This document shows positions 1 through 55,467 of a DNA stretch of 55,467 nucleotides, one piece after another. Within the stretch, counting starts at the first letter, position 1, and every line of letters begins with the position of its first letter. A program made the position numbers and the translations under genes. The stretch spans positions 93,653 through 149,119 of the forward strand of contig JABHSE010000001.1 in the NCBI GenBank assembly GCA_018697035.1, read 5' to 3'. The notes under the pieces were generated by a model. The model searched no databases. It saw nothing but the letters and a program-made list of their open reading frames with translations, and was not told the origin of the DNA. The DNA is from an archaeon. Its GTDB lineage: Archaea; Nanobdellota; Nanobdellia; Pacearchaeales; GW2011-AR1.

Positions 1-387
1 ATTGGTAAGAGTGTTGTTGTTCATTCTCGGAAGGCTGAGTTGGATGCGATTGATATTTTGGAGGAGGAGAAGATGGTCAGTGTGATCATGCATTGTTTTA
101 ATGGGAAGAAGGCTTTGATTCGTCGATGTGTTGAGAATGGTTGGTCGTTTAGTGTTCCGGCTGTGATTGCGAGGTTGGATCATTTTAAGATGTTGGTTGA
201 TATGGTTCCGATGGAGTTGTTGTTGACTGAGACCGATGGGGCTTACTTGGCTCCGGTTGCTGGGACACGTAATGAGCCAGTTAATGTTATGGTGACGTTG
301 GAGGAGATTGCGAGGATTAAGGGGTTGGATGTTGAGGAAGTTTCAGAGAGGATTTTTGAGAATACTAAGGGTTTGTTCGAATTTTAA
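1..387 (+). CDS. tatD: TatD family metal-dependent hydrolase, C-terminal part
   Basis: The reading frame is open from base 1, so the N-terminal part of the gene lies outside the window. The visible 128 residues begin with IGKSVVVHSRKAE, then MHCFNG, FSVPAVI, TETDGAYLAP and NEPVNV. These are the conserved C-terminal blocks of the TatD DNase family, a TIM-barrel metal hydrolase that acts as a 3'-5' exonuclease or DNA-repair nuclease. The ETD aspartate is a metal ligand in the family. The gene ends at TAA 385-387 and converges with the leftward unit that follows. Family assignment is firm; the substrate is not known. Confidence 0.9.
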   Translation: MGKSVVVHSRKAELDAIDILEEEKMVSVIMHCFNGKKALIRRCVENGWSFSVPAVIARLDHFKMLVDMVPMELLLTETDGAYLAPVAGTRNEPVNVMVTLEEIARIKGLDVEEVSERIFENTKGLFEF

Positions 388-414
388 AAAATAAAATAAA
401 AATTTTGTTGTGGT

Positions 415-624
415 TTATTTTTTACAGAAGCAGGAATTTCCTGATAGTAAAATGATTGCAGCAGCTACTGTCATTGTGATTTGTGACCACATTACGGCAG
501 GTTTCCACCATACTAAGACTATTATTATCAATGCTAAAATTCCGTTGCAGTGGCAGGATTCTCCTGTTGCGCAAGTGTCAGCTGGTTTCATTGCTACTTT
601 CTTCTTCACCTTTTTCTTTGCCAT
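415..624 (-). CDS. small membrane protein, unknown function
   Basis: This 69-residue protein has a very basic N terminus (MAKKKVKKKVAMK), a Cys-rich stretch (CATGESCHCNG) and two hydrophobic segments at about residues 28-43 and 47-60, then ends in CFCKK. An AAAGGAG Shine-Dalgarno-like site lies about 7 bases before the ATG, which supports translation. It follows the oxidoreductase beta gene in the same direction by 42 bases and is probably the last gene of that transcript. The cysteines could bind metal, but I recognise no family. The reality of the gene rests on the ribosome site and the sensible protein composition. Confidence 0.6.
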   Translation of the reverse strand: MAKKKVKKKVAMKPADTCATGESCHCNGILALIIIVLVWWKPAVMWSQITMTVAAAIILLSGNSCFCKK

Positions 625-666
625 TTTTATACTCCTTTTATTTAGTTCGTCTCAATCGACATGACC

Positions 667-1530
667 CTACTGGGCCTGGATTAGTTTATCTAAGATGTTT
701 GGTTTTCTTAAAGTATTCGTTTTCTTGTTTATTTGCTTTTTGAGCTGTGGCCACTTTTCTTCTAGGGATTTTTCGTTGGATTGATAGATTATGCCGATTG
801 GGATTTTTCCAGATTTTGAGTTGTAGTCGAATTGGTCGGCGTATTTTTCTGCGGCTTGTTTGTCTTTGTTGTCTTTGATTTTGTACATTTTGTCGTCTTT
901 ATTGTTTGCTTCTAGATTGAATATTAGGCAGTCTTGTATCACTTCTACGAATGAGAATCCTTTGTGTTGGATTGCTTTTGTGAATGTTTCTGTCATGTGC
1001 TTGATGTCTTTAGCTGAGGTTCTTGCTACAAATGTTGCGTTTGATGCTAGGGCGAGTTTGATCGGGTTGAATGGTCTATCGAATGTTCCGAGTGGTGAAG
1101 CTTTTGAGGTGAAGCTTTGTTGTGATGTTGGTGTTGGTTGTCCTGTTGTTAGAGAGAAGGATTGGTTATCGTGGAGGATTAGGGTTAGGTTGGCGTTGTG
1201 TTTGAATGCGTGGATGAAGTGTGCCATTCCTTCTGCATACATTGCTCCGTCGCCTACGAAGGACAAGACTTTTAGATTTGGGTTTCCGAGCTTCATTCCT
1301 ATTGCTGTTGGCAAGGCTCGTCCGTGAAGGCAGTAGATTCCAGAGAGGTTTATGTAGTCGAATATTTTTGCGTGGCATCCGATGTCGGTTGTTATTGCGA
1401 AATCGGTTTGTTTTGCTTTGTCGGATTCTATTAGGTTTGTTATAGTTTGTTTGACGCTGGCTAGTATCATATGATTTGGGCATCCGGGGCACCAGGTGTT
1501 TTCTGAGGTTGTATTTAGATTCGGTTTCAT
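667..1530 (-). CDS. 2-oxoacid:ferredoxin oxidoreductase, beta subunit (TPP-binding)
   Basis: The 287-residue product carries WCPGCPNH (Cys14, Cys17), DIGCH (Cys52) and QDC near residue 200, the usual iron-sulfur cysteines of OFOR beta subunits. It also has the thiamine diphosphate motif SFVGDGAMYAEG followed by HDN. With the alpha-gamma subunit encoded upstream it would oxidise a 2-oxoacid (pyruvate or 2-oxoglutarate) with CoA to acyl-CoA, CO2 and reduced ferredoxin, or run in reverse. Substrate cannot be read from the sequence. Its ATG overlaps the stop of the GNAT gene by 4 bases (ATGA), so translation is likely coupled. No separate ferredoxin-like delta subunit is visible, which fits the two-subunit type. 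Confidence 0.93.
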   Translation of the reverse strand: MKPNLNTTSENTWCPGCPNHMILASVKQTITNLIESDKAKQTDFAITTDIGCHAKIFDYINLSGIYCLHGRALPTAIGMKLGNPNLKVLSFVGDGAMYAEGMAHFIHAFKHNANLTLILHDNQSFSLTTGQPTPTSQQSFTSKASPLGTFDRPFNPIKLALASNATFVARTSAKDIKHMTETFTKAIQHKGFSFVEVIQDCLIFNLEANNKDDKMYKIKDNKDKQAAEKYADQFDYNSKSGKIPIGIIYQSNEKSLEEKWPQLKKQINKKTNTLRKPNILDKLIQAQ

Positions 1531-2048
1531 TGGATTTTTGAGTATACGAATAAATCGTGATATTTAGTTTTTCCTTTAATTACTTTTTTCTGTGTTCCTT
1601 CTAATTTGAATCCACATTTTTCTAAAATTTTATATGATCCTGGATTGAATGTTGCAGATCTTGCTACTATTCTTTTTAATTTATGTTTTTTATTAAGTTC
1701 TTTAATAAATAAGTTTAGAGCCTTTGTTCCATATCCTTTGCCCCAATATTCTTTACCAATCCAGTATCCTATTTCTGTTGAATTATTTTCGTAATCTATT
1801 GTTCCCGAACCCATGCTGCCAATTATTTTATTATCTAAAGTTATTGCTAGACTAAATTCATTCGGCTTCTTTTTGGTATAATTTTTTATTTGTTTTTTTA
1901 GCCAACTTTCTTCAAATTTTTTTGTTATTTTTGGGTAATTTGCTTTCAGTCCCATCCCTAATGTTTTAACAACATCTTTTTCTAAAAGATTAACTATCCT
2001 TTTTGCATTAGATACCTTATGTTTCATTAACTTTATCTTATTTTTCAT
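1527..2048 (-). CDS. GNAT family N-acetyltransferase
   Basis: The 173-residue protein has the GNAT fold pattern: SLAITLDNKIIGSMG (strands beta2-3), EIGYWIGKEYWGKGYGTKAL (the acetyl-CoA pyrophosphate loop, here WGKGYG) and GSYKILEKCGFKLEGTQKK. It resembles the RimJ/RimL-like group that acetylates amino groups of proteins or small molecules. It is embedded between the two oxidoreductase subunits and overlaps both by 4 bases (ATGA), so all three are translated as one coupled series. Its codons are more AT-rich (AAA, ATA, TTA) than those of its neighbours, suggesting late insertion. The acetylated substrate is unknown. Confidence 0.88.
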   Translation of the reverse strand: MKNKIKLMKHKVSNAKRIVNLLEKDVVKTLGMGLKANYPKITKKFEESWLKKQIKNYTKKKPNEFSLAITLDNKIIGSMGSGTIDYENNSTEIGYWIGKEYWGKGYGTKALNLFIKELNKKHKLKRIVARSATFNPGSYKILEKCGFKLEGTQKKVIKGKTKYHDLFVYSKIQ

Positions 2049-3568
2049 ATTATGCTTTTGATTAGTTTGTTTAGTTCGTCGGTGTGGAATGGACGGCTAT
2101 TATATTTTAATAGTCGATTTTCAATTTTGATTCCGGTTTTTTCTCTAATTAATCTTCCAAGTTGTCCGGTTACATTACATTCTACTAATATCACTTTTTC
2201 GGCCTTTTCTATTTCTTTTTTAATTTGAGGGGAAAGTGGTTTGCAGTATATGACTTGTAGGAATTTTGCGTCTAAATCTTTTATCGCATCTTTTATTGCA
2301 CCTGATGTTGAACCCCAGCCAATGATTAGATTTTTTGATTTTTTATTGCCGTGGATTTTTATCATCTCGAAATTCTTTCTTATGTATTTTTTAATGTCGG
2401 CGTATTTTTTTATTCTCTTGTTTGTGTTTTCTTCTGTTATGGTGTATGATTCTGTTGAATTGCCGAAGGGATCTGATTCGTATGAGGAGTTTTTAACTAA
2501 GGATTTTCCTGGAATTGGTCTTGTGATTTTGAAGGTTGGTGTTTTGTTTGGTTTTTGTGTCGAGGAGAATTCTGATTCTGCTAGGTGTTTGTCGGAGAGA
2601 ATGATTGATAGGGTTTTGAATTTCTCGGCTAGGAATAATGCTTCGGATGTTTTTTCTATTGTTTCCGTTGGGTTTGCTGGTGCTATTACTATTCGTGGGG
2701 CTTCGCCGTGCCCTGCCCTTAATGCTATGTCGAGGTCGGATTGTGCTGTGTATGTTGGGACTCCCGTTGCTGGTCCTGCTCGTGAGGCTAGATATACTGT
2801 TAGAGGAATTTCGGACATTCCTTGCATAGATAGGGTTTCGCTCATTAAATCGAAGCCGCCGCCGGAAGTTCCGGTCATAACTTTTTTTCCTGCGAATGAA
2901 GCGCCTAGTGCCATTGATGCTGCTGCGATTTCGTTTTCGGCTTGGAAGACTATCATGTTGTTTTTGAGTTGATCTTTTGCTAGTTCGTGCATTGCGTTTG
3001 TTGCTGGCGTCATTGGGTATGCGATGTAGAGGTCGAGTCCTGAGTTGATTGCTCCGATTGGTAGTGCTTGGGAACCTGATAAAATTGTTGGAGAGTGTTT
3101 TAACTTTGGTAATTTTTGAGATGTTTTTTGTGAGTCGTATCCTTGTTTTGTGGCTATTAGTGCTTCGGATGATTCCTTGAACTGGGATTTGATTTCGTCT
3201 TCGAGGGTGATTAGTGGGATGTCGAATATTTTCGTTAAGACTCCTGCTAGTGCTACATTTTGGTTTCTGCCTAGGTCTTTGAATTGGTCGCCTTTGACTA
3301 AGATACCTTTTTTCTTTAGGGCTTTGGAGTGTGTTTTGATTGTTCGTTCGTCGAGGGCTACTAGGACGTCGGCCCTAGCGTCGTGGGATTCGATTGGTTG
3401 ATCTGATATTGCTAGGGTATTGAAGTTGTGGCCGCCTCGGATTAAGGACATGTAGTCTCGGTAGTTGAATGTGAAGTAGCCGTGTTTACTTAGGACGTTT
3501 GAGAAAATTTGGGAGACTTTGTTTATTCCTTGACCTGCTTGTCCTCCTATTATTATATTTAGTTTCAT
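2045..3568 (-). CDS. 2-oxoacid:ferredoxin oxidoreductase, fused gamma-alpha subunit
   Basis: The 507-residue protein has an N-terminal gamma domain (IIIGGQAGQGINKVSQ, RDYMSLIRGGHNFN, about residues 1-150). An alpha domain follows (SGSQALPIGAINSGLDLYIAYPMTPATNAMHEL, QAENEIAAASMALGASFAGKKVMTGTSGGG from about 165 on). This gamma-alpha fusion is typical of archaeal and many bacterial two-subunit OFORs. Together with the beta subunit at 667-1530 it forms the catalytic enzyme in the cytoplasm. The start codon shares a base with the stop of the acetyl-CoA synthetase gene, so the two are coupled. The pairing suggests interconversion of acetate, acetyl-CoA and a 2-oxoacid; direction is inference. Confidence 0.93.
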   Translation of the reverse strand: MKLNIIIGGQAGQGINKVSQIFSNVLSKHGYFTFNYRDYMSLIRGGHNFNTLAISDQPIESHDARADVLVALDERTIKTHSKALKKKGILVKGDQFKDLGRNQNVALAGVLTKIFDIPLITLEDEIKSQFKESSEALIATKQGYDSQKTSQKLPKLKHSPTILSGSQALPIGAINSGLDLYIAYPMTPATNAMHELAKDQLKNNMIVFQAENEIAAASMALGASFAGKKVMTGTSGGGFDLMSETLSMQGMSEIPLTVYLASRAGPATGVPTYTAQSDLDIALRAGHGEAPRIVIAPANPTETIEKTSEALFLAEKFKTLSIILSDKHLAESEFSSTQKPNKTPTFKITRPIPGKSLVKNSSYESDPFGNSTESYTITEENTNKRIKKYADIKKYIRKNFEMIKIHGNKKSKNLIIGWGSTSGAIKDAIKDLDAKFLQVIYCKPLSPQIKKEIEKAEKVILVECNVTGQLGRLIREKTGIKIENRLLKYNSRPFHTDELNKLIKSII

Positions 3569-5502
3569 TAGGAGTTTTCTGTGATTATGTTTTTAATTTT
3601 ATCTACGGAGGTTGGATTGACGAGTGTCATTAATCCTTCTGGTTTTTCATTAATCAAAAGAGCTTTTAGAATTCGTCTCATGATTTTGCCGGATCTTGTT
3701 TTCGGAAGGTCTGGGACGAAGAAGATTCTTGCAGGTCTTGCCGTTGGTCCTATTTTGATGTCGACGTATTTTCTAAGTTTTTGTTCTAGTTTTTTACCTG
3801 GCTTTCCTCTTTTTAGTACGACGAATGCGATTGGAACTTGTCCTCTCATTTTATCTGGCATTGGAACTACTGCTACGTCGCCGACTTTTCTATTGTCATG
3901 GATTGCGTTTTCGACTTCTGCTGTTGCAAGTCGATGTCCTGCGACTTTCATTACGTCGTCGGTTCTTCCTGTGATTCGGATTAGTCCATCTTGGAGATAA
4001 GCTCCATCTGATGTGTCGTACATGGTTTTGAATTTTTTCCAGTATGTGTCGACGTATTTTTTATGATTATTGAATACACCGTGGAGCATTCCTGGTGCGA
4101 AAGGGCTTGTTTGTGCTAGAAATCCTTGTCTGCCTTTTGGCATTGGTTTGCCTTTGTCATCTACGATTACGTGTTTAATTCCTGGGAAAGATTTTCCGGA
4201 TACTGTTGGGACGAATGGTCCAATGCCTGGAATTGTGTTAATTAAAGTTCCGCCTGTTTCGGTTTGCCACCATGTGTCGATGATTGGGCAACGGGAGCCT
4301 CCGATTGTTTTGAAGTACCACATCCATGATTTTTTGTCGATTGGTTCTCCTACGGTTCCGAGTATTTTTAGTGAAGATAGGTCGTATTTGGTTATCCAAT
4401 TTTGTTTGATTTTCATGAACATTCTGACGGCTGTTGGTGCGGTGTAGAATACGTTGACTTTGTGATCTTGGATTATTTTCCACCATCGTCCTGGGTTTGG
4501 GAAGTCTGGTCCGCCTTCGTAGACTAATGTAGTTGCTCCTGTTAAGAGTGGACCATACATTGCGTAGGTGTGGCCAGTTACCCATCCAATATCTGCTGTG
4601 CACCACATTACGTCTTCAGGGTGTAGATCGAAATTCCATTTGCATGTCCAGTAGGCTTGTGTTGCGTATCCTCCGGTATCGTGGACGACGCCCTTTGGTT
4701 TGCCGGTTGTTCCAGACGTGTAGAGTAGAAACATTGTGTCTTCGGAGTTCATCATTTCTGGTTTACAATAGGATTCAGCTTTTTCTAATTCATCGTCAAA
4801 GTCTAGAAATTTTCTTCCTCTGACTTTTTTACCAATCCTATTTACGACTATTATTTTTTGCACAGTTGTTCTTTTGGCTGCCTTCTTTGCTTTCTTTAGG
4901 AGATTTTCTGGTTTTCCTCTTCGGTAGTATCCATCTGATGTGATTAGGATTTTTGCTTTGCCGTCTTGGATTCTTGCCTTTAGTGCATCTGATGCGAATG
5001 CTGAGAAGACGACTGAATGGATTGCTCCGATTCTTGTGCATGCTAGCATTGCGATTAGGGCTTGTGGTATCATTGGAAGATAGATTGAAACGACGTCGCC
5101 TTTTTTGATTCCGTTTGTTTTTAGGACGTTGGCGAATTTGTTGATTTTGTTATGGAGTTCTCCGTATGATATTTTGATTGGTTTTTCATCTTTTGGTTCG
5201 GGTACCCAGATGAGTGCGGTTTTTTCTGGATGAGCTAGATGTCTGTCGACGCAGTTTACTGAGAAGTTTAGTTTTCCGCCTTTGAACCATTTGAAGTAAG
5301 GTAGTTTTTCTTCATAAGTTTTGTCCCAGTCTTTGCTCCAAGTTAGGCCTTCTTTTGCTAGATCTCCCCAGAATTTGATTGGATCTTTTGCAGCTTGTGT
5401 GTAGATTTTTGGGTCGGTTATATTGGCGATTTTTTTGAGTTCTTCGCTTGGATAGAATTGGTTGCCTTTTTTGACTACATATTTTATGCCTCTTTTTTTC
5501 AT
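3568..5502 (-). CDS. acs: acetyl-CoA synthetase, AMP-forming
   Basis: The 644-residue protein matches the usual length of Acs. It carries the P-loop-like motif LLYTSGTTGKPKG (residues 259-271), WWQTETGG in the adenylation core, DVMKVAGHRLATAEVE at the hinge, and KTRSGKIMRR near residue 610, whose lysine is the catalytic and acetylation-regulated site in this family. It makes acetyl-CoA from acetate, ATP and CoA. A GGTGAT ribosome site lies 6 bases before the ATG, and a TTTATAAAG box about 35 bases upstream, so this unit has a short leader. Acetate-forming archaea usually use the ADP-forming enzyme, so an AMP-forming one suggests acetate uptake, which is inference. Confidence 0.95.
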   Translation of the reverse strand: MKKRGIKYVVKKGNQFYPSEELKKIANITDPKIYTQAAKDPIKFWGDLAKEGLTWSKDWDKTYEEKLPYFKWFKGGKLNFSVNCVDRHLAHPEKTALIWVPEPKDEKPIKISYGELHNKINKFANVLKTNGIKKGDVVSIYLPMIPQALIAMLACTRIGAIHSVVFSAFASDALKARIQDGKAKILITSDGYYRRGKPENLLKKAKKAAKRTTVQKIIVVNRIGKKVRGRKFLDFDDELEKAESYCKPEMMNSEDTMFLLYTSGTTGKPKGVVHDTGGYATQAYWTCKWNFDLHPEDVMWCTADIGWVTGHTYAMYGPLLTGATTLVYEGGPDFPNPGRWWKIIQDHKVNVFYTAPTAVRMFMKIKQNWITKYDLSSLKILGTVGEPIDKKSWMWYFKTIGGSRCPIIDTWWQTETGGTLINTIPGIGPFVPTVSGKSFPGIKHVIVDDKGKPMPKGRQGFLAQTSPFAPGMLHGVFNNHKKYVDTYWKKFKTMYDTSDGAYLQDGLIRITGRTDDVMKVAGHRLATAEVENAIHDNRKVGDVAVVPMPDKMRGQVPIAFVVLKRGKPGKKLEQKLRKYVDIKIGPTARPARIFFVPDLPKTRSGKIMRRILKALLINEKPEGLMTLVNPTSVDKIKNIITENS

Positions 5503-5556
5503 GGAAGTATCACCTGATGATTGTTATTGGTTTGTCTTTATAAATTTTGTTAGAAG

Positions 5557-5850
5557 TTACATTAATCCCTGCTCGTCGATTCCAGCCTCGTCGTTGTCTA
5601 CTGTAGCTGGTTCTTGTTGTGTTGGCGTTTTGTGTTCTGTTAAATCTGAGGAATCTATTGAATTGATCATTGCTTTGAAGTCTTCGAATTTGTCGGCTTT
5701 GATTCTGACGCCCGCTTTTGTAAATCCCGTGTAGTTTTGAGATGTTACGAATTCTCTTATTGTTAGGCCTGGTTGTCCGCCGAAGTCGTCGATTCTAATT
5801 ATTATTTTTGTTTCTTCATTCTTTGGTATTTCGCCAATATCTTTTTCCAT
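5557..5850 (-). CDS. PC4-like (transcriptional coactivator p15) ssDNA-binding protein
   Basis: The protein of about 97 residues has the PC4 core: IIIRIDDFGGQPGLTIREFV, then YTGFTKAGVRIKADKFEDFKAMI. In eukaryotes and archaea such proteins bind single-stranded DNA and affect transcription or repair. The C-terminal 35 residues are acidic and disordered-looking. I chose the ATG at 5850 because a TTATAAA box lies about 25 bases upstream (5871-5877), fitting a leaderless transcript; a TTG 15 bases earlier is also in frame. It lies just upstream of acs in the same direction but acs has its own TATA box. Confidence 0.75.
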   Translation of the reverse strand: MEKDIGEIPKNEETKIIIRIDDFGGQPGLTIREFVTSQNYTGFTKAGVRIKADKFEDFKAMINSIDSSDLTEHKTPTQQEPATVDNDEAGIDEQGLM

Positions 5851-5942
5851 TTTAAAATTGGACAAATATTGTTTATAAGGATTATGGTGGTTTTAATCTA
5901 AATAAAAAAAGTAAGATGTAAAATCTTTCATGCTTATTTTTG

Positions 5943-6139
5943 AAAAAAATAAAAGGAAGGCTAAATAACCGAAGCTTTTTAACCTTCCAACATTCAACCG
6001 AAGCTGAACGCTCAAATCCGAAGACTTGAATATAAAAGGAGAGTACAGATTTTTTACGTCACCTCTCTCCAATTTAACCGAAGTCAAATATCAGCTAGGT
6101 TGAAGTTCAACCGAAGTCGAAATCCAAATAAACTGAATA
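5943..6139 (-). ncRNA. candidate structured RNA with five tandem UUCG-capped hairpins
   Basis: Read on the minus strand, CUUCGG occurs five times (plus-strand CCGAAG at 5969, 5998, 6018, 6078 and 6111). Each copy is the cap of its own stem: UUCGAC/GUUGAA, AUUUGAC/GUUAAAU, UUCAAGUC/GAUUUGAG (outermost pair U-G), AGCGUUCAGC/GUUGAAUGUU, and a 15-pair stem with one mismatch. The stems use G-U wobbles that would be A-C mismatches on the other strand, so the minus strand is the transcript. A further stem GGAGAG/CUCUCC (6065-6070 with 6038-6043) closes a loop of about 21 nt. The last stem (5955-5988) is followed by a U-rich run (5943-5954), like an intrinsic terminator. A TATA box lies at 6160-6167. 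I recognise no known RNA family; it lacks the conserved RNase P RNA blocks. Confidence 0.7.
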
Positions 6140-6159
6140 GTTATAGAGAGTATTCGGTA

Positions 6160-6167
6160 ATTATAAA
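6160..6167 (-). promoter_or_regulatory. TATA box of the UUCG-hairpin RNA
   Basis: The minus strand reads TTTATAAT here, within GCTTTATAATTACC. If the spacing seen at the protein genes of this window holds (about 21 nt from the end of the box to the start), transcription would begin near 6139. That is just upstream of the first UUCG hairpin. Confidence 0.5.
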
Positions 6168-6269
6168 GCTTTCTTACAACTTTTTAGGGATTACTATTAA
6201 TATTGTTTCTGATATTGGGTTCTAATATTGAGTATCAGTATCGGTGTTCTATTTTATTTTATGGATATT

Positions 6270-6350
6270 TTGAATAAAGTTTTCGCTGGGGCACACCTCG
6301 CTTCGATAGAACGCCTACACCCTCTCGCACTTTGCATCTCTTAAAAATAT
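6270..6350 (-). repeat. possible degenerate member of the gene-end hairpin family
   Basis: Read on the minus strand, the downstream side of tRNA-Ser contains CCCCAGCGAAAACTT, which resembles the conserved bulge RCTGCGAACTTG of the hairpin family described at 17783. The inner stem is not clear. The stretch also repeats 12 bases of the tRNA 3' end (6311-6322). The evidence is weak. The remaining bases from 6171 to 6411 show nothing else I can name, apart from a small perfect hairpin ATCGAA/TTCGAT around 6390-6404. Confidence 0.25.
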
Positions 6351-6411
6351 TTATCCGAATTTATTTTATCCGAAGCGAAGATGCTCAAATCGAACTGTTC
6401 GATTCTAGAAA

Positions 6412-6492
6412 CGCCTACACCCGGAATCGAACCGGGGTACCCCGAAGGGTCCGCCTTAGCAGAGCGGTGCAATACCATTATGCGATGTAGGC
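6412..6492 (-). tRNA. tRNA-Ser (anticodon GCU)
   Basis: The minus strand folds into a cloverleaf. The acceptor stem is GCCTACA/TGTAGGC and the D arm is GCATAATGGTATTGC. The anticodon stem is CCGCT/GGCGG with loop CTGCTAA, giving anticodon GCT. A long variable arm closed by CCC/GGG around TTCG follows, then the T arm CCCGG-TTCGATT-CCGGG and discriminator G. The extra-long variable arm fits serine, and GCU reads AGC and AGU codons. No intron is needed and CCA is not encoded, which agrees with the CCA-adding enzyme gene at 38681. Confidence 0.95.
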
Positions 6493-6518
6493 ACTGAATT
6501 TTTAGAATAACAATTCTT

Positions 6519-6524
6519 TTAAAG
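6519..6524. promoter_or_regulatory. shared TTTAAA box between tRNA-Ser and SRP RNA
   Basis: The palindrome TTTAAA (within TTTTAAAGG) is the only TATA-like sequence in the 52 bases between the two RNA genes. Its centre lies about 24 bases before the SRP RNA 5' end and about 29 bases before the tRNA 5' end. Both distances suit an archaeal TATA box, the tRNA one allowing a short leader, so it probably serves both directions. Confidence 0.55.
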
Positions 6525-6544
6525 GTTTTCTACTGGTATATTTT

Positions 6545-6803
6545 GTAGGCAGGTTGGCGTGTTAGCCCCACGCTTTTCGCAAATGGGCTTTATGGCGGAC
6601 TGCAAGGTGGGATAGTGATATGAAGTTTCACATGTTGATAATTTGACGTTGAGGTTTTGTCCTCTTTGATCTTGCCTTGATGAATCGGGTCAGAGGGAGG
6701 AATCCCAGCAGCCCTAAGTTAAGGTTTAGGTGCTTGGAGGGTTGCAGAACTGAGGATAATTGTTTTCCTCTGTGTAGCGAATTTGAGCTTCCCACTGGCC
6801 TAC
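6545..6803 (+). ncRNA. ffs: signal recognition particle RNA (7S RNA)
   Basis: The ends pair (GTAGGC at 6545 with GCCTAC at 6798-6803). Helix 8 is unmistakable: GGGTCAGAGGGA, the GGAA tetraloop at 6699-6702, then TCCCAGCAGCCC, which includes the GGUCAG and AGCAGCC halves of the symmetric internal loop that binds SRP54. The length of about 259 nt suits an archaeal SRP RNA. It would assemble with SRP19 and SRP54 to target secreted and membrane proteins, which are very numerous in this window. The exact 5' and 3' ends are set from the terminal helix. Confidence 0.93.
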
Positions 6804-6907
6804 ATTTTTGTTTTATTCGCTAAATTCTTGATAAAATAAATACTCACGTACGCCTGTACGCTTCGCATTTTTTTACACTTCGAATTTACCAGACTAAAAT
6901 CAAAATG
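6803..6907 (+). repeat. gene-end hairpin element, copy 1 (after SRP RNA)
   Basis: The inner stem is CGTAC/GTACG (6847-6851 with 6856-6860) with loop GCCT. TTTTTTTACACTTCGAATTT follows, corresponding to the conserved bulge of the family. The outer arms CATTTTTGTTTTA (6803-6815) and CTAAAATCAAAATG (6894-6907) are largely complementary. It sits directly behind the SRP RNA and before the next promoter, so it may end or process that transcript. Confidence 0.6.
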
Positions 6908-6955
6908 TGTTTTTGAGATGGGTAGATATTTAAAATAAGGATTGTTGGTATTTGG

Positions 6956-8464
6956 ATGAAGAAGAGGGGATGGATTCGGATTTTGGAAGCAACTATCGCG
7001 GTTTTGATTGTTAGTGCTAGTATGATTGTTGTTTATTCTCAGAATCCATCGAGTGGACAGGAGACTGAAGATGTTGTTTATGATCTACAAAGAGAGGTTT
7101 TGTCGGATATTGGGATGGATAGTGATTTGAGATTGGCAGCCTTGAGAGTTGAGGAGGAAACGTCTGATGATTATAATTATATAGTGTTGAATGATTTTGT
7201 TAGAGAGAAAATTTCGGATGCTTTTGGATATTTGCTTCGGGTTTGTGATTTGGATGATCCGGATTTTTGTAAGATGGATACTTATTTTTATAAGTTTACT
7301 GTGGATTTCGATGTTTTCGTCGAGGATGTTGTTGTTTTTTCGGAGCTTGGTGATGGTGAGGGTGAGGAGGTTTATTCGCCTAAGAAAGTGAGATTATTTT
7401 TCTGGGAAGGTGGTTTTCCTGAAGATTATTGTATGGATGAATGTGTTGAGGCTGGTACTGTTCTCGATTGTTCACTTGATTCGTTGTTAGTTTTGGAAAG
7501 GATTTGTGGAGAGTTTGATAGTGATGAATGTTTGGAATATAGTGGAGTTTTTGTCGAGACTGAGGATTGTGGTGAGGCTGGTATGGTTTGTGATGATGGG
7601 GCTTGTGTTTGCTTGAGTAGTTGTTCGACTTCGGGCTTCGAGTGTGGAACGCAGGATATCTGTGGAGGTTCGGTTGATTGTGGAAGTTGTGGTTTAGGAG
7701 AGAGTTGTCTTGAGGGTACTTGTGTAGTTGATGGTTGTACAGAAACTTGTTCGAATTCGGGCTTCGAGTGTGGTCTTCAGATTATATGTGGAGGCTTTGA
7801 AGATTGTGGAAGTTGTATCGATGGAACTTGTGATGCTGGAGTTTGTGTAGATACTTCATGGAGTGAGTTGGTTTGTGTGGAAGAGGTTAGTGTGACTGGT
7901 CCTATGTGTGGTGTTGGTGGTAATGGTATGAGTCATCATTGTATTAATGTTCTTGGACATGATGGATATAATTATTTGGGAGATAGTGATTATATTAGTT
8001 TTCCTGGAGTTCCTTGTGATAGTCTTTATTATGATTGTTGGGAATATCAGAATGAGCATGAGATTTCTTGTTCTTTGAATCCTGCTTGTCCTAGTGGGTA
8101 TGTTCAGCTTTCTAAGGAGGATTGTGTGGTTGGTCCTGTGTTGGAGGCTAGTTATAGTAACCTACATTATGAATCGTCGAGTAGTAGGTGGTATTATGAT
8201 TTGGTTATATCGGAGAGTGGTGGGGTTGGTGTTACGTTGAGTCATAGGCAGAGGTGTTGGCTGTATGTAGATGGATGCGAGAGCATAGTATATGATCCCG
8301 TTGCTAAATTTGGTACGGATCAAATAACTGCTAATGGACAAGTTTCTGTTGATGACAGATGGTTTTGGACAAGTAGGCATCCTCAACAAATGATTGAGAC
8401 ATGGTATGGAGAAGATGAAAATGGAAATGCTGTAGAAGTTAGTTATAGTATTGATACAGATTAG
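6956..8464 (+). CDS. Cys-rich surface or pilus-like protein with duplicated Cys module
   Basis: The 502-residue protein starts MKKRGWIRILEATIAVLIVSASMIVVYSQ, which looks like a type III (prepilin) signal: KRG, then a glutamate and a hydrophobic helix. At about residues 220-300 a Cys-rich module occurs twice, each with GFECG, ICGG and DCGSC. The remaining C-terminal part is rich in Trp, Tyr and Cys and has no second membrane segment. It is probably exported and displayed through its N-terminal helix, perhaps as a pilus-associated protein. A TTTAAAATAA box about 20 bases upstream supports this start. A fragment of a paralogue lies at 8883-8960. The function is unknown. Confidence 0.8.
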   Translation: MKKRGWIRILEATIAVLIVSASMIVVYSQNPSSGQETEDVVYDLQREVLSDIGMDSDLRLAALRVEEETSDDYNYIVLNDFVREKISDAFGYLLRVCDLDDPDFCKMDTYFYKFTVDFDVFVEDVVVFSELGDGEGEEVYSPKKVRLFFWEGGFPEDYCMDECVEAGTVLDCSLDSLLVLERICGEFDSDECLEYSGVFVETEDCGEAGMVCDDGACVCLSSCSTSGFECGTQDICGGSVDCGSCGLGESCLEGTCVVDGCTETCSNSGFECGLQIICGGFEDCGSCIDGTCDAGVCVDTSWSELVCVEEVSVTGPMCGVGGNGMSHHCINVLGHDGYNYLGDSDYISFPGVPCDSLYYDCWEYQNEHEISCSLNPACPSGYVQLSKEDCVVGPVLEASYSNLHYESSSSRWYYDLVISESGGVGVTLSHRQRCWLYVDGCESIVYDPVAKFGTDQITANGQVSVDDRWFWTSRHPQQMIETWYGEDENGNAVEVSYSIDTD

Positions 8465-8510
8465 ATTATAGAAAAATAAATTTTTGAGAATATATAAATC
8501 TCTTATTAAA

Positions 8511-8846
8511 TTAGTCTCCGCCTGATCCGCCGGTTCCACCAGCACCAGCTCCTGCACCAGCTCCAGCACCAGCTCCAGCACCTGCTCCAGCACCTGCTCC
8601 AGCACCAGCTCCTGCACCTGCTCCACCAGCACCTGCAGTTCCAGCACCATTTGTTTGCCCAGTTCCTTGATCATGTACGCAGCCCGTTAAACTTCCTGTT
8701 GCTAAAAATAGAGTTGCTGCTAGTCCGGTTGCTACGCCGATGTTTCTTATTGTTTTTTTATAATTTGGAGAATTAGAATCTTCAGTTGTAGTCTTATATG
8801 ATTCTCCGAAATCTTTTATTTCTGAATTGTAGTTGTCTGTTTTCAT
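8511..8846 (-). CDS. putative lipoprotein with Gly-Ala repeat tail
   Basis: The 111-residue protein has about 30 polar residues, then a hydrophobic stretch ending in GSLTGCVHD, a lipobox-like LTGC, so the cysteine may be lipid-modified. The rest is almost pure alternating Gly-Ala (about 32 residues, roughly 74-105), closing with GGTGGSGGD. A second gene of the same design lies at 42815-43459. The unusually long segment before the hydrophobic stretch suggests that a start nearer to it may be used, for instance the later in-frame codons. Function is unknown; a flexible spacer or a degradation-resistant tail are both possible. Confidence 0.7.
   Translation of the reverse strand: MKTDNYNSEIKDFGESYKTTTEDSNSPNYKKTIRNIGVATGLAATLFLATGSLTGCVHDQGTGQTNGAGTAGAGGAGAGAGAGAGAGAGAGAGAGAGAGAGAGGTGGSGGD
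8541..8640 (-). repeat. Gly-Ala-coding short tandem repeat
   Basis: On the coding strand the units are GGTGCT, GGAGCT and GGAGCA in mixed order. Third positions vary while the Gly-Ala pattern is kept, so the protein pattern itself seems to be under selection and the array is not simply a fresh slippage product. Confidence 0.8.
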
Positions 8847-8882
8847 GTTACTACTTTGTAATCTAACTATTTAAGTGTTTCG

Positions 8883-8960
8883 GTTGGTTCTGGTGTTGAT
8901 GATAATGAGGTGAATCATTATTGTATTAATGTTCTTGGGTGTAATGGGCTAGATTTTTAA
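8883..8960 (+). pseudogene. remnant of a paralogue of the 6956-8464 gene
   Basis: Read from 8883 the frame gives VGSGVDDNEVNHYCINVLGC before a stop at 8958-8960. This matches VGGNGMSHHCINVLGH inside the protein encoded at 6956-8464. No start codon or upstream coding sequence belongs to it, so it is a short leftover of a deleted or rearranged copy. The bases from 8961 to 9058 hold only the promoter of the next gene. Confidence 0.7.
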
Positions 8961-9058
8961 CAGAATTATTGCAGTGGTAAATCCTTTAGGTTGTCTTGAT
9001 TTAATTTCTAAAAATTATAATCGGAAGCTATAAAAAGTAATATAGTTACCATTCTCTC

Positions 9059-10174
9059 ATGGTACTGGCGTTCATGAAACCCCTGAAAAATATCTTAAAA
9101 TTTTCAGAAGAAATAAATAAATCTATAGAAATAATTCATCCAAGAATAGCGAATAAGAATTACCTTTCATTTGTTAGTGGGAAAATAAAATATAGTGACC
9201 TTAGTAAAGAGATAACCGAGAGTTTATTTGTGTCAAACTGGGATATGTTAGATAGAAAGAAGACGAATCTTAGGCCTTTATTATTTTTGTTATGTGTAGG
9301 AGGTATGGGTAAGAATCCAGAAAAATATGTTAAATATGCATCGGCATTAGAGATGATTCATAATGGAACTTTAATTCATGATGATATAGAAGATAATGCT
9401 AAACTCAGAAGAGGGGACAAGCCCATTTATTCAAAATATGGCCTAGATATAGCAGTGAATTCTGCAAATTTATTATACTTTGCACCATTCTTATTTTTTA
9501 AGAAATACCCTAAAGAATTTTCAAGAAAAGTAAAACTAAGAGCTTATGATTCTTTATTAGAACATCTAAACAGAGTTACTTGGGGACAAGGGATAGATAT
9601 TTATTGGCATGGTCAATCAAAGGTACCATCTATAAGAGATTATTTACAAATGTGTTGTTATAAAACTGGTGCAATTGATAGAATGGTCTTTTCTCTTGCA
9701 GGAATATTATCTAAAAAGAATAATAAAAAAGTTTCTGAATTAGAAAATTTTGGAGAAAGGTTGGGAATTTGCGTCCAGATACATGACGATTTTTCAGATG
9801 TTTGTTCAGTAAGTAAAAAAGAGAATAGGAACAAAAGTATTGGAAATGATATCTCTGAGGGAAAAAAGTCCCTTGTAAATATTTTCGCGTTACAAAGGCT
9901 AAGTGAGAAAGACGCAAAGAAGTTACTTAATATATTAAATGAACAAACTCATGATAAAAAGAAAATTTTACAAGCACTAGAATTAATTAAGAAAAGTGGC
10001 TCGCTAGAAGAGACATTAGAATTCGCGAGAAAAGAATTTGATATATTAAAGACGAAGTGTGTAAAAATTTTTAATTCCAAATATGGTATAATTATGCGGA
10101 ACTTTTTAGACGCTATGAAGAAGGATATGGAGACTAAATATTCAGAAATGGAAAAAGATGGGGAAAATAATTAG
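9059..10174 (+). CDS. polyprenyl (isoprenoid) diphosphate synthase family protein
   Basis: The 371-residue protein has both aspartate-rich motifs of trans-prenyltransferases, HDDIED (Asp108-Asp112) and HDDFSD (Asp243-Asp247), plus RRGDKPIYSKYG after the first. These bind magnesium and the allylic diphosphate, so it should be able to elongate prenyl diphosphates. Archaea need such an enzyme for lipids, but this copy stands at the head of a cluster with kinases and a glycosyltransferase and is longer than usual. A TATAAAA box 25-30 bases upstream (9029-9035) supports the ATG at 9059. Codon use is richer in AAA, ATA and TTA than in the surrounding genome, pointing to transfer. The product chain length is unknown. 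Confidence 0.88.
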   Translation: MVLAFMKPLKNILKFSEEINKSIEIIHPRIANKNYLSFVSGKIKYSDLSKEITESLFVSNWDMLDRKKTNLRPLLFLLCVGGMGKNPEKYVKYASALEMIHNGTLIHDDIEDNAKLRRGDKPIYSKYGLDIAVNSANLLYFAPFLFFKKYPKEFSRKVKLRAYDSLLEHLNRVTWGQGIDIYWHGQSKVPSIRDYLQMCCYKTGAIDRMVFSLAGILSKKNNKKVSELENFGERLGICVQIHDDFSDVCSVSKKENRNKSIGNDISEGKKSLVNIFALQRLSEKDAKKLLNILNEQTHDKKKILQALELIKKSGSLEETLEFARKEFDILKTKCVKIFNSKYGIIMRNFLDAMKKDMETKYSEMEKDGENN

Positions 10175-10763
10175 TTTCGAAGGAATACATGGGTGTGGAA
10201 AGTCAACTCAAGCAGAGATGTTATATTCTTACTTATTAGGTAAAAATATTAATGTAAAACATTTCTCATCGCGAGACAAGGTTTTATCAAAATATATAAT
10301 GGGATTTTTAGAGAAAGAAGGGCCACAGAAGGCAGAAATTCTTTTTCATTTAGCCTTGGCAAATGACCTTACATTGAATGAAAAGTTTGAAACAAACGCA
10401 GATAGTATATTTATTTTGGATAGATATATTCATACAAATATAGTATCGGCCTATATGGCTGGAAAGAGCATGAAGTGGGCAGTGGAAAAGTCTAAGGTTC
10501 TTATATCCCCAGATATTACCTATTTAATTGATTTACCTTCTCGAAGCGCACATGAAAGAAAAGATGGGCAAACTAACGGGATAGAAAGAGGAGATTTTCA
10601 ATCAGAATTTTTAGGGTTAGGATTTATTGATTATCAAGATAAAATGCGTAAATCATACTTAGACGTTGCGAAGAAAGATTCTAGAATGATAGTTATAGAT
10701 GGAAGAAGGGGCAGGAATGACTGTCATGAAGAAATTTTAAAATCTTTGGAAGATGGATTGTAA
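10158..10763 (+). CDS. thymidylate kinase-like P-loop kinase
   Basis: The 201-residue protein has a Walker A motif FEGIHGCGKST (residues 7-17), LDRYIHTNIVSAYMAG near residue 90 (the DR[YH] motif of thymidylate kinases) and a lid-like ERKDGQTNGIERGDFQ. Length and layout match the TMK family, which phosphorylates dTMP. The glycine-to-histidine and serine-to-cysteine changes in the P-loop region, and the genomic setting, leave open that the substrate is another nucleotide or a phosphorylated metabolite. It overlaps the prenyl synthase gene by 17 bases and abuts the glycosyltransferase gene, so the three form one transcript. Confidence 0.85.
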   Translation: MGKIISFEGIHGCGKSTQAEMLYSYLLGKNINVKHFSSRDKVLSKYIMGFLEKEGPQKAEILFHLALANDLTLNEKFETNADSIFILDRYIHTNIVSAYMAGKSMKWAVEKSKVLISPDITYLIDLPSRSAHERKDGQTNGIERGDFQSEFLGLGFIDYQDKMRKSYLDVAKKDSRMIVIDGRRGRNDCHEEILKSLEDGL

Positions 10764-12014
10764 ATGAAGATTGGAATATTTATAGCTGCTCATGATGGAT
10801 TACAATCTATGCTTACTGGAGTGGGAGTAATGGTAAGTTCTTTTGTAGAAGCTTTTCCGGAAATTAAAAAAGAAATAGATTTTTTGAAGAACAAAGAAAT
10901 AGATTTAATAGGATTAGCGCCATATCTCAAAAAAGATTCAAATGATTTTAATATAAGAATACAAAAGCTCACAGATACTATTTGTAAAGAAAACAGGGGG
11001 AGATTAATAGAAATTTCTACTTTTTCTGATGGAAGTTCCGAAAAGTCTATTTGGGGAAACCACCTTCAATGGAGAGGTGCTTCATTAAGTGCAGCTTCAG
11101 TGGTTAATTCAATGGAGAATAAATACGATATTATTTATGTTATTGGACATGACACAATATTCTCCTTAATAGGAAAATATCTTTTATCATCAAAAAAGAT
11201 AAAGTTTATCTGGGTTCCACATAGTCTAGATAGGGTTTTCGATGATGAATCTTCTTCTGATGAAAGAATAAAAATAGAAGCAGAAGCTGTACATGCAATT
11301 AACAACAATCCACTTTTTTATTTTGGATACATAGGAGAATCCTTTAGAGATATTTTAATCAAAGAATATGGAGCAAAAGATGAAAAGTTACTTTCATTAA
11401 TAAATGGTATTTACGGGAGTTCCCAGAGCTATTTTCTCTGTAGGGATGACATAGAAAGAATAAAAACTAAATACAGTATTCCTAAGGACAAAAAATTGAT
11501 CTTTTCATGGGGAAGATGTGTCAGTCAAAAAGGATATGATTTGATAATTTCAGCATATAAGGAGTTTGTAAAGAAGTTCCCAGAATATCATTTAATACTA
11601 TTAATGCCTACTGAGACCTCTGAAGAAGATTATGTTGAAAAAGTTAAAAATCAAATAAAGGAATTGCCACAGGAGTCTTTTACTGCTATTTATTCTTTTG
11701 ATGATAAATTACCTAATTATGTTTTGCAAAACTCAAACCTAGAGATGATAATCTTTGCCTCAAGATTTGAAGGCAATCCAATTATTGGACTTGAGGCCTT
11801 GTACTTTCACAAAGATTCAAAAATTTTATACTCAGAAATAGATCCACTAAAAGAACTATTTAATAATATTGAGTTTGCCACGGAATTCTCATTGACTTCA
11901 GGTGACTTACTAGATAAAATGCTAAAAGTAGAATCTCAAAAGAAAATAGAAGGTTCAAAAAAGATAAAATTTGTTGATAATTATATTCTGGGGCTAAGTA
12001 AATTTTTCAAGTAA
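10764..12014 (+). CDS. GT4-type glycosyltransferase
   Basis: The 416-residue protein has the two-domain GT-B look. The N-terminal half has MKIGIFIAAHDGLQSMLTGVGV and VIGHDTIFSL. The C-terminal half has SWGRCVSQKGYDLII near residue 250 (sugar-nucleotide binding) and the E-x7-E motif in SRFEGNPIIGLEAL near residue 336. Family 4 enzymes move a sugar from a nucleotide donor with retention of configuration. There is no membrane segment. It begins right after the kinase stop codon, and its 3' end overlaps the convergent kinase gene by 21 bases. With the prenyl synthase it could build a glycosylated prenyl compound, but that is inference. Confidence 0.85.
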   Translation: MKIGIFIAAHDGLQSMLTGVGVMVSSFVEAFPEIKKEIDFLKNKEIDLIGLAPYLKKDSNDFNIRIQKLTDTICKENRGRLIEISTFSDGSSEKSIWGNHLQWRGASLSAASVVNSMENKYDIIYVIGHDTIFSLIGKYLLSSKKIKFIWVPHSLDRVFDDESSSDERIKIEAEAVHAINNNPLFYFGYIGESFRDILIKEYGAKDEKLLSLINGIYGSSQSYFLCRDDIERIKTKYSIPKDKKLIFSWGRCVSQKGYDLIISAYKEFVKKFPEYHLILLMPTETSEEDYVEKVKNQIKELPQESFTAIYSFDDKLPNYVLQNSNLEMIIFASRFEGNPIIGLEALYFHKDSKILYSEIDPLKELFNNIEFATEFSLTSGDLLDKMLKVESQKKIEGSKKIKFVDNYILGLSKFFK

Positions 12015-12560
12015 TATTACTTTAAGTTCTTTGAGCACGGCGTTGTAGTTCCTTAATCCATCTATAATAATAACATTATCTATATCCTTAAATTTATTAT
12101 CATAAAATTCTTTGGTTTTCTCTAGATTCTTTTTAAAAGACCACATATCGAATGAGTCATTGATTTTCTTTTTTTTCCGAACAAGAGATGTTTTTGTATC
12201 AATTTTTATATATACATAAATGCAATCATAATTATATTTTTTTAAAATTAAATTAGCGTTATTCTTAGCTTTTTCCAAAATATCTTTATTGTTTAGGCAA
12301 GAATTGTATGCCCAGGTGGAGAAAACTCCTCGATCGATTAAAACAATCTTTTCGCCTACTCTTTTCGCGTTAGAATATTTTAATCTATCACTATTAAAAA
12401 AGAAATTCTCAGAAAAACCTCGAGTGTCTCCTGGCAAAAGACTTCCTGAGTTCTGATCTAGAACCTCTTCTATTGTGGGGAGGCTTAGTTCTTTGGATAA
12501 TTGATGTATTAATGTGGTTTTTCCAGCTCCTGGCAAACCTTCAAAGATTATTAATACCAT
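11994..12560 (-). CDS. P-loop nucleoside or nucleotide kinase-like protein
   Basis: The 188-residue protein starts MVLIIFEGLPGAGKTTLIHQL, with the Walker A at residues 8-16, and has LIDRGVFSTWAYN (a DR-like motif) and KTSLVRKKKK, a basic lid. It resembles deoxynucleoside kinase and thymidylate kinase-like proteins, with lower similarity to true TMK than the neighbour at 10158. It is transcribed towards the glycosyltransferase gene and diverges from the Nudix gene. Its codon use is the same AT-rich type as the rest of the island, so it probably arrived with it. The substrate is unknown. Confidence 0.8.
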   Translation of the reverse strand: MVLIIFEGLPGAGKTTLIHQLSKELSLPTIEEVLDQNSGSLLPGDTRGFSENFFFNSDRLKYSNAKRVGEKIVLIDRGVFSTWAYNSCLNNKDILEKAKNNANLILKKYNYDCIYVYIKIDTKTSLVRKKKKINDSFDMWSFKKNLEKTKEFYDNKFKDIDNVIIIDGLRNYNAVLKELKVILLEKFT

Positions 12561-12639
12561 GAAGGCAAAGCTTTTCCTTCTTTTTAATTTTATCTGTATT
12601 ATAAAGAAAATTTAAAAACAAAGAGAGCTTGTTTATAGT

Positions 12640-13155
12640 ATGAAAGAACGATTGAGAGTAGAGGTGCCAGGATTCTCAGCTGAATATAATATTGAATGGT
12701 TCGAAGATACGGATTTCTTAAAAATAGAAAATATAAAACAAGTTTATGGGATTTTATTTAATAAAGAAGGAGAGATGTTGGTAATCAATACAGTTGGGAA
12801 TTGGCAACTTCCAGGGGGAAAGCCTGAGTGTAATGAATCCTGGGAGGAAACTGCCATTAGAGAATCAATGGAGGAAGCAGACGTTGAGATAGAAAACATA
12901 ATTCCATTGGGTTTTCAGAGGGTTAGTGAAATAAAAAGGGATGAAGAATTACCTTTTTTTCATCAAATAAGATTTGTAGCAAATATTAAAAAATTGAATG
13001 AATCATCAATCGATCCTGCTACTGGAAAAGTGCCAGAAAGGAGATTCATAAAGCCTGAAGAATTTTTAAAATATTGTCCATGGGGAAAAATTAGTCAGTA
13101 TATTATAAATTTAGCAGAAGAAAAAAGAGTTAAACCTGCTCCAGTGAAGCACTAA
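12640..13155 (+). CDS. Nudix hydrolase
   Basis: The 171-residue protein has WQLPGGKPECNESWEETA followed by IRESMEEADVEI, a Nudix box of the form Gx5Ex7REUxEExGU with aspartate in place of the last glycine. The catalytic glutamates of RESMEE are kept. Nudix enzymes hydrolyse nucleoside diphosphates linked to other groups, such as nucleotide sugars or damaged nucleotides. An AATTTAAAAACAAAG box ends about 22 bases before the ATG. It closes the foreign-looking cluster and is followed at once by transposase debris. Its role next to two kinases and a glycosyltransferase is probably in nucleotide or nucleotide-sugar metabolism, which is inference. Confidence 0.9.
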   Translation: MKERLRVEVPGFSAEYNIEWFEDTDFLKIENIKQVYGILFNKEGEMLVINTVGNWQLPGGKPECNESWEETAIRESMEEADVEIENIIPLGFQRVSEIKRDEELPFFHQIRFVANIKKLNESSIDPATGKVPERRFIKPEEFLKYCPWGKISQYIINLAEEKRVKPAPVKH

Positions 13156-13375
13156 AGTAATCAGGCTTAATATAGATTTTTGATCCACGCTTATAGGTAA
13201 TCAATCTAAGAATCAACTCCTTTTTCTAACTTCCAAAACCTTTACTTAAAATAAGATTCCCATACTTTCTTTTAATTACCGAAAACATAGTTTCAAATTT
13301 GCTTCTTTGATTATAAATTTGCCTATGAAGTTTTGATTTAACTTCATCTACGAATCGATAAAATGGCGAAATATT
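13132..13375 (-). pseudogene. decayed DDE transposase, C-terminal end
   Basis: The minus strand encodes RFVDEVKSKLHRQIYNQRSK and then FETMFSVIKRKYGNLILSK, matching the end of DDE transposases in archaeal insertion sequences (typically ..VETVFSVIKRKFG..). After GFGS there is an in-frame TAG (13226-13228), where relatives usually have glutamine. The same frame then continues KKELILRLITYKRG as relatives do, so a point mutation made the stop. No start, upstream catalytic residues or inverted repeats are left. The remnant borders the 9059-13155 cluster and fills most of the gap before the pilus locus. Confidence 0.7.
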
Positions 13376-13436
13376 TTGATGGGGAATTTGGAAGTTGTTG
13401 TGAAAGTTTTATAAAGTATATTGGGTTTGGTTTTGT

Positions 13437-14042
13437 ATGAAAAAGAGTGGACAGTTTTTTTTGTTGGCGGCTGTGATAATTTCGGCGGTTGTTATTAGTC
13501 TCGGAGTTACTACTAATCGAGCTATGGTTAACGAGGAGCCTGATAGTTTTTATGATTTTAGTTACGAGGTGCAGAGGGAGATTGGTGCAGTTTTGGATTA
13601 TGGTGTTTATACTGATTTTGAGGATGATGTGAATTTGAGTGTGTTTGTGGATTTGTTGTCTGATGAGATTTTTGAAGAGGATGTGGATACGGAGTTTATT
13701 ATTATCCATATAAACGATAGTGATGATATGAGTGTGCAGAATCATTTTTCCGTGGAGAAGGAAGTTCGTGTAGAGGGTGAGTTGATTGAAGCGCCGATGG
13801 ATGCGTTGAGTGATGTTTGTCAGGGGGGGTCTTGTAAGAAGGTTGAGAAAAAGGATAAGGATGTTAAGATTAAAGTAGTCAAGGACAAAAAGTTGGATAA
13901 GGTTATTGAGGAGGATCATGAAAAGGAAGTTGAGATCGAGATTGAAGGAGTAGATTATTATTTTCCGATTACCGGGCATAATCAGATTATTGTTTTTATG
14001 ACGAAAGATGTTAATGGAGATAGGCATGTTGCGGCTAACTAG
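13437..14042 (+). CDS. pilin-like exported protein
   Basis: The 201-residue protein starts MKKSGQFFLLAAVIISAVVISLGVTT, a prepilin-type signal (KSG then a hydrophobic helix) of the kind that archaeal prepilin peptidase cuts. The rest is acidic, then Lys-rich (KKVEKKDKDVKIKVVKDKK), and lacks further membrane helices. A TTTTATAAAG box (13407-13416) ends 21 bases before the ATG and starts the pilus transcript. It overlaps the next pilin gene. It is probably a minor subunit or an adaptor of the type IV pilus-like machine encoded downstream. Confidence 0.75.
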   Translation: MKKSGQFFLLAAVIISAVVISLGVTTNRAMVNEEPDSFYDFSYEVQREIGAVLDYGVYTDFEDDVNLSVFVDLLSDEIFEEDVDTEFIIIHINDSDDMSVQNHFSVEKEVRVEGELIEAPMDALSDVCQGGSCKKVEKKDKDVKIKVVKDKKLDKVIEEDHEKEVEIEIEGVDYYFPITGHNQIIVFMTKDVNGDRHVAAN

Positions 14043-14517
14043 GATTGGTGAGAAGAGGGGGCTTAGTAATGTGATTGCTTATGTGTTGCTGATTTCTATA
14101 ACGCTTTCTCTTTCGGTTGTTGTTTATGGTTGGTTGAAGAATTATACTAATAATCAGGATGTTGATAGTTGTCCTGATAATGTGAACGTTGTTATTAGTA
14201 ATTATGGATGCGAGGATGGAGTTGGTGGTTATCTGAATGTTAGTGTCAAGAATAAAGGATTGTTTAATGTGGATGGGTATGTGTTACGAGTTCATGATGT
14301 TGTCGATGCTGAGTTCGGATTTTATTCTTTTAATTCTACTGGGATTTTCCTTGCGCCGGGAGAAGAGGTTGAGTATATTTATGATTTTGATGATTATGAT
14401 TTTGATGGGTATAAGTTAACGAAGGCCACATTGGTCGAAGTTCAGCCGTTTGTTATGGAAGGTACGAAGAAGCTTAATTGTAGATCGAGTGCTTCTCAGA
14501 AAGTTGATTGTAGTTGA
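14026..14517 (+). CDS. type IV pilin-like protein
   Basis: The protein of about 163 residues has EKRGLSNVIAYVLLISITLS near its N terminus. This is a class III signal with KRG before the cleavage site and the LSNVIAYVLL helix common to archaeal pilins. The start at 14026 is preceded by GGAGAT at 5 bases, better than the ATG 18 bases earlier. The start lies inside the end of the preceding gene, so the two are coupled. The globular part has several Cys and CARDB-like features (VKNKGLFNVDGYVLRV). It is likely a pilus subunit. Confidence 0.78.
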   Translation: MLRLTRIGEKRGLSNVIAYVLLISITLSLSVVVYGWLKNYTNNQDVDSCPDNVNVVISNYGCEDGVGGYLNVSVKNKGLFNVDGYVLRVHDVVDAEFGFYSFNSTGIFLAPGEEVEYIYDFDDYDFDGYKLTKATLVEVQPFVMEGTKKLNCRSSASQKVDCS

Positions 14518-14591
14518 TGTTTGATTTTTGGCAGAGAATATTTGGATATGACAATAATTACATTTATAAAATATAGAAACAGGTAAATAGA

Positions 14592-15065
14592 ATGAGAAGA
14601 GGTATTGAGAAGCGTGGTTTGTCTCCGGTTGTGTCTAGTATGTTTCTGATTTTGTTGATTGTTTTTTTAGCGATTTTTATTTTTCTATGGGCTCAAGGTT
14701 TTCTTGGTGAGAAGATGGAAAAGTTTGGGGAACCTATTGAAGGTGTTTGTTCTAGGATTTTGTTTGATGTTACGCAGACAAGTAGGACGGGAGATACGTA
14801 TGTGTTGGAGGTTTTGAATGAAGGTGATGTTGATATTAGGTATTTCGATATTAAAGTGTCTGACGGTGATGGAAATTCTGAGATAACTACTTTTATGTTT
14901 CCGGCTGATGTTGGTGGGGATGCAGTTAGGGAGTCAGTTGGCTTGGCTATGAATGATGGGCAGGATATAGAAGAGGTTATAGTTTATCCTGTGTTGGTTG
15001 GGAATAAGGTAGGTAAGGGAGATAATAATGTTTTCACGTGTGTAAATTCGGGAGCTGTTATTTGA
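14592..15065 (+). CDS. type IV pilin-like protein
   Basis: The 157-residue protein has MRRGIEKRGLSPVVSSMFLI and a following hydrophobic helix, a typical archaeal prepilin start with KRG before LSPVV. The head domain has VLEVLNEGDVDIRYFDIKV, the beta-rich pattern of archaeal pilin heads. A TTATAAAA box ends about 21 bases before the ATG, so this gene can be transcribed leaderlessly apart from the upstream pilin genes. It is probably a structural or minor pilin of the same machine. Confidence 0.78.
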   Translation: MRRGIEKRGLSPVVSSMFLILLIVFLAIFIFLWAQGFLGEKMEKFGEPIEGVCSRILFDVTQTSRTGDTYVLEVLNEGDVDIRYFDIKVSDGDGNSEITTFMFPADVGGDAVRESVGLAMNDGQDIEEVIVYPVLVGNKVGKGDNNVFTCVNSGAVI

Positions 15066-15093
15066 TAAAATGATAATGAAAGGGGGTATAATA

Positions 15094-15600
15094 ATGAAAA
15101 AGAAAATGAGTTTGAAAGGGTTTTCGTCTTCTCGAGGTTTTGGAAAAAAGGGGATAAGTGCGATTGTCGCTACAGTTTTGATTATATTAATTACTATTGC
15201 TGCTGTTGCTCTTGTTTGGTCTGCTGTTCTTCCTTTGGTTAAGGGTAGTTTAGATAAAGGAATTGTTTGCTCGGAGGCTATTAATCAACTTAGTATTCAA
15301 GATGTAGGATGGACCTGTTATAACGCTGGTGGTCTTACAACTGATGTTCAAATAAAGCGTGGTGCGGATTTGGATTTTCCTCTTGTAGGTATTAATATAT
15401 TGGTTTCCACTGACGGAAGTTCTACTGCAACATCAGTACTTGAAGCTGCTGTTCTTGCTCCTAGCGAAGAGAAAGTTTACGTAGCTACTAGTGTGGATAC
15501 CCCTGATACCGTTCGAATTGTTCCTATTATAGAAGTTGGAAATGGGCAACAAGAATCTTGTGAGAACGATAATTGGGTAGAGTTGAAGCTGTGTGCTTAA
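15094..15600 (+). CDS. type IV pilin-like protein, candidate major subunit
   Basis: The protein of about 168 residues has FGKKGISAIVATVLIILITI, a KKG-type prepilin site before a very hydrophobic helix, then a compact head with Cys pairs. I start it at 15094 because AAAGGGGG lies about 8 bases upstream, one of the strongest ribosome sites in the window; an ATG at 15070 is also in frame. Strong translation, more balanced codons and the hairpin that follows (15626-15639) suggest high expression, hence a major pilin. That rank is inference. Confidence 0.78.
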   Translation: MKKKMSLKGFSSSRGFGKKGISAIVATVLIILITIAAVALVWSAVLPLVKGSLDKGIVCSEAINQLSIQDVGWTCYNAGGLTTDVQIKRGADLDFPLVGINILVSTDGSSTATSVLEAAVLAPSEEKVYVATSVDTPDTVRIVPIIEVGNGQQESCENDNWVELKLCA

Positions 15601-15625
15601 GTCGATATTATTTATTTTTATTTTT

Positions 15626-15639
15626 GGCCCTTTTGGGCC
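15626..15639 (+). terminator. hairpin after the candidate major pilin gene
   Basis: GGCCC and GGGCC pair perfectly around a TTTT loop, 25 bases after the stop codon, and the stretch before it is T-rich. It could end or stabilise the pilin mRNA. The run after it is only short (TTCT), so a classic terminator is not certain. Confidence 0.5.
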
Positions 15640-15687
15640 TTCTAAGTTTTTGGAAAAGATTATAAAGAAGTCTTGTGTTTAGAATTT

Positions 15688-16206
15688 ATGAATAAGAGAG
15701 GGCAGGTTTGGATTGAGACGGTGATTTATACTTTGATCGGTTTGACTGTTGTTGGATTAGTTTTGGCGGGGGCTTTGCCGAAGATAAATGCTAAGAAAGA
15801 TGAAGTTATGATTGATGAATCTATTGAGGCGTTGAGGCATATCGATGATAAGATTTATGAGGTCTCGCGGGCCGCAGGGAATCGAAGGGTTGTGAATTTG
15901 GAGATTCGAAAGGGTGCATTGATTATTGATCCTGATGAGAATGTGGTTTCCTGGGTGTTAGATTCTAGTTTTGCCTATAGCGAACCTGGTGTTGAGATTT
16001 CGTCTGGGAATATAAATGTTACAACTACAGAGAAAGGAGATTATGAAGTTAGGTTGGAGTTGGGCAGTAGTTCGAATCTGACTCTCGATGGTGGAGATTC
16101 TGGTGAGATGAGGTTTGATGTCGCGCCGATTCCTTATAGGTTGGTTATTGAGAATTTGGGATTGGATACTAGCAGTAATAAGGTTATTGATTTTCGGGAA
16201 GCGTAA
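15688..16206 (+). CDS. pilin-like protein with conserved Glu after the cleavage site
   Basis: The protein of about 172 residues starts MNKRGQVWIETVIYTLIGLT. KRG precedes the expected cut and a glutamate stands at position 5 of the mature form, as in most type IV pilins. The head is beta-rich and ends in IDFREA. I start at 15688 because an ATTATAAAG box ends about 20 bases before it; an ATG 15 bases earlier is less well placed. It sits just before the secretion ATPase gene and is probably a minor pilin or assembly initiator. Confidence 0.77.
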   Translation: MNKRGQVWIETVIYTLIGLTVVGLVLAGALPKINAKKDEVMIDESIEALRHIDDKIYEVSRAAGNRRVVNLEIRKGALIIDPDENVVSWVLDSSFAYSEPGVEISSGNINVTTTEKGDYEVRLELGSSSNLTLDGGDSGEMRFDVAPIPYRLVIENLGLDTSSNKVIDFREA

Positions 16207-16267
16207 TTTGTTATTGGGAAATAGTTTTATATAATGTGATGTTGTGGATGTATTATGGGTGATGTAG

Positions 16268-17797
16268 ATGGCTATTAAGATAAATTTGAATCCGCCGGTT
16301 CCGAACATTCCTAGTTTCGAGGATAAGACTAAGATTGATGTTAGGTATATGGTTATTGCGCCTTATGTTTCGATTCACGTTCATTATGATGTGAAACTGG
16401 GTGAGGTGATTTATGACGTTGAAGAGCCAATGTTGGATGAGGCCGAGAAGGGGAACCTTGTGAGGATTGAAGCGGCGATGAGAGAGGTTGTGAATACCAA
16501 TATGAATGAGAAGACTCAAGGGCTTGATGCGTTGTTGGATTATGTTGACAAGGTGGCGAGGTTGATTATTTCAGAGTTGGGATTGGAAATTAGTGAGGCT
16601 TCTTTCTATAAGATTTTTTATTATTTGTATAGGGATTTTATTGGGTTGAATAAAATTGAGCCAATGATGAAGGATTATTTTATTGAAGATATTGAATGTA
16701 ATGGTGTTGATACTCCTATGTATATTGTTCATCGGGTTTTTCGGAATATTAAGACGACGACGAGGTTTGAAGATGTGGAGAAGTTGTCAAGTTTTGTTGA
16801 GAAGTTGGCACAGAAGACGGGGCGTTATATTTCGTATGCGAATCCGATTTTGGATGGTAGTTTGCCTGATGGGTCTAGGATTAATGCGACGTATACTCAG
16901 GATATTAGTTCTAAAGGTCCGACGTTTACTATCCGTAAATTTACTAAGACGCCGTGGACACCTATACAGCTGATTGGTTTTCATACGGTGAGTCCTGAGA
17001 TGTTGGCGTTTTTCTGGTTGGCCTTGCAGTATCAATCTAATCTGATGATTGTTGGTGGGACTGCTTCTGGAAAAACTACGTTGCTTAATGCTTTGGCATT
17101 TTTTATTCCGCAGGAGAATAGAGTTGTTTCTATTGAAGATACACGAGAGCTTAATTTACCTAGGGAGAATTGGTTGCCGTCGGTTGTTCGGAGTGGAGTT
17201 TCTAGTGCTGGTATTGGTAATGTCGACATGTTTAGTTTGCTTCGGGCTTCGTTTAGACAGAATCCTGATTATGTGATTGTTGGTGAGGTGCGAGGTAAGG
17301 AGGCTAGTGTTTTGTTTCAAGGGATGGCCTCTGGGCACGCTTCGATTTCTACGATGCATGGAGATTCTGTTGATTCGATTATTCGGAGATTGATGACGCC
17401 ACCGATTAGTCTTAGTCCGATGCTTGTTAATGGGCTTGATGTTATGGCTATTATGACGCATGCGATTGTTAAGGGAAAGGAGACACGTCGTCTTCGTGAG
17501 GTTGTCGAGGTTGGAAATATTGTTGAGAGTGGTGCGGCTGTGACTAATACTCCGTTTAAATGGAATCCTGCTGATGATAAATTTTATTATGCTGCAGAGA
17601 GTAAGGTTTTTGATAAGATTGCTCAAAAGTATGGTTTGACTCGAGAGGTTTTGAAGAAGGAGTTTGAGATGAGGACGCGGTTGCTTTATGCGTTGTTTCA
17701 GAATAAGGTTTTTAGTTATGAGGATGTTCAGAAAGCGATTAATGATTATGCTAAGACGCCTGAAGTTATCCTGAAGAAGTATAATTTAGTTTCTTAG
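16268..17797 (+). CDS. type IV pilus/archaellum secretion ATPase (FlaI/TadA/GspE family)
   Basis: The 509-residue protein has Walker A GGTASGKTT near residue 263, the Asp box SIEDTREL, Walker B in PDYVIVGEVRGKEA and the His box STMHGDS. This is the full motor of the type II/IV secretion superfamily. It would power pilus assembly from the cytoplasmic face by ATP hydrolysis with the membrane proteins encoded at 18633 and 19940. A GGTGAT site 5 bases before ATG 16268 decides the start. The stop codon region forms one arm of a long hairpin (17783-17886). Confidence 0.95.
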   Translation: MAIKINLNPPVPNIPSFEDKTKIDVRYMVIAPYVSIHVHYDVKLGEVIYDVEEPMLDEAEKGNLVRIEAAMREVVNTNMNEKTQGLDALLDYVDKVARLIISELGLEISEASFYKIFYYLYRDFIGLNKIEPMMKDYFIEDIECNGVDTPMYIVHRVFRNIKTTTRFEDVEKLSSFVEKLAQKTGRYISYANPILDGSLPDGSRINATYTQDISSKGPTFTIRKFTKTPWTPIQLIGFHTVSPEMLAFFWLALQYQSNLMIVGGTASGKTTLLNALAFFIPQENRVVSIEDTRELNLPRENWLPSVVRSGVSSAGIGNVDMFSLLRASFRQNPDYVIVGEVRGKEASVLFQGMASGHASISTMHGDSVDSIIRRLMTPPISLSPMLVNGLDVMAIMTHAIVKGKETRRLREVVEVGNIVESGAAVTNTPFKWNPADDKFYYAAESKVFDKIAQKYGLTREVLKKEFEMRTRLLYALFQNKVFSYEDVQKAINDYAKTPEVILKKYNLVS

Positions 17798-17886
17798 CGC
17801 CAATTTCTTGGTAAAAAATTTCTCATGTACACTTGTACACATCGAAATTCTTTACACTGCGAACTTGTCTGCTAAGAAACTAAATT
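17783..17886 (+). repeat. gene-end hairpin element, copy 2 (after the secretion ATPase)
   Basis: The outer arms are a perfect 16-base inverted repeat, AATTTAGTTTCTTAGC at 17783-17798 (the last codons and stop of the ATPase gene) and its complement at 17871-17886. Inside lie AATTTC/GAAATT and the inner stem TGTACA/TGTACA (17826-17831 with 17834-17839). The right side carries the conserved unpaired ACACTGCGAACTTGTCTG. This is the clearest member of the family. Confidence 0.75.
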
Positions 17887-17942
17887 GCTAGATTGAAGTA
17901 GAGTGTAATAATTTTTATAAAGTGCAGATTTGTTTTGGTTTT

Positions 17943-18449
17943 ATGGGAATGGATATGTATTATTTCAATTCGCCTGATGAGATTATAAAGGGAGTAAATG
18001 CGGGACTGGGTTATTCTAAGGACAAAGGGAATCTTTTGAGTTTGTCTGATTTTAGAACTAGGATGCCTTCCTGTGTTGAAAAGTTTTGTAGAGATTTTTT
18101 CGGTGATGAGAGAGAAGTTATACAACGTGGTTGGTTCGACTTATTGAAGTATAATGAAATTGCTTTGTTTCATTTTGGAAAGGGAAAAGGGAGTGTTGGG
18201 AAGTTGTTTCTTGAGCAGGGATATACAAGTAAAGGCGATAGTGATATTTATGAGAAGGTTGGTATTATAGGGGAGGATGAATGGGTATTTGATAAGAAAG
18301 TTTTTCCGTCTTTTAAAATTGGCTTCGAGGGGATTCAGTTTATTCAGGATATTAGTAGAAGGGATTCCTCTAAGGCGATTTCATTAGAAGAGTATTTTCC
18401 TAATGAGTGTTTTGTTAAGGCTCAGTATCTTGACAAAGTTAATAAATAG
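17943..18449 (+). CDS. protein of unknown function
   Basis: The protein of about 168 residues is soluble-looking, starting MGMDMYYFNSPDEIIKGVNAGLG and ending KAQYLDKVNK. It has no membrane segment or signal and I recognise no family. A TTTTATAAAG box (17913-17922) ends 21 bases before ATG 17943, so the gene is expressed from its own leaderless promoter. It lies between the secretion ATPase and the membrane platform genes, on the same strand, so a role in pilus control or assembly is possible but unproven. Confidence 0.65.
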   Translation: MGMDMYYFNSPDEIIKGVNAGLGYSKDKGNLLSLSDFRTRMPSCVEKFCRDFFGDEREVIQRGWFDLLKYNEIALFHFGKGKGSVGKLFLEQGYTSKGDSDIYEKVGIIGEDEWVFDKKVFPSFKIGFEGIQFIQDISRRDSSKAISLEEYFPNECFVKAQYLDKVNK

Positions 18450-18474
18450 GGTTTTCATTTGTTCTTCAGGTGAT

Positions 18475-18633
18475 ATGATGGATGTTGAATTTATTGGGCA
18501 GTTGATTGATTCTATGGAGCAGGCAGTGGCTAGGCTTGAATGGGCTGTTGGTGCTAAGAATAAGGCTGAGGAAGATAAGATGAGAATTTTTATTTTTGAT
18601 TTATATGGGAAGACTAAGGAGGCTTTGAGATAA
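18475..18633 (+). CDS. small helical protein in pilus locus
   Basis: The 52-residue protein MMDVEFIGQLIDSMEQAVAR... is predicted almost wholly helical with heptad-like spacing of Leu, Ile and Ala. A GGTGAT ribosome site 4-7 bases before the paired ATGs fixes the start. Its stop overlaps the start of the TadC/FlaJ-like gene (TAATG), so the two are translationally coupled. It may be a small partner of the membrane platform. No family is recognised. Confidence 0.6.
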   Translation: MMDVEFIGQLIDSMEQAVARLEWAVGAKNKAEEDKMRIFIFDLYGKTKEALR

Positions 18634-19943
18634 TGTTTGAGGATTTGAAGGGGAATATTGAGCACGAGAAGACGATTGTTTTGGATATGAGGTCTGTTGT
18701 GGCTAGTATGCAAGGGAACGCTAGTAGTGGAGATTTTTATCTTACTAGTCTTAGGGCGTTGGCAGATCAGTTGTCGTTGCTGAATGATACTATTCCTACT
18801 TTATTAAAAGGGTGGTCTTCTATTGCTGCGATGAAGCCCAAAGCTCCAAGTGCTAAGCCCGAAGCCCAAAGCTCAAAGCCCAAAACTCGAAGTCTGAAGC
18901 CTTTGTTTCAGACTCCAAAGAAGTTGGTGAAGATGAGCTATGTTTCTCCTAATACTAAGGAGAAAAAGATGATTACGATTAATAAGGAGGATAGGAAGGC
19001 GTTTTTGGAGGGGTTGAAGATGAGTGAGGATTCGTTGAAGAAGATTGGGAAGATTAAGGGGAGGAAGACTGGGGTGGTGATTCGGAAGCCGAATCCTTAT
19101 GCTGGATTTTCGAATAAGTATTTTAGGGAATATTCTGAAAGTTTGACGCCGAAGTTTAGTGATTTGGGTAAGGATTTGAAGAGGGGAAATGTTCCTCTTT
19201 TGTTGACGAGTTATTTATCTATGGCGATGATGTCGATGTCGATTGCGTTTGTTTTAGGGCTAGTGGTTTTTGGCGCTTTATTGATTTCGAGTTTGAGTAA
19301 TTGGTTGTATTTTGTTTTGCCGTTTGGGTTCGTGGGTGTTGCTGCGACCGGGTTTTATTTGTATCCTTCGAGTGAGGCTAGTTCGGTTAACAAGAATATT
19401 TCGTATGAACTGCCGTTTGCCACGATTCATATGTCTGCTATTGCAAGTTCAAATATTTCTCCTTCGAAGATTTTTAAGATTTTGATAAAGTCTGGAGAGT
19501 ATCCTAATGTTGCTGCGGAGATTAAGAAGGTTGTTACTCAGGTTGATGTTTATGGTTATGATTTGGTGACCTCGTTGAAGAATGTTGCTCTTAGAACTTC
19601 TAATAAGAAGTTGTCGGAATTGTTTTCTGGGTTGGCTACTAACATTAGTAGTGGAGGTGCTTTGAAAAATTATTTAGAGAAGAAGTCAGAGAATTTTTTA
19701 GTTGATTATAGACTTGAGCGGCAGAAATATTCGGCCTTGGCTGGAACTTTTATGGATGTTTATATTTCTATTTTGATTGCGGCTCCTCTTATTTTTATGA
19801 TGATGCTTATTATTATGAATACGTTTGGTCTTGGGATGGGAGGTCTTAGTCTTGAGGCTTTGTTGGCTTTAGCAATTGGTGGAATTGTAATTACGAATAT
19901 TGTTTTCATTGTGGTATTAAATATTAAACAACCTAGAGTATGA
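18633..19943 (+). CDS. pilus assembly membrane platform protein (TadC/FlaJ, T2SF domain)
   Basis: The 436-residue protein has a helical N-terminal domain, a Lys-Pro-rich linker (about residues 66-92, built of short repeats), and two membrane segments near residues 195-240. The T2SF core follows (FATIHMSAIASSNISPSKIF), and two more membrane segments end it. T2SF proteins form the inner-membrane base on which the ATPase acts. The 4-base overlap ATGA with the next gene shows coupling to a second T2SF protein, as in Tad and archaellum-like systems. The N-terminal extension is longer than usual for TadC. Confidence 0.88.
   Translation: MFEDLKGNIEHEKTIVLDMRSVVASMQGNASSGDFYLTSLRALADQLSLLNDTIPTLLKGWSSIAAMKPKAPSAKPEAQSSKPKTRSLKPLFQTPKKLVKMSYVSPNTKEKKMITINKEDRKAFLEGLKMSEDSLKKIGKIKGRKTGVVIRKPNPYAGFSNKYFREYSESLTPKFSDLGKDLKRGNVPLLLTSYLSMAMMSMSIAFVLGLVVFGALLISSLSNWLYFVLPFGFVGVAATGFYLYPSSEASSVNKNISYELPFATIHMSAIASSNISPSKIFKILIKSGEYPNVAAEIKKVVTQVDVYGYDLVTSLKNVALRTSNKKLSELFSGLATNISSGGALKNYLEKKSENFLVDYRLERQKYSALAGTFMDVYISILIAAPLIFMMMLIIMNTFGLGMGGLSLEALLALAIGGIVITNIVFIVVLNIKQPRV
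18828..18905 (+). repeat. Lys-Pro-coding short repeats inside the T2SF gene
   Basis: Variants of AAGCCCAAAGCTC recur, giving KPKAPSAKPEAQSSKPK and further KP units. The repeat encodes an extended linker between the N-terminal helical domain and the membrane core. Confidence 0.6.
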
Positions 19944-20761
19944 AAATTAAACCGATATATGTGTTGGGAGTTTTAGCGGGGTCTATTCTGGCTGGGTTTT
20001 CATCTTATTTTTTTGAAGGGAATTTGTTAAACTTTTTGTTGACTGTTTCCTTATTGGTTGGAGCGATTCCTTTTATGATTGATTTTATACTTGCACAGAG
20101 TAAGCAAAGGGAGAAGGAGGAAAAATTTTTGGCGTTTACACAGGATTTAGTTGAAACGGTTCGATCTGGGACTCCGGTTGGGAAGGGGATTATTAATTTG
20201 AGGAAGCGGAACTATGGATCTTTGAGTCCACATATTGCTAAATTAGCTAATCAATTGGCGATGGGGATTACACTTCGGAATGCTCTTTTGACTTTTGGAA
20301 GAGAGACGAATAGTGATGTTATTTCTAGGGCTGTGAGTTTGATTAGTGAGGCCGAGAGAGCGGGTGGTAAGATTGAGTTGGTTTTGGAATCTGTTTCTGC
20401 TTCGGTCAATCAGGTTGAGAAGTTGAGGAAAGAAAGGATGGCTTCGGTTTCTAATTTAGTTACACAGGGATATATGATTTTCTTTTTGTTTATTATCATT
20501 ATGTTGGTTATGGAGTTTAAGATTTTGCCATTGGTTGGGGATTTGCAGCATACAGAGGGTTTGAGTATGAGTGTTGAGAAGGCTGATAGTTTGGCTTTTT
20601 CCAAGCCTCTTTTTATTATGCTTTTGATTCAGTCGTTTTTTGCGGGACTTGTTATTGGTAAGATTAGTGAAGGAAGTCTTCGCGCGGGTGTTCGGCATTC
20701 GTTTATTCTGTTGACTGTGACCTTGTTGATTACGACTGGTGCCAGATTGTTATTCGGATAA
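19940..20761 (+). CDS. second T2SF-domain membrane protein (TadB/TadC-like)
   Basis: The 273-residue protein has two N-terminal membrane segments, the T2SF core (FTQDLVETVRSGTPVGKGI and RAVSLISEAERAGGKIELVLE), a third segment near residues 180-195 and a last pair at the C terminus. It overlaps the upstream T2SF gene by 4 bases (ATGA). The two proteins probably form a heteromeric platform, as TadB and TadC do in tight-adherence pili. Family assignment is firm; the subunit arrangement is inference. Confidence 0.88.
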   Translation: MKIKPIYVLGVLAGSILAGFSSYFFEGNLLNFLLTVSLLVGAIPFMIDFILAQSKQREKEEKFLAFTQDLVETVRSGTPVGKGIINLRKRNYGSLSPHIAKLANQLAMGITLRNALLTFGRETNSDVISRAVSLISEAERAGGKIELVLESVSASVNQVEKLRKERMASVSNLVTQGYMIFFLFIIIMLVMEFKILPLVGDLQHTEGLSMSVEKADSLAFSKPLFIMLLIQSFFAGLVIGKISEGSLRAGVRHSFILLTVTLLITTGARLLFG

Positions 20762-20791
20762 TTATATAAATAGGGGGAGTGTTATGTGATA

Positions 20792-21514
20792 ATGGAGAGA
20801 TTGATGGGGAAAAGGGGTTCGGCACATTTTGAAATGGTTATAGGCTTTGTGTTTTTTATAGGCTTTGTGTTTTTTCTTTTTATGACTTTGAATCCCTGGG
20901 CTAATTCATCTTTGCCCAATTCTGCAGTGATGGGACTTCGGGATTCTTTAAGGAGTAATACTAGTATTACATTGTTTAATATTTTTGTGGAGGCTGATTA
21001 TGTTGGGAGTGATGATTGTTTTTATATTAATTTAAGTGATGAGCTTTATGCTTATGATGTTGGAGGTAAGGGAACTTTGGTGACTCTTCTTGGAGGTGAT
21101 GATGTTGAATCAGAATTGCAATCTTCTTCTGTTAAGTTAAATCTTGAGAAGGGTGGTTCGGGCGATGATTTTTTTAAGGTTGCTATTTCTTCGGAATTTG
21201 ATAGTGATAGTGTTGCTCCTTGTGAAGAGTTGATTGACTTTGAATTGGGTGGTGTTGTTGAGACGGAGGTTTTTTCATATAGTGGATTGAATGATACTAG
21301 GAATAGATATTATTCTGATTATATTGAATTAAAGCGAAATTTGAGAGTTCCTGATGTTTTTGATTTTGCGATTGTTATTGAGGGTCTTCCAGAGCTTATA
21401 ATGGAAAGGAATGTCCCCGATGGTGTGGATGTTTTAGCTAAGGAATATGTTGTTAAGGTTTTGAAAAATGATAGTTCTGTTAGTAATGAGAGAGTTAGTT
21501 TCCGAATCTGGTGA
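20792..21514 (+). CDS. pilin-like exported protein
   Basis: The protein of about 240 residues starts MERLMGKRGSAHFEMVIGFV. KRG precedes the cut, and a glutamate stands at position 5 of the mature form before a long hydrophobic helix. The rest is a beta-rich domain without membrane segments. A TATATAAAT box about 22-28 bases upstream supports ATG 20792; a GTG 6 bases earlier also has a GGGGGAG site. It is the last pilin-like gene of the locus and may be a minor subunit or adhesin. Confidence 0.75.
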   Translation: MERLMGKRGSAHFEMVIGFVFFIGFVFFLFMTLNPWANSSLPNSAVMGLRDSLRSNTSITLFNIFVEADYVGSDDCFYINLSDELYAYDVGGKGTLVTLLGGDDVESELQSSSVKLNLEKGGSGDDFFKVAISSEFDSDSVAPCEELIDFELGGVVETEVFSYSGLNDTRNRYYSDYIELKRNLRVPDVFDFAIVIEGLPELIMERNVPDGVDVLAKEYVVKVLKNDSSVSNERVSFRIW

Positions 21515-21539
21515 GCTCCCTTTTAAAAAAAGGTTCCTC

Positions 21540-21676
21540 GGAATCAAAACTTAGTTAGCGAAACTGACGTTTCGTATTTGATGCAAAATAAAATTTCTTA
21601 ACGGTTCCGCCCTTTCCCTTCGGGCCGGACAACCTGCGACTAAAATTTTATTTTGCGGACTTGGCTGCTTTTGTTA
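21540..21676 (+). repeat. long gene-end hairpin, related larger element
   Basis: GCAAAATAAAATTT (21583-21596) and its perfect complement (21643-21656) make a 14-pair stem. The loop holds a second stem with CCC-TTCG-GGG (around 21618). After the stem comes GCGGACTTGGCTGC, which resembles the conserved GCGAACTTGTCTGC of the smaller elements. A separate hairpin CGAAAC/GTTTCG lies at about 21559-21574. It follows a pilin-like gene on the same strand, as the other elements do. Confidence 0.55.
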
Positions 21677-21712
21677 TGATAATTTTATATATTGTGATTG
21701 GTAAGTTTTTGT

Positions 21713-23023
21713 ATGCCGTTTGATGTTATTGTTGGTAGGAATGAAAGTGATAAGAAGGATTTTGGTAATCGAGGCTTGGCTTATTTGGGGAAGAGTTTTG
21801 TTACGATGGGGAACTATACTTCTCTTTCTAATCCTATATATATGGATGTTGCGCGGAGTCATGTTGTTTTGGTTTCTGGGAAGAGAGGGAGCGGTAAGTC
21901 GTATACTTTAGGAGTGATGGCTGAGGCTTTGGGGGATTTGGGGGTTGAGGAATCTGGGAATATTGCGTCGGTGATTTTTGACACGATGGGGATTTATTGG
22001 ACTATGAAGTATAAAAATTTGAAGGATGCGGAGTTGCTTGGGGAGGCAGGGCTTGAGGCGAAGAATGTTAATGTGAAGGTTTTTACACCGTTTGGTTATT
22101 ATAACGAGTTTAAGGATAAGGGGATTGATGTTGATGCGGAGTTTGCGATTAAGATTTCGGAGTTGGAGGCTTCGGATTGGGTTTCTCTTTTTGAGTTGAA
22201 GTTTACCGACCCTGTTGCTGTTTTGATTGAGGGGGTTGTGTCGGAGCTTCAGGAGAGTAAAGGGAGTTTTAGTTTTGAGGATATTCATGAGTTGATTGGT
22301 CGGGCTGAGAATGTTAATCAGGATGTTAAGAATGCCGTTGGTGCTTTGTTTGATGCGGCTGAGACTTGGAAGGTTTTTGATGAGGTGAAGGGGACGGCTG
22401 TTCGGGATTTGATTGAGCCTGGTGTTTCAACTGTTATTGATTTGTCTATGTATGCCTCGCTTGGGGCTTTCAATGTTCGAGCTTTGATTATCGGATTAGT
22501 GTCGAAGAAGATTTTTAATGAGAGGATGAAGTCGAGGAAGGACGAGGAGATCCAGGCTGTTTCGCATGGGGCGGATTTTGCTCGGTTTCGAGTTGCGAGG
22601 GAGATGCCGTTAGTTTGGATTTTTATTGATGAGGCTCATGAATTTTTGCCGCATGAAGAAGTCGGGAAAACTCCGGCGACGGATGCTTTGGTTCAGTTGT
22701 TGAGGGAGGGGCGGCAGCCTGGGGTATCTATGGTTTTGGCGACGCAGCAGCCTGGGAAGATTCATAGTGACGCTATGACTCAAAGTGATATTGTTATTTC
22801 GCATAGAGTGACGGCTCGGCTTGATGTTGATGCGCTTAATGATGTGACGCAGAGTTATATGAAGAGTGATATTAGTGATAAGTTGAATGGTTTGCCTCAT
22901 TTGAAGGGGTCTGCAATAATTTTAGATGATAATTCGGAGAGGATTTATCCAATGAGGGTTCGGCCTAGGTTTACGTGGCATGGTGGAGAAGCTCCTATGG
23001 CCATAAAGAAAAGTGATTTCTAG
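21713..23023 (+). CDS. HerA/DUF87-like ATPase
   Basis: The protein of about 436 residues has Walker A VSGKRGSGKSYTLG, Walker B VWIFIDEAHEFLP, and LLREGRQPGVSMVLATQQPG, the HerA-FtsK block. HerA proteins are hexameric DNA translocases that normally act with NurA nuclease in DNA end processing; other members drive conjugation-like or defence systems. No nurA gene is in the window. ATG 21713 is chosen because a TTTTATATA box lies about 25 bases upstream; an ATG 15 bases earlier is in frame. It follows the pilus genes directly but has its own promoter. Confidence 0.85.
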   Translation: MPFDVIVGRNESDKKDFGNRGLAYLGKSFVTMGNYTSLSNPIYMDVARSHVVLVSGKRGSGKSYTLGVMAEALGDLGVEESGNIASVIFDTMGIYWTMKYKNLKDAELLGEAGLEAKNVNVKVFTPFGYYNEFKDKGIDVDAEFAIKISELEASDWVSLFELKFTDPVAVLIEGVVSELQESKGSFSFEDIHELIGRAENVNQDVKNAVGALFDAAETWKVFDEVKGTAVRDLIEPGVSTVIDLSMYASLGAFNVRALIIGLVSKKIFNERMKSRKDEEIQAVSHGADFARFRVAREMPLVWIFIDEAHEFLPHEEVGKTPATDALVQLLREGRQPGVSMVLATQQPGKIHSDAMTQSDIVISHRVTARLDVDALNDVTQSYMKSDISDKLNGLPHLKGSAIILDDNSERIYPMRVRPRFTWHGGEAPMAIKKSDF

Positions 23024-23027
23024 TGGT

Positions 23028-23107
23028 AATTTCTTGGTAAAATATTTTCTCATGTGCGCCTGCACACATCGAAAATTTTTACGCTGCGAACTTACTTGCT
23101 AAGAATT
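23028..23107 (+). repeat. gene-end hairpin element, copy 3 (after the HerA-like gene)
   Basis: The inner stem is TGTGC/GCACA (23053-23057 with 23062-23066) where copy 2 has TGTACA, so the pairing is kept while bases change. AATTTCTTGG at the left pairs with CTAAGAATT at the right. The conserved right-hand segment is ACGCTGCGAACTTACTTG. Confidence 0.7.
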
Positions 23108-23171
23108 GGATTTTGCTTTAGGGTTTTTAGTTGGAAATATTTATAAAGAGGTTATTACTAGAAATGTTAGT

Positions 23172-23900
23172 ATGGTGAAAATTGAGTTGAACAAAAGAAG
23201 TTCTTTTTTGGTTGCGTTTGTTATAGTTTTAGTTGGTGTTGGTTTTGTTTATGCTTATACTTTGGACGGGTCGGGAATTCCTTCTATTATGGGTCATAGT
23301 TCAGGTGAGGTTGATGTGGTTATTGATGGGGTTACTATGACTTTGCAAGAAGCTATTGATTCTGGGGCTCTTGGCGGAAGTGAAGGCGGATGCCCAGAGG
23401 GTTACTCTTGGGATTATGTTGGGAGTGAGGCAAAGTGTATTACTAGTGATCCTTGGACTGCCAGCTGTGTTTGCTCTAGTACATATATGTATGCTGATGT
23501 CAGTGGAAAATATGAAGATGGGGAATATTCTGTCAAGATTAATAGTGCTAATGGTTATGCGGGCGCGGCTTGTTCTACTGGTTGGGTTGATGGTTTGTAT
23601 GCTAGTTGTTATGGGGTGGCTCCCGGGGCTCCTAATTATGATGTTGCTGCTTCTGTTTCTCTTGATTCTTATAATGTCTTAGTTTCTGGAGATGCTCATG
23701 CCACTAAAGTATTTGCTCCCGAGATGGGATGTATGTGTACTGCGGATGATGATGGAGAACTGACTAGTGAGAGTTATGCTACGATTAAACCTAAGGTTTG
23801 TGAAAATGGGATGTCAAAGACAACTCAAGGCTGTGGTGGTTGTTGTGATTGTCTTTGTGTGAATAATGATTGGTCATGTGGTGTTTGTGGCGGAGTTTAA
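23172..23900 (+). CDS. exported Cys-rich surface protein, family with 25542 gene
   Basis: The protein of about 242 residues starts MVKIELNKRSSFLVAFVIVL and continues VGVGFVYAYT, a signal or anchor helix, followed by SGIPSIMGHSSGEV. The same N-terminal pattern, with SG.P..MGHS, recurs in the protein encoded at 25542. The rest is rich in Gly, Ser and Cys and ends with GGCCDCLCVNNDWSCGVCGG. It is probably displayed at the cell surface with disulfides or bound metal. A TTTATAAAG box lies about 25 bases upstream. The specific function is unknown. Confidence 0.75.
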   Translation: MVKIELNKRSSFLVAFVIVLVGVGFVYAYTLDGSGIPSIMGHSSGEVDVVIDGVTMTLQEAIDSGALGGSEGGCPEGYSWDYVGSEAKCITSDPWTASCVCSSTYMYADVSGKYEDGEYSVKINSANGYAGAACSTGWVDGLYASCYGVAPGAPNYDVAASVSLDSYNVLVSGDAHATKVFAPEMGCMCTADDDGELTSESYATIKPKVCENGMSKTTQGCGGCCDCLCVNNDWSCGVCGGV

Positions 23901-23925
23901 TTATTAAAAGAAGCTCTTAGAGTTT

Positions 23926-24756
23926 TTATTTGATTTTAAATTGCACTTGCCATCTAAAAGAATAAGGACCGATGTCTCCGGCTTTTCTAATTTTTATTTT
24001 TCCTATTTTTTTCTTCGTGTTTTTCTTGATTTCTTCTAGAACTTCTTGTTTCGTTCCGAAGCCGTGGTAGAAGATTGTTGTTCCGGATTTTGAAAGTTTT
24101 AGGGCGGATTTTAGAAAGGTGTTGGACAAATTCGGACGTGGCATTAGGATTATGTCGAATTTGTCAGTTTGGAGTTTGGAGTTTGGAGTTTGGAGTTTAG
24201 ACTTGTTTAGCTTTGTTATTAGTTTTGAGAGTTTATTGGCGTCGCCTGGGATTAAGGTTATATGTTTGTCTAGTTTGTTTAATACTACATTTTCTTTTGC
24301 TGAATAATTGGCTTCTTTGTTAAGTTCGTTTGAGTAGATGTGGAATTGTTTTTTTGATTGCTTTAATTTTTTTGCTATTGTTATTGGGTAGGGTCCTATT
24401 CCTGCGAACATGACTAATATGTTAGAATTTGGTTTTGCTAGTTTGGTCACCTCTTCTGCTATTACCTTTCTTTCGTTTGAGAGTCTTGGGGAGAAGTAGG
24501 ATTTGTTTATGTCGAATTTGAAGATGCAGTTGTTTTCTTTGTAGGTTGCTATATATGTTTTCTCTCCTGCTAGATGTTTCGTTGTTGGGATTCTTAATTC
24601 TCCTGATATCTTGCCGGTTTTTTCTAGGACTGTTGTTATATGTTTGTGGGTTTTTAGGAATTTTCTTGCTTTTAACTTTTTTATTATCCAGAGGGTTGTT
24701 TTTGGGAATTTTAGGATTGCTATGTTGCCGACTATATCTTGGGGTATTTTTTTCAT
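23926..24756 (-). CDS. Trm5/TYW2-type tRNA methyltransferase or transferase
   Basis: The 276-residue protein has FDINKSYFSPRLSNER and then ILVMFAGIGPYPITIAKK, the class I SAM-binding motif of the Trm5 (Met-10+) family, and LMPRPNLSN in place of the usual catalytic N/DPP motif. Archaeal Trm5 makes m1G at position 37 of tRNA; relatives (Taw2/TYW2) transfer the aminocarboxypropyl group in wyosine synthesis. Which reaction applies cannot be told here. A CTTATAAC box lies about 25 bases before the ATG. The stretch around residues 186-197 (SKLQTPNSKLQT) comes from a heptamer DNA repeat that seems to have been inserted in frame. Confidence 0.85.
   Translation of the reverse strand: MKKIPQDIVGNIAILKFPKTTLWIIKKLKARKFLKTHKHITTVLEKTGKISGELRIPTTKHLAGEKTYIATYKENNCIFKFDINKSYFSPRLSNERKVIAEEVTKLAKPNSNILVMFAGIGPYPITIAKKLKQSKKQFHIYSNELNKEANYSAKENVVLNKLDKHITLIPGDANKLSKLITKLNKSKLQTPNSKLQTDKFDIILMPRPNLSNTFLKSALKLSKSGTTIFYHGFGTKQEVLEEIKKNTKKKIGKIKIRKAGDIGPYSFRWQVQFKIK
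24166..24200 (-). repeat. heptamer tandem repeat inside the Trm5-like gene
   Basis: Five units of AGTTTGG stand head to tail on the plus strand, within the coding region of the methyltransferase gene. Because 7 is not a multiple of 3, three units encode seven residues and the reading frame is kept only for certain copy numbers. Confidence 0.85.
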
Positions 24757-24864
24757 AAGTGTATTAGGGGTTTTGATGTTATAAGGTTTATTGGTTGTGT
24801 GTGATATTACTATAAAATGACACTAAAGCAGAAGTTTTATAAAGTGTTTATCGTTTGATTTTTT

Positions 24865-25497
24865 ATGAAGATAGAGCGAAGTTTGATTTTGGTTATTGGA
24901 GTTTTTTTGGCTGTTGGTTTGTTTAGTGGGATTGGAGCTAGTGCTACTAGTGAGGATATTGTGACTTTTGTGATTACCCCTTTTAACGAATCTGGGAATA
25001 GGACTTTTGGTGGGTATGTTGAGGATTTGGAGGTTGAGGATTTGACTGAAGATAGTATAGAGTGGGTTTGGGAAAATAGTGATGATGATGGTTTTTCTTA
25101 TAATTTGGTTTTCTTTGATAGGCTTTTGGTTATTAATGGGACTGATGAATTTTTTGAGGCGGAGGATTTGAATGATGATGAGTGTTATGAGATTATAATT
25201 ATTAGTGTTGATGTTTATGGTAGTGAGGGTCCGATGGTTAGTGATGTTGCTTGTACTCTTGAAGAGGAGGAAGTTAGGAAAAGTAGCGGGAAGAAGAGTG
25301 GTGTGAGCGATGACGATATTCCAAATTTTTTTGTTGGGGATAGTGATGGGGTTGGTGTTGAGAATGCGGTTATTAGTTTGGTGAGTTCACCTTCTTCTGA
25401 GAAAGAGAGTTTCGATTGGTTTGTTTTGATTTGGATGGTTCTTGGTTTTTTTAGTTTTGTTATGCTGATTTCTATTGCTGTTTTACTAATTAGATGA
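24865..25497 (+). CDS. surface protein with signal and C-terminal membrane anchor
   Basis: The 210-residue protein starts MKIERSLILVIGVFLAVGLF and continues SGIGASA, a cleavable signal-like segment, and ends in a hydrophobic helix followed by a short charged tail (ISIAVLLIR). The outer part is very acidic and beta-rich (SIEWVWENSDDDGFSYNLVF, NDDECYEIIIISVDVYG), like a fibronectin type III fold. A TTTTATAAAG box (24835-24844) ends 21 bases before the ATG. It diverges from the Trm5-like gene. It is probably an S-layer-associated or adhesion protein; no closer assignment is possible. Confidence 0.7.
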   Translation: MKIERSLILVIGVFLAVGLFSGIGASATSEDIVTFVITPFNESGNRTFGGYVEDLEVEDLTEDSIEWVWENSDDDGFSYNLVFFDRLLVINGTDEFFEAEDLNDDECYEIIIISVDVYGSEGPMVSDVACTLEEEEVRKSSGKKSGVSDDDIPNFFVGDSDGVGVENAVISLVSSPSSEKESFDWFVLIWMVLGFFSFVMLISIAVLLIR

Positions 25498-25541
25498 TTA
25501 ATCTAAATATTTATAAATAGGTTATTGTTGGGATAAGTAGT

Positions 25542-26108
25542 ATGGTGAAGATAGAGGTTGGAAAGAGTGATTCTTTTTGGATTGCGTTTGTTATTGTTTT
25601 GGTTGGGGTTGGTTTTGTTTATGCTTATACTGTCGATGAAAGTGGAGATCCTGCTGTTATGGGGCATAGTGCTGATGAATTAGAGGTTAGTGATGTTTTT
25701 TGCACAAAGATAACTGGTCATGCTTGTGGGTATGATGATAATGGAACTGGCATGGGAGAATTGGATTTATTGAATGGGCTTCATTCTAGTGAGCAATGTG
25801 TGGCCCTTGGTGGAGTTGTGGAGAGTGTTGATGAGGGGGATATTTGTAGGATGCCTCTTGGTTGTCCTGGTGGATGGTTGCCACATAATGATTGGACGAC
25901 TACAGAATCGAAAACTTTTTATGAAGCTTGTCCTTTTTGTATTGTGTTTCGTGATGATATGTGTCAAACTGGTTGGCAAAGTCTTCATGGAACTTGTAGT
26001 GTGACTGGTCATAATTGGGGAGATGAAGAAGTCGAGATATGTACTCCTGGGTCTGTTCATTGTGTTGGGGTATTTAGTGCTCCAGTGCTTGAGAGAGGAT
26101 GTTATTAG
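25542..26108 (+). CDS. exported Cys-rich surface protein, paralogue of the 23172 gene
   Basis: The 188-residue protein begins MVKIEVGKSDSFWIAFVIVL then VGVGFVYAYTVDESG and MGHSADEL, matching the first 50 residues of the protein at 23172. The rest differs and has many cysteines (FCTKITGHACGYDDNG, CPFCIVFRDDMCQTG). Even the promoter region is similar (TTTATAAATAGGTTATTG here, TTTATAAAGAGGTTATTA there), so the two arose by duplication of promoter plus export segment with different bodies. Function is unknown. Confidence 0.72.
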   Translation: MVKIEVGKSDSFWIAFVIVLVGVGFVYAYTVDESGDPAVMGHSADELEVSDVFCTKITGHACGYDDNGTGMGELDLLNGLHSSEQCVALGGVVESVDEGDICRMPLGCPGGWLPHNDWTTTESKTFYEACPFCIVFRDDMCQTGWQSLHGTCSVTGHNWGDEEVEICTPGSVHCVGVFSAPVLERGCY

Positions 26109-26173
26109 GATAGGATAATTTTTATTAACAGTGATTCCAAAGATATAAAAAGAGTTTTGAGTTTTTGTTCTAG

Positions 26174-26749
26174 ATGGTTAGTATTAAAGGAAGTGAGACT
26201 GAAAAGAATTTATTGAAGGCATTTGCTGGAGAGAGTCAGGCTAGATCTCGTTATGTATTTTTTTCTAGTGTTGCTAGAAAAGAGGGTTATGAGCAGATTG
26301 CGGAAATTTTTCAAGAGAGTGCTGATAACGAGAAAGAGCATGCAGAGATTTTTTTTAAGTATTTAGAAGGCGGAGATGTTGAGATTCAAGCTAGTTATCC
26401 TGCTGGTAAAATTGGGACGACTGAAGAGAATTTGTTGGCTTCTGCTGAGGGGGAGAAGGCAGAGTGGGGGGAGATTTATCCTGAGTTTGAGAGGACTGCG
26501 AGAGAGGAAGGGTTTGAGGATGTTGCTGATTCGTTTCATGAGATTGCTGAAGTCGAGGAATATCACGAGAGGCGGTATCGGAAGTTGTTGGAGAATATTG
26601 AAGAGGGGAAAGTGTTTAAGAGTGATGAGGTTGTGAAGTGGAAGTGTAGGAATTGTGGTTATGTTCATGAGGGGAATGAAGCGCCTGAGGTTTGTCCGGC
26701 TTGCTTGCATTCGCAGGCTTATTATGAGATTTGGGTTGAGAATTATTAG
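26174..26749 (+). CDS. rbr: rubrerythrin
   Basis: The 191-residue protein has the ferritin-like diiron domain, with ESQARSRY, ADNEKEHAE and VEEYHERRY supplying the Glu and His ligands. A C-terminal rubredoxin-type site follows: CRNCG at about residue 156 and CPAC at about 177. It reduces hydrogen peroxide in anaerobes. Length and order match classic rubrerythrin. A GATATAAAAAG box ends about 22 bases before the ATG. Two genes downstream lies superoxide reductase, so the three genes form an oxygen-defence unit of an anaerobe. Confidence 0.96.
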   Translation: MVSIKGSETEKNLLKAFAGESQARSRYVFFSSVARKEGYEQIAEIFQESADNEKEHAEIFFKYLEGGDVEIQASYPAGKIGTTEENLLASAEGEKAEWGEIYPEFERTAREEGFEDVADSFHEIAEVEEYHERRYRKLLENIEEGKVFKSDEVVKWKCRNCGYVHEGNEAPEVCPACLHSQAYYEIWVENY

Positions 26750-26790
26750 TTGTTAGAAGATTTTAAATAGCTTAAATTATTAGTGTTATT

Positions 26791-27090
26791 ATGGTTAAGA
26801 AGGGTGCTAGGAAAAAGGGTGTTAAGTTTTCTCACCGCTCGGTGCACCCCAAATTGCGGAGTAAGGGGGCGTGGTTTAGAAAGAAGAGAAAGGATAATGA
26901 TTGGGGATTTATTCCGATTAATTGGAAAGGTTGGGTTGCGATGATTTTGCTTGTTGGTTTGAATGTTTTTGCGGCGAATTATTTTAGATTGTATGAGTTA
27001 GTGTTAGATAGTTATTTGAAAATGGGGGTCGTTTTTCTTTTGTCGATTTTTATTTTTATTGAGATTGCGAAGAAGAAGACTAGGGCTTGA
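26791..27090 (+). CDS. small membrane protein between rubrerythrin and superoxide reductase
   Basis: The 99-residue protein has a strongly basic N-terminal third (MVKKGARKKGVKFSHRS, KKRKDNDWG) and two hydrophobic segments (WVAMILLVGLNVFAANYF and VVFLLSIFIFIEIA), ending in KKKTRA. Both ends are likely cytoplasmic. Its stop overlaps the superoxide reductase start (TGATG), so expression is coupled with that gene. No family is recognised. It may act in membrane protection or simply share the operon. Confidence 0.7.
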   Translation: MVKKGARKKGVKFSHRSVHPKLRSKGAWFRKKRKDNDWGFIPINWKGWVAMILLVGLNVFAANYFRLYELVLDSYLKMGVVFLLSIFIFIEIAKKKTRA

Positions 27091-27452
27091 TGACTACGCG
27101 AGGACAGATTTGGAAGTGTAATGTTTGTGGGAATGTTGTTGAAGTTTTGCATGAGGGTGCGGATGCTTTGGTTTGTTGTGGGGAGGCTATGGTTTTGATG
27201 AGGGGGAATTCTATGGATGCCGATATTGAGAAGCATGTACCTGTTGTTAATGGGAAGAAGGTTAGTGTTGGGAGTGTTTTACATCCGATGGAGAGTGGGC
27301 ATTATATTGAGTGGGTTGAAGCGAGTAGTGATTCTGGAATGGCGCCGTGTAAAAAGTTTTTGAAACCGGGGGATAAGCCGGAAATTGAATTTCCTTTTGT
27401 TATTAAGCGAGCAAGGGCTTATTGTAATTTGCATGGACTTTGGAAGAGTTAA
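27090..27452 (+). CDS. superoxide reductase (desulfoferrodoxin)
   Basis: The 120-residue protein has an N-terminal desulforedoxin-like site (CNVCG then VCCGE) and the neelaredoxin core EKHVPVV, SVLHPMESGHYIEWVE and RAYCNLHGLW. Its His residues and Cys form the square-pyramidal Fe(His)4Cys site that reduces superoxide to peroxide. The expected Lys after EKH is replaced by the local context but Glu and His remain. The start ATG shares a base with the upstream stop. With rubrerythrin it would handle superoxide and the peroxide it yields. Confidence 0.95.
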   Translation: MTTRGQIWKCNVCGNVVEVLHEGADALVCCGEAMVLMRGNSMDADIEKHVPVVNGKKVSVGSVLHPMESGHYIEWVEASSDSGMAPCKKFLKPGDKPEIEFPFVIKRARAYCNLHGLWKS

Positions 27453-27462
27453 TAGATTGGGA

Positions 27463-28776
27463 TTAATTGTGTATAGTTTTTTGTAGTATTTTTATTGCTG
27501 TGTCTACGTCTTCTTTGGAGAAAGTTAGGGCTGGTCTGAATCTTATGGATTTTTCTCCGCAGGTTAGCATTGCGAGATTGTTGTCCCATGTTTTTTGCCA
27601 GAGTTCGTTTCTTGCTTGGGGATTTTTTGCGTCGAAGGCTATGAACGTTCCCTGTCCTCTGATGTTGGTTATTTTGTCGTTATCCGAGATTTTGTTGTTT
27701 AGTTCTTGGAGGAAGTATTCTCCGACTGTCTTTGCGTTTTCTATTAGATTATCTTCATGAATTATTTCTAAATATCTTGCTCCTCGAACTAAGTCTACTA
27801 GGTTTCCGCCCCATGTTGAGTTTATCCGTGATGATTTTTTGAAGACGTTGTTTTCTATTTGATCTAGCTTTGGTCCTCCCATTATTCCGCAGACCTGGGC
27901 TTTCTTTCCGAAGGCTAGTAGATCTGGTTTTACTTTGTGGTATTGATGTGCCCACATTTTTCCTGTGGTTCCCATCCCTGTTTGTATTTCGTCTACCATT
28001 AGTAGCATTTCATTTTCGTTGCAGACCTGTTCTAGAGATTGGATGAATTCTGGTCTGAAGTGGTTGTCTCCTCCCTCTCCTTGTATCGGTTCTATTATTA
28101 TTCCGGCTATGTCATCCTTGTTTGTTTTTAGTGATTGATGAATTTCTTCTAATGATTTTTCTTCTTGTTTTTTTACATTGGTTATTACTGCGTTGTTTAT
28201 TGGGAAGTTTAGCTTTGGGTTGTTGATTCTTGGCCAGTCGAATTTTGGGAAGTATTGGGTTTTGATTGGGTCGGTGTTTGTGAGGGACATTGTGTATCCT
28301 GACCTTCCGTGGAATGCTTGTTTGAGGTGCATTATTTGGTGGCCTTTTTCTGTATTGTATCCTTTTTGGAAATTTTTTTGTACCTTCCAATCTATTGCTG
28401 CCTTGCAACAATTTTCTACTGCTAGAGCTCCTCCAGCTACGAAGAATAGGTGGTTCATGTATTCTGGTTTTGCTAATCTTGCGAAGGTGTCTACTGATTG
28501 TGCTAATTCTTTTGAGTAGATGTCGGAGTTTGCTGGGTTTGATAGTGCGGCGGTCATTAGTTTTTTTTGGAATGTTGGATCTGCCATTTTTGGGTGGTTA
28601 TGTCCTATTGGTAGTGAGGCGAAGTAGGTGTAGCAGTCTAGAGTTTTCTTTCCGGTTATTGCATCTATTATATAACTTCCTTGACTTTTTTCTAGATCGA
28701 TTACTTTATGGAAGCCGTCTACTAGAATTGATTTCTCTAGAGTGCTGATGACGTTTTGTGGTTGTATGCTTTTCAT
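27463..28776 (-). CDS. lat: L-lysine 6-aminotransferase
   Basis: The 437-residue protein is a class III PLP-dependent aminotransferase. VAGGALAVENCCKAAIDWK, EPIQGEGGDNHFRPEFI, DEIQTGMGTTGK and AFGKKAQVCGIMGG carry the PLP site, including the Lys that forms the Schiff base, and RINSTWGGNLVDLVRGARYLEII is diagnostic of lysine 6-aminotransferases. It would convert lysine and 2-oxoglutarate to aminoadipate semialdehyde and glutamate. No other lysine genes lie nearby. The gene converges with the superoxide reductase gene and its 5' end faces the surface genes. Family is firm; exact substrate was not tested. Confidence 0.9.
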   Translation of the reverse strand: MKSIQPQNVISTLEKSILVDGFHKVIDLEKSQGSYIIDAITGKKTLDCYTYFASLPIGHNHPKMADPTFQKKLMTAALSNPANSDIYSKELAQSVDTFARLAKPEYMNHLFFVAGGALAVENCCKAAIDWKVQKNFQKGYNTEKGHQIMHLKQAFHGRSGYTMSLTNTDPIKTQYFPKFDWPRINNPKLNFPINNAVITNVKKQEEKSLEEIHQSLKTNKDDIAGIIIEPIQGEGGDNHFRPEFIQSLEQVCNENEMLLMVDEIQTGMGTTGKMWAHQYHKVKPDLLAFGKKAQVCGIMGGPKLDQIENNVFKKSSRINSTWGGNLVDLVRGARYLEIIHEDNLIENAKTVGEYFLQELNNKISDNDKITNIRGQGTFIAFDAKNPQARNELWQKTWDNNLAMLTCGEKSIRFRPALTFSKEDVDTAIKILQKTIHN

Positions 28777-28872
28777 CTTGTTTGGTTTGGGCTTGATATT
28801 TTTAAGGATTTGTGGGGTGGGGTTTTTCAGCTGGAATTGGAACTTGCTGATTCTAGAAAGAGTGTGGAGGAG

Positions 28873-29013
28873 ATGAATGTTGGTCTTGGTCTTGGTGCTG
28901 TTGCTGCCACTGGCAATGCTGGTTCTTGGGTGTGGGTATTAGTGTTTTTGATTGCGATAGGCGGATTTGTTGTTTTCGTGAGAATGAAAAAGAAAGGCAA
29001 GAGGATTAAGTAA
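28873..29013 (+). CDS. short ORF with surface-anchor sequence, possible gene remnant
   Basis: From ATG 28873 the frame encodes MNVGLGLGAVAATGNAGSW, a hydrophobic helix and the basic tail KKKGKRIK. This is nearly the same as the C-terminal anchor of the protein at 29080 (GAGLGAV, SWV, IGG, RRR). The frame is open upstream to 28756 but there it runs into the divergent lysine aminotransferase gene. A GGAGGAG stands right before the ATG. It could be a real 46-residue membrane peptide or the tail of a deleted surface gene. Confidence 0.4.
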   Translation: MNVGLGLGAVAATGNAGSWVWVLVFLIAIGGFVVFVRMKKKGKRIK

Positions 29014-29079
29014 TTTTTTAGAAGTATATATTTTGAAATTTATGCTAGGTTTTATAAATAATGAGATATATATTATTTT

Positions 29080-29736
29080 ATGAGAGCCGAGAGTTCTGAC
29101 GGTAGAAGTTTGAGAGTTTTTTTAGCTTTAGTTTATTCGGTATTTTTGTTTAGTGCTGTTTTGGCTTTAGACTCAGATAAAGATGGTTTTCATACTGATT
29201 CTTCCGATGAAGATTTGAGGGATTGTGATGACTATGATTTATTGATAAATCCCAACGCTGTTGAGGTTTTTGATGGTGTAGATAATAATTGTGATGGTGA
29301 GGTTGATGAGGGAAAGACTGCATATTATCTCGATTCTGATATGGATGGTTATGGGAATGAGCGAGTTAGTGTTTTCGAGTGTTTTGTTTTTGAAAATTAT
29401 ACGGAAACCTTAGGGGATTGTGACGATACGGATTTTTCTATAAATCCTAGTATTGATGAGGTTTGTGATAATGGTATTGATGAGGATTGTGACGGGCGTG
29501 ACTTGGTTTGTGGGGAGGAAGTTGTTGATACAAATATTGAGGACGGATTTGAAGCCGTTATTTTTAGTGAAGAAGTTGATATCGGTGCTGGTCTTGGTGC
29601 TGTTGTGGGAGATGGAGAGTCTAATTCTTGGGTATTAATGCTGGTTGCTTTAATTGTGATTGGTGGTCTTGTTATCTTTGTGATAATAAGAAGAAGAGAA
29701 AAGAACTCTAATGAAAGATTTATGCCTAAGAAGTAG
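29080..29736 (+). CDS. surface protein with MopE-type metal-binding repeats and anchor
   Basis: The 218-residue protein has an N-terminal signal (about residues 11-29) and two copies of the MopE-like motif. The first has DSDKDGFHTD, DCDDYD, INPNAVEVFDGVDNNCDGEVDEG; the second has DSDMDGYGNE, GDCDDTDFSINPS and DEDCDG. The C-terminal membrane helix is followed by RRREKNSNERFMPKK. The motif (Pfam PF11617) is named for copper-binding MopE and probably binds calcium or another metal. A TTTTATAAAT box ends about 21 bases before the ATG. It is likely a cell-surface protein. Confidence 0.8.
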   Translation: MRAESSDGRSLRVFLALVYSVFLFSAVLALDSDKDGFHTDSSDEDLRDCDDYDLLINPNAVEVFDGVDNNCDGEVDEGKTAYYLDSDMDGYGNERVSVFECFVFENYTETLGDCDDTDFSINPSIDEVCDNGIDEDCDGRDLVCGEEVVDTNIEDGFEAVIFSEEVDIGAGLGAVVGDGESNSWVLMLVALIVIGGLVIFVIIRRREKNSNERFMPKK

Positions 29737-29774
29737 ATAGGAAGTTAGTTAAATGTTTTTTGTAGAAATGATTT

Positions 29775-31325
29775 ATGGTTGAAGTGAAGAAGATTTCGGA
29801 TTTTGAATGGGTCCTCTCCGGACATGACTCTGGTGAGCCCGAATTCCTTGTTTCTGGAGGCATGAAAGTTCCGGGTCGGGTTTTTTCTAGTGATGAGCTT
29901 ATGAAGGGTGTTGGCGATGGGGTCCTTGAGCAGGTTAGGAATGTGGCTAAGTTGCCTGGGATTTTGAAGGGGAGTTTTGCTATGCCTGATATGCATCTTG
30001 GTTATGGGTTCTCAATCGGAGGTGTTGCGGCTTTTGATTTGGATGAAGGTGTGATTTGTCCTGGTGGTGTTGGTTATGATATTAATTGTTCGGTGAGATT
30101 ACTTAAGACTAATCTTAGGGAGAGTGATTTGAAAGGGAAGGAGAAAGAGTTGGTTCATAGTTTAGCTCGGTGTGTTCCGTCGGGTGTTGGTGTCAAGGGT
30201 TCTATTTTATTAGATGGGAAGAAGTTGGATAATGTTTTGATTGGTGGGGCTCGGTGGGCTGTTGAGAATGGTTATGGTTTTGAGCAAGACTTGAAGCATA
30301 TTGAGGATGAGGGGAGGTTGGAGGGGGCTGATGTGAAGGCGGTTAGTGCTAAGGCTAAGGGACGTGGTATGAATCAACTTGGGACGCTTGGTGCTGGGAA
30401 TCATTTCTTGGATGTGCTAATCGTCGACGAGGTTTTTGATAAGGATGTTGCTAAGGTGTTTGGATTGGAGATGGGGCAGGTTGTGATTATGATTCATTGT
30501 GGGTCTAGGGGTCTTGGTCATCAGGTTGCGACGGACTACATTCGACTTATGTCTGAATGTGGGGGTTCAGATTCTGTGAATCTAGGTGGTTCACAGTCAG
30601 AGATTGTGGGTGGTTCGAAGACTGTGTCTTTGGGTGGTTCATCGCAAAGCGCGCCTCGGCAAGTACCCTCTGTGGAGGGCAATGGGGGCTTGGTGGAGTT
30701 TGCTAAGGTTGGTTTGGCTTGTGCTCCGATTAAGAGTGATATTGGTAAGAGGTATTTTGGTGCGATGAATGCGGCTGCTAATTTTGCGTTTGCTAATAAG
30801 CAGGTTATTAGTCATTTTGTTAGAGAAGATTTGAAGCATTATTTTCCTGAGTTTGAGGCGGAAGTTGTTTACGATATATGTCATAATATTGCTAAGGTTG
30901 AAGAGCATGAGGGTAAGCGGGTATTGGTTACTAGGAAGGGGGCGACTCGGGCGTTTGGGCCGGGGCGGGTTGAAGTGCCTGAGGATTATCGTGAAGTTGG
31001 TCAACCAGTTTTGTTGCCTGGGAGCATGGGGACGTCGAGTTATGTTTTGATTGGGACTAATGAGAATAAGGCGTGGGGGAGTTGTGCACATGGGGCGGGT
31101 CGTGCTTGTAGTCGGAGTGAAGCACATGATAAGATTAGTTTTGAGGAAGCTGTTTTGGATATGGAGAAGCGTGGGGTTTTTGTTGAGGCTGGTAAAAAGA
31201 AAGGGATGATTGAGGAGTCGCCGTTTTCGTATAAGGATGTGACGGAAGTTGTAAGGGTTTGTGATGAGGTTGATTTGGGGAAGAGGGTTGCGAGGCTGAG
31301 GCCGAAGTTGGTTGTAATCGGGTAA
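29775..31325 (+). CDS. rtcB: RNA-splicing ligase RtcB
   Basis: The 516-residue protein has GGVGYDINCSVRL (metal-binding Cys), LGTLGAGNHFLDV and VIMIHCGSRGLGHQ. The late HGAGRACSRSEA has a histidine corresponding to the one that is guanylylated in RtcB. RtcB joins tRNA halves after intron removal and repairs RNA with 2',3'-cyclic phosphate ends. About 40 extra residues, rich in Gly and Ser, replace the short loop after GHQVATDYIR (about residues 262-305) and come from a 24-nt tandem repeat. It is too short for an intein and lacks intein blocks. Confidence 0.95.
   Translation: MVEVKKISDFEWVLSGHDSGEPEFLVSGGMKVPGRVFSSDELMKGVGDGVLEQVRNVAKLPGILKGSFAMPDMHLGYGFSIGGVAAFDLDEGVICPGGVGYDINCSVRLLKTNLRESDLKGKEKELVHSLARCVPSGVGVKGSILLDGKKLDNVLIGGARWAVENGYGFEQDLKHIEDEGRLEGADVKAVSAKAKGRGMNQLGTLGAGNHFLDVLIVDEVFDKDVAKVFGLEMGQVVIMIHCGSRGLGHQVATDYIRLMSECGGSDSVNLGGSQSEIVGGSKTVSLGGSSQSAPRQVPSVEGNGGLVEFAKVGLACAPIKSDIGKRYFGAMNAAANFAFANKQVISHFVREDLKHYFPEFEAEVVYDICHNIAKVEEHEGKRVLVTRKGATRAFGPGRVEVPEDYREVGQPVLLPGSMGTSSYVLIGTNENKAWGSCAHGAGRACSRSEAHDKISFEEAVLDMEKRGVFVEAGKKKGMIEESPFSYKDVTEVVRVCDEVDLGKRVARLRPKLVVIG
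30566..30637 (+). repeat. 24-nt imperfect tandem repeat inside rtcB
   Basis: Three units of 24 bases, each starting TTC and ending GTGG, follow one another at 30566, 30590 and 30614, with a partial fourth. Each encodes eight residues ending in a Gly-Gly-Ser step. AGATTC/GAATCT and CACAGTC/GACTGTG inside it can also form small hairpins. Confidence 0.8.
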
Positions 31326-31356
31326 AGTTTAAATAGTAGAATATTGTTGATAGGTA

Positions 31357-32763
31357 ATGAGAAAAGAGTTCGTGTTGGGATTTGTTTTAGTTTTATTTGG
31401 ACTTTCTTTTATTTCTGCTGGGAGTTGTTATGATAATCAGACTATTATGAGATTGTACTCTTCGAGTAATTCTCATGTTTCTACTTGGAATGAAAGTATT
31501 TCTAGTTATCTGGAAGAAACTTGTTATGATGATGTTTTTGGACAAGTTTATACTAATATTGATCCTCATGTTTGTACTTCTGCTAATAGAGTTTTGAGTT
31601 TGAGTAATACTTCTAATGCCCATGCTTCTAATGTGACTGGTGCTGGGTATGATGTTGAGGTGTGTTATGGGGATTTGGATTGTGTTTATGATACTGGTGT
31701 AGATGCTAGCTGTAGTAACGATGGAGAGATTGTTGCTAGGATGTTTAGTGGGTTCAATACTCATATTTCCAATGCTTCGGATGGTAATTATCCTGTTAAG
31801 GTTTGTTGCGTAAGTCCATCTGCTTCTGGGCGTGTTTATTGGTCGAATATGGATGGAGAAGAGATTAGTCAAAGCAATATTACTAAAAAAGTTAAGTTGA
31901 TTGCTGAAGGAGTTAGTTCCGGAACTTTTGTGATTTGGGACGAGGATGCTTTTTTCCCTGATGAAATTAGAGAGATTGAGGGAGTGAGTATTGATTCTGA
32001 TTTGGTTGGAATTTGGGAGATTACGCAGAGTGATTATGATAGAGCTGATGATATTGGTGAAGATTTTGAGCAGTTTTATTTTGAGATCAATGAGAAGAAT
32101 AGTAGTTATTTGAGTATTGGAGATGAAGAAGATGACCCGATTATTATTGATATTATATCTCCTGGATGCGGAGAGTATTATGATGAAGGTGATGCTTTGA
32201 ATATTACTATTACTGCCTATGATGCTGACGATGAGATAGTGGGTACCGTTACATTTGGAGATCAAGTTTTTCCTTTTACTAACGGTGTGACTAGTTTTCT
32301 TGTAGACCTTGATTTTTATGGAAGTTTTCAAATTCTTGTAGAGGCCTCTAATGGGCATGAGAGTGTTAGGATTATTGATAATATTATGATTCTGGGTAAG
32401 ACTGCAGATGTTTATGTTGATGGGGAGTATGTTGCGGCGTGTATTACGGAGCCTAAAGATCTTAGTAGGATTGATGGGACTGTTGTTAATTTCAGTGCTT
32501 CTGCTACTCGAGGGATGAGAGTTGTTGATGGATTTCGTTATCTGCTTGTGCCTGACCATGAAGATCTTTTTGCTTGGAATTGGACATTTAGTAGTCCGGG
32601 AGTAGATGATAGTTATGCAAATTTTCCTGACACAGTATATGATATTGAAGCGTATAATTTTACGAGGCGTTTCTTTAGTCCTGGAGATAATTCTGCTTCG
32701 TTGATTGTTAGCGTTAGTGAAGATGGCGAGGATGGGACTTGTATTGATGAGTTGTGTCCTTAA
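31357..32763 (+). CDS. large secreted surface protein
   Basis: The 468-residue protein starts MRKEFVLGFVLVLFGLSFIS with a signal peptide ending near AGSCYD. The first half has repeated blocks with HVS, HVC, HAS and HIS spaced by Cys (SNSHVSTWNES, DPHVCTSANR, NAHASNVTG, NTHISNASDG), so a fourfold repeat of about 35 residues. The second half has Ig-like beta domains (IDIISPGCGEYYDEGDALNITI). Many NxS/T sequons suggest glycosylation. There is no clear C-terminal anchor. A GTTTAAATAG box ends 21 bases before the ATG. Confidence 0.75.
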   Translation: MRKEFVLGFVLVLFGLSFISAGSCYDNQTIMRLYSSSNSHVSTWNESISSYLEETCYDDVFGQVYTNIDPHVCTSANRVLSLSNTSNAHASNVTGAGYDVEVCYGDLDCVYDTGVDASCSNDGEIVARMFSGFNTHISNASDGNYPVKVCCVSPSASGRVYWSNMDGEEISQSNITKKVKLIAEGVSSGTFVIWDEDAFFPDEIREIEGVSIDSDLVGIWEITQSDYDRADDIGEDFEQFYFEINEKNSSYLSIGDEEDDPIIIDIISPGCGEYYDEGDALNITITAYDADDEIVGTVTFGDQVFPFTNGVTSFLVDLDFYGSFQILVEASNGHESVRIIDNIMILGKTADVYVDGEYVAACITEPKDLSRIDGTVVNFSASATRGMRVVDGFRYLLVPDHEDLFAWNWTFSSPGVDDSYANFPDTVYDIEAYNFTRRFFSPGDNSASLIVSVSEDGEDGTCIDELCP

Positions 32764-32813
32764 TATTTTATATTTTAAGTAAGCTTTAAATAGTAAAACA
32801 TTGTTAATAGGAT

Positions 32814-33710
32814 ATGAGAAAGGAGTTGGTGTTGGGTTTTATTTTTTTGGTGTTTGTTCATTTTGGGGTTGCTTTTGTTGTGGCTGCTTCTTCTGAAAGT
32901 GAGACTGGTTTTACTATTGGGGAGTTTGTTGATTATTGTGAAGATGGAATTGTTTATTGGGATGATTTAGGTATCCCTCATTTTACTTCGGAGCCTGGTC
33001 TTTGGTGTTCTATGGGAGAGGATCCTTATATTTTAGGAGGACCGGTAGCCCCCTGTTGTCCTAGTGATATGGATTGTTTAGAGGTTGGAGCTAGTTTGTA
33101 TCAGTGTGGTTATGGAGATGTGTGTAGGAAAGATATGAGTAAAGTTGAGTGTGAAGATGCAGATGAATATTATTATGATGATGGTGATGAGATTGCTGAT
33201 GATTGCTGGTGTAAAAGGAGTGACTTTCTTTGTGACAATTATATTAATTCTGGAGATTGTGATGATGATGTTTTGAATGCTGCTTCTGGAGATTGTGAAT
33301 ATAAGGAGTTTGAATGTGAGGGGAGCACCATTAGTACTTTTGGTTGTGCGTGTATGTGGGTTGATATAGATGGAGAGGAGAGTTGTCAGCTTGGAACTAA
33401 TTATGAAGGGAACCATTATGGTTATGGGGTTATTCCTGATGCTTTTGAGTGTTTTAAGAGTTCTGAGGCTGGAGCGTGTGTGGATGGGAAGCAACAGGTC
33501 ACTTGGACCGTAATTGTTAATAAGATACTTGGCTTTGATCCCGAGGTTCCTGAAAGGTGTTTGGAGGCTGCGGATTGCATTGCTGGTTCAGAAGAGCGGT
33601 ATTGCGGTGAGCCTATAGTTAAGTTGTCTGGTTTTAGTTTGTTTAGTTTGTTTGCCGCTTTGTTTATTATTGGGATTTATTATTATAATGAAAGGATTGG
33701 GAGATTATGA
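32814..33710 (+). CDS. Cys-rich secreted protein with C-terminal membrane anchor
   Basis: The 298-residue protein starts MRKELVLGFIFLVFVHFGVA, much like the preceding gene, and its promoter is also a near copy (CTTTAAATAG ending 21 bases before the ATG). About 25 cysteines lie in an acidic outer part. A hydrophobic helix near the end (FSLFSLFAALFIIGIYYY) is followed by a short tail. It overlaps the next gene by 4 bases (ATGA). It is likely a disulfide-rich surface protein of unknown function. Confidence 0.72.
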   Translation: MRKELVLGFIFLVFVHFGVAFVVAASSESETGFTIGEFVDYCEDGIVYWDDLGIPHFTSEPGLWCSMGEDPYILGGPVAPCCPSDMDCLEVGASLYQCGYGDVCRKDMSKVECEDADEYYYDDGDEIADDCWCKRSDFLCDNYINSGDCDDDVLNAASGDCEYKEFECEGSTISTFGCACMWVDIDGEESCQLGTNYEGNHYGYGVIPDAFECFKSSEAGACVDGKQQVTWTVIVNKILGFDPEVPERCLEAADCIAGSEERYCGEPIVKLSGFSLFSLFAALFIIGIYYYNERIGRL

Positions 33711-33949
33711 AGAGAGTTTTATTTTTGGTTATGATGACTGTTTTATCTGGTTTTGTTTTTGCCGCTAGTTCCGGAACTGCTGTAGAGTTTTCTGTGGATG
33801 TTCCTCAGGAAGTGAATATGGAGGATCATGAATCTTCTGAGGGTTTTGTGGATGATTTTGAATATCCTATTTCGATTTTCATTGTTTTACTGATTGCCTA
33901 TCTTGTTTTCAGGAAAAAGATTTTTAAGAAAACCAAAAAGAAAAAGTGA
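33707..33949 (+). CDS. small surface protein with signal and anchor
   Basis: The 80-residue protein has a signal peptide (MKRVLFLVMMTVLSGFVFAA), a short acidic outer region and a membrane helix (PISIFIVLLIAYLVF) with a basic tail KKIFKKTKKKK. The overlap ATGA with the upstream gene shows translational coupling, so it may form a complex with that Cys-rich protein. No family is recognised. Confidence 0.68.
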   Translation: MKRVLFLVMMTVLSGFVFAASSGTAVEFSVDVPQEVNMEDHESSEGFVDDFEYPISIFIVLLIAYLVFRKKIFKKTKKKK

Positions 33950-33987
33950 TTTGAAATATTTATAAAGTAGTGTTGCTAGTTTATTTC

Positions 33988-36618
33988 ATGAAAAGGTGGT
34001 TATTGTTATTGTTACTATTTAGTTTTGTATCTGCTTCTGTGGATATTGAGAGTTTTGAAGTTGTTGATGAATATGTGCCTTTTGAGAAGATAGAGGGAAG
34101 TGTTAATTTGAGTATTGAGGACGAGGATTACAATGAAGATATAGAGCTTAGTGAGGGCGACGATATTGTGCTTGGTGCCTTTCTGGAAGATAATGGAGTT
34201 GATTTTGATTGTTTTCCTGCAGATTGTTCTATCGGTTATAGTGCCTCTTCTGGTGCTAAAGATAAGAGTGTTGCTATTTCGTCCTTGGGAGAAAGGTATG
34301 TTGGTTTTGTTTTGACTGGAGATGATATTGTTTTGCATGATATTGATTTTAGTATCGAGAGTGATTTTGATGTGGGTGTTAGACAGCCTTTGGTTATTGA
34401 ATTTTTTGAGGACGAGGAATGGGGTTTTAGTGAGTTCTCTAATGAGTTTATTGAGAAAGATTGGGGCTGTTTCGATTCTTCGAGTAAAGAGGTTGGGCCT
34501 TTTATTGGTGAGACCTTTTATTGTGAGATGATTGCTGTTGGGAATAGTGATGTGTTGAGAGTTGGAGTTGATGTTAATGGGAGCGGTGGTGAGTTGGATA
34601 TGGTTGTTTATCCTGAGAGTGGTTTTGGTGCGTCGTGGGAATGCAGTTTTAATGTGAGCGAGGAAGATGGATGTGTTGTTGATGCGGGATTGGATAGTAT
34701 ATTTTCTGAAGGGAGTTATCAGGTTTGTGTTGGTGCCGAGAGTTTGACTGGTTATAGTATTTATACGGATGCTGTTGGAGTTAATTGTGGTTTTGCTTAT
34801 GGTGTTGATCCTTCGGAGAGCGTGAAGGATTATGGTATTTTTGCTCAGGGTGTTAAGTATGCGGATGCGGATTCTTTAGGGGCGATTGATTTAGATGAAG
34901 ATTATGTCGAGGCTGCTAACGCGATTATCTCGGGAAGATATGGTGGAGATTGTTCTGAAGGTTGTGTTTTGCCATTGAAGATTTCTGGCGTTACTCAGAT
35001 TTTGGAAATTTCAGATGTTAGCTTAAATTATACAGATGATTATGACTGGTATTCGGACGATTTAATTTATAGCCTAAGTGAAAGTTTTGCTAATGTTGAT
35101 TTTAGTGGGATTTTGGATTTGGGTTTGTTAAGGATGGTTGTCTCTGAATCTGGAGAATATTTTGCTAGGCTTTCTGGAGAATATCTTTTTAGAAGCAATG
35201 TTGAGATTTTGCCTGCTCCGATTATTTCCTCTATCTATCCATTGACTGTTCCTGCGGGCGTTCCTATTATTATTTATGCTAATGTTGATTTTGGTGAAAA
35301 TAAGTCTTTGAGTTATAAGTGGAGTTTTGGCGACAGTGAGAGTAATGAGACTAGTGTTCCCTATGTTTTTCATACCTATAATGAGTTGAAGAGTTATACA
35401 TTATCGTTAGAGATTAGTGCCGGTGGTAATTTGACTTCTGATAAAAGTTTTGGAATTAATGCAATTAGTCCTGAGGTGGCCGTGGATCAAGGGTTGGAAT
35501 CTGGAGTAACCTTTTTGGAATATGTTAGAGATGGTATTGAGGATTCTCTTGTTTGGTATGGGGATTATCTGCTTGATATTATCGGAATGTCGGGTTTTGA
35601 GAGTGAGTTTGAAAGGATGGCTAGGGTGAGGAATAGTTCCTTTGATGCTGAAGATTTTAGAAAGGTTGCAGTTGATTTGTATGGTTTGAATATTCCTATT
35701 TCGGTTAGAACGGATAGTTTTGAGAGTCCGTTTTTGATGTCGAAACTCGAAGATGTTAATATTGAACCTGTCGAAACTATTTCTGGAAACGTCGACGGTG
35801 GAAGTGATGTATATGCGAATTCTATTCTGTCTTGGCAGAATGATAATGTTGATGTTGTGATGAGTGGGAAGAGTGTTTTTGTTTCTTATTTGAATGGGCA
35901 TGAGGAAGGTGTTTTAAGGGCATATGGTTTTGATGTGACTTCTGGATCTGATAAGGAAAGTTATTTTGTTATTAATAAGGATTTTAGTGAATTGTATTTT
36001 AATGGCGACGCTGGCGCTCGGAAGGTTGGAGATTCGACTGTTGTTGTGCTTGATGCTAATGAAGAGAAGAGTTTTGAATTTTATTATGAGGGTAGTGATG
36101 ATGTTAGTGTTTTTATTTCTCCGAAGCTTAGTTCTCTTGTGATTGAGGCCGATATAGACGACGATTGTAATTATAATTATGTTTGTGAGAAAAGTAGAGG
36201 AGAGGATTCGGATAACTGTCGGAGTGATTGTAAGCCAGTTGCAAAGGCTGTGACCTTTCTGATTTTGGGTATCTTGTTTTTCTTGGTTGTTTATACTGGT
36301 TTTCAGATTTGGTATAAGAAGCGTTATGAGGCATATTTGTTTAAGGATGGTGCGCAGATGTATAATTTGTTGATGTATGTGACGAATGCTCGTGCTCGTG
36401 GTTTGAAGGATGATAGGATTGGTGCGGATTTGAGGGTGAAGGGGTGGTCTAGTGAGAGGGTTAAATATATTATTAAGAAGTCTGCTGGAAAGAGTGTCGG
36501 GATGATCGAGATTATTCCGATTGAAATGGTTTCGGCTTGGATTAGGAATCGGAAGGCTAAGGATAGGGTAGCTGCCCAGGGTGATAAACGAGCTAAGGGT
36601 CCCCAAAAAGTACCATAA
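33988..36618 (+). CDS. large PKD-domain membrane protein with cytoplasmic tail
   Basis: The protein of about 876 residues has a signal peptide (MKRWLLLLLLFSFVSAS) and a long acidic outer part. A PKD-like domain (YKWSFGDSESNETSVPYVFH) lies near residue 450, and a membrane helix near 760 (AVTFLILGILFFLVVYTGFQIW). The cytoplasmic tail of about 100 residues has LKDDRIGADLRVKGWSSERVKYII, resembling a small helical domain common in DPANN surface proteins. ATG 33988 is chosen because a TTTATAAAG box ends 21 bases upstream. The tail suggests an internal partner. Specific function is unknown. Confidence 0.75.
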   Translation: MKRWLLLLLLFSFVSASVDIESFEVVDEYVPFEKIEGSVNLSIEDEDYNEDIELSEGDDIVLGAFLEDNGVDFDCFPADCSIGYSASSGAKDKSVAISSLGERYVGFVLTGDDIVLHDIDFSIESDFDVGVRQPLVIEFFEDEEWGFSEFSNEFIEKDWGCFDSSSKEVGPFIGETFYCEMIAVGNSDVLRVGVDVNGSGGELDMVVYPESGFGASWECSFNVSEEDGCVVDAGLDSIFSEGSYQVCVGAESLTGYSIYTDAVGVNCGFAYGVDPSESVKDYGIFAQGVKYADADSLGAIDLDEDYVEAANAIISGRYGGDCSEGCVLPLKISGVTQILEISDVSLNYTDDYDWYSDDLIYSLSESFANVDFSGILDLGLLRMVVSESGEYFARLSGEYLFRSNVEILPAPIISSIYPLTVPAGVPIIIYANVDFGENKSLSYKWSFGDSESNETSVPYVFHTYNELKSYTLSLEISAGGNLTSDKSFGINAISPEVAVDQGLESGVTFLEYVRDGIEDSLVWYGDYLLDIIGMSGFESEFERMARVRNSSFDAEDFRKVAVDLYGLNIPISVRTDSFESPFLMSKLEDVNIEPVETISGNVDGGSDVYANSILSWQNDNVDVVMSGKSVFVSYLNGHEEGVLRAYGFDVTSGSDKESYFVINKDFSELYFNGDAGARKVGDSTVVVLDANEEKSFEFYYEGSDDVSVFISPKLSSLVIEADIDDDCNYNYVCEKSRGEDSDNCRSDCKPVAKAVTFLILGILFFLVVYTGFQIWYKKRYEAYLFKDGAQMYNLLMYVTNARARGLKDDRIGADLRVKGWSSERVKYIIKKSAGKSVGMIEIIPIEMVSAWIRNRKAKDRVAAQGDKRAKGPQKVP

Positions 36619-36681
36619 TATAAGAGCAAAAAAATAATGGCCTCAAAAAGTACCATAATACAAGAGTGAAAAAGTAATGGC
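36604..36681 (+). repeat. two tandem 40-base repeats between surface gene and GTPase gene
   Basis: Two copies with period 40 (36604-36641 and 36644-36681) share CAAAAAGTACCATAATA and end in AATGGC. The first begins inside the last codons of the upstream gene. A diverged third copy (37363-37397) overlaps the start of the DUF2073 gene. The gap from 36682 to 36714 holds the GTPase TATA box (ATTAATAAATC). Confidence 0.8.
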
Positions 36682-36714
36682 AAGATTAATAAATCTAGGT
36701 TGTAATAAATAAAG

Positions 36715-37353
36715 ATGATTAAAATAATTAGGAATTTTGCGAAGAGGATTTTTTCTGGTGTGTTTAAGAAGAAGGGTGAGATTAAACTTGGTTTCTATGG
36801 CTCTCCAAATGCGGGGAAAACTAGTTTGGCAAATAGAATTTCTCAGGATTGGTTGGGTGAAGATTTGGGAACGGTTAGTAAGATGCCTCATGAGACTAGG
36901 GAAATTCAAATTAAAGAGAAGGTTGTTTTGGAAAGAGATGGGAAGAAGATTGAGTTTAAGTTGATTGATACACCTGGTGTTGCTACGAGGATTGATTTTG
37001 AGGATTTTATGAAGTTTGGTTTAAAGAAGAAAGCGGCGCAGGATAGGGCGAAGGAAGCTACGCAGGGGATTATTGAATCGATTAAGTGGTTGGACGATAT
37101 GGATGCTGTAATTGTTATGATTGACTCGACGGTGAATCCGTATTCCCAGGTTAATATTACGATTCTTGGAAATTTGGCTGCTCGGGATATTCCGGTGTTG
37201 GTTGTTGCTAATAAGATAGATTTAAAAAAATCTAATATTAAGAAGGTTAGAGGTGCGTTCCCGGAATATGAGGTTGTAGGGATTTCGGCGAAGGGTGGGG
37301 ATAATATTGAGGAGTTTTATGAAGAGCTCTTTAAGTTGGTGAAAAAAGTATAA
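36715..37353 (+). CDS. Era-like GTP-binding protein
   Basis: The 212-residue protein has all GTPase motifs: G1 GSPNAGKTS, a TR-type switch I region (PHETREI), G3 LIDTPG, G4 NKID and G5 SAKGG. It resembles archaeal Era-like proteins found next to DUF2073 and Zn-ribbon genes. The N terminus is basic and amphipathic and might bind membrane or RNA; there is no KH domain. The gene lies 39 bases before the DUF2073 gene in the same direction. Its cellular task is unknown, perhaps ribosome-linked. Confidence 0.88.
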   Translation: MIKIIRNFAKRIFSGVFKKKGEIKLGFYGSPNAGKTSLANRISQDWLGEDLGTVSKMPHETREIQIKEKVVLERDGKKIEFKLIDTPGVATRIDFEDFMKFGLKKKAAQDRAKEATQGIIESIKWLDDMDAVIVMIDSTVNPYSQVNITILGNLAARDIPVLVVANKIDLKKSNIKKVRGAFPEYEVVGISAKGGDNIEEFYEELFKLVKKV

Positions 37354-37392
37354 GATGGCGTTCAAGGAGTACCAGAATACTAAATTAAAATA

Positions 37393-37887
37393 ATGGCAAA
37401 GAAGGTGATTAAAAAAAAAGTGGTGAAGAAGGGGGTTAAGAAGCTTGCTGTGCGTAATAATACATCTTCTAAAATGAGAACCAAGGCTCGATCTTCATTG
37501 AGTAAAAAAAATGATTTGACTATTCATTTTATGCCGTATTCTGAGATTGCTAATGAGGACGCTGTTGCAAGAGTTAAGAAGATTATGGGGATTGTTTTGA
37601 AAAATAAAATTATTATCTTGCAGGGGAAGTTGAGGGTTGAAGAAGAGGCGAAGTTGATTGAGAATTCCATGATGTTGATTGGGAATGTTGCTGGATTTGC
37701 TGGTATTGAGATTGCGAGCCTTAGTGGGGAAAATGAAAATCGGAGTTTGTTTGATAGTGTGAGAAGGAATATTGCGAAGATTTTAGTTGGGGAGCAGGAT
37801 GCTATTACAGTAATTGGTCCAGCGAGTGTTGTTAAGGAGATAACGAAGGATCCGAAGAAGGTTGAATTATTATTGGCCCGGAAGTAA
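37393..37887 (+). CDS. DUF2073 family protein
   Basis: The 164-residue protein has a basic, repetitive N-terminal tail (MAKKVIKKKVVKKGVKK) and a compact alpha/beta domain (GKLRVEEEAKLIENSMMLIG, ITVIGPASVVKEITKDPKKVELL). I assign it to DUF2073 from its pattern and its neighbours: an Era-like GTPase before it and a two-Cys-pair Zn-ribbon protein after it, an order kept in many archaea. The basic tail suggests nucleic acid contact. Biochemical function is unknown. Confidence 0.75.
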   Translation: MAKKVIKKKVVKKGVKKLAVRNNTSSKMRTKARSSLSKKNDLTIHFMPYSEIANEDAVARVKKIMGIVLKNKIIILQGKLRVEEEAKLIENSMMLIGNVAGFAGIEIASLSGENENRSLFDSVRRNIAKILVGEQDAITVIGPASVVKEITKDPKKVELLLARK

Positions 37888-37919
37888 AGATTTATTAAGT
37901 TTTGAATTGTATTATATTT

Positions 37920-38288
37920 ATGCCACATCAATGCGTAAAGTGTTCTAAGATCCTAGAGGTTGGGAGTAAAGAGATTCTTGAGGGTTGTGGCAATTGTTCG
38001 GGTAAGTTTTTCTTTTATATTCGTGATGAGCAGGCGGAGAAGATGAGGCAATCCAGTGAGGAGGTTTTGCCTGAGTTTAATAGTATTGATAAGAAAAAAG
38101 TTGAGGAGGATGTTCGGAGTATTTTGAAGGTTGAGGATGAGGAAGAGGTTGTGGTTTTGGACTTGGAAAGTGTGAAGATCTTGGGGCCTGGGAAATTTGA
38201 ATTGGATATTGTTAGTTTGATGAATCGGAGGCCGATTGTGTTTAAGTTGAGTGAGGGGAAGTATCTGATCGATATTGAGGGCATGTAG
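37920..38288 (+). CDS. Zn-ribbon protein (COG3364-like)
   Basis: The protein of about 122 residues starts MPHQCVKCSKILEVGSKEIL and has CGNCSGKFFFYI, so the CxxC...CxxC set makes a zinc ribbon. An acidic middle and a conserved C-terminal beta domain (ILGPGKFELDIVSLMNRRPIVF) follow. ATG 37920 is set by a TTTATTAAG box ending about 22 bases upstream; an upstream in-frame ATG gives six extra residues. In archaea this type often lies by the DUF2073 and GTPase genes and the archaeal bridging factor. The role is unknown, probably informational. Confidence 0.8.
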   Translation: MPHQCVKCSKILEVGSKEILEGCGNCSGKFFFYIRDEQAEKMRQSSEEVLPEFNSIDKKKVEEDVRSILKVEDEEEVVVLDLESVKILGPGKFELDIVSLMNRRPIVFKLSEGKYLIDIEGM

Positions 38289-38323
38289 AGAAGTTTAATA
38301 AAGTTTGATTTTGTTCTTTAATT

Positions 38324-38650
38324 ATGAATATAGGAAAGATTTGGAAAATTTTCAGAGGTCCTACATTGGAAGAGAATATTGAAGATTTTGAAAGGTTGAT
38401 GTCGTCTGGAGATTCAAGTAAGATAGAAAGTTATGAATCAAGTAGATTGACTAAATATCTTCAAGGTAGGTATCTGAGGTTGTCGATGTTTCGGATGAGT
38501 GAATTGGGGGATAGTATATTTTCTAGAGGTACTTCGATGAATGAGTATTCTAGAACTGCGACTGGAGATTCTATGGCAGATGAGTATTTAGAGTTGCAAG
38601 AAGTTTTGGGAAAGTATGATTTGTTGCCCCGAAGGTCTAATAGGAATTAG
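38324..38650 (+). CDS. protein of unknown function
   Basis: The 108-residue protein starts MNIGKIWKIFRGPTLEENIE and is mostly helical and charged, with Ser-rich turns and a basic end RRSNRN. No membrane segment, signal or recognised motif is present. A TTTAATAAAG box (38294-38303) ends 21 bases before the ATG, so it is expressed leaderlessly. It lies between informational genes in the same direction. Confidence 0.65.
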   Translation: MNIGKIWKIFRGPTLEENIEDFERLMSSGDSSKIESYESSRLTKYLQGRYLRLSMFRMSELGDSIFSRGTSMNEYSRTATGDSMADEYLELQEVLGKYDLLPRRSNRN

Positions 38651-38680
38651 TTTTATAAAGTTGGATTGTGTTTTTTTGTT

Positions 38681-39910
38681 ATGAATATGAAGGATGTTTT
38701 ATCGGAAGAACTGGAATTGATTTCTGTTTCCAAAAGTGAGGTTTTGAGGCTGAAGAAGATATCTGCGGATTTTATTAAATCTTTGAAGAGAGAGGGTCTT
38801 AGGGCGTATGTTGGAGGTAGTTTGGCGAAGGGGACACTTGTTGTTAAGAATATACAAGATGTTGATATTTTTGTTGTGTTTGATTATAGTGAGGATATTT
38901 TGAAGTTGGAAGGGATTTTGAAGAAGATGGAGTTGCCGGGGATATTGAAGCGAGTTCATGGGTCGCGAGATTATTTTCATGTTGTTATGGATAATTTGGT
39001 TTTGGAAGTTGTTCCGGTTGTTAAGAATAGGGATCCGGAATTGGCGGAGAATGTTACTGATGTTAGTTTGAGTCATGTTAAATATATTGTGGGAGAAATT
39101 AAGAAGAAGCCTGGGATTGCAGATGAGATAAAGTTGGCGAAGGCGTTTACTGGGGCCCAGAGGTGTTATGGTGCAGAGGGTTATATTCGGGGATTTAGTG
39201 GATATTCATTGGAGGTTTTGGTTATTCATTTTGGTGGATTTGTTAAGTTTTTGAAGGGTGTTACTAAGGGGGGTGTGGTTGACCCTATGAAATATTTTAA
39301 GGGTGAGCGAGAGGTTATGAGGGAGTTGAATGCTAGTAAGTTGCAGGGGCCGCTTGTTGTTGTTGATCCGACTTATAAGTTTAGGAATGTTTGTGCAGGT
39401 CTGGGACTTGGAACTTTTGAGAAGTTTTTGGAGGCTAGTAAGGATTTTATTAAGAAGCCGAGTTTGGAGTTTTTTGTTAAGAAGGATTTAGATATTGAGG
39501 GGATTAGGGAACTTGCTTCTAAAAAAAGAGCTAGGTTTTTAGAGTTGAGTCTTTCGACTGATAGGCAGGAAGGTGATATTGCTGGGACTAAGATGAAGAA
39601 GATTTTTCGGTTTTTTGTTCGGGAGCTTGGACGACAAGGTCAGATGGTTTTGAGTAGTGAGTTTGATTATTCGGGAAGTGGTCAAGTTGCGAAGGGGTAT
39701 TTGGTTGTTTTAGAGAAAGGAGAGGTCGAGGTTCGAGGGCCGTCTGTTGGGTTGGAGAAGGAGGCTAAGTTATTTTGTAAGGCTAAAGGGGATGCTGTTT
39801 TTAAGAGGAAGGGATTTTGGTGGTTTCGGAAGGTTGTTAGCGTTGAGGGAATTTTGAAGTTTGTTAAGAAGGTTGAAGGGGAGATGGGTGCTGGAATAAA
39901 TTTATTTTAA
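38681..39910 (+). CDS. cca: CCA-adding enzyme (tRNA nucleotidyltransferase, class I)
   Basis: The protein of about 409 residues has the polymerase-beta type site GGSLAKGT then DVDIFVVF, whose aspartates hold the metal, and VHGSRDYFHV and DPTYKFRNVCAGL further on. This is the archaeal class I layout. It adds CCA to tRNA 3' ends; tRNA-Ser at 6412 indeed lacks an encoded CCA. ATG 38681 is chosen since a TTTTATAAAG box (38651-38660) ends 21 bases upstream; an in-frame start 15 bases earlier is less likely. Its 3' end forms an arm of a hairpin element. Confidence 0.94.
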   Translation: MNMKDVLSEELELISVSKSEVLRLKKISADFIKSLKREGLRAYVGGSLAKGTLVVKNIQDVDIFVVFDYSEDILKLEGILKKMELPGILKRVHGSRDYFHVVMDNLVLEVVPVVKNRDPELAENVTDVSLSHVKYIVGEIKKKPGIADEIKLAKAFTGAQRCYGAEGYIRGFSGYSLEVLVIHFGGFVKFLKGVTKGGVVDPMKYFKGEREVMRELNASKLQGPLVVVDPTYKFRNVCAGLGLGTFEKFLEASKDFIKKPSLEFFVKKDLDIEGIRELASKKRARFLELSLSTDRQEGDIAGTKMKKIFRFFVRELGRQGQMVLSSEFDYSGSGQVAKGYLVVLEKGEVEVRGPSVGLEKEAKLFCKAKGDAVFKRKGFWWFRKVVSVEGILKFVKKVEGEMGAGINLF

Positions 39911-39998
39911 CGACAACTTCTTGGTAAAAAATTTCTCACGTACGTCTGTGCGCCACGAAATTTTTTACACTGCGAATTTGCCTGTTAAAATGAAATTT
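39898..39998 (+). repeat. gene-end hairpin element, copy 4 (after cca)
   Basis: The outer arms AAATTTATTTTAAC (39898-39911, the last codons of cca) and GTTAAAATGAAATTT (39984-39998) are complementary with one extra base. The inner stem CGTAC/GTGCG (39939-39943 with 39948-39952) includes a G-U pair valid only for plus-strand RNA. The conserved part reads ACACTGCGAATTTGCCTG. Confidence 0.72.
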
Positions 39999-40039
39999 AT
40001 TATATTGTGAAGTAAGGGCTAGTTTAATATTTAGAATAA

Positions 40040-40822
40040 TTATTCTTTCCATGCCATTTCGAACATGTATGCTAGAGAGCTTGTGAAAAATGGGGAGTTT
40101 ATCCAGACGCCGTAGTCGTAGTCTTCGTGGACGTTTGTTGGTTTTATTGTGAAGATTAGTTCGGTTCTGTCGGCTACTACGAATCGTGCGTGAATTGGTC
40201 GTGATTTGACTTCGACTCCCAGTTTCTTAGATAGCTTCTTTGCTTCTGTTTCATCGTCGCCAATCATTACTTTTATATCGACTCCTCGTTTCTTTAGCTT
40301 TGCGAATGTTTCTTTGAACATTTTCATTTTCTTTGTTAGTTCGAATGCAGACGAAGTTAGATGGATTGTTCTTGTCGCTGACTCCATGACGGATTTCATT
40401 TGGAGGTATAGGTTTGAACGTCCTTTGATTGATGTTGATAATTCGTGGTTTTTGATTGGTTCGAATCCTGTCTTATGGAGTTCTTTTAGTTCTTTGTATT
40501 CGACTGTGTCTTTTAGTGTAGAAAGTGTTTTGATTTTTTCCTCTGCCTGTGTAGTTGTGTTATTTTTTAGTTTTTCAATTACTACTTCTGGTTTTACTGC
40601 GATATATTTTACTGGTTTGCCTAGTTTTTGGATTACGAAGCCTCGTTTTTCTAGGGATTCTAGGACGTCGTAAGTCCTTGAACGTGGGACGCTTGATATC
40701 TCTGCGATTTCTCCTGCTGAAGATATTCCTTTAGAAAGCAAAGCTAACCATACCTTTGTTTCGTAGATGTTTAGGTCAAAGTATCCTTTCAGTTTTTTTA
40801 TTAATTCTGGTTTTACTATCAT
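40040..40822 (-). CDS. TrmB family transcriptional regulator
   Basis: The protein of about 260 residues has an N-terminal winged helix-turn-helix (DLNIYETKVWLALLSKGISS then AGEIAEISSVPRSRTYDVLE), a coiled linker and a C-terminal phospholipase D-like sugar-sensor region (LYLQMKSVMESATRTIHLTS, KRGVDIKVMIGDDE, HARFVVADRTELIF). TrmB proteins control sugar uptake and metabolism genes in archaea. The start at 40822 lies one base after the stop of a 73-residue gene, so the two are coupled; an upstream in-frame codon would add 14 residues. The effector is unknown. Confidence 0.9.
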   Translation of the reverse strand: MIVKPELIKKLKGYFDLNIYETKVWLALLSKGISSAGEIAEISSVPRSRTYDVLESLEKRGFVIQKLGKPVKYIAVKPEVVIEKLKNNTTTQAEEKIKTLSTLKDTVEYKELKELHKTGFEPIKNHELSTSIKGRSNLYLQMKSVMESATRTIHLTSSAFELTKKMKMFKETFAKLKKRGVDIKVMIGDDETEAKKLSKKLGVEVKSRPIHARFVVADRTELIFTIKPTNVHEDYDYGVWINSPFFTSSLAYMFEMAWKE

Positions 40823-40823
40823 T

Positions 40824-41045
40824 TTAGATTCTACGGCTCCTTGAAAATGTTTTAGATAGATCATCTAGGGTGATTGAAGTCATAGTGCCTATATCTTTTT
40901 CTACTATTTTGTGTTGGTCATTTAATATCTGATGATATAACTGATTGACAAATGCGGCTTCTATTTTGTTAGGTTTCCTACCTTCACAGTATTTGACTAC
41001 AGTGTTTGCTGTTTCTATCAATCCACAATATTTTCCGAATTCCAT
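40824..41045 (-). CDS. small protein upstream of the TrmB regulator
   Basis: The 73-residue protein MEFGKYCGLIETANTVVKYC... is helical, with an Arg-rich end (SKTFSRSRRI). TATA-like sequences (TTTATAAAAG near 41074-41083 and TTATAAAG near 41056-41063) lie upstream. Its stop is one base before the TrmB start. It may be a cofactor or anti-regulator of the TrmB protein, or an unrelated small gene; no family is recognised. Confidence 0.6.
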   Translation of the reverse strand: MEFGKYCGLIETANTVVKYCEGRKPNKIEAAFVNQLYHQILNDQHKIVEKDIGTMTSITLDDLSKTFSRSRRI

Positions 41046-41155
41046 TTTATTACTACTTTATAATAAAAACTTCTTTTATAAAGTTTTGGGTTATGTTGTC
41101 TTTTAATAGGGACTACAATGATAAGGTTTAAGTAGTAAAGGGGTTTTGGTTTTTT

Positions 41156-41641
41156 ATGAATTGGAAAATGTTGGGAGTTTTTTTATTGGGTTTTGGCAGT
41201 TGTGCTGTTATGGTTTTTGGTTTTGGGACTGAGTTGGAGGTTCCGTTTACGGGGTTGGGAGTTGTGAGCTGGGAGTCAGGAGAGATTAGTGCGCCTTCGG
41301 ATTATTTGAGTGAGGAAGATATTGTTGTTTCAGATGATAGGGTAATTCTGCGGATTAAGGGTGTGACGCTTTCGAGTTATGCTGATTCGGGAAGCATGGT
41401 GCCGGTTTTGGATGAGGGGGCTAATGGGATTCGGGTTGTTCCTTTGAGTGAGGATGATATTGAGGTTGGGGATATCGTTAGTTTTCGGATGCTTGGTGTT
41501 TTGGTTGTGCATCGGGTTGTTGAGAAGGGTGTTGATGAGGATGGGATTTATTTTATTGTGAAGGGTGATGCTAATTTGGTTGGGGATGGTAGGATTCGGT
41601 TTAGAGATATTGAATATAAGACTGTGGGGATAATTTATTAA
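41156..41641 (+). CDS. signal peptidase I (S26, archaeal type)
   Basis: The 161-residue protein has an N-terminal membrane helix (MLGVFLLGFGSCAVMVFGFG), SYADSGSMVPVLDEGAN with the catalytic serine in SGSM, DIEVGDIVSFR, VVHRVVEKG with the histidine that replaces lysine in archaeal and ER-type enzymes, and GDAN. It removes signal peptides from exported proteins, of which this window encodes many. A GGTTTAAGTAG box ends 21 bases before the ATG. It converges with the presenilin-like protease gene across a hairpin element. Confidence 0.92.
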   Translation: MNWKMLGVFLLGFGSCAVMVFGFGTELEVPFTGLGVVSWESGEISAPSDYLSEEDIVVSDDRVILRIKGVTLSSYADSGSMVPVLDEGANGIRVVPLSEDDIEVGDIVSFRMLGVLVVHRVVEKGVDEDGIYFIVKGDANLVGDGRIRFRDIEYKTVGIIY

Positions 41642-41731
41642 TTTCAGTGTAAATTTCTTGGTAAAGAATTCTTTATGTACTGGAGTACACATCAGAATTT
41701 TTTACGCTGCGAAATTTCCTACCGAAATTAA
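41638..41731 (+). repeat. gene-end hairpin element, copy 5 (after signal peptidase)
   Basis: The outer arms are TTAATTTC (41638-41645, overlapping the stop codon) and GAAATTAA (41724-41731). GGTAAA and TTTTAC form the middle stem and TGTACT/AGTACA (41676-41681 with 41684-41689) is a perfect inner stem with loop GG. The conserved segment reads ACGCTGCGAAATTTCCT. Confidence 0.72.
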
Positions 41732-41746
41732 AAATTACTTAGAGAT

Positions 41747-42691
41747 TTAAAAAAATAGTTTCCAAACTAATAATCCTGCGAAAATTCCCGTTGTTATATA
41801 GGGCATTGCTGGATATGATTTTCCTTTTTTGGAGAAGACGAAGATTGAGATTAGGCCTGCGAGTGCTCCGAAGATTATGAAGAGGGCTGGAGTGATTGAG
41901 TAGGCTCTCATGAAGACACCGGCTGTGATTATTGGAAAGATGACGTCGCCGCCTCCGAGGATTGCCATGCTGACCTTGAATTTTTTATTTTTGATTGATT
42001 TTGGCATTGTTTTGTTTTTATATTTTGTTTTTATATTTTCGATTTGTTTCTTTACTTTTGTGGAAGCTGAAGGTATCATGAAACCTCCAAATATTTTTAT
42101 TTCTTCCATTTGGAATTTTGCCATTTTTTGCATGATGCCGGATTTCCATACTGCCCATGCGTCGTAGAGTGAGATTAGGATTAGGAGAGCGATGACTGAT
42201 AGGGGTGTTAGGATTGGGACGAACACTGCGGCGATTCCGGGATAGATTAGGAGTTCGGTTGAGTTGTGGATGTAAACATTTGGTTTGAATATTTTTAGAA
42301 AGGCTAGTATGAATGCAACTAGTAGGGCAATTGTTGCTATATTTGTTAGAGTTGTTATTTTTAGAAAGGCATTGATTGTTATTGCTAGGGCTAGAGTTAT
42401 TACTAGGAAGAACCAGGTTCTTATTAGTAATTTCCATTTGTATTTCATTAGAATGAAGATTAAGGCGAAGGCTAGAGCGAAAGAGAATAGTAGAGATAGG
42501 AAGGTTGGGGCTTGTTCGTCTTCTGGGGTTTCGAGTCCGAATGGGAGGTCATTTTGGGTTAGGATTGTTTCTCCTGTTGTTTGGTTTATTTCTGAGGATG
42601 GGGAGTAGGCGTTGATTACGAAGAGTCCTATGAATTGGGTTATTAGGAACATTGAGAGGAGGATTAGGGTTACTGAGGATTTATTCTTCAT
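41747..42691 (-). CDS. presenilin-like A22 intramembrane aspartyl protease
   Basis: The 314-residue protein has about eight to nine membrane segments and both catalytic motifs, LYDAWAV (YD, near residue 172) and LGGGDVIFP (GxGD, near 250), plus YPAMPYITTG corresponding to the PAL motif. It belongs to the archaeal presenilin/signal peptide peptidase homologues that cut membrane helices. Targets might include signal remnants or pilin-like helices in this window, which is inference. The gene has its own start region and faces the signal peptidase gene. Confidence 0.9.
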   Translation of the reverse strand: MKNKSSVTLILLSMFLITQFIGLFVINAYSPSSEINQTTGETILTQNDLPFGLETPEDEQAPTFLSLLFSFALAFALIFILMKYKWKLLIRTWFFLVITLALAITINAFLKITTLTNIATIALLVAFILAFLKIFKPNVYIHNSTELLIYPGIAAVFVPILTPLSVIALLILISLYDAWAVWKSGIMQKMAKFQMEEIKIFGGFMIPSASTKVKKQIENIKTKYKNKTMPKSIKNKKFKVSMAILGGGDVIFPIITAGVFMRAYSITPALFIIFGALAGLISIFVFSKKGKSYPAMPYITTGIFAGLLVWKLFF

Positions 42692-42814
42692 ATTTTTTGT
42701 TGACTGAAGAGGTATATAAGATTTGGGATTTTTATTTTAATGACTATATAATTACAATAATACTTATAAAGTTAAATTTTGTGTGATATTTATTCTGAGG
42801 TGATGCTATGAAAA

Positions 42815-43459
42815 ATGGAAAAGAAAAGTACCTCAAGAAAAGTTGTAGAAGCTGCGGCTACATCTCTTGCTGCTGCTGCGACGATTTTCGGGTGTGCTTC
42901 CAATGATATTTATAATAATCCTTCCTTTCAGAGATATGTGGCTGATGAGCAGCCTCAAAAAAAGATATCTTATTTTTTAGATGAAGAAGTGTTTGGGAAG
43001 TATGATTTTCATAAGGTTAAAGATTCTGATGGAGATATTACCTATCTTGTTTCTGCTAGAGGTGATCCTAAGCTTCAATTTTCTGAAGAAGTTCTTAGTA
43101 AGAGTGAAAAAATAAAATCTGTTGAAGATTTGGAGGAGATGACCAAGCATCAGCGTCTTACGGTAGGGCAGGTTCATACTCATTATAATGATGAGGCTAA
43201 TATAGATTATGTTATTTTATGGACCTATGAACCACTTTCTCCTAATTTGTTGGGCTCATCAGATGTTCAAGTTTTGAAGTATGATAGACTCGATGGAGTT
43301 GTTAAGGTTGGGTTTGGTAATAACTTTAAGATTTTGGAAGAAGGCGGCGGTGGTGCTGCTGGTGCTGGAGCTGGTGCTGGAGCAGGTGCTGGTGGTGCTG
43401 GAGCTGGTGCTGGAGCTGCAGGTGCTGGTGGTGGAAGTGGGGGGTCTGTTGGAGGATAA
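42815..43459 (+). CDS. putative lipoprotein with Gly-Ala tail
   Basis: The 214-residue protein has a short basic start, a hydrophobic stretch and a lipobox-like IFGCASND, so the cysteine near residue 27 may carry lipid. A domain of about 145 residues follows (YFLDEEVFGKYDFHKVKD, TVGQVHTHYNDEANIDYVIL), then a Gly-Ala-rich tail of about 35 residues ending GGSGGSVGG. The design matches the protein at 8511. GAGGTGAT stands about 10 bases before ATG 42815. The next gene starts 1 base after its stop, so both are probably one transcript. Confidence 0.75.
   Translation: MEKKSTSRKVVEAAATSLAAAATIFGCASNDIYNNPSFQRYVADEQPQKKISYFLDEEVFGKYDFHKVKDSDGDITYLVSARGDPKLQFSEEVLSKSEKIKSVEDLEEMTKHQRLTVGQVHTHYNDEANIDYVILWTYEPLSPNLLGSSDVQVLKYDRLDGVVKVGFGNNFKILEEGGGGAAGAGAGAGAGAGGAGAGAGAAGAGGGSGGSVGG
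43350..43455 (+). repeat. Gly-Ala-coding repeat in the second lipoprotein gene
   Basis: Units of GGTGCT, GGAGCT and GGAGCA alternate irregularly, as in the array at 8541-8640. Synonymous third positions vary and Gly-Gly or Ala-Ala steps interrupt the pattern. Confidence 0.8.
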
Positions 43460-43460
43460 A

Positions 43461-46256
43461 ATGAATAAGAAATTTTTTATTTTTATTTTGAGTGTTGTTT
43501 TTTTGAGTGTCGTTAGTGCGGCTGTTAGTGAATATAATTATTTTAAGTTGGGTGAGCTAGATGCGAATACTAACTTAATTGAGACAGCAACTAGTGTTAG
43601 TGGAGTTACAATTAAGGGTTTTATTTGCTCGGATAGTGCTTGTTCTGGGAGTCTTGGAGATTTGTGGGGCGGTGAACTTTATGCTCCTGGTAATGGCTTG
43701 AATCTTGTTTACCCTACAACTTTACAGTCTTCCTACGGTTATGGTTTTTATTTGTATAAAGATGGTTATGTGCCGTATTGGGTTAAGGGCGTTACTTGGT
43801 ATGGGACCGGGATTGTACCTACTGTTAATAGGTATCCAGCTAAGAAACAAAATTGTATTGCGGATATTTCCATAAAAGATTTTTCTGAGAAGGCTGGGAG
43901 TTTGTCTTTCGATGTCGAGGTTGAAGCCCCCATTGTTGATAAGTCTGGTTCTATGTATCTTCCTTCCGAAGTTTCTTCTCACATGAAGACTTTAGTTGAT
44001 ATTGATGTCGAAATTAAGGATGATAAAGGGAAGGTTATTTGGAGTGATAGTGATAGTAAGACTGTAGATTATTCGGGAAGTGAGAGAGTTTCTTTTTCGA
44101 CTAACCTTGCTCATGGGGATTATACCTTGATTGCTTCTAGCAGTTCTGGTAATGAGGCTCAGTGTTTGGCGTATACTGTGGATTCGGATGATGTGACGTT
44201 TAATGTTTATGATAATGACAAGGATGATGACGGGTATAGCGAGGATGTTGATTGTGATGATTTGGATGCTAGTGTTTGGCAACTGTTGAGTGGGTATGTT
44301 GATAGTGATTTTGATAGTTATGGTGTTAATCCTGGTGTCGATGTTTGTTCTGGAGCTAGTTTGCCTTCGGGTTATAGTGTTAATAATAATGATTGTGATG
44401 ATAATGATGCGAATGTTTGGCAATTTTTGAGTGGGTATCGGGATTTTGATGGCGACGGGAAAAGTGCTGGGCCTGCTGAGAGTGTTTGTTCTGGAGCTAG
44501 TTTGCCTTCGGGTTTTGAGGGTGTTGATGATAAGGATTGTGATGATAATGATATTAGTGTTTGGCAGTTGTTGAAAGGGTATTTTGATGGAGATGGAGAT
44601 GATTATGGTGTTGACCCTGAAGTTGATGTTTGTTCTGGAGCTAGTTTGTTCGGTTCTTATGCTTCGGTTAGTTGGGATTGTGATGACGGTAATTATAATG
44701 TGAATCCTGGTGTTCTGGAAGTTTGTGGTGATGGAGTTGATAATGATTGCGATGGTTATATTGATGAGGGCTGTAATTCTGTCCCTTCAGTTTTTGCTTC
44801 GGGTAATCCATTAAGTGGAATTTTTCCTTTGGTTGTTTCGTTTAGTTGTCAGGGTACAGGAGGAGATGGGAACTTAGAATATTCTTGGGACTTTGATAAT
44901 GGGGATATGAGTGATGTTCAAAATCCGACGTATACTTATTTGTATGCTGGGGATTTTAGTGCGGAGTGTACTGTTAGCGACGAGGATGGAGATAAGGTTT
45001 CTGCTTCTGTTGATGTGAAAGTTGGGATGCAGAGTTTAGAGATTGTTGAGGTGGTTTGCTTTGATGAGGTTATTGAGGGGCATAATCAGAGTTGTAGTGT
45101 TTATGTTGAGGACTCTTTGAGTGCTGGAGCTGGTGGTGTGAATGTAGATATTTTTTATTCTGATGGTAGTGATTTTGGAAGTTGTTTGACTGATGGTATT
45201 TCAGGTGCTTGTGGTGTTAAGGATTTGCAAGGAGTTGTTGGTGCTTTTGAAATTTATGCTGTTGCATCTAAGGCTGGGTATTTTAGCGATGATTCTAAGA
45301 GTTTGAAATTCGGTTATGATGTTTTGAAGGAGAAGTATGATATTATTAATTTGGCTGTTTATAGTGACTCTAATTTTAGCGACGAGGATTATGATTTTTT
45401 CAGGGGAGAAGGTTTGTTTGTGAAGTTTGGTGTCGAGGATATGTTTGGTTCTTCTGTGAGTGCTGATTTGATTTCGAATGTGAGTTTGGTTAGTTCGGTT
45501 GCTGGAGGACGTGTTGTTCTTGAGAGAGTTGATAAGGTTGGTAATTATTATTATTATAAATTGATTCCTGTTCCTGTGACTCATGATTTTATTGGGGATA
45601 GTACTGTGTTTGCTTTTGTGTTTGATTTGGTTGAGAGTGCGGGTGGACAGGAAGAGGTTTCTTTGATAATTAGAAATAATGTGCCTGTTATTTTTCCTAG
45701 TATACCATCGCAGGATGTTGATGAAGGTAATGATATTAGTTTGAATCTGAGTTTGTATGAAAGTGATGTTGAAGACTCTGGGGACGATTTGCAGTGGGAG
45801 GTGGTTTCGTTTGAGAGTGGTGTTGATGTTAATGTAGTTGGAAAGAGTTTGTTTATCGACGGTAAGGATGATGGTAAATGGGAAGTTGTTTTAAGGTTGT
45901 TTGATTTGGATGGAGATTATGATGAGCAGGTTTTGAGTGTTGATGTTGAAGATGACTCGGATGATGACCCTGATTGTTCGCCGAACTGGGATTGTTCGAT
46001 TTGGAATGTTTGCTATGGAGGCTTTGAGGAGAGGATTTGTATTGATAGTGAGGGATGCGGAAGTAGTTCAGGTAAGCCTTTAGAGACTCGTAGTTGTTCT
46101 GATAGTATTTTTGGGACTAATTCTGAAGATGTGATTTCTTTCGATGCTTCGAGTGTTGATGAAGATGGGTTTTCTATTTGGTTGATGCTTATTGGGATAT
46201 TGTTGCTTTTGATTTTGTTGATTTTGTTGTTGCTTTTTCTTTTGAGGGGTAGATAA
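43461..46256 (+). CDS. giant surface protein with MopE-type repeats, PKD domain and anchor
   Basis: The 931-residue protein starts MNKKFFIFILSVVFLSVVSA (signal peptide). About residues 250-440 hold four MopE-type units with WQLLSGY or WQFLSGY, DFDSYGVNP, DVCSGASLPSG and DCDD, likely metal-binding. A PKD domain (EYSWDFDNGDMSDVQNPTYT) follows near 470, then Ig-like domains, and a thrombospondin-like Cys block near 840 (NWDCSIWNVCYGGFEERICI). The C-terminal membrane helix ends LLRGR. I start at 43461, since GGAGGATAAA lies right before it and the frame further upstream runs through the lipoprotein gene. It is an adhesion or S-layer-like protein. Confidence 0.82.
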   Translation: MNKKFFIFILSVVFLSVVSAAVSEYNYFKLGELDANTNLIETATSVSGVTIKGFICSDSACSGSLGDLWGGELYAPGNGLNLVYPTTLQSSYGYGFYLYKDGYVPYWVKGVTWYGTGIVPTVNRYPAKKQNCIADISIKDFSEKAGSLSFDVEVEAPIVDKSGSMYLPSEVSSHMKTLVDIDVEIKDDKGKVIWSDSDSKTVDYSGSERVSFSTNLAHGDYTLIASSSSGNEAQCLAYTVDSDDVTFNVYDNDKDDDGYSEDVDCDDLDASVWQLLSGYVDSDFDSYGVNPGVDVCSGASLPSGYSVNNNDCDDNDANVWQFLSGYRDFDGDGKSAGPAESVCSGASLPSGFEGVDDKDCDDNDISVWQLLKGYFDGDGDDYGVDPEVDVCSGASLFGSYASVSWDCDDGNYNVNPGVLEVCGDGVDNDCDGYIDEGCNSVPSVFASGNPLSGIFPLVVSFSCQGTGGDGNLEYSWDFDNGDMSDVQNPTYTYLYAGDFSAECTVSDEDGDKVSASVDVKVGMQSLEIVEVVCFDEVIEGHNQSCSVYVEDSLSAGAGGVNVDIFYSDGSDFGSCLTDGISGACGVKDLQGVVGAFEIYAVASKAGYFSDDSKSLKFGYDVLKEKYDIINLAVYSDSNFSDEDYDFFRGEGLFVKFGVEDMFGSSVSADLISNVSLVSSVAGGRVVLERVDKVGNYYYYKLIPVPVTHDFIGDSTVFAFVFDLVESAGGQEEVSLIIRNNVPVIFPSIPSQDVDEGNDISLNLSLYESDVEDSGDDLQWEVVSFESGVDVNVVGKSLFIDGKDDGKWEVVLRLFDLDGDYDEQVLSVDVEDDSDDDPDCSPNWDCSIWNVCYGGFEERICIDSEGCGSSSGKPLETRSCSDSIFGTNSEDVISFDASSVDEDGFSIWLMLIGILLLLILLILLLLFLLRGR

Positions 46257-46288
46257 ATTTTATAAAATGGTTCTTGTTGGTAGATAGC

Positions 46289-46489
46289 ATGGATAGTATG
46301 CCAATAGATAAGATTCATTTTGAAAAGTTTTTATCCATTGAGGATGTTCGTAAAGAATCGGGTTTGGATGGTAGGTTGCCAGAGATGTGGGAAGATGATA
46401 AATTGTTTGAAGTTGGAAATTATTATTTGATGCGTAATAAGGATGGTAGTGCTTTTGGATATAGATTAGGTTCTATTCATTATTCTTAA
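46289..46489 (+). CDS. small protein of unknown function
   Basis: The 66-residue protein MDSMPIDKIHFEKFLSIEDV... is soluble-looking with a Trp-Asp-Asp-rich middle and ends GYRLGSIHYS. A TTTTATAAAA box (46258-46267) ends about 21 bases before ATG 46289, fitting the leaderless pattern; an ATG 15 bases upstream is also in frame. It converges with the aCPSF1 gene with only 5 bases between stops. No family is recognised. Confidence 0.6.
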   Translation: MDSMPIDKIHFEKFLSIEDVRKESGLDGRLPEMWEDDKLFEVGNYYLMRNKDGSAFGYRLGSIHYS

Positions 46490-46494
46490 TTAAA

Positions 46495-48384
46495 TTATCT
46501 TAATCTTATTGTTTCGAGATTTTTAGGGACAGTGGTTTCGATTCGTTGAGATTTGTAGATTGAAGATGCTAGGTCTAGGCACTTTGATTGTTCGCCGTGG
46601 TTGATTATAGCTCGTCTTGGTTTTGGGTTGATGTTGTTTACGAATGCCATGAGCTCGTTTCGTGAGGAGTGTCCGGAGAATCCGTCCATCGAAATTACTT
46701 TTAATTTGATTTGTGCGAGTTCCATTTTTCCATTTACCTCGAATTTTACTTCCTTTGCTCCTTCTTTGATTTGTCGTCCGACTCCTCCAGCTGGTTGATA
46801 ACATGAAAGACAGAGACCGTTATTTGGTGAATCTGCAAACTCTCTAAGGTATTCAACTGCTGCTCCGCCTACGAGCATCCCTGATGTTGCTAGGATTATA
46901 CAGGGGCCACCTTCGATTACGTTTTTTCGTTCTTGTGGTGAGCCGACTTGAGAGAAAATTTCTGAGGTGAATGGGTTATTGTCTGCGAAGATGTTTGCTC
47001 TAAGTGCGTTGGATAGGAAGTCTGGGTATGCTGTGTGGATTGCGTTGATGTCCCATATCATTCCATCTATGTAGATTGGGACTTTCGGGACTTTTCCTGA
47101 GCGCATTGCGTCTTCTAGGATTAGCATTTTCTCCTGAGCGTGACCTGTTCCTAGTTCTGGTAATAAGACTTTTCCTCCGCCTTGTATTACGTCGTTGATG
47201 AATGTTAGGAGTTCTTCTTCGGAGTTTTTTCGTGATGGGTAGTTATTGTCTCTACCTCCGTATGTTGCCTCTAGTTGTAATGTTTCTAGTCGTGGAAAAT
47301 ATGTGGCTGCGGCCTCGAGGGCTCGGGATTTTCCGAATTTTATATCGCCAGAGTAGAGGTAATTATGTAGACCGTTTCCGATGTTGAAGTGAATCATCGA
47401 GGAGCCTAGTGTGTGGCCTGCGTTGTACATTGTGATTCGGATGTCTGGTGTGATGTCGGTGACTTCTTGGTAGTTTAGTGTGATTGAGTGTTTGACCATG
47501 CTTCGGATGTCTGTTGACTTGAAGAGTGGGGCTGCGGCCTGTTTGTAGGCTACTCCTATGAAGTCTAGTGCCATTAGGGCTGAGATGTCTCGTGTTGGGG
47601 CTGTCATGTATACTGGTCCTTTGTAGCCCATTTTGTACAAGTAAGGGATTAATCCTGAATGGTCGAGATGTGCGTGGGATAGGATTACTGCGTCTATTGC
47701 TTCGAGGTCGAGTTCTGGTGCTTCAAGGTATGGGTATTTGTTTTTGCCGCTTGAGGATACGTCGACTCCGCAGTCTATTAGGACTTTTGATATTGGGGTT
47801 TGCATTAGAAAGCATGAACGGCCTACCTGTCTACCGCCGCCTAGAGCGGTTATTCTGACCCATTCTTCCATCTTATCTGGATTCCATTCTTTGTATATTT
47901 TCTCGCCTATGTCGTTTAGGAATTTTTTACGGTAAGAATTATCCATATAAAGAACTTCTCTGATTTTATCTGTGATTTTGGATTTGATTGCGGCTGATCT
48001 TTGAACTTGGGGTGTCCAATACGTGTTGATTTTTACTTCTCTTAATAGTGAGCCACCTTTTCCTATTGCTAATCCGGGTTTTTTTGTTTCGATTATTACA
48101 ATACTTCTTTGTGGGTCGAAGATTACTCTCTCTATTTCGGCTTCGCGTGGAATTATTTGTCTTATTTTTTGTTCGGTCTCTTCCTGAGAGAGAAGAATTT
48201 TTTTGTCGGCTCGAAGCTCGAGTCTTTTTTTGATCGTGTTTACGATTTCCTTGACTTTAGAGTCGCCGTTTTTGAAGAATGCTGTGTCTGTTGTGTAGAC
48301 TACTATGTTTGCTCCTTCGAATATTGTTGAGCCTACTACACCTCTCGGTAGTTGTTCTTCGATTGTTTTTAGAATGTCTGCCAT
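46495..48384 (-). CDS. aCPSF1 (KH-domain beta-CASP ribonuclease, transcription terminator factor)
   Basis: The 629-residue protein has N-terminal KH domains (about residues 1-140, with LAIGKGGSLLREVK), a metallo-beta-lactamase core with SHAHLDHSG near residue 235, GHTLGSSMIHF, and the beta-CASP part with HSSRNELMAFV and NHGEQSKC near the end. In archaea aCPSF1 (FttA) cuts nascent RNA at U-rich sites and ends transcription. It lies 13 bases after the proteasome beta gene, an order kept in several archaeal lineages. The U-rich RNA ends and hairpins of this window would be natural substrates, which is inference. Confidence 0.95.
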   Translation of the reverse strand: MADILKTIEEQLPRGVVGSTIFEGANIVVYTTDTAFFKNGDSKVKEIVNTIKKRLELRADKKILLSQEETEQKIRQIIPREAEIERVIFDPQRSIVIIETKKPGLAIGKGGSLLREVKINTYWTPQVQRSAAIKSKITDKIREVLYMDNSYRKKFLNDIGEKIYKEWNPDKMEEWVRITALGGGRQVGRSCFLMQTPISKVLIDCGVDVSSSGKNKYPYLEAPELDLEAIDAVILSHAHLDHSGLIPYLYKMGYKGPVYMTAPTRDISALMALDFIGVAYKQAAAPLFKSTDIRSMVKHSITLNYQEVTDITPDIRITMYNAGHTLGSSMIHFNIGNGLHNYLYSGDIKFGKSRALEAAATYFPRLETLQLEATYGGRDNNYPSRKNSEEELLTFINDVIQGGGKVLLPELGTGHAQEKMLILEDAMRSGKVPKVPIYIDGMIWDINAIHTAYPDFLSNALRANIFADNNPFTSEIFSQVGSPQERKNVIEGGPCIILATSGMLVGGAAVEYLREFADSPNNGLCLSCYQPAGGVGRQIKEGAKEVKFEVNGKMELAQIKLKVISMDGFSGHSSRNELMAFVNNINPKPRRAIINHGEQSKCLDLASSIYKSQRIETTVPKNLETIRLR

Positions 48385-48397
48385 TTGAATTTGATAA

Positions 48398-49060
48398 TTA
48401 ATTATGTTCTTTGTACACTGTCTCTACTTTTTGTTTTGCGACGTGTTTTATGCCGTCTTTTGTGATTGTGAAAACGTCTATGCCACATCCTGATGCTGTG
48501 TCTCTTTGAGATGAAGATTTTATTCCTTCTATTGCTAATTCTACTCCCTGTTCGATAGTTAGATTTTCCTTATATTGTCTTTCTAAGAGTCCCCATATGT
48601 ATTGCATTCCGCTTCCTGATGCGTCGTAATCTGTGACTTGTACGATTGCTCCATCCGGTCCGATATTATATAGACTTGTCTTTCCACTTGTGTCTACTCC
48701 TGCTACTAGGTTTCCTACTATTGAAGGGATCATGGATGGTCTCCTTATTGTTTGGAATTTCATTGTTGCGATGAAGTTGACGGATTCCTTTACTGTTGGT
48801 CTTTTCCTATCCTTTAATTCTTTGATTTTGAGTTGTGCTCCGATTAGTTTGTGGTTTACTTGTGCATCAGAGACTGTACCTGCCATTGACATTATTAGAT
48901 AGTCGTTTATTTTGTGGGTTTTTTGGAAATTTTTGTCTGCTACGAGTTGTCCGCCCATGGTTACTTTTTTGTCTGATGCCATTACTACTCCGTCTTTACA
49001 GACTATTCCCACTAAACTTGTTCCTGTCGCTAATATATTTTTTTTCAAATCTTCGTCCAT
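48398..49060 (-). CDS. psmB: proteasome beta subunit
   Basis: The 220-residue protein has a short propeptide (13 residues, ending ATG) before the catalytic Thr14 in TSLVGIVCKDGVVMASDKK, where Asp and Lys of the active site are also seen. YDASGSGMQYIWG and TASGCGIDVFTI are typical of archaeal beta subunits. It forms the 20S core with an alpha subunit encoded elsewhere and degrades unfolded proteins. It is the first gene of a two-gene unit with aCPSF1. Confidence 0.96.
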   Translation of the reverse strand: MDEDLKKNILATGTSLVGIVCKDGVVMASDKKVTMGGQLVADKNFQKTHKINDYLIMSMAGTVSDAQVNHKLIGAQLKIKELKDRKRPTVKESVNFIATMKFQTIRRPSMIPSIVGNLVAGVDTSGKTSLYNIGPDGAIVQVTDYDASGSGMQYIWGLLERQYKENLTIEQGVELAIEGIKSSSQRDTASGCGIDVFTITKDGIKHVAKQKVETVYKEHN

Positions 49061-49179
49061 CTTATAATTTAGAATTACTTCTAGAATTTATGATATTTTG
49101 AGGATTTTTTTATTTATAAGTTTTTGGGTGGCGGGTTGGTGTGTGTAAGTTTTATAAGGGAGAATTGTATTGGGGAGTT

Positions 49180-49581
49180 ATGAGTTATGAGGAATTGTTG
49201 GAATCTGCGTATGAGGATGTTGAGGTTAGTGAGGAATGTGAGCGTTTTGAGGTTGTGAATGTTAAGGGGCATCATGAGGGTGTTCGTACTGTGATTTCGA
49301 ATTTTGGGAAGGTTGTGGCTTGTTTGAGGAGGCGCCCTGAGCATTTGTTGAAGTTTTTGGGTAAGGAGCTTGGGATTCAGGGTGAGATTAAGGGTGAGCG
49401 GTTGATTTTGTCTAGGAAGTTGTCTAGTAAAGATGTGAATGCAAAGATTAAAAAGTATGCTAAGTTATATGTAATTTGTGTGAAATGCGGTAAGCCGGAT
49501 AGTGAGTTGGACGAAGAAGGTGGGAAGTTGTTCGTTCGATGTTTGGCTTGTGGTAATAAAAATGAAGTTCACAAGATATGA
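49180..49581 (+). CDS. translation initiation factor aIF2 beta subunit
   Basis: The protein of about 133 residues has the alpha-beta core (NVKGHHEGVRTVISNFGKVVACLRRRPEHLLKFLGKELG) and the C-terminal zinc ribbon CVKCGKPD and CLACGNKNE. It is part of the aIF2 complex that brings initiator tRNA to the ribosome. ATG 49180 is set by a TTTTATAAGG box (49150-49159) ending 21 bases upstream; a longer frame 39 bases before would start within the promoter. The following Zn-protein gene is 27 bases away. Confidence 0.95.
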   Translation: MSYEELLESAYEDVEVSEECERFEVVNVKGHHEGVRTVISNFGKVVACLRRRPEHLLKFLGKELGIQGEIKGERLILSRKLSSKDVNAKIKKYAKLYVICVKCGKPDSELDEEGGKLFVRCLACGNKNEVHKI

Positions 49582-49608
49582 AGGAATTAAATGTATGAGG
49601 AGGAAAAA

Positions 49609-49803
49609 ATGACAATTGAAGGAAGATGTATGAAATGTAAAGAGCAGAAGGAAATGAAGGACGCTGAGATGCACGTAACTTCGCGAGGTGGTTTTATGGC
49701 GAAAGGGAAGTGTTCTGTTTGTGGATGTGGAATGTGCAGGATTATGTCGAAAGTTAATGCTGAAAAGGCGGTTAAAGACGGCGAAGCGAAAAAAGCTTAT
49801 TAA
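49609..49803 (+). CDS. DUF5679-type Zn-ribbon protein
   Basis: The protein of about 64 residues MTIEGRCMKCKEQKEMKDAE... has CMKCK and CSVCGCGMCRI, a treble Cys pair set typical of DUF5679 zinc proteins. GAGGAGG lies 6 bases before ATG 49609, so this start is favoured over one 18 bases earlier. It is cotranscribed with aIF2-beta. Function is unknown, probably nucleic acid linked. Confidence 0.8.
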   Translation: MTIEGRCMKCKEQKEMKDAEMHVTSRGGFMAKGKCSVCGCGMCRIMSKVNAEKAVKDGEAKKAY

Positions 49804-49904
49804 TTTTTATTTTTAGCAGTTTATACTTCGTTGAAAGAACGCTTGCGTACGTTTGTACGCGGCGCAACCTTTCGCCTTGTCTAAACCAGCTATAAATCAA
49901 AATT
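49802..49904 (+). repeat. gene-end hairpin element, copy 6 (after the DUF5679 gene)
   Basis: The outer arms AATTTTTATTTTTAGC (49802-49817, starting in the stop codon) and GCTATAAATCAAAATT (49889-49904) pair at 14 of 16 positions. The inner stem GCGTAC/GTACGC (49845-49850 with 49855-49860) is perfect with loop GTTT. The right part (GGCGCAACCTTTCGCCTTG) is a diverged form of the conserved segment. Confidence 0.68.
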
Positions 49905-49957
49905 GTTTTTTTGTTTTGTTTGGATGTTTTTATATAGGAATTTTTACTTTATTTGTT

Positions 49958-50173
49958 ATGGGTAATATTCTGTTTAAAGTGCATGAGTCGTATCGGTGGG
50001 TCGTTGCGGTTTGTGATAAGGATGTTTTTGGACGTAAGTTGGTTGCTCCAGACCAATGTCCTGGTCCGGGATGTGCTTCAGGGAGAAGAATTTATTTATA
50101 TGATATTTTTCCCAAAAAATTTCTAAATATTTTTACTTTTTCAATAGAGCTCTTTAAGGCAAAAGATATTTAA
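49958..50173 (+). CDS. DUF424-like protein, possibly truncated
   Basis: The protein of about 71 residues starts MGNILFKVHESYRWVVAVCD then KDVFGRKL, which fits the first strands of archaeal DUF424 proteins. After that the sequence (VAPDQCPGPGCASGRRIYLY) no longer resembles the family and the usual C-terminal half is missing. A TTTTATATAGG box ends about 21 bases before ATG 49958. It may be a broken copy or a shorter variant. The family match is by eye and moderate. Confidence 0.5.
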   Translation: MGNILFKVHESYRWVVAVCDKDVFGRKLVAPDQCPGPGCASGRRIYLYDIFPKKFLNIFTFSIELFKAKDI

Positions 50174-50195
50174 AGATATTATATTAGGGAAGTTT

Positions 50196-50660
50196 ATGAC
50201 TAATCAAAAAACATTTTTTACTTGGTTTCTGATTATTTTTGTTGGATTAATGATTGTTTGGCAATCGGTAAATTTAATTTCTGTATTATTTAATGTCTTT
50301 ATTCGTATGAATCCCTCCTTTTTTTCTATGCCGCTATTGAGTGTGAATAACTTAATATCTGCTATTGGCCTTGTTTTGACTGTAGTATTATTTGTTAAAT
50401 TATGGAAGATGTCTCCAGATAGTAAAAGATGGATTAACATAACTTTTGGTTATTATGTGGTTAAAAATTTATTTAAAATATTTATACTACTTCCAATGTT
50501 ACTGAAAGGTGCGGGGGATACTGTTATGGGATCTGTATCTCAAAGGTTGGCTTATTTTAGTGGTGCTTGGATTGTATTATATATATTAATAGATTTAATT
50601 GTTTGGTGGTTGCTTTATCGTCATGTTTCGAAAAGGCAAGATATAGTTGAGTTAGATTAG
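50196..50660 (+). CDS. four-helix membrane protein, unknown function
   Basis: The 154-residue protein has four hydrophobic segments: WFLIIFVGLMIVWQSVNLI, NLISAIGLVLTVVLFVKLW, NLFKIFILLPMLL and WIVLYILIDLIVWWLLY. Short charged loops separate them. No family is recognised. A GATATTTAAAGATA box lies about 25 bases before the ATG. Its AT-rich codon use differs somewhat from the surface genes around it. The gap to the next gene (50661-50742) holds only that gene's TATA box. Confidence 0.65.
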   Translation: MTNQKTFFTWFLIIFVGLMIVWQSVNLISVLFNVFIRMNPSFFSMPLLSVNNLISAIGLVLTVVLFVKLWKMSPDSKRWINITFGYYVVKNLFKIFILLPMLLKGAGDTVMGSVSQRLAYFSGAWIVLYILIDLIVWWLLYRHVSKRQDIVELD

Positions 50661-50742
50661 TTAAGGTATTATAGGGATATAGGAGATTTTTAACAGAGCC
50701 AAACGCGTAAAACTTTATAAATATGAATGGTAACTATATATT

Positions 50743-53700
50743 ATGAAAAAGAGGGGTGAACTTTTAGGGGTTTTAATTGTTTTAGTTGTTCTCGGTGGTT
50801 TGAGTGGTGTTGTCTGGGTAATGAGTAATACTTTTTATGATATCGATGATATTGGAGATTTAGATAATATGTCTGCGCTTCAACAGGTTGAGGATGCTGT
50901 TGTGCATGTGGTAGAATTGGAGGAAGAGGATGTTGAGTGTTATGATGAGTGTAATGCTCGGGGGTTAAGAGAATATGTCGGTGAAGATTATAGGATTTGT
51001 GGGAATTTTGATAGCGATACTTGTTACGAGTGGAGTGAATTAAAGGAATCTAGTTCTGATTTTTCTGATGGTGATTTTGAAGAAGATAAATCCGAAGATA
51101 TATGGGAAGAGGATAAGTCTGAAGAGTCCGGAGACCTGTTTGGAGAAGAAAATAGTTCTGATATGATAATATCTAATATACATGTTTTGAGTACGGAAAG
51201 TTTTGATATTAGTAAGATGAGTGAATTTGGGGATACTTGGGCGGATGATTTGGGAGATGGAGAAAGTTTGGAAGTTATTTATTCTGAGATTAATTTAACG
51301 ACAGATGGCGGTTTTACTTTTCAAGAAGAGATGATAACTGTTATTGGTTCTGAGGATAGGGTAAGTTATTTATCTAATGGGGGAGTTTGGGCTGATAGTC
51401 ATGATATATTAGAGTTTTGGTCTGCTAAAAAGTTGACTGATGATGAAATAACTAAAGATAAGACAGGCGCTGTTCATTCTGTATTTTTATTTAAAGAGGA
51501 TGGAAATAATGTAGGTATGTCTTTTAGTGGGGATGGTTTGAATGTTGATTATGAAGATATTGTTCCTGAATGGAAGGTTGGAAGTGTTGAGGGAAAAAAT
51601 CCCGATGTGGATGAAGCTAATTTAGTTTTAAAAATTAAGACAACAAAAGATAAATACAATGTTGGTGAGGAAGTTGACATTGTTGGGAGTTCAGGAGATA
51701 GCTCTAGTAATACTAATTTTATTTCAGGTAATGTTGTGCGTGGGGATCAGTTGGATAGTAATTCGGTCAATCAAGACTATATCACTTCGACTAATCGATA
51801 TGATAGGAGTGGTAATCTTATAGCGAATGGTCATGTCGCAAATCAAGATTTGGAATATGATGGATATATTGTGGAATTTAAAGAAAAACCTTTGATAAAA
51901 AAATCGTTGGAATTGGAAGAGAAGGCAGTTGAAAATGATATGACTCTTAGTTCTATGTCTAGTTATAATCCTGTAAAGTATGCTATGAAACTTTTCTTGC
52001 TTGAATCTGATGAGGTGGCTGGAGATTTAAGAGCTTATGAGGAGAAAATTTTGAGTAAAAATGTGAGGAATAAGATGGATATTGCTTCCAAACTCGGAAA
52101 AGATTTGTCGGCTTTAATTAGTGGTAATGTAGTTGGGGGTGAAGAGATTGAAGTTAAGGCAGAATTTCATAAGGTGTTCAACGGTATTGCCTTGGATATA
52201 TCTTCTGAAGAGGCTGAAGAATTAAAAGAGCTCGGTTCTGTTAAGAATGTGTATCCTAATTATATAGCGCATACAACACTTACCGAATCTGTTCCGTTGA
52301 TTAATGCTGATGATGTTTGGGGTATGACTGATTCGAGGAACTTAGAAGTTACTGGGCATAATATTACAATTGCGATAATTGATTCGGGGATAGATTATAC
52401 GCATCCTGATTTTGGTAGTTGTACGGAATCTCAATTTTTAGCTGGTAATTGTGATAAGGTAATTGGGGGATATGATTTTATTAATAATGATAATAACCCT
52501 ATGGATGATAATGGGCATGGGACTCATTGTGCAGGGACTGTTGCGGGAGATGGGGTGGTAAGGGGTGTTGCTCCTGATGCAAAATTAATAGGGTATAAAG
52601 TATTGGATGAGGGGGGATCTGGACCTTTTTCAGGTGTTATTGATGCTATTGAAAGGGCGGTTGATCCTAATGAAGACGGGGATTTTTCAGATCATGTGGA
52701 TGTAATGAGTTTAAGCTTAGGGCTAGATTGTCAGTTTGGTTATAATGAAAATTGTGGACCCAATGATCCCACAAGTGTAGCTGTTGATAATGCAGTTGAA
52801 TCGGGAGTTGTTGTTGTTATTGCAGCTGGGAATAGTGGACCATCATCTGAAACTATTGGAACGCCTGGAACTGCAAGAAAAGCAATTACTGTTGGAGCTA
52901 GTTTCGACAAACAACAAGGTAATGATTTTTATAACATTTCTAGGCTATCTGACTGTTTTAATCTACTTCATAATCCTGACATTAATGATTTAGCTTGCTT
53001 TAGTTCGAGAGGTCCAGTTCTTTGGCGTAACGGAGGAATTAGTAAACCCGATGTGGTTGCTCCTGGCGTTGAAATTTGTGCTACACAATGGGAAAATGCA
53101 TTTGTTGGTAGTAAGATAGATCCAGAACATCCAGACGTGCATGGGTGTGTGGATGATGAACATGTAGCGATATCTGGAACATCGATGGCAACCCCAATTG
53201 TTGCAGGGGCTGCAGCATTAATAAAACAGGCGCATCCTGACTGGAGTCCTCTTGAAATAAAATATGCATTAAAAAATACTGCGCAAGATTTAAACGCCCA
53301 TATCTCTTCTCAAGGGGATGGAAGAATTGATATTTTACAAGCAGTTCAATTAGAAAATCCAACAACAATTTCTTTTGATACACCTGGAAGTGTTGCTGGA
53401 ATTATTGATATTTATGGGAGCTTTAATGTTACTAATTTTATTAGATATCAATTAGAAATTTGTAACATTGGAGGTGGGGAGATAAGTTGTGATGTTTTGG
53501 TAAATAATCAACAATCTCCAGATGACAATATACTTCTTGAAGATTTTAATGCAAATCTTTATGATTCGGGTTTTTACTCATTAAACTTAACTATTTTTAC
53601 TTCTCAAGGAAGTTTTAGTGAAATAGTTTTTTTAAGAGTTGTGCATTCTGAAATAAATCCTTTGTTTGAAAATATGTATGGTCCTCAAGTAATTGAAATA

Positions 53701-55467
53701 AGAGGTTTTGCATCACACATTAATTTTGATTATTATGATTTAAAATGGGAATTTAATGGGGAAGAATCAAGCAGAGGAATTATTTTAAATCAGGGAGGAG
53801 CATCTGAAGTTGTGAATGATATATTAGGTAATTGGGATTTATCAACGTTAAATGAATCTGGAATGTATATTTTAAAACTATATTTATTTGATTCAAATGG
53901 AATAATAATTGACACTATCTCAAACATATCTATTTTTTATGAACCTAAACTTAAAGGAGGATTTCCAGTTTCTTTTGGGAGCTCTGTTAAATTGGAATCA
54001 ATTACTGTTGCTGATTTGGATTTGGATGGAGATGAAGAAATATTAATTCCAGATGAAAGAAGTATTCATGTAATTGATGGAGATGGAAGAAATATAGAGG
54101 GCTGGCCAATAGAAATATCCTATACCTCAGATATTTCATCTACTATCAAGGGAATGCTTTCTTTACAGAATGGTCCAGTAGTTGGTGATATTAATAATGA
54201 TGGAATGCCCGAGATAATGATTGTTGATAGTGTCATAAAAAGAGATGATACGTTTGATTTTTATTTACATATTTTTAATAATGATGGAACATATTATTTA
54301 AATCCAATTAATATTCCATCTTCTTTTGGCTCATCACTTAGTCTTGGAGATGTTAATGGGGATGGATTTAAAGAAATTATAATTGTTTCAATGGGTGCTC
54401 CTGCTTATAGCATTCCCTCAAAAATATCTATATTAAAATACGATGGCACCTTTTTAGATAACTGGCCCAAAACAAGAAATGTTGGTGGGGATCTTTATGA
54501 TGCTCAGGGCCCAGCAGCAATAGGGGATATTAATAATGATGGAAGAGGGGACATTATTTTTGCTAGAACTGATGGGACCATTGATGTTCTAAATTTTAGG
54601 GGAGATAATCTTTTAGGTTGGCCACAATTAACTTCATCTCAAACTACTTTTGGGGATTGGGGTTCATGGCTTCTTATGAATAATGTGGTTTTAGGAGATG
54701 TGGATGATGATGGTAATTTGGAAATTGTTTATTTTAATCTAGGGCGTAAGGAAAGATCGGGAATGTGTGGTGGAAATTGCCCTCCTAATCCATGGGTAGA
54801 GTTACCGAAAATATATGTATTTAGAAATAATGGAAGTGTCATGCCTGGGTGGCCCAAAGAGATTGATCCAGAGAATTCTGTAATGAGATATCCCTTATCA
54901 TTAGGAGATATAGATTCTGATAACCAATTGGAAATTTTAATTGGAACAGCACATAAATTATATGTATTTAGAAATAATGGAAGTGTCATGCCTGGATGGC
55001 CGATAATAAAACTTGGCGAGGGAGCAGCTTCTATTGGGGATATAGATAATGATGGGGAAAAAGAAGTACTAATTAAGGATAGAGGTAGTGTAAGTGTTTA
55101 TAACTCAAGAGGTATTATTAAAAGAGAATTATCAACTCAAGACTTTTTTCCAATACATTGGTCTACAGATACAATTTCCTTAGGAAATTTTGATAATAAT
55201 AATCTTGTTGATTCGGCTTTATTCATTGAGAGTGGATTCGGTATTATTAAATTACTTATGTATGAATATCCTTATTTATATCAGGAAGAAAATATGGATT
55301 GGAGAATGTTTATGCATGATTCAAGACATAGTGGATGTTATGATTGCGATGAAGGTACTGACAACAGCACCGTCCCTCCTACTGACAACAGCACCGTCCC
55401 TCCTACTGACAACAGCACCGTCCCTCCTACTGACAACAGCACCGTCCCTCCTACTGACAACAGCACC
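50743..55467 (+). CDS. giant subtilisin-like protease with FG-GAP repeats (C-terminal end cut)
   Basis: The frame stays open for 1575 residues to the window end. It starts MKKRGELLGVLIVLVVLGGL, like a prepilin-type signal. An acidic domain (to about 380) and a propeptide-like region (YIVEFKEKP...) come before the S8 domain, which has Asp547 (AIIDSGIDYTHPDF), His592 (DNGHGTHCAGT), Asn697 (AAGNSGPS) and Ser814 (SGTSMATPIVAG). An integrin-like FG-GAP region follows from about 1085 to 1470, with motifs such as VGDINNDGMPEI and LGDVNGDGFKEI. A perfect repeat of TDNSTVPP, rich in N-glycosylation sites, ends the visible part. ATG 50743 follows a CTTTATAAAT box. It is probably an extracellular protease of a symbiotic or predatory cell. 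Confidence 0.9.
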   Translation, partial: MKKRGELLGVLIVLVVLGGLSGVVWVMSNTFYDIDDIGDLDNMSALQQVEDAVVHVVELEEEDVECYDECNARGLREYVGEDYRICGNFDSDTCYEWSELKESSSDFSDGDFEEDKSEDIWEEDKSEESGDLFGEENSSDMIISNIHVLSTESFDISKMSEFGDTWADDLGDGESLEVIYSEINLTTDGGFTFQEEMITVIGSEDRVSYLSNGGVWADSHDILEFWSAKKLTDDEITKDKTGAVHSVFLFKEDGNNVGMSFSGDGLNVDYEDIVPEWKVGSVEGKNPDVDEANLVLKIKTTKDKYNVGEEVDIVGSSGDSSSNTNFISGNVVRGDQLDSNSVNQDYITSTNRYDRSGNLIANGHVANQDLEYDGYIVEFKEKPLIKKSLELEEKAVENDMTLSSMSSYNPVKYAMKLFLLESDEVAGDLRAYEEKILSKNVRNKMDIASKLGKDLSALISGNVVGGEEIEVKAEFHKVFNGIALDISSEEAEELKELGSVKNVYPNYIAHTTLTESVPLINADDVWGMTDSRNLEVTGHNITIAIIDSGIDYTHPDFGSCTESQFLAGNCDKVIGGYDFINNDNNPMDDNGHGTHCAGTVAGDGVVRGVAPDAKLIGYKVLDEGGSGPFSGVIDAIERAVDPNEDGDFSDHVDVMSLSLGLDCQFGYNENCGPNDPTSVAVDNAVESGVVVVIAAGNSGPSSETIGTPGTARKAITVGASFDKQQGNDFYNISRLSDCFNLLHNPDINDLACFSSRGPVLWRNGGISKPDVVAPGVEICATQWENAFVGSKIDPEHPDVHGCVDDEHVAISGTSMATPIVAGAAALIKQAHPDWSPLEIKYALKNTAQDLNAHISSQGDGRIDILQAVQLENPTTISFDTPGSVAGIIDIYGSFNVTNFIRYQLEICNIGGGEISCDVLVNNQQSPDDNILLEDFNANLYDSGFYSLNLTIFTSQGSFSEIVFLRVVHSEINPLFENMYGPQVIEIRGFASHINFDYYDLKWEFNGEESSRGIILNQGGASEVVNDILGNWDLSTLNESGMYILKLYLFDSNGIIIDTISNISIFYEPKLKGGFPVSFGSSVKLESITVADLDLDGDEEILIPDERSIHVIDGDGRNIEGWPIEISYTSDISSTIKGMLSLQNGPVVGDINNDGMPEIMIVDSVIKRDDTFDFYLHIFNNDGTYYLNPINIPSSFGSSLSLGDVNGDGFKEIIIVSMGAPAYSIPSKISILKYDGTFLDNWPKTRNVGGDLYDAQGPAAIGDINNDGRGDIIFARTDGTIDVLNFRGDNLLGWPQLTSSQTTFGDWGSWLLMNNVVLGDVDDDGNLEIVYFNLGRKERSGMCGGNCPPNPWVELPKIYVFRNNGSVMPGWPKEIDPENSVMRYPLSLGDIDSDNQLEILIGTAHKLYVFRNNGSVMPGWPIIKLGEGAASIGDIDNDGEKEVLIKDRGSVSVYNSRGIIKRELSTQDFFPIHWSTDTISLGNFDNNNLVDSALFIESGFGIIKLLMYEYPYLYQEENMDWRMFMHDSRHSGCYDCDEGTDNSTVPPTDNSTVPPTDNSTVPPTDNSTVPPTDNST
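54814..54995 (+). repeat. 35-base direct repeat in the FG-GAP region
   Basis: An identical stretch of 35 bases starting TATGTATTTAGAAATAATGG occurs at 54814-54848 and 54961-54995, 147 bases (49 codons) apart. It shows a recent in-frame duplication of an FG-GAP unit; both encode YVFRNNGSVMPGWP. Confidence 0.85.
55357..55467 (+). repeat. perfect 24-nt tandem repeat at the subtilase C terminus
   Basis: Four full units and a partial one, all identical, begin at 55357, 55381, 55405, 55429 and 55453; each encodes TDNSTVPP. The array is richer in G and C than the rest of the gene and runs beyond the window. Its total copy number cannot be seen. Confidence 0.95.

Follow-up and report, generated by a model that had tools for sequence, protein, structure and literature searches.

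Evidence for a Noncoding RNA Gene of UUCG-Capped Hairpins in One Family of Pacearchaeota-Related Archaea

Predicted Architecture of the Locus

The window, a stretch of 55,467 nucleotides from an archaeon of the Pacearchaeales, carries a putative RNA gene between the gene of a PC4-like protein and tRNA-Ser(GCU). Its predicted parts and its neighbours are as follows.

5557-5850, minus strand: gene of a PC4-like small ssDNA-binding protein (Pfam PF02229, E 0.0023, below the curated cut-off), the next gene downstream
5943-5954, minus strand: U-rich tail UUUUAUUUUUUU, predicted terminator (from sequence and the U-run in homologues)
5955-5989, minus strand: unit B hairpin III, GGAAGG..CCUUCC with CUUCGG at 5974-5969 (from the fold and covariation of 15 pairs)
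5991-6012, minus strand: unit B hairpin II, CUUCGG at 6003-5998 (from the fold and a match to covariance model R1)
6013-6029, minus strand: unit B hairpin I, CUUCGG at 6023-6018, its first bases overlapping the linker (from the fold)
6028-6037, minus strand: U-rich linker UUUUAUAUUC between units A and B (from sequence)
6038-6071, minus strand: unit A hairpin III, GGAGAG-AGG-UGA..CUCUCC with an internal loop and no UUCG cap (from the fold)
6073-6089, minus strand: unit A hairpin II, CUUCGG at 6083-6078 (from the fold and conservation in unit-A copies)
6090-6139, minus strand: unit A hairpin I, an inner stem with CUUCGG at 6116-6111 on an outer stem that starts at the predicted 5' end (from the fold)
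6159-6168, minus strand: TATA box CTTTATAATT, preceded by a BRE-like AGAAAG, predicted start at about 6138 (from sequence and spacing in homologues)
6411-6493, minus strand: tRNA-Ser(GCU), the upstream neighbour
6543-6805, plus strand: archaeal SRP RNA (RF01857, E 9.1e-15, 68.3 bits against a gathering score of 96.5)

A preliminary description of this DNA had proposed an undescribed RNA of five UUCG hairpins on the minus strand, with a TATA box and a final GGAAGG/CCUUCC stem followed by a U-run. All five caps lie on that strand, and the promoter (6168-6159) and terminator elements are present as claimed. The picture of an undescribed, structured and strand-specific RNA with its own promoter and terminator is retained. 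The count is revised: a sixth hairpin (6071-6038), which lacks a UUCG cap, closes the first of two three-hairpin units, so that the window copy is a tandem of unit A and unit B rather than a row of five.

Perfect CUUCGG stems of at least five pairs occur four times in the window, always at 5943-6139, and the terminal stem of the RNA is a fifth with one mismatch. The minus strand from 6139 to 5943 folds with a minimum free energy of -62.9 kcal/mol (z = -5.7, none of 200 shuffles as stable) versus z = -3.7 for the plus strand. With GC content regressed out, none of the 1106 tiles of 197 nt in the window is as stable, and the SRP RNA gene ranks second. The longest closed ORF inside the predicted transcript has 8 codons, in line with the earlier view that no protein is encoded. 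A search of the window RNA against Rfam 15 gave no match at the gathering score or at E<=0.5, which agrees with the proposal that no known family fits. The best match at E<=10, RF00242 (E=1.4), was dismissed as chance. On the homologous loci, Rfam matches are limited to tRNA and SRP RNA.

Homologues and Covariation

BLASTN against 90 relatives finds homologues within the genus. A pattern of two neighbouring caps matches 16/16 genomes of the genus and 45/181 of the family, versus about a dozen matches for the reversed control. Pattern loci without a stem (G099, G050, G008x, and G005x) were dropped.

The last two hairpins of 34 loci were aligned (alignment A3). Standard pairs fill 88.7% of the pair cells, compared with 71.8% after shuffling and 34-54% when slid. 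Doubly changed cells number 163 versus 49.5±8.8 in shuffled alignments (0/500), and 19 of the 23 pairs have changed on both sides. RNAalifold, unprompted, recovers both helices. Since the loci came from a pattern that fixes part of the caps, the alignment overstates cap conservation, and cap sequence statistics, being biased in this way, are not used as main evidence; the pair counts outside the caps and the promoter distances are independent of the search pattern. Covariation extends over every helix and not just the last one. Furthermore, compensatory changes preserve the unit-A outer stem across six copies, that of the window and five from four other genomes. Judged by these alignments, the stems of the RNA are kept by compensatory changes. 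The test that the preliminary description had set, homologues with compensatory changes in DPANN genomes, is thereby passed. In the homologue stems, G·U pairs outnumber A·C combinations 108 to 14. This excess indicates that the selected strand is the minus strand, the one named in the preliminary description and also the more stable of the two in the window fold.

Distribution

With model R1 at E<=0.01, 69 of 180 family genomes are matched, usually with one to three copies each, and the absences are soft because most of these genomes are incomplete MAGs. Strong matches (E<1e-6) are spread over about 22 genera. In the window itself, R1 finds unit B with E 9.4e-12 (G000:C1:99595-99664, a training sequence) and unit A, which lies outside the training set, with E 4.0e-4. 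R1 matches 62/200 genomes of an order-level sample and 16/327 of a phylum-level sample, all inside one family; no match falls outside this family in either sample. Relaxing the R1 search on 38 family genomes that had given no match adds only five weak ones. This suggests that the patchiness is mostly real, or that the remaining relatives are very diverged. As far as these genome sequences reach, the range of the UUCG-hairpin RNA is one archaeal family, which it occupies unevenly.

The strict two-hairpin pattern has no match in viral contigs, which gives no sign of a virus-borne element. A mobile element was ruled out on the basis of the usual one to three copies and the conserved neighbourhood.

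Signals at Both Ends of the Predicted Transcript

A TATA-like 10-mer starts 27-31 nt before the first helix base in 36/46 loci (median 30). In most exceptions, the window among them, the first hairpin is longer, and it is its outer stem that starts about 30 nt after the TATA box; in the window, the box lies 30 nt before the base of the hairpin I outer stem. Moreover, 16 of 20 R1-found loci outside the training set have a TATA-like box at 27-30 nt. R1 knows nothing of promoters, so that this is an independent check. With such spacing, transcription should begin at the first base pair. At the other end, the outer columns of the 5' arm of the last helix are purine in 192 versus 26 cases, and the helix is followed by a U-run (six columns in a row with U in 27-29 of the 34 sequences). 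Unit B hairpin III of the window likewise has a purine 5' arm and a pyrimidine 3' arm. The window RNA hence combines the features of the family: two adjacent helices with a purine 5' arm in the second, a U-run and the TATA spacing.

A locus that ends in a hairpin and a U-run, with an upstream tRNA-Ser on the same strand in the window, might be a mere strong terminator or insulator between genes, for which a separate RNA would be irrelevant. A terminator, however, needs no TATA box, yet in most loci one stands at a constant distance of 27-31 nt ahead of the first helix. Covariation is seen in all helices and not in the last alone, no other gene in the window ends in such hairpins, and in genome G009 the tRNA lies on the opposite strand to the RNA. 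We consider this explanation improbable.

Taken together, a noncoding RNA gene family that is strand-defined, promoter-phased and terminated is strongly supported by sequence comparison, and the window locus very probably belongs to a real family of RNA genes. This family is previously undescribed, the literature searches having returned no report of a UUCG-hairpin RNA, and is confined to one family of Pacearchaeota-related archaea.

Genomic Neighbourhood

In G028, G181 and 12 of the 16 genomes of the genus, the PC4-like gene directly follows the RNA on the same strand; in several other genera no more than 10 kb separates them. The gap is within about 1 kb in G012 and below 300 nt in most others, often 24-105 nt. 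This common neighbourhood supports common descent. It would also suit regulation in cis, with the RNA as leader or attenuator of the PC4-like gene: most transcripts would end at the terminal hairpin and U-run unless bound PC4-like protein, or some other signal, allows read-through, as in autoregulation. Yet the PC4-like gene of the window has its own TATA box (5880-5871), 30 nt before the ATG, and a TATA-like box lies at a similar distance in G009, G011, and G015. The RNA is moreover intact before other genes and in genomes without any PC4-like match (for example G029, G140, G155, G103, and G107). In other genera its neighbours are presumably infB-like, dph2-like, serS-like, gyrA-like and RRM genes, names that we assign from translated ORFs or start sequences. 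The separate TATA box, and the occurrence of the RNA without the PC4-like gene or beside unrelated genes, indicate that the RNA constitutes a separate gene; we regard attenuation as unlikely, though as the least improbable of the alternatives. PC4 folds bind ssDNA. A PC4-like gene is found in 155/180 family genomes, most of which are without the RNA. A search of named genomes with the PC4-like protein gave only three relatives, including SMBSF31 and Pacearchaeota RIFOXYB2_FULL_43_25.

The preliminary description had also pointed to tRNA-Ser and SRP RNA as neighbours. Both are indeed neighbours of the RNA gene in the window, but this arrangement is local to part of the genus. The SRP RNA scores below the archaeal gathering score, and standard annotation would miss it at 6543-6805. 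A 13-nt repeat, AACGCCTACACCC, stands at 6310-6322 and 6410-6422: the 3' end of tRNA-Ser recurs 100 bp away, in the stretch that separates the RNA gene from the tRNA, and might be a trace of an insertion or duplication.

Tandem Units and a Second Architecture

A lone module with two or three hairpins is the rule among relatives, and most other genera carry one unit B. Unit A stands alone at the corresponding place in G005 and G008 and is followed by a decayed remnant in G009. Tandem duplication as in the window is also seen in G010, G014, G043, G156, and G157. The UUAUAUUC motif of the linker recurs at the equivalent place in other tandem copies. The uncapped hairpin III of unit A is kept in G005, G008, G009, G010, G023, and G140. 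Genome G010 (L004, L079) carries a tandem array next to tRNA-Ser and the PC4-like gene, made up of several unit-A-like copies and a single unit B. One of these copies has CUCG in place of the first cap and UUAG in place of the second, on stems that are kept.

Unit A hairpin III also bears on a base-pairing role. Its AGGUGA, together with the GGAGG-like 5' arms of the terminal helices, might mimic Shine-Dalgarno sequences and pair with the 16S rRNA 3' end, or with other mRNAs. AGGUGA lies in a weakly paired internal loop and recurs across genera, and a gene of the window probably uses the same motif to bind ribosomes (AGGTGATACTTCCATG ahead of its ATG at 5502). Against this, AGGUGA is replaced in one G010 copy by AGGCGA, opposite which stands a compensating G, and UAAUGA in G009 is fully paired; these variants indicate that the pairing is kept and the Shine-Dalgarno match is not. 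The GGAGG-like arms are buried in helices, and a search for the 16S rRNA 3' end in the genome's own assembly did not find it. Base pairing of this kind has, in our estimate, a low probability, comparable to that of a mere terminator.

A second architecture, type C, first appeared as weak R1 matches in ten genomes. It is a three-way junction in which GUAGGAG and CUCCUAC enclose two UUCG hairpins, followed by a U-rich tail. The TATA box lies at 30-31 nt in 10/10 loci, and the pairs show modest covariation. The corresponding model, R2, matches 17/180 genomes and has no match in the genus of the window. Type C and the hairpin-row type B occur together in G028, G163, and G181, which suggests paralogous or convergent small RNAs. 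Type C loci (L169 in G028, L173 in G181, L187-L194, and others) often lie just after an apparent tRNA 3' end.

Comparison With Known Systems

CsrB/RsmZ sponge RNAs titrate a protein with many stem-loops, and the loops of CsrB carry GGA for CsrA. The archaeal RNA resembles them in its proposed way of working, the titration of a protein by many stem-loops. It differs in its loops, the caps in the window and in homologues being UUCG rather than GGA; no CsrA is implied and there is no sequence relation.

In type III toxin-antitoxin RNAs (ToxI), repeat units are followed by a terminator and then a small gene, the same order as at the archaeal locus. However, the archaeal repeats are not near-identical, and the downstream gene is not constant, being PC4-like or, in other genera, unrelated, with no adjacent gene for a ToxN-like endoribonuclease. 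The psaA motif, with three successive hairpins that often carry UNCG tetraloops (PMC2864571), is similar as a row of three UNCG-type hairpins. It is the 5' UTR of psaAB in cyanobacteria, whereas the archaeal RNA, which matches nothing in Rfam, comes with a promoter and terminator of its own and precedes varying genes. STAXI repeats are often UUCG-looped and near ssDNA-binding protein genes (PMC2864571), and thus share tandem structured units, caps and gene neighbours with the archaeal RNA. STAXI units, by contrast, are pseudoknots in other organisms, whereas the archaeal RNA is predicted to form plain hairpins, with a U-run terminator and a TATA promoter; the window fold gives plain hairpins by a program that cannot predict pseudoknots.

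Tandem units, a terminator and then a small protein gene might accordingly be read as a type III RNA antitoxin, or as a STAXI-like ssDNA element with a neighbouring DNA-binding protein gene. Besides the differences listed, the abundance of PC4-like genes in family genomes without the RNA speaks against this, and the G·U excess shows that selection acts on it as RNA. This is the least probable explanation considered and, in our view, highly improbable.

Possible Function

The reading we favour, with modest confidence, is that of a family-specific noncoding RNA gene that acts in trans as a stable protein-binding RNA. Comparison of the loci shows a TATA box that places the predicted start at, or within one or two nt of, the base pair that opens the first helix. 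Behind it stand two or three helices, nearly all C(UUCG)G-capped, with hardly any unpaired sequence between them. The last helix, with its purine 5' arm and pyrimidine 3' arm, is followed by the U-run, which should terminate transcription. The product is most likely a trans-acting, nuclease-resistant RNA with repeated protein-binding apices, which might serve as a scaffold or decoy. We infer such a role from stems kept by compensation and from the retention of the caps, the helix count and the signals at both ends. A guide or seed role is not favoured since no exposed stretch is long enough. As partner protein, the first candidates would be the PC4-like neighbour, as a binder of nucleic acid, and an Sm-like protein that binds U-tails. 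UUCG caps are generic stabilisers too, and because the fixed cap sequence results in part from the search pattern, it lends little weight to recognition of the caps by a protein.

The RNA is patchily distributed, being detected in about 38% of the family genomes (many of them incomplete MAGs), and this speaks against an essential role. A housekeeping function, which the preliminary description had considered, is doubtful as a role in all relatives, given this share and the lack of any match outside the family.

DPANN archaea have very small genomes. More broadly, and only tentatively, the RNAs might form a lineage-specific small-RNA class of Pacearchaeota, modular and all-helix, with the 5' end at the first pair, the 3' end at the terminator and at least two architectures that may share a genome, as protein-binding RNP cores not known elsewhere; we think this somewhat improbable. 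No published search for RNA genes in Pacearchaeota was found in the literature searched. The fixed promoter distance, the covariation, the lack of an Rfam match and the one-family range make the RNA a firm candidate for a new RNP, and its small size and regularity ease testing.

Elsewhere in the window, the translation of positions 29775-31325 suggests an RtcB-like protein; around 30.5-30.7 kb it contains an insertion rich in Gly and Ser, of repetitive sequence (GGSDSVNLGGSQSEIVGGSKTVSLGGSS...).

Follow-up and report, generated by a model that had tools for sequence, protein, structure and literature searches.

Hairpin elements at stop codons in one Pacearchaeota family, with arm pairing apparently maintained in DNA

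Hairpins behind genes in the window

The window, by which we mean the whole 55,467-nucleotide stretch of Pacearchaeota DNA analysed here, contains six related hairpins (Table 1), all in one shared orientation in searches with two models, R1 (built from five elements) and R2 (based on the other core type, B). With R1 the five type A copies are recovered at E-values of 4e-20 to 3e-26 and the type B copy (49803-49902) at 8e-6, which reproduces the single plus-strand family described in the first-pass annotation. The elements were said there to follow genes directly, and all six do, five of them behind protein genes with the stop codon in the outer stem or a few bases away; at 6804 the host is not a protein gene but the SRP RNA gene. 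The inner stem pairs quoted for the six copies (CGTAC/GTACG, TGTACA/TGTACA, TGTGC/GCACA, CGTAC/GTGCG, TGTACT/AGTACA and GCGTAC/GTACGC) are correct, whereas the copy placed at 23028 actually begins at about 23010, and the one-sided segment reported as kept, RCTGCGAACTTGYCTG, is kept in type A only, the copy at 49802 having the type B core GCCTTGTCTAAACC. The cysteine-rich protein that hosts this last copy has no NCBIfam match. A hairpin at 21540 had been read as a larger relative of the six; it starts 20 nt past the stop of the gene at 20786-21514 and belongs to a larger hairpin family of its own, so its treatment as a long copy was dropped.

Table 1. Hairpin elements of the window and the genes that host them.
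Feature	Position	Strand	Evidence
SRP (7S) RNA gene, host of first element	6543..6805	+	Rfam RF01857 (Archaea_SRP), E 8.5e-15, below gathering score
Type A hairpin	6801..6911	+	R1 match 6804-6905, 89 bits; R2 54 bits; adjoins SRP RNA gene 3' end
Type II/IV secretion ATPase gene, host of 17781 element	16268..17797	+	PF00437, E 1.4e-29
Type A hairpin	17781..17890	+	R1 match 17784-17884, 113 bits; stop TAG 17795-17797 within outer stem
Larger hairpin, separate family	21535..21690	+	DNA matches in 12/16 genus genomes; folds; no R1/R2 match
HerA-like ATPase gene, host of 23007 element	21698..23023	+	PF01935, E 3e-9
Type A hairpin	23007..23117	+	R1 match 23010-23111, 98 bits
Archaeal CCA tRNA nucleotidyltransferase gene, host of 39895 element	38666..39910	+	PF09249, E 7e-25
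Type A hairpin	39895..40003	+	R1 match 39897-39997, 108 bits
Signal peptidase I-like gene, host of 41630 element	41156..41641	+	TIGR02228, E 1.8e-10, below cut-off
Type A hairpin	41630..41740	+	R1 match 41634-41734, 105 bits
70-aa cysteine-rich protein gene, host of 49800 element	49591..49803	+	ORF ending at element
Type B hairpin (outer stem and tip as type A, core different)	49800..49908	+	R2 115 bits; R1 match 49803-49902

Architecture, range and occupied sites

The genome as a whole holds 24 copies, and 108 were analysed together with those of its relatives. The element is an imperfect hairpin of about 107 nt that runs from TAA to AAAATTGTT, with a foot of TAA(TTTT) and a left boundary that is sharp at the stop codon, usually TAA. 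Each copy combines a conserved outer stem with a core drawn from a set of exchangeable types (A, B and others); the asymmetric internal loops are conserved as well, the tip is a short hairpin, and the outer stems are genome-specific. The family is confined to one Pacearchaeota family; within the genus the copy number ranges from 0 to 24, with three members lacking it and G000, G002, G003, G008, G009 and G011 carrying 6-24 copies each. The element has no Rfam match, either at the gathering score or at E<=1, and the viral contigs searched with the type A and type B core patterns gave no match. In a tree of the elements, copies from different genomes, with different cores and from different sites are intermingled, and a simple vertical history is not supported.

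Placement at the stop codon is precise, with 38 TAA stops ending at model position 1. Stop codons make up only about 21% of the TAA triplets found in 3' flanks, but the majority of copies lie precisely at a stop, so simple insertion behind any TAA is an inadequate explanation. The hosts are mostly core or highly expressed genes (EF-1A, EF-2, uS7, NusA, TBP, DnaG, RadA, RPA and the SRP RNA), and EF-1A, uS7, DnaG, RadA, RPA and the SRP RNA carry the element in multiple species, above the expectation for random insertion. This recurrent occupancy of the same orthologues suggests retention or function. Positional conservation was also considered as a proof of function and not accepted, as the evidence is mixed: some orthologous sites are common to up to five species and others are private to one.

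Comparison of filled and empty sites gives 5 against 9 for EF-1A and 4 against 5 for RadA, with the position of the stop unchanged and occupancy scattered over the species tree of the genus. Within this one genus, repeated gain or loss has changed which orthologues carry the element. At EF-1A, the one site where retention of the native terminator (hairpin and/or T-tract) was examined in detail, the element sits between the stop and a native hairpin-plus-T-tract terminator, which in element-free relatives lies directly behind the stop. The CCA-transferase and T2SSE genes of the relatives all lack the element. The same orthologous stop can carry different cores, as for HerA (type A in G000, type B in G009) and for uS7 and DnaG, which are mixed. 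Even sister species can differ in this way. Direct repeats in the flanks, as would mark a target-site duplication, are no more frequent than in shuffled flanks, although a 9-nt direct repeat, AAACTTTAA, flanks the EF-1A element of G003 on both sides. Likewise, pairing does not extend the stem beyond the TAA more than in shuffled flanks, the EF-1A sites of G003 and G000 being suggestive by eye.

Arm pairing and strand polarity

The arms are clearly held complementary. Among the pair cells of type A (42 copies), 95.2% hold standard pairs, compared to 78.2% after shuffling and 36-50% after a slide of 1-3 columns, and two-sided changes affect 240 cells compared to 71 in the shuffles; in type B (39 copies) the corresponding values are 94.1% standard pairs and 218 two-sided changes compared to 50. 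In neither type did any of 500 shuffles reach the observed values, and two-sided changes exceed one-sided ones in both. The internal loops are nearly invariant (T42, C62 and C65 in 42/42 type A copies) while the tip loop is saturated. The covariation around conserved internal loops that had been noticed in the window is genuine. According to the first-pass annotation, copies within genes or in both orientations, without significant covariation, would favour a passive mobile repeat. None of the 108 copies was found inside an ORF, and a pattern of that kind did not emerge, so that a merely passive repeat in decay is not an adequate description either.

The mismatches tell in which molecule the pairing is kept. 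If selection acted on pairing in RNA, G-U should be commoner than A-C, which is not expected of pairing maintained in DNA. Non-fixed helix mismatches comprise 54 G-U and 65 A-C cells (51 and 52 when counted as unique column-genome events), while tRNA helices of the same genomes, counted at fixed stem positions, show 50 G-U against 1 A-C (Fisher p=1.5e-12 against the elements). With no preference seen, the pairing, which persists across large divergence, is kept in DNA, and the constrained structure, as judged from these substitution patterns, is a DNA hairpin or cruciform.

The elements are also tied to one replication strand. The carrier genomes are strongly GC-skewed, and in 106/108 copies the core lies on the G-rich strand (flank GC skew >0 in core orientation), a result that stands for 96/99 copies with the measurement restricted to flanks >1.5 kb distant. 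Non-host ORFs are co-oriented in 319 cases against 182 (64%); the gene-strand statistics are taken from genome stretches, with the replication strand assigned from GC skew. None of the scanned contigs with several copies mixes strands, apart from secondary matches at the same palindrome. A function in RNA would not lead one to expect so strict a tie. Repeat load is linked to the extreme GC skew of these genomes; the further link, with an archaeon's possession of a bacterial replicative polymerase, is purely correlative.

Possible origins and comparison with known systems

We give roughly an even chance to the reading that these palindromes are non-autonomous DNA elements of REP or IS200/IS605 kind and move as single-strand hairpins. 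On the lagging-strand template the hairpin, in its G-rich-strand sequence, would lie exposed; its loops would serve for recognition, and it would be copied or moved in single-stranded form by analogy with REP and IS200/IS605; lagging-strand targeting via hairpin recognition is established for the latter (PMC6006769). Copies may then survive between stop codon and terminator since this slot is harmless, and template switching in replication, which is able to keep hairpin arms complementary (PMC8794818), might also restore them. A Y1 HUH transposase was considered as the partner and rejected for want of association: PF01797 is absent from most copy-rich genomes (69-88% complete), including the six named above, and the Y1 loci of other genus members do not have the element at their ends.

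The functional 3' RNA structure first proposed (a terminator or stability element) is not upheld by these data, and its more developed form, a cis-acting 3' UTR element whose outer stem is opened by the terminating ribosome, leaving the inner hairpin to stabilise, process or tune the mRNA, appears unlikely. The exact stop-codon placement, the core and repeatedly occupied hosts and the conserved internal loops are in its favour, as is the effect of E. coli REPs, which stall ribosomes when they lie no more than 15 nt from a stop codon; according to a passage of PMC12306157 citing earlier work, REPs at <16 nt from the stop lower translation. It would not account for the missing G-U preference, an untranslated SRP RNA host, the native terminator kept downstream at EF-1A, the patchy occupancy, the complete avoidance of lagging-strand genes, or copy L190, whose core runs opposite to the gene at whose stop the copy lies. 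REP/BIME sequences bind gyrase in enterobacteria, and extruded hairpins behind highly transcribed genes co-directional with replication could similarly bind a topoisomerase or nucleoid protein of the host. That the constraint acts on DNA, that the hosts are mostly core genes oriented with replication, and that compensated arms have been maintained over the long term all fit such a role, which we nonetheless consider rather doubtful: with three genus members lacking the element and up to 24 copies in others it is not essential, and we know of no protein that binds it.

It is more improbable still that mutation bias alone keeps the arms complementary, by template-switch correction of quasi-palindromes, in what are now inert remnants of an old expansion. 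The excess of double over one-sided changes and the neutral-looking mismatch spectrum are what this documented mechanism (PMC8794818) would leave behind, but the outcome is not perfect palindromes, and the asymmetric loops stay near invariant beside a saturated tip loop. Integron attC or other tyrosine-recombinase sites, a reading already largely refuted, retain hardly any probability. In size, in their imperfect single-strand hairpins and in following genes in one orientation the elements recall attC, and integrons do exist in archaea (PMC9668308); yet 0/56 genomes have an integron integrase above the TIGR02249 cut-off (the partial matches are XerC/D-like, fall below it and skip profile positions ~184-236), no RYYYAAC/GTTRRRY core sites are read at the element ends, and the hosts are dispersed core genes rather than cassettes.

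Beyond the mobile single-strand hairpin of REP or IS200/IS605 type, we entertain with considerable reserve a new mobile DNA hairpin that is directed to stop codons and spreads in dependence on the replication fork. The copy-rich genomes of this lineage are exactly those with a bacterial-type DnaE, so that a dependence on an altered replisome is conceivable. In this family textbook covariation, behind genes and in a single orientation, is not a sign of a functional RNA; the wobble test that separates DNA-kept from RNA-kept pairing could serve for other candidate motifs. In DPANN archaea the elements make up a dispersed, REP-like repeat family that is strictly polarised by replication strand and placed at stop codons, and it poses the question of how DNA of this kind locates the end of a reading frame, or comes to survive there alone.

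Among known systems, intrinsic terminators are likewise stem-loops behind genes, but the present element has no wobble preference and at EF-1A lies upstream of the native hairpin and T-tract. MITEs are also short and non-autonomous with complementary ends, from which the element differs in its strict strand polarity, in ends that define one hairpin and in the lack of target-site duplication above chance. The attC sites share the folded single strand with extrahelical bases, the one orientation behind genes and a greater similarity within than between genomes, and are set apart by their integrase, their core sites and their cassette hosts. IS200/IS605 elements, non-autonomous ones included, have separate left and right ends where this element is a single hairpin whose TAA target is used only at stops, whose ends are not common to any autonomous tnpA copy and most of whose carriers have no transposase found; they share the hairpins, the lack of target duplication, a short adjoining target and an orientation tied to the lagging-strand template. 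REPs, associated with TnpA-REP/RAYT, are only 20-40 nt long, against about 107 nt here (three to five times longer), and have a conserved GTAG/CGTC tetranucleotide that is missing from the foot of this element, which is moreover built of two parts with a core that can be exchanged, always has leading-strand polarity, sits exactly at the stop and is most abundant in genomes without a RAYT-like Y1 protein; like it, they are short imperfect palindromes in many copies, strictly extragenic, of several related types per genome and often close behind stop codons.

Anatomy and occurrence of the elements

Alignment and folding of the five type A elements of the window, which can be aligned across approximately 107 nt, give one long hairpin comprising an outer stem, a short inner stem, an internal loop UUG/ACUGC, a stem of 10–12 bp, an internal loop UYR/CNNC and a tip with a 5 bp stem and 4 nt loop. 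Conservation sets in abruptly at the stop-codon TAA and ends at AAAATTGTT. The first-pass annotation had counted six related elements, which holds for these five as one hairpin type and for the outer stem and tip of the copy at 49802, but not for its core (type B). The structure at 21540, which it took for a larger relative of the six, is a separate, larger hairpin with kin in 12 of 16 genus members. This palindromic family, also present at loci L263–L272, has GCAAATTAAAATTT...AAATTTTAATTTGC flanking a GC-rich tip, seemingly keeps mostly to one strand per contig, and is often adjoined by further small palindromic modules. A third core type (AATTTTGGCGTTG...CGCC), neither A nor B, occurs at EF-1A and DnaG sites of relatives G003 and G006 (loci L183, L206).

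Coordinates of elements and other repeats (window positions unless a contig is named; G000, genome holding the window; G010, a relative)
Feature	Location	Strand	Remarks
Window	G000:C1:93653-149119		source genome 809 kb, 84% complete
Type A elements	6803, 17783, 23028, 39898, 41638	+	
Type B element	49802	+	
Larger palindromic repeat	21535-21690		
Low-complexity tandem repeat	8521-8652		12-nt units; reverse complement matches 43346-43443
Low-complexity tandem repeat	near 43346		Gly/Ala-type units, 9 and 12 nt
Tandem repeat	55356-55451		24 bp repeat, window end
DnaE polymerase III alpha (L044)	G000:C4:83989-84762	-	type B element at own stop codon
Element with inverted core (L190)	G010:C36, ~3205-3304		

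Searches with models of both core types found 24 copies in the source genome. The element is carried by 13 of the 16 members of the genus and also occurs in four further genera of the same family (16 copies in G107, 13 in G162); with 200 genomes of the order searched, none appeared outside these genera. Contigs with the same element carry the names Candidatus Pacearchaeota or Nanoarchaeota, and viral contigs searched with exact core patterns gave no match.

Stop codons and strand polarity

In the 108 copies analysed with flanking sequence, the co-oriented upstream ORF usually has its stop codon at one of three model positions: position 1, the exact end of 38 TAA stops and one TAG, with further groups at 7 and 14. 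A TAA target alone is insufficient for this precision, since only about one fifth of TAA triplets in the 3' flanks of leading-strand genes (leading strand being assigned from GC skew) are stop codons. Hosts, several named from our own reading of the sequence, include EF-1A, EF-2, uS7, NusA-like, TBP, archaeal DnaG, RPA, RadA, SRP RNA, signal peptidase and secretion ATPases.

GC skew in the source genome is extreme, approximately +0.40 along contig C1 and −0.4 over most of what was sampled of C3 and C4; copies are all on the plus strand of C1 and all on the minus strand of C3 and C4, and relatives' contigs with several copies are likewise uniform. In core orientation, local skew is positive at 106 of 108 copies, and at 96 of 99 when taken only from flanks more than 1.5 kb away, while only 319 of 501 nearby non-host ORFs share the orientation. 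One exception, L190, has its core inverted relative to a convergent gene whose stop codon forms the element end; its host gene is therefore again on the G-rich strand. The skew of about 0.4 is sustained over all three contigs, the entire window included, with leading strands rich in G and T; stop codons there are TAA 101, TAG 72 and TGA 79 on the leading strand and 85, 15 and 16 on the lagging strand.

The bacterial-type DNA polymerase III alpha (PF07733), already reported in Pacearchaeota (PMC8204110), occurs in all seven genus members richest in copies (6–24) and in none of the nine with 0–5 (copies per Mb, rank test p=0.0002, uncorrected for relatedness or assembly gaps).

Turnover of copies and level of pairing

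Nine relatives have EF-1A without the element, and several of these genes carry a small hairpin and T-tracts directly after the stop (e.g., TAAGGTCGAAAAGACCTATTTTTTATTTTT). In five genomes the element sits between stop and downstream T-tracts, and in G003 and G010 the small hairpin is still visible. At RadA, where the stop position is unchanged, four sites are filled and five are empty. Filled sites scatter across a four-protein tree. No relative has the element at its CCA-transferase or T2SSE orthologue. At shared sites, sister species can carry different core types on similar outer stems (HerA, type A in G000 and B in G009), and outer stems have genome-specific sequences, a pattern consistent with gene conversion between copies or with one copy replacing another. 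Target-site duplications in the flanks do not exceed chance.

Covariation between the arms is overwhelming. If RNA pairing were under constraint, G-U mismatches should far exceed A-C, the more so on G- and T-rich strands; yet, excluding positions with wobble-pair consensus, the helices hold 54 G-U and 65 A-C cells, or 51 and 52 when counted once per column and genome. The same count in 43 tRNAs from stretches of the same genomes gives 50 and 1 (Fisher p=1.5e-12). Since G-T and A-C are equally bad in DNA, the constraint is best placed there. Paired double changes may also be produced by template switching between arms (PMC8794818); this and selection on a DNA hairpin can both explain them and are inseparable here. 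The near-invariant asymmetric loops demonstrate that a specific shape, rather than perfect symmetry, is kept.

A proposed mobile DNA hairpin and known systems

Alongside the observed anatomy, polarity, DNA-level pairing, patchiness and lack of duplications, we give an even chance to the elements being non-autonomous DNA hairpins that use the lagging-strand template and are moved or copied in single-stranded form, in a REP- and IS200/IS605-like manner. Such a hairpin would pass through a single-strand intermediate on that template and would need an enzyme to move or copy it, and copies between stop codon and terminator may survive since they would be harmless there. The exactness at stop codons and the repeated use of the same genes are left unaccounted for by this mobile hairpin.

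We do not file the elements under REP or IS200, because tests for the foot sequence, a Y1 partner and shared ends did not find these features; the likeness is to the lagging-strand targeting and hairpin recognition of IS200/IS605 (PMC6006769).
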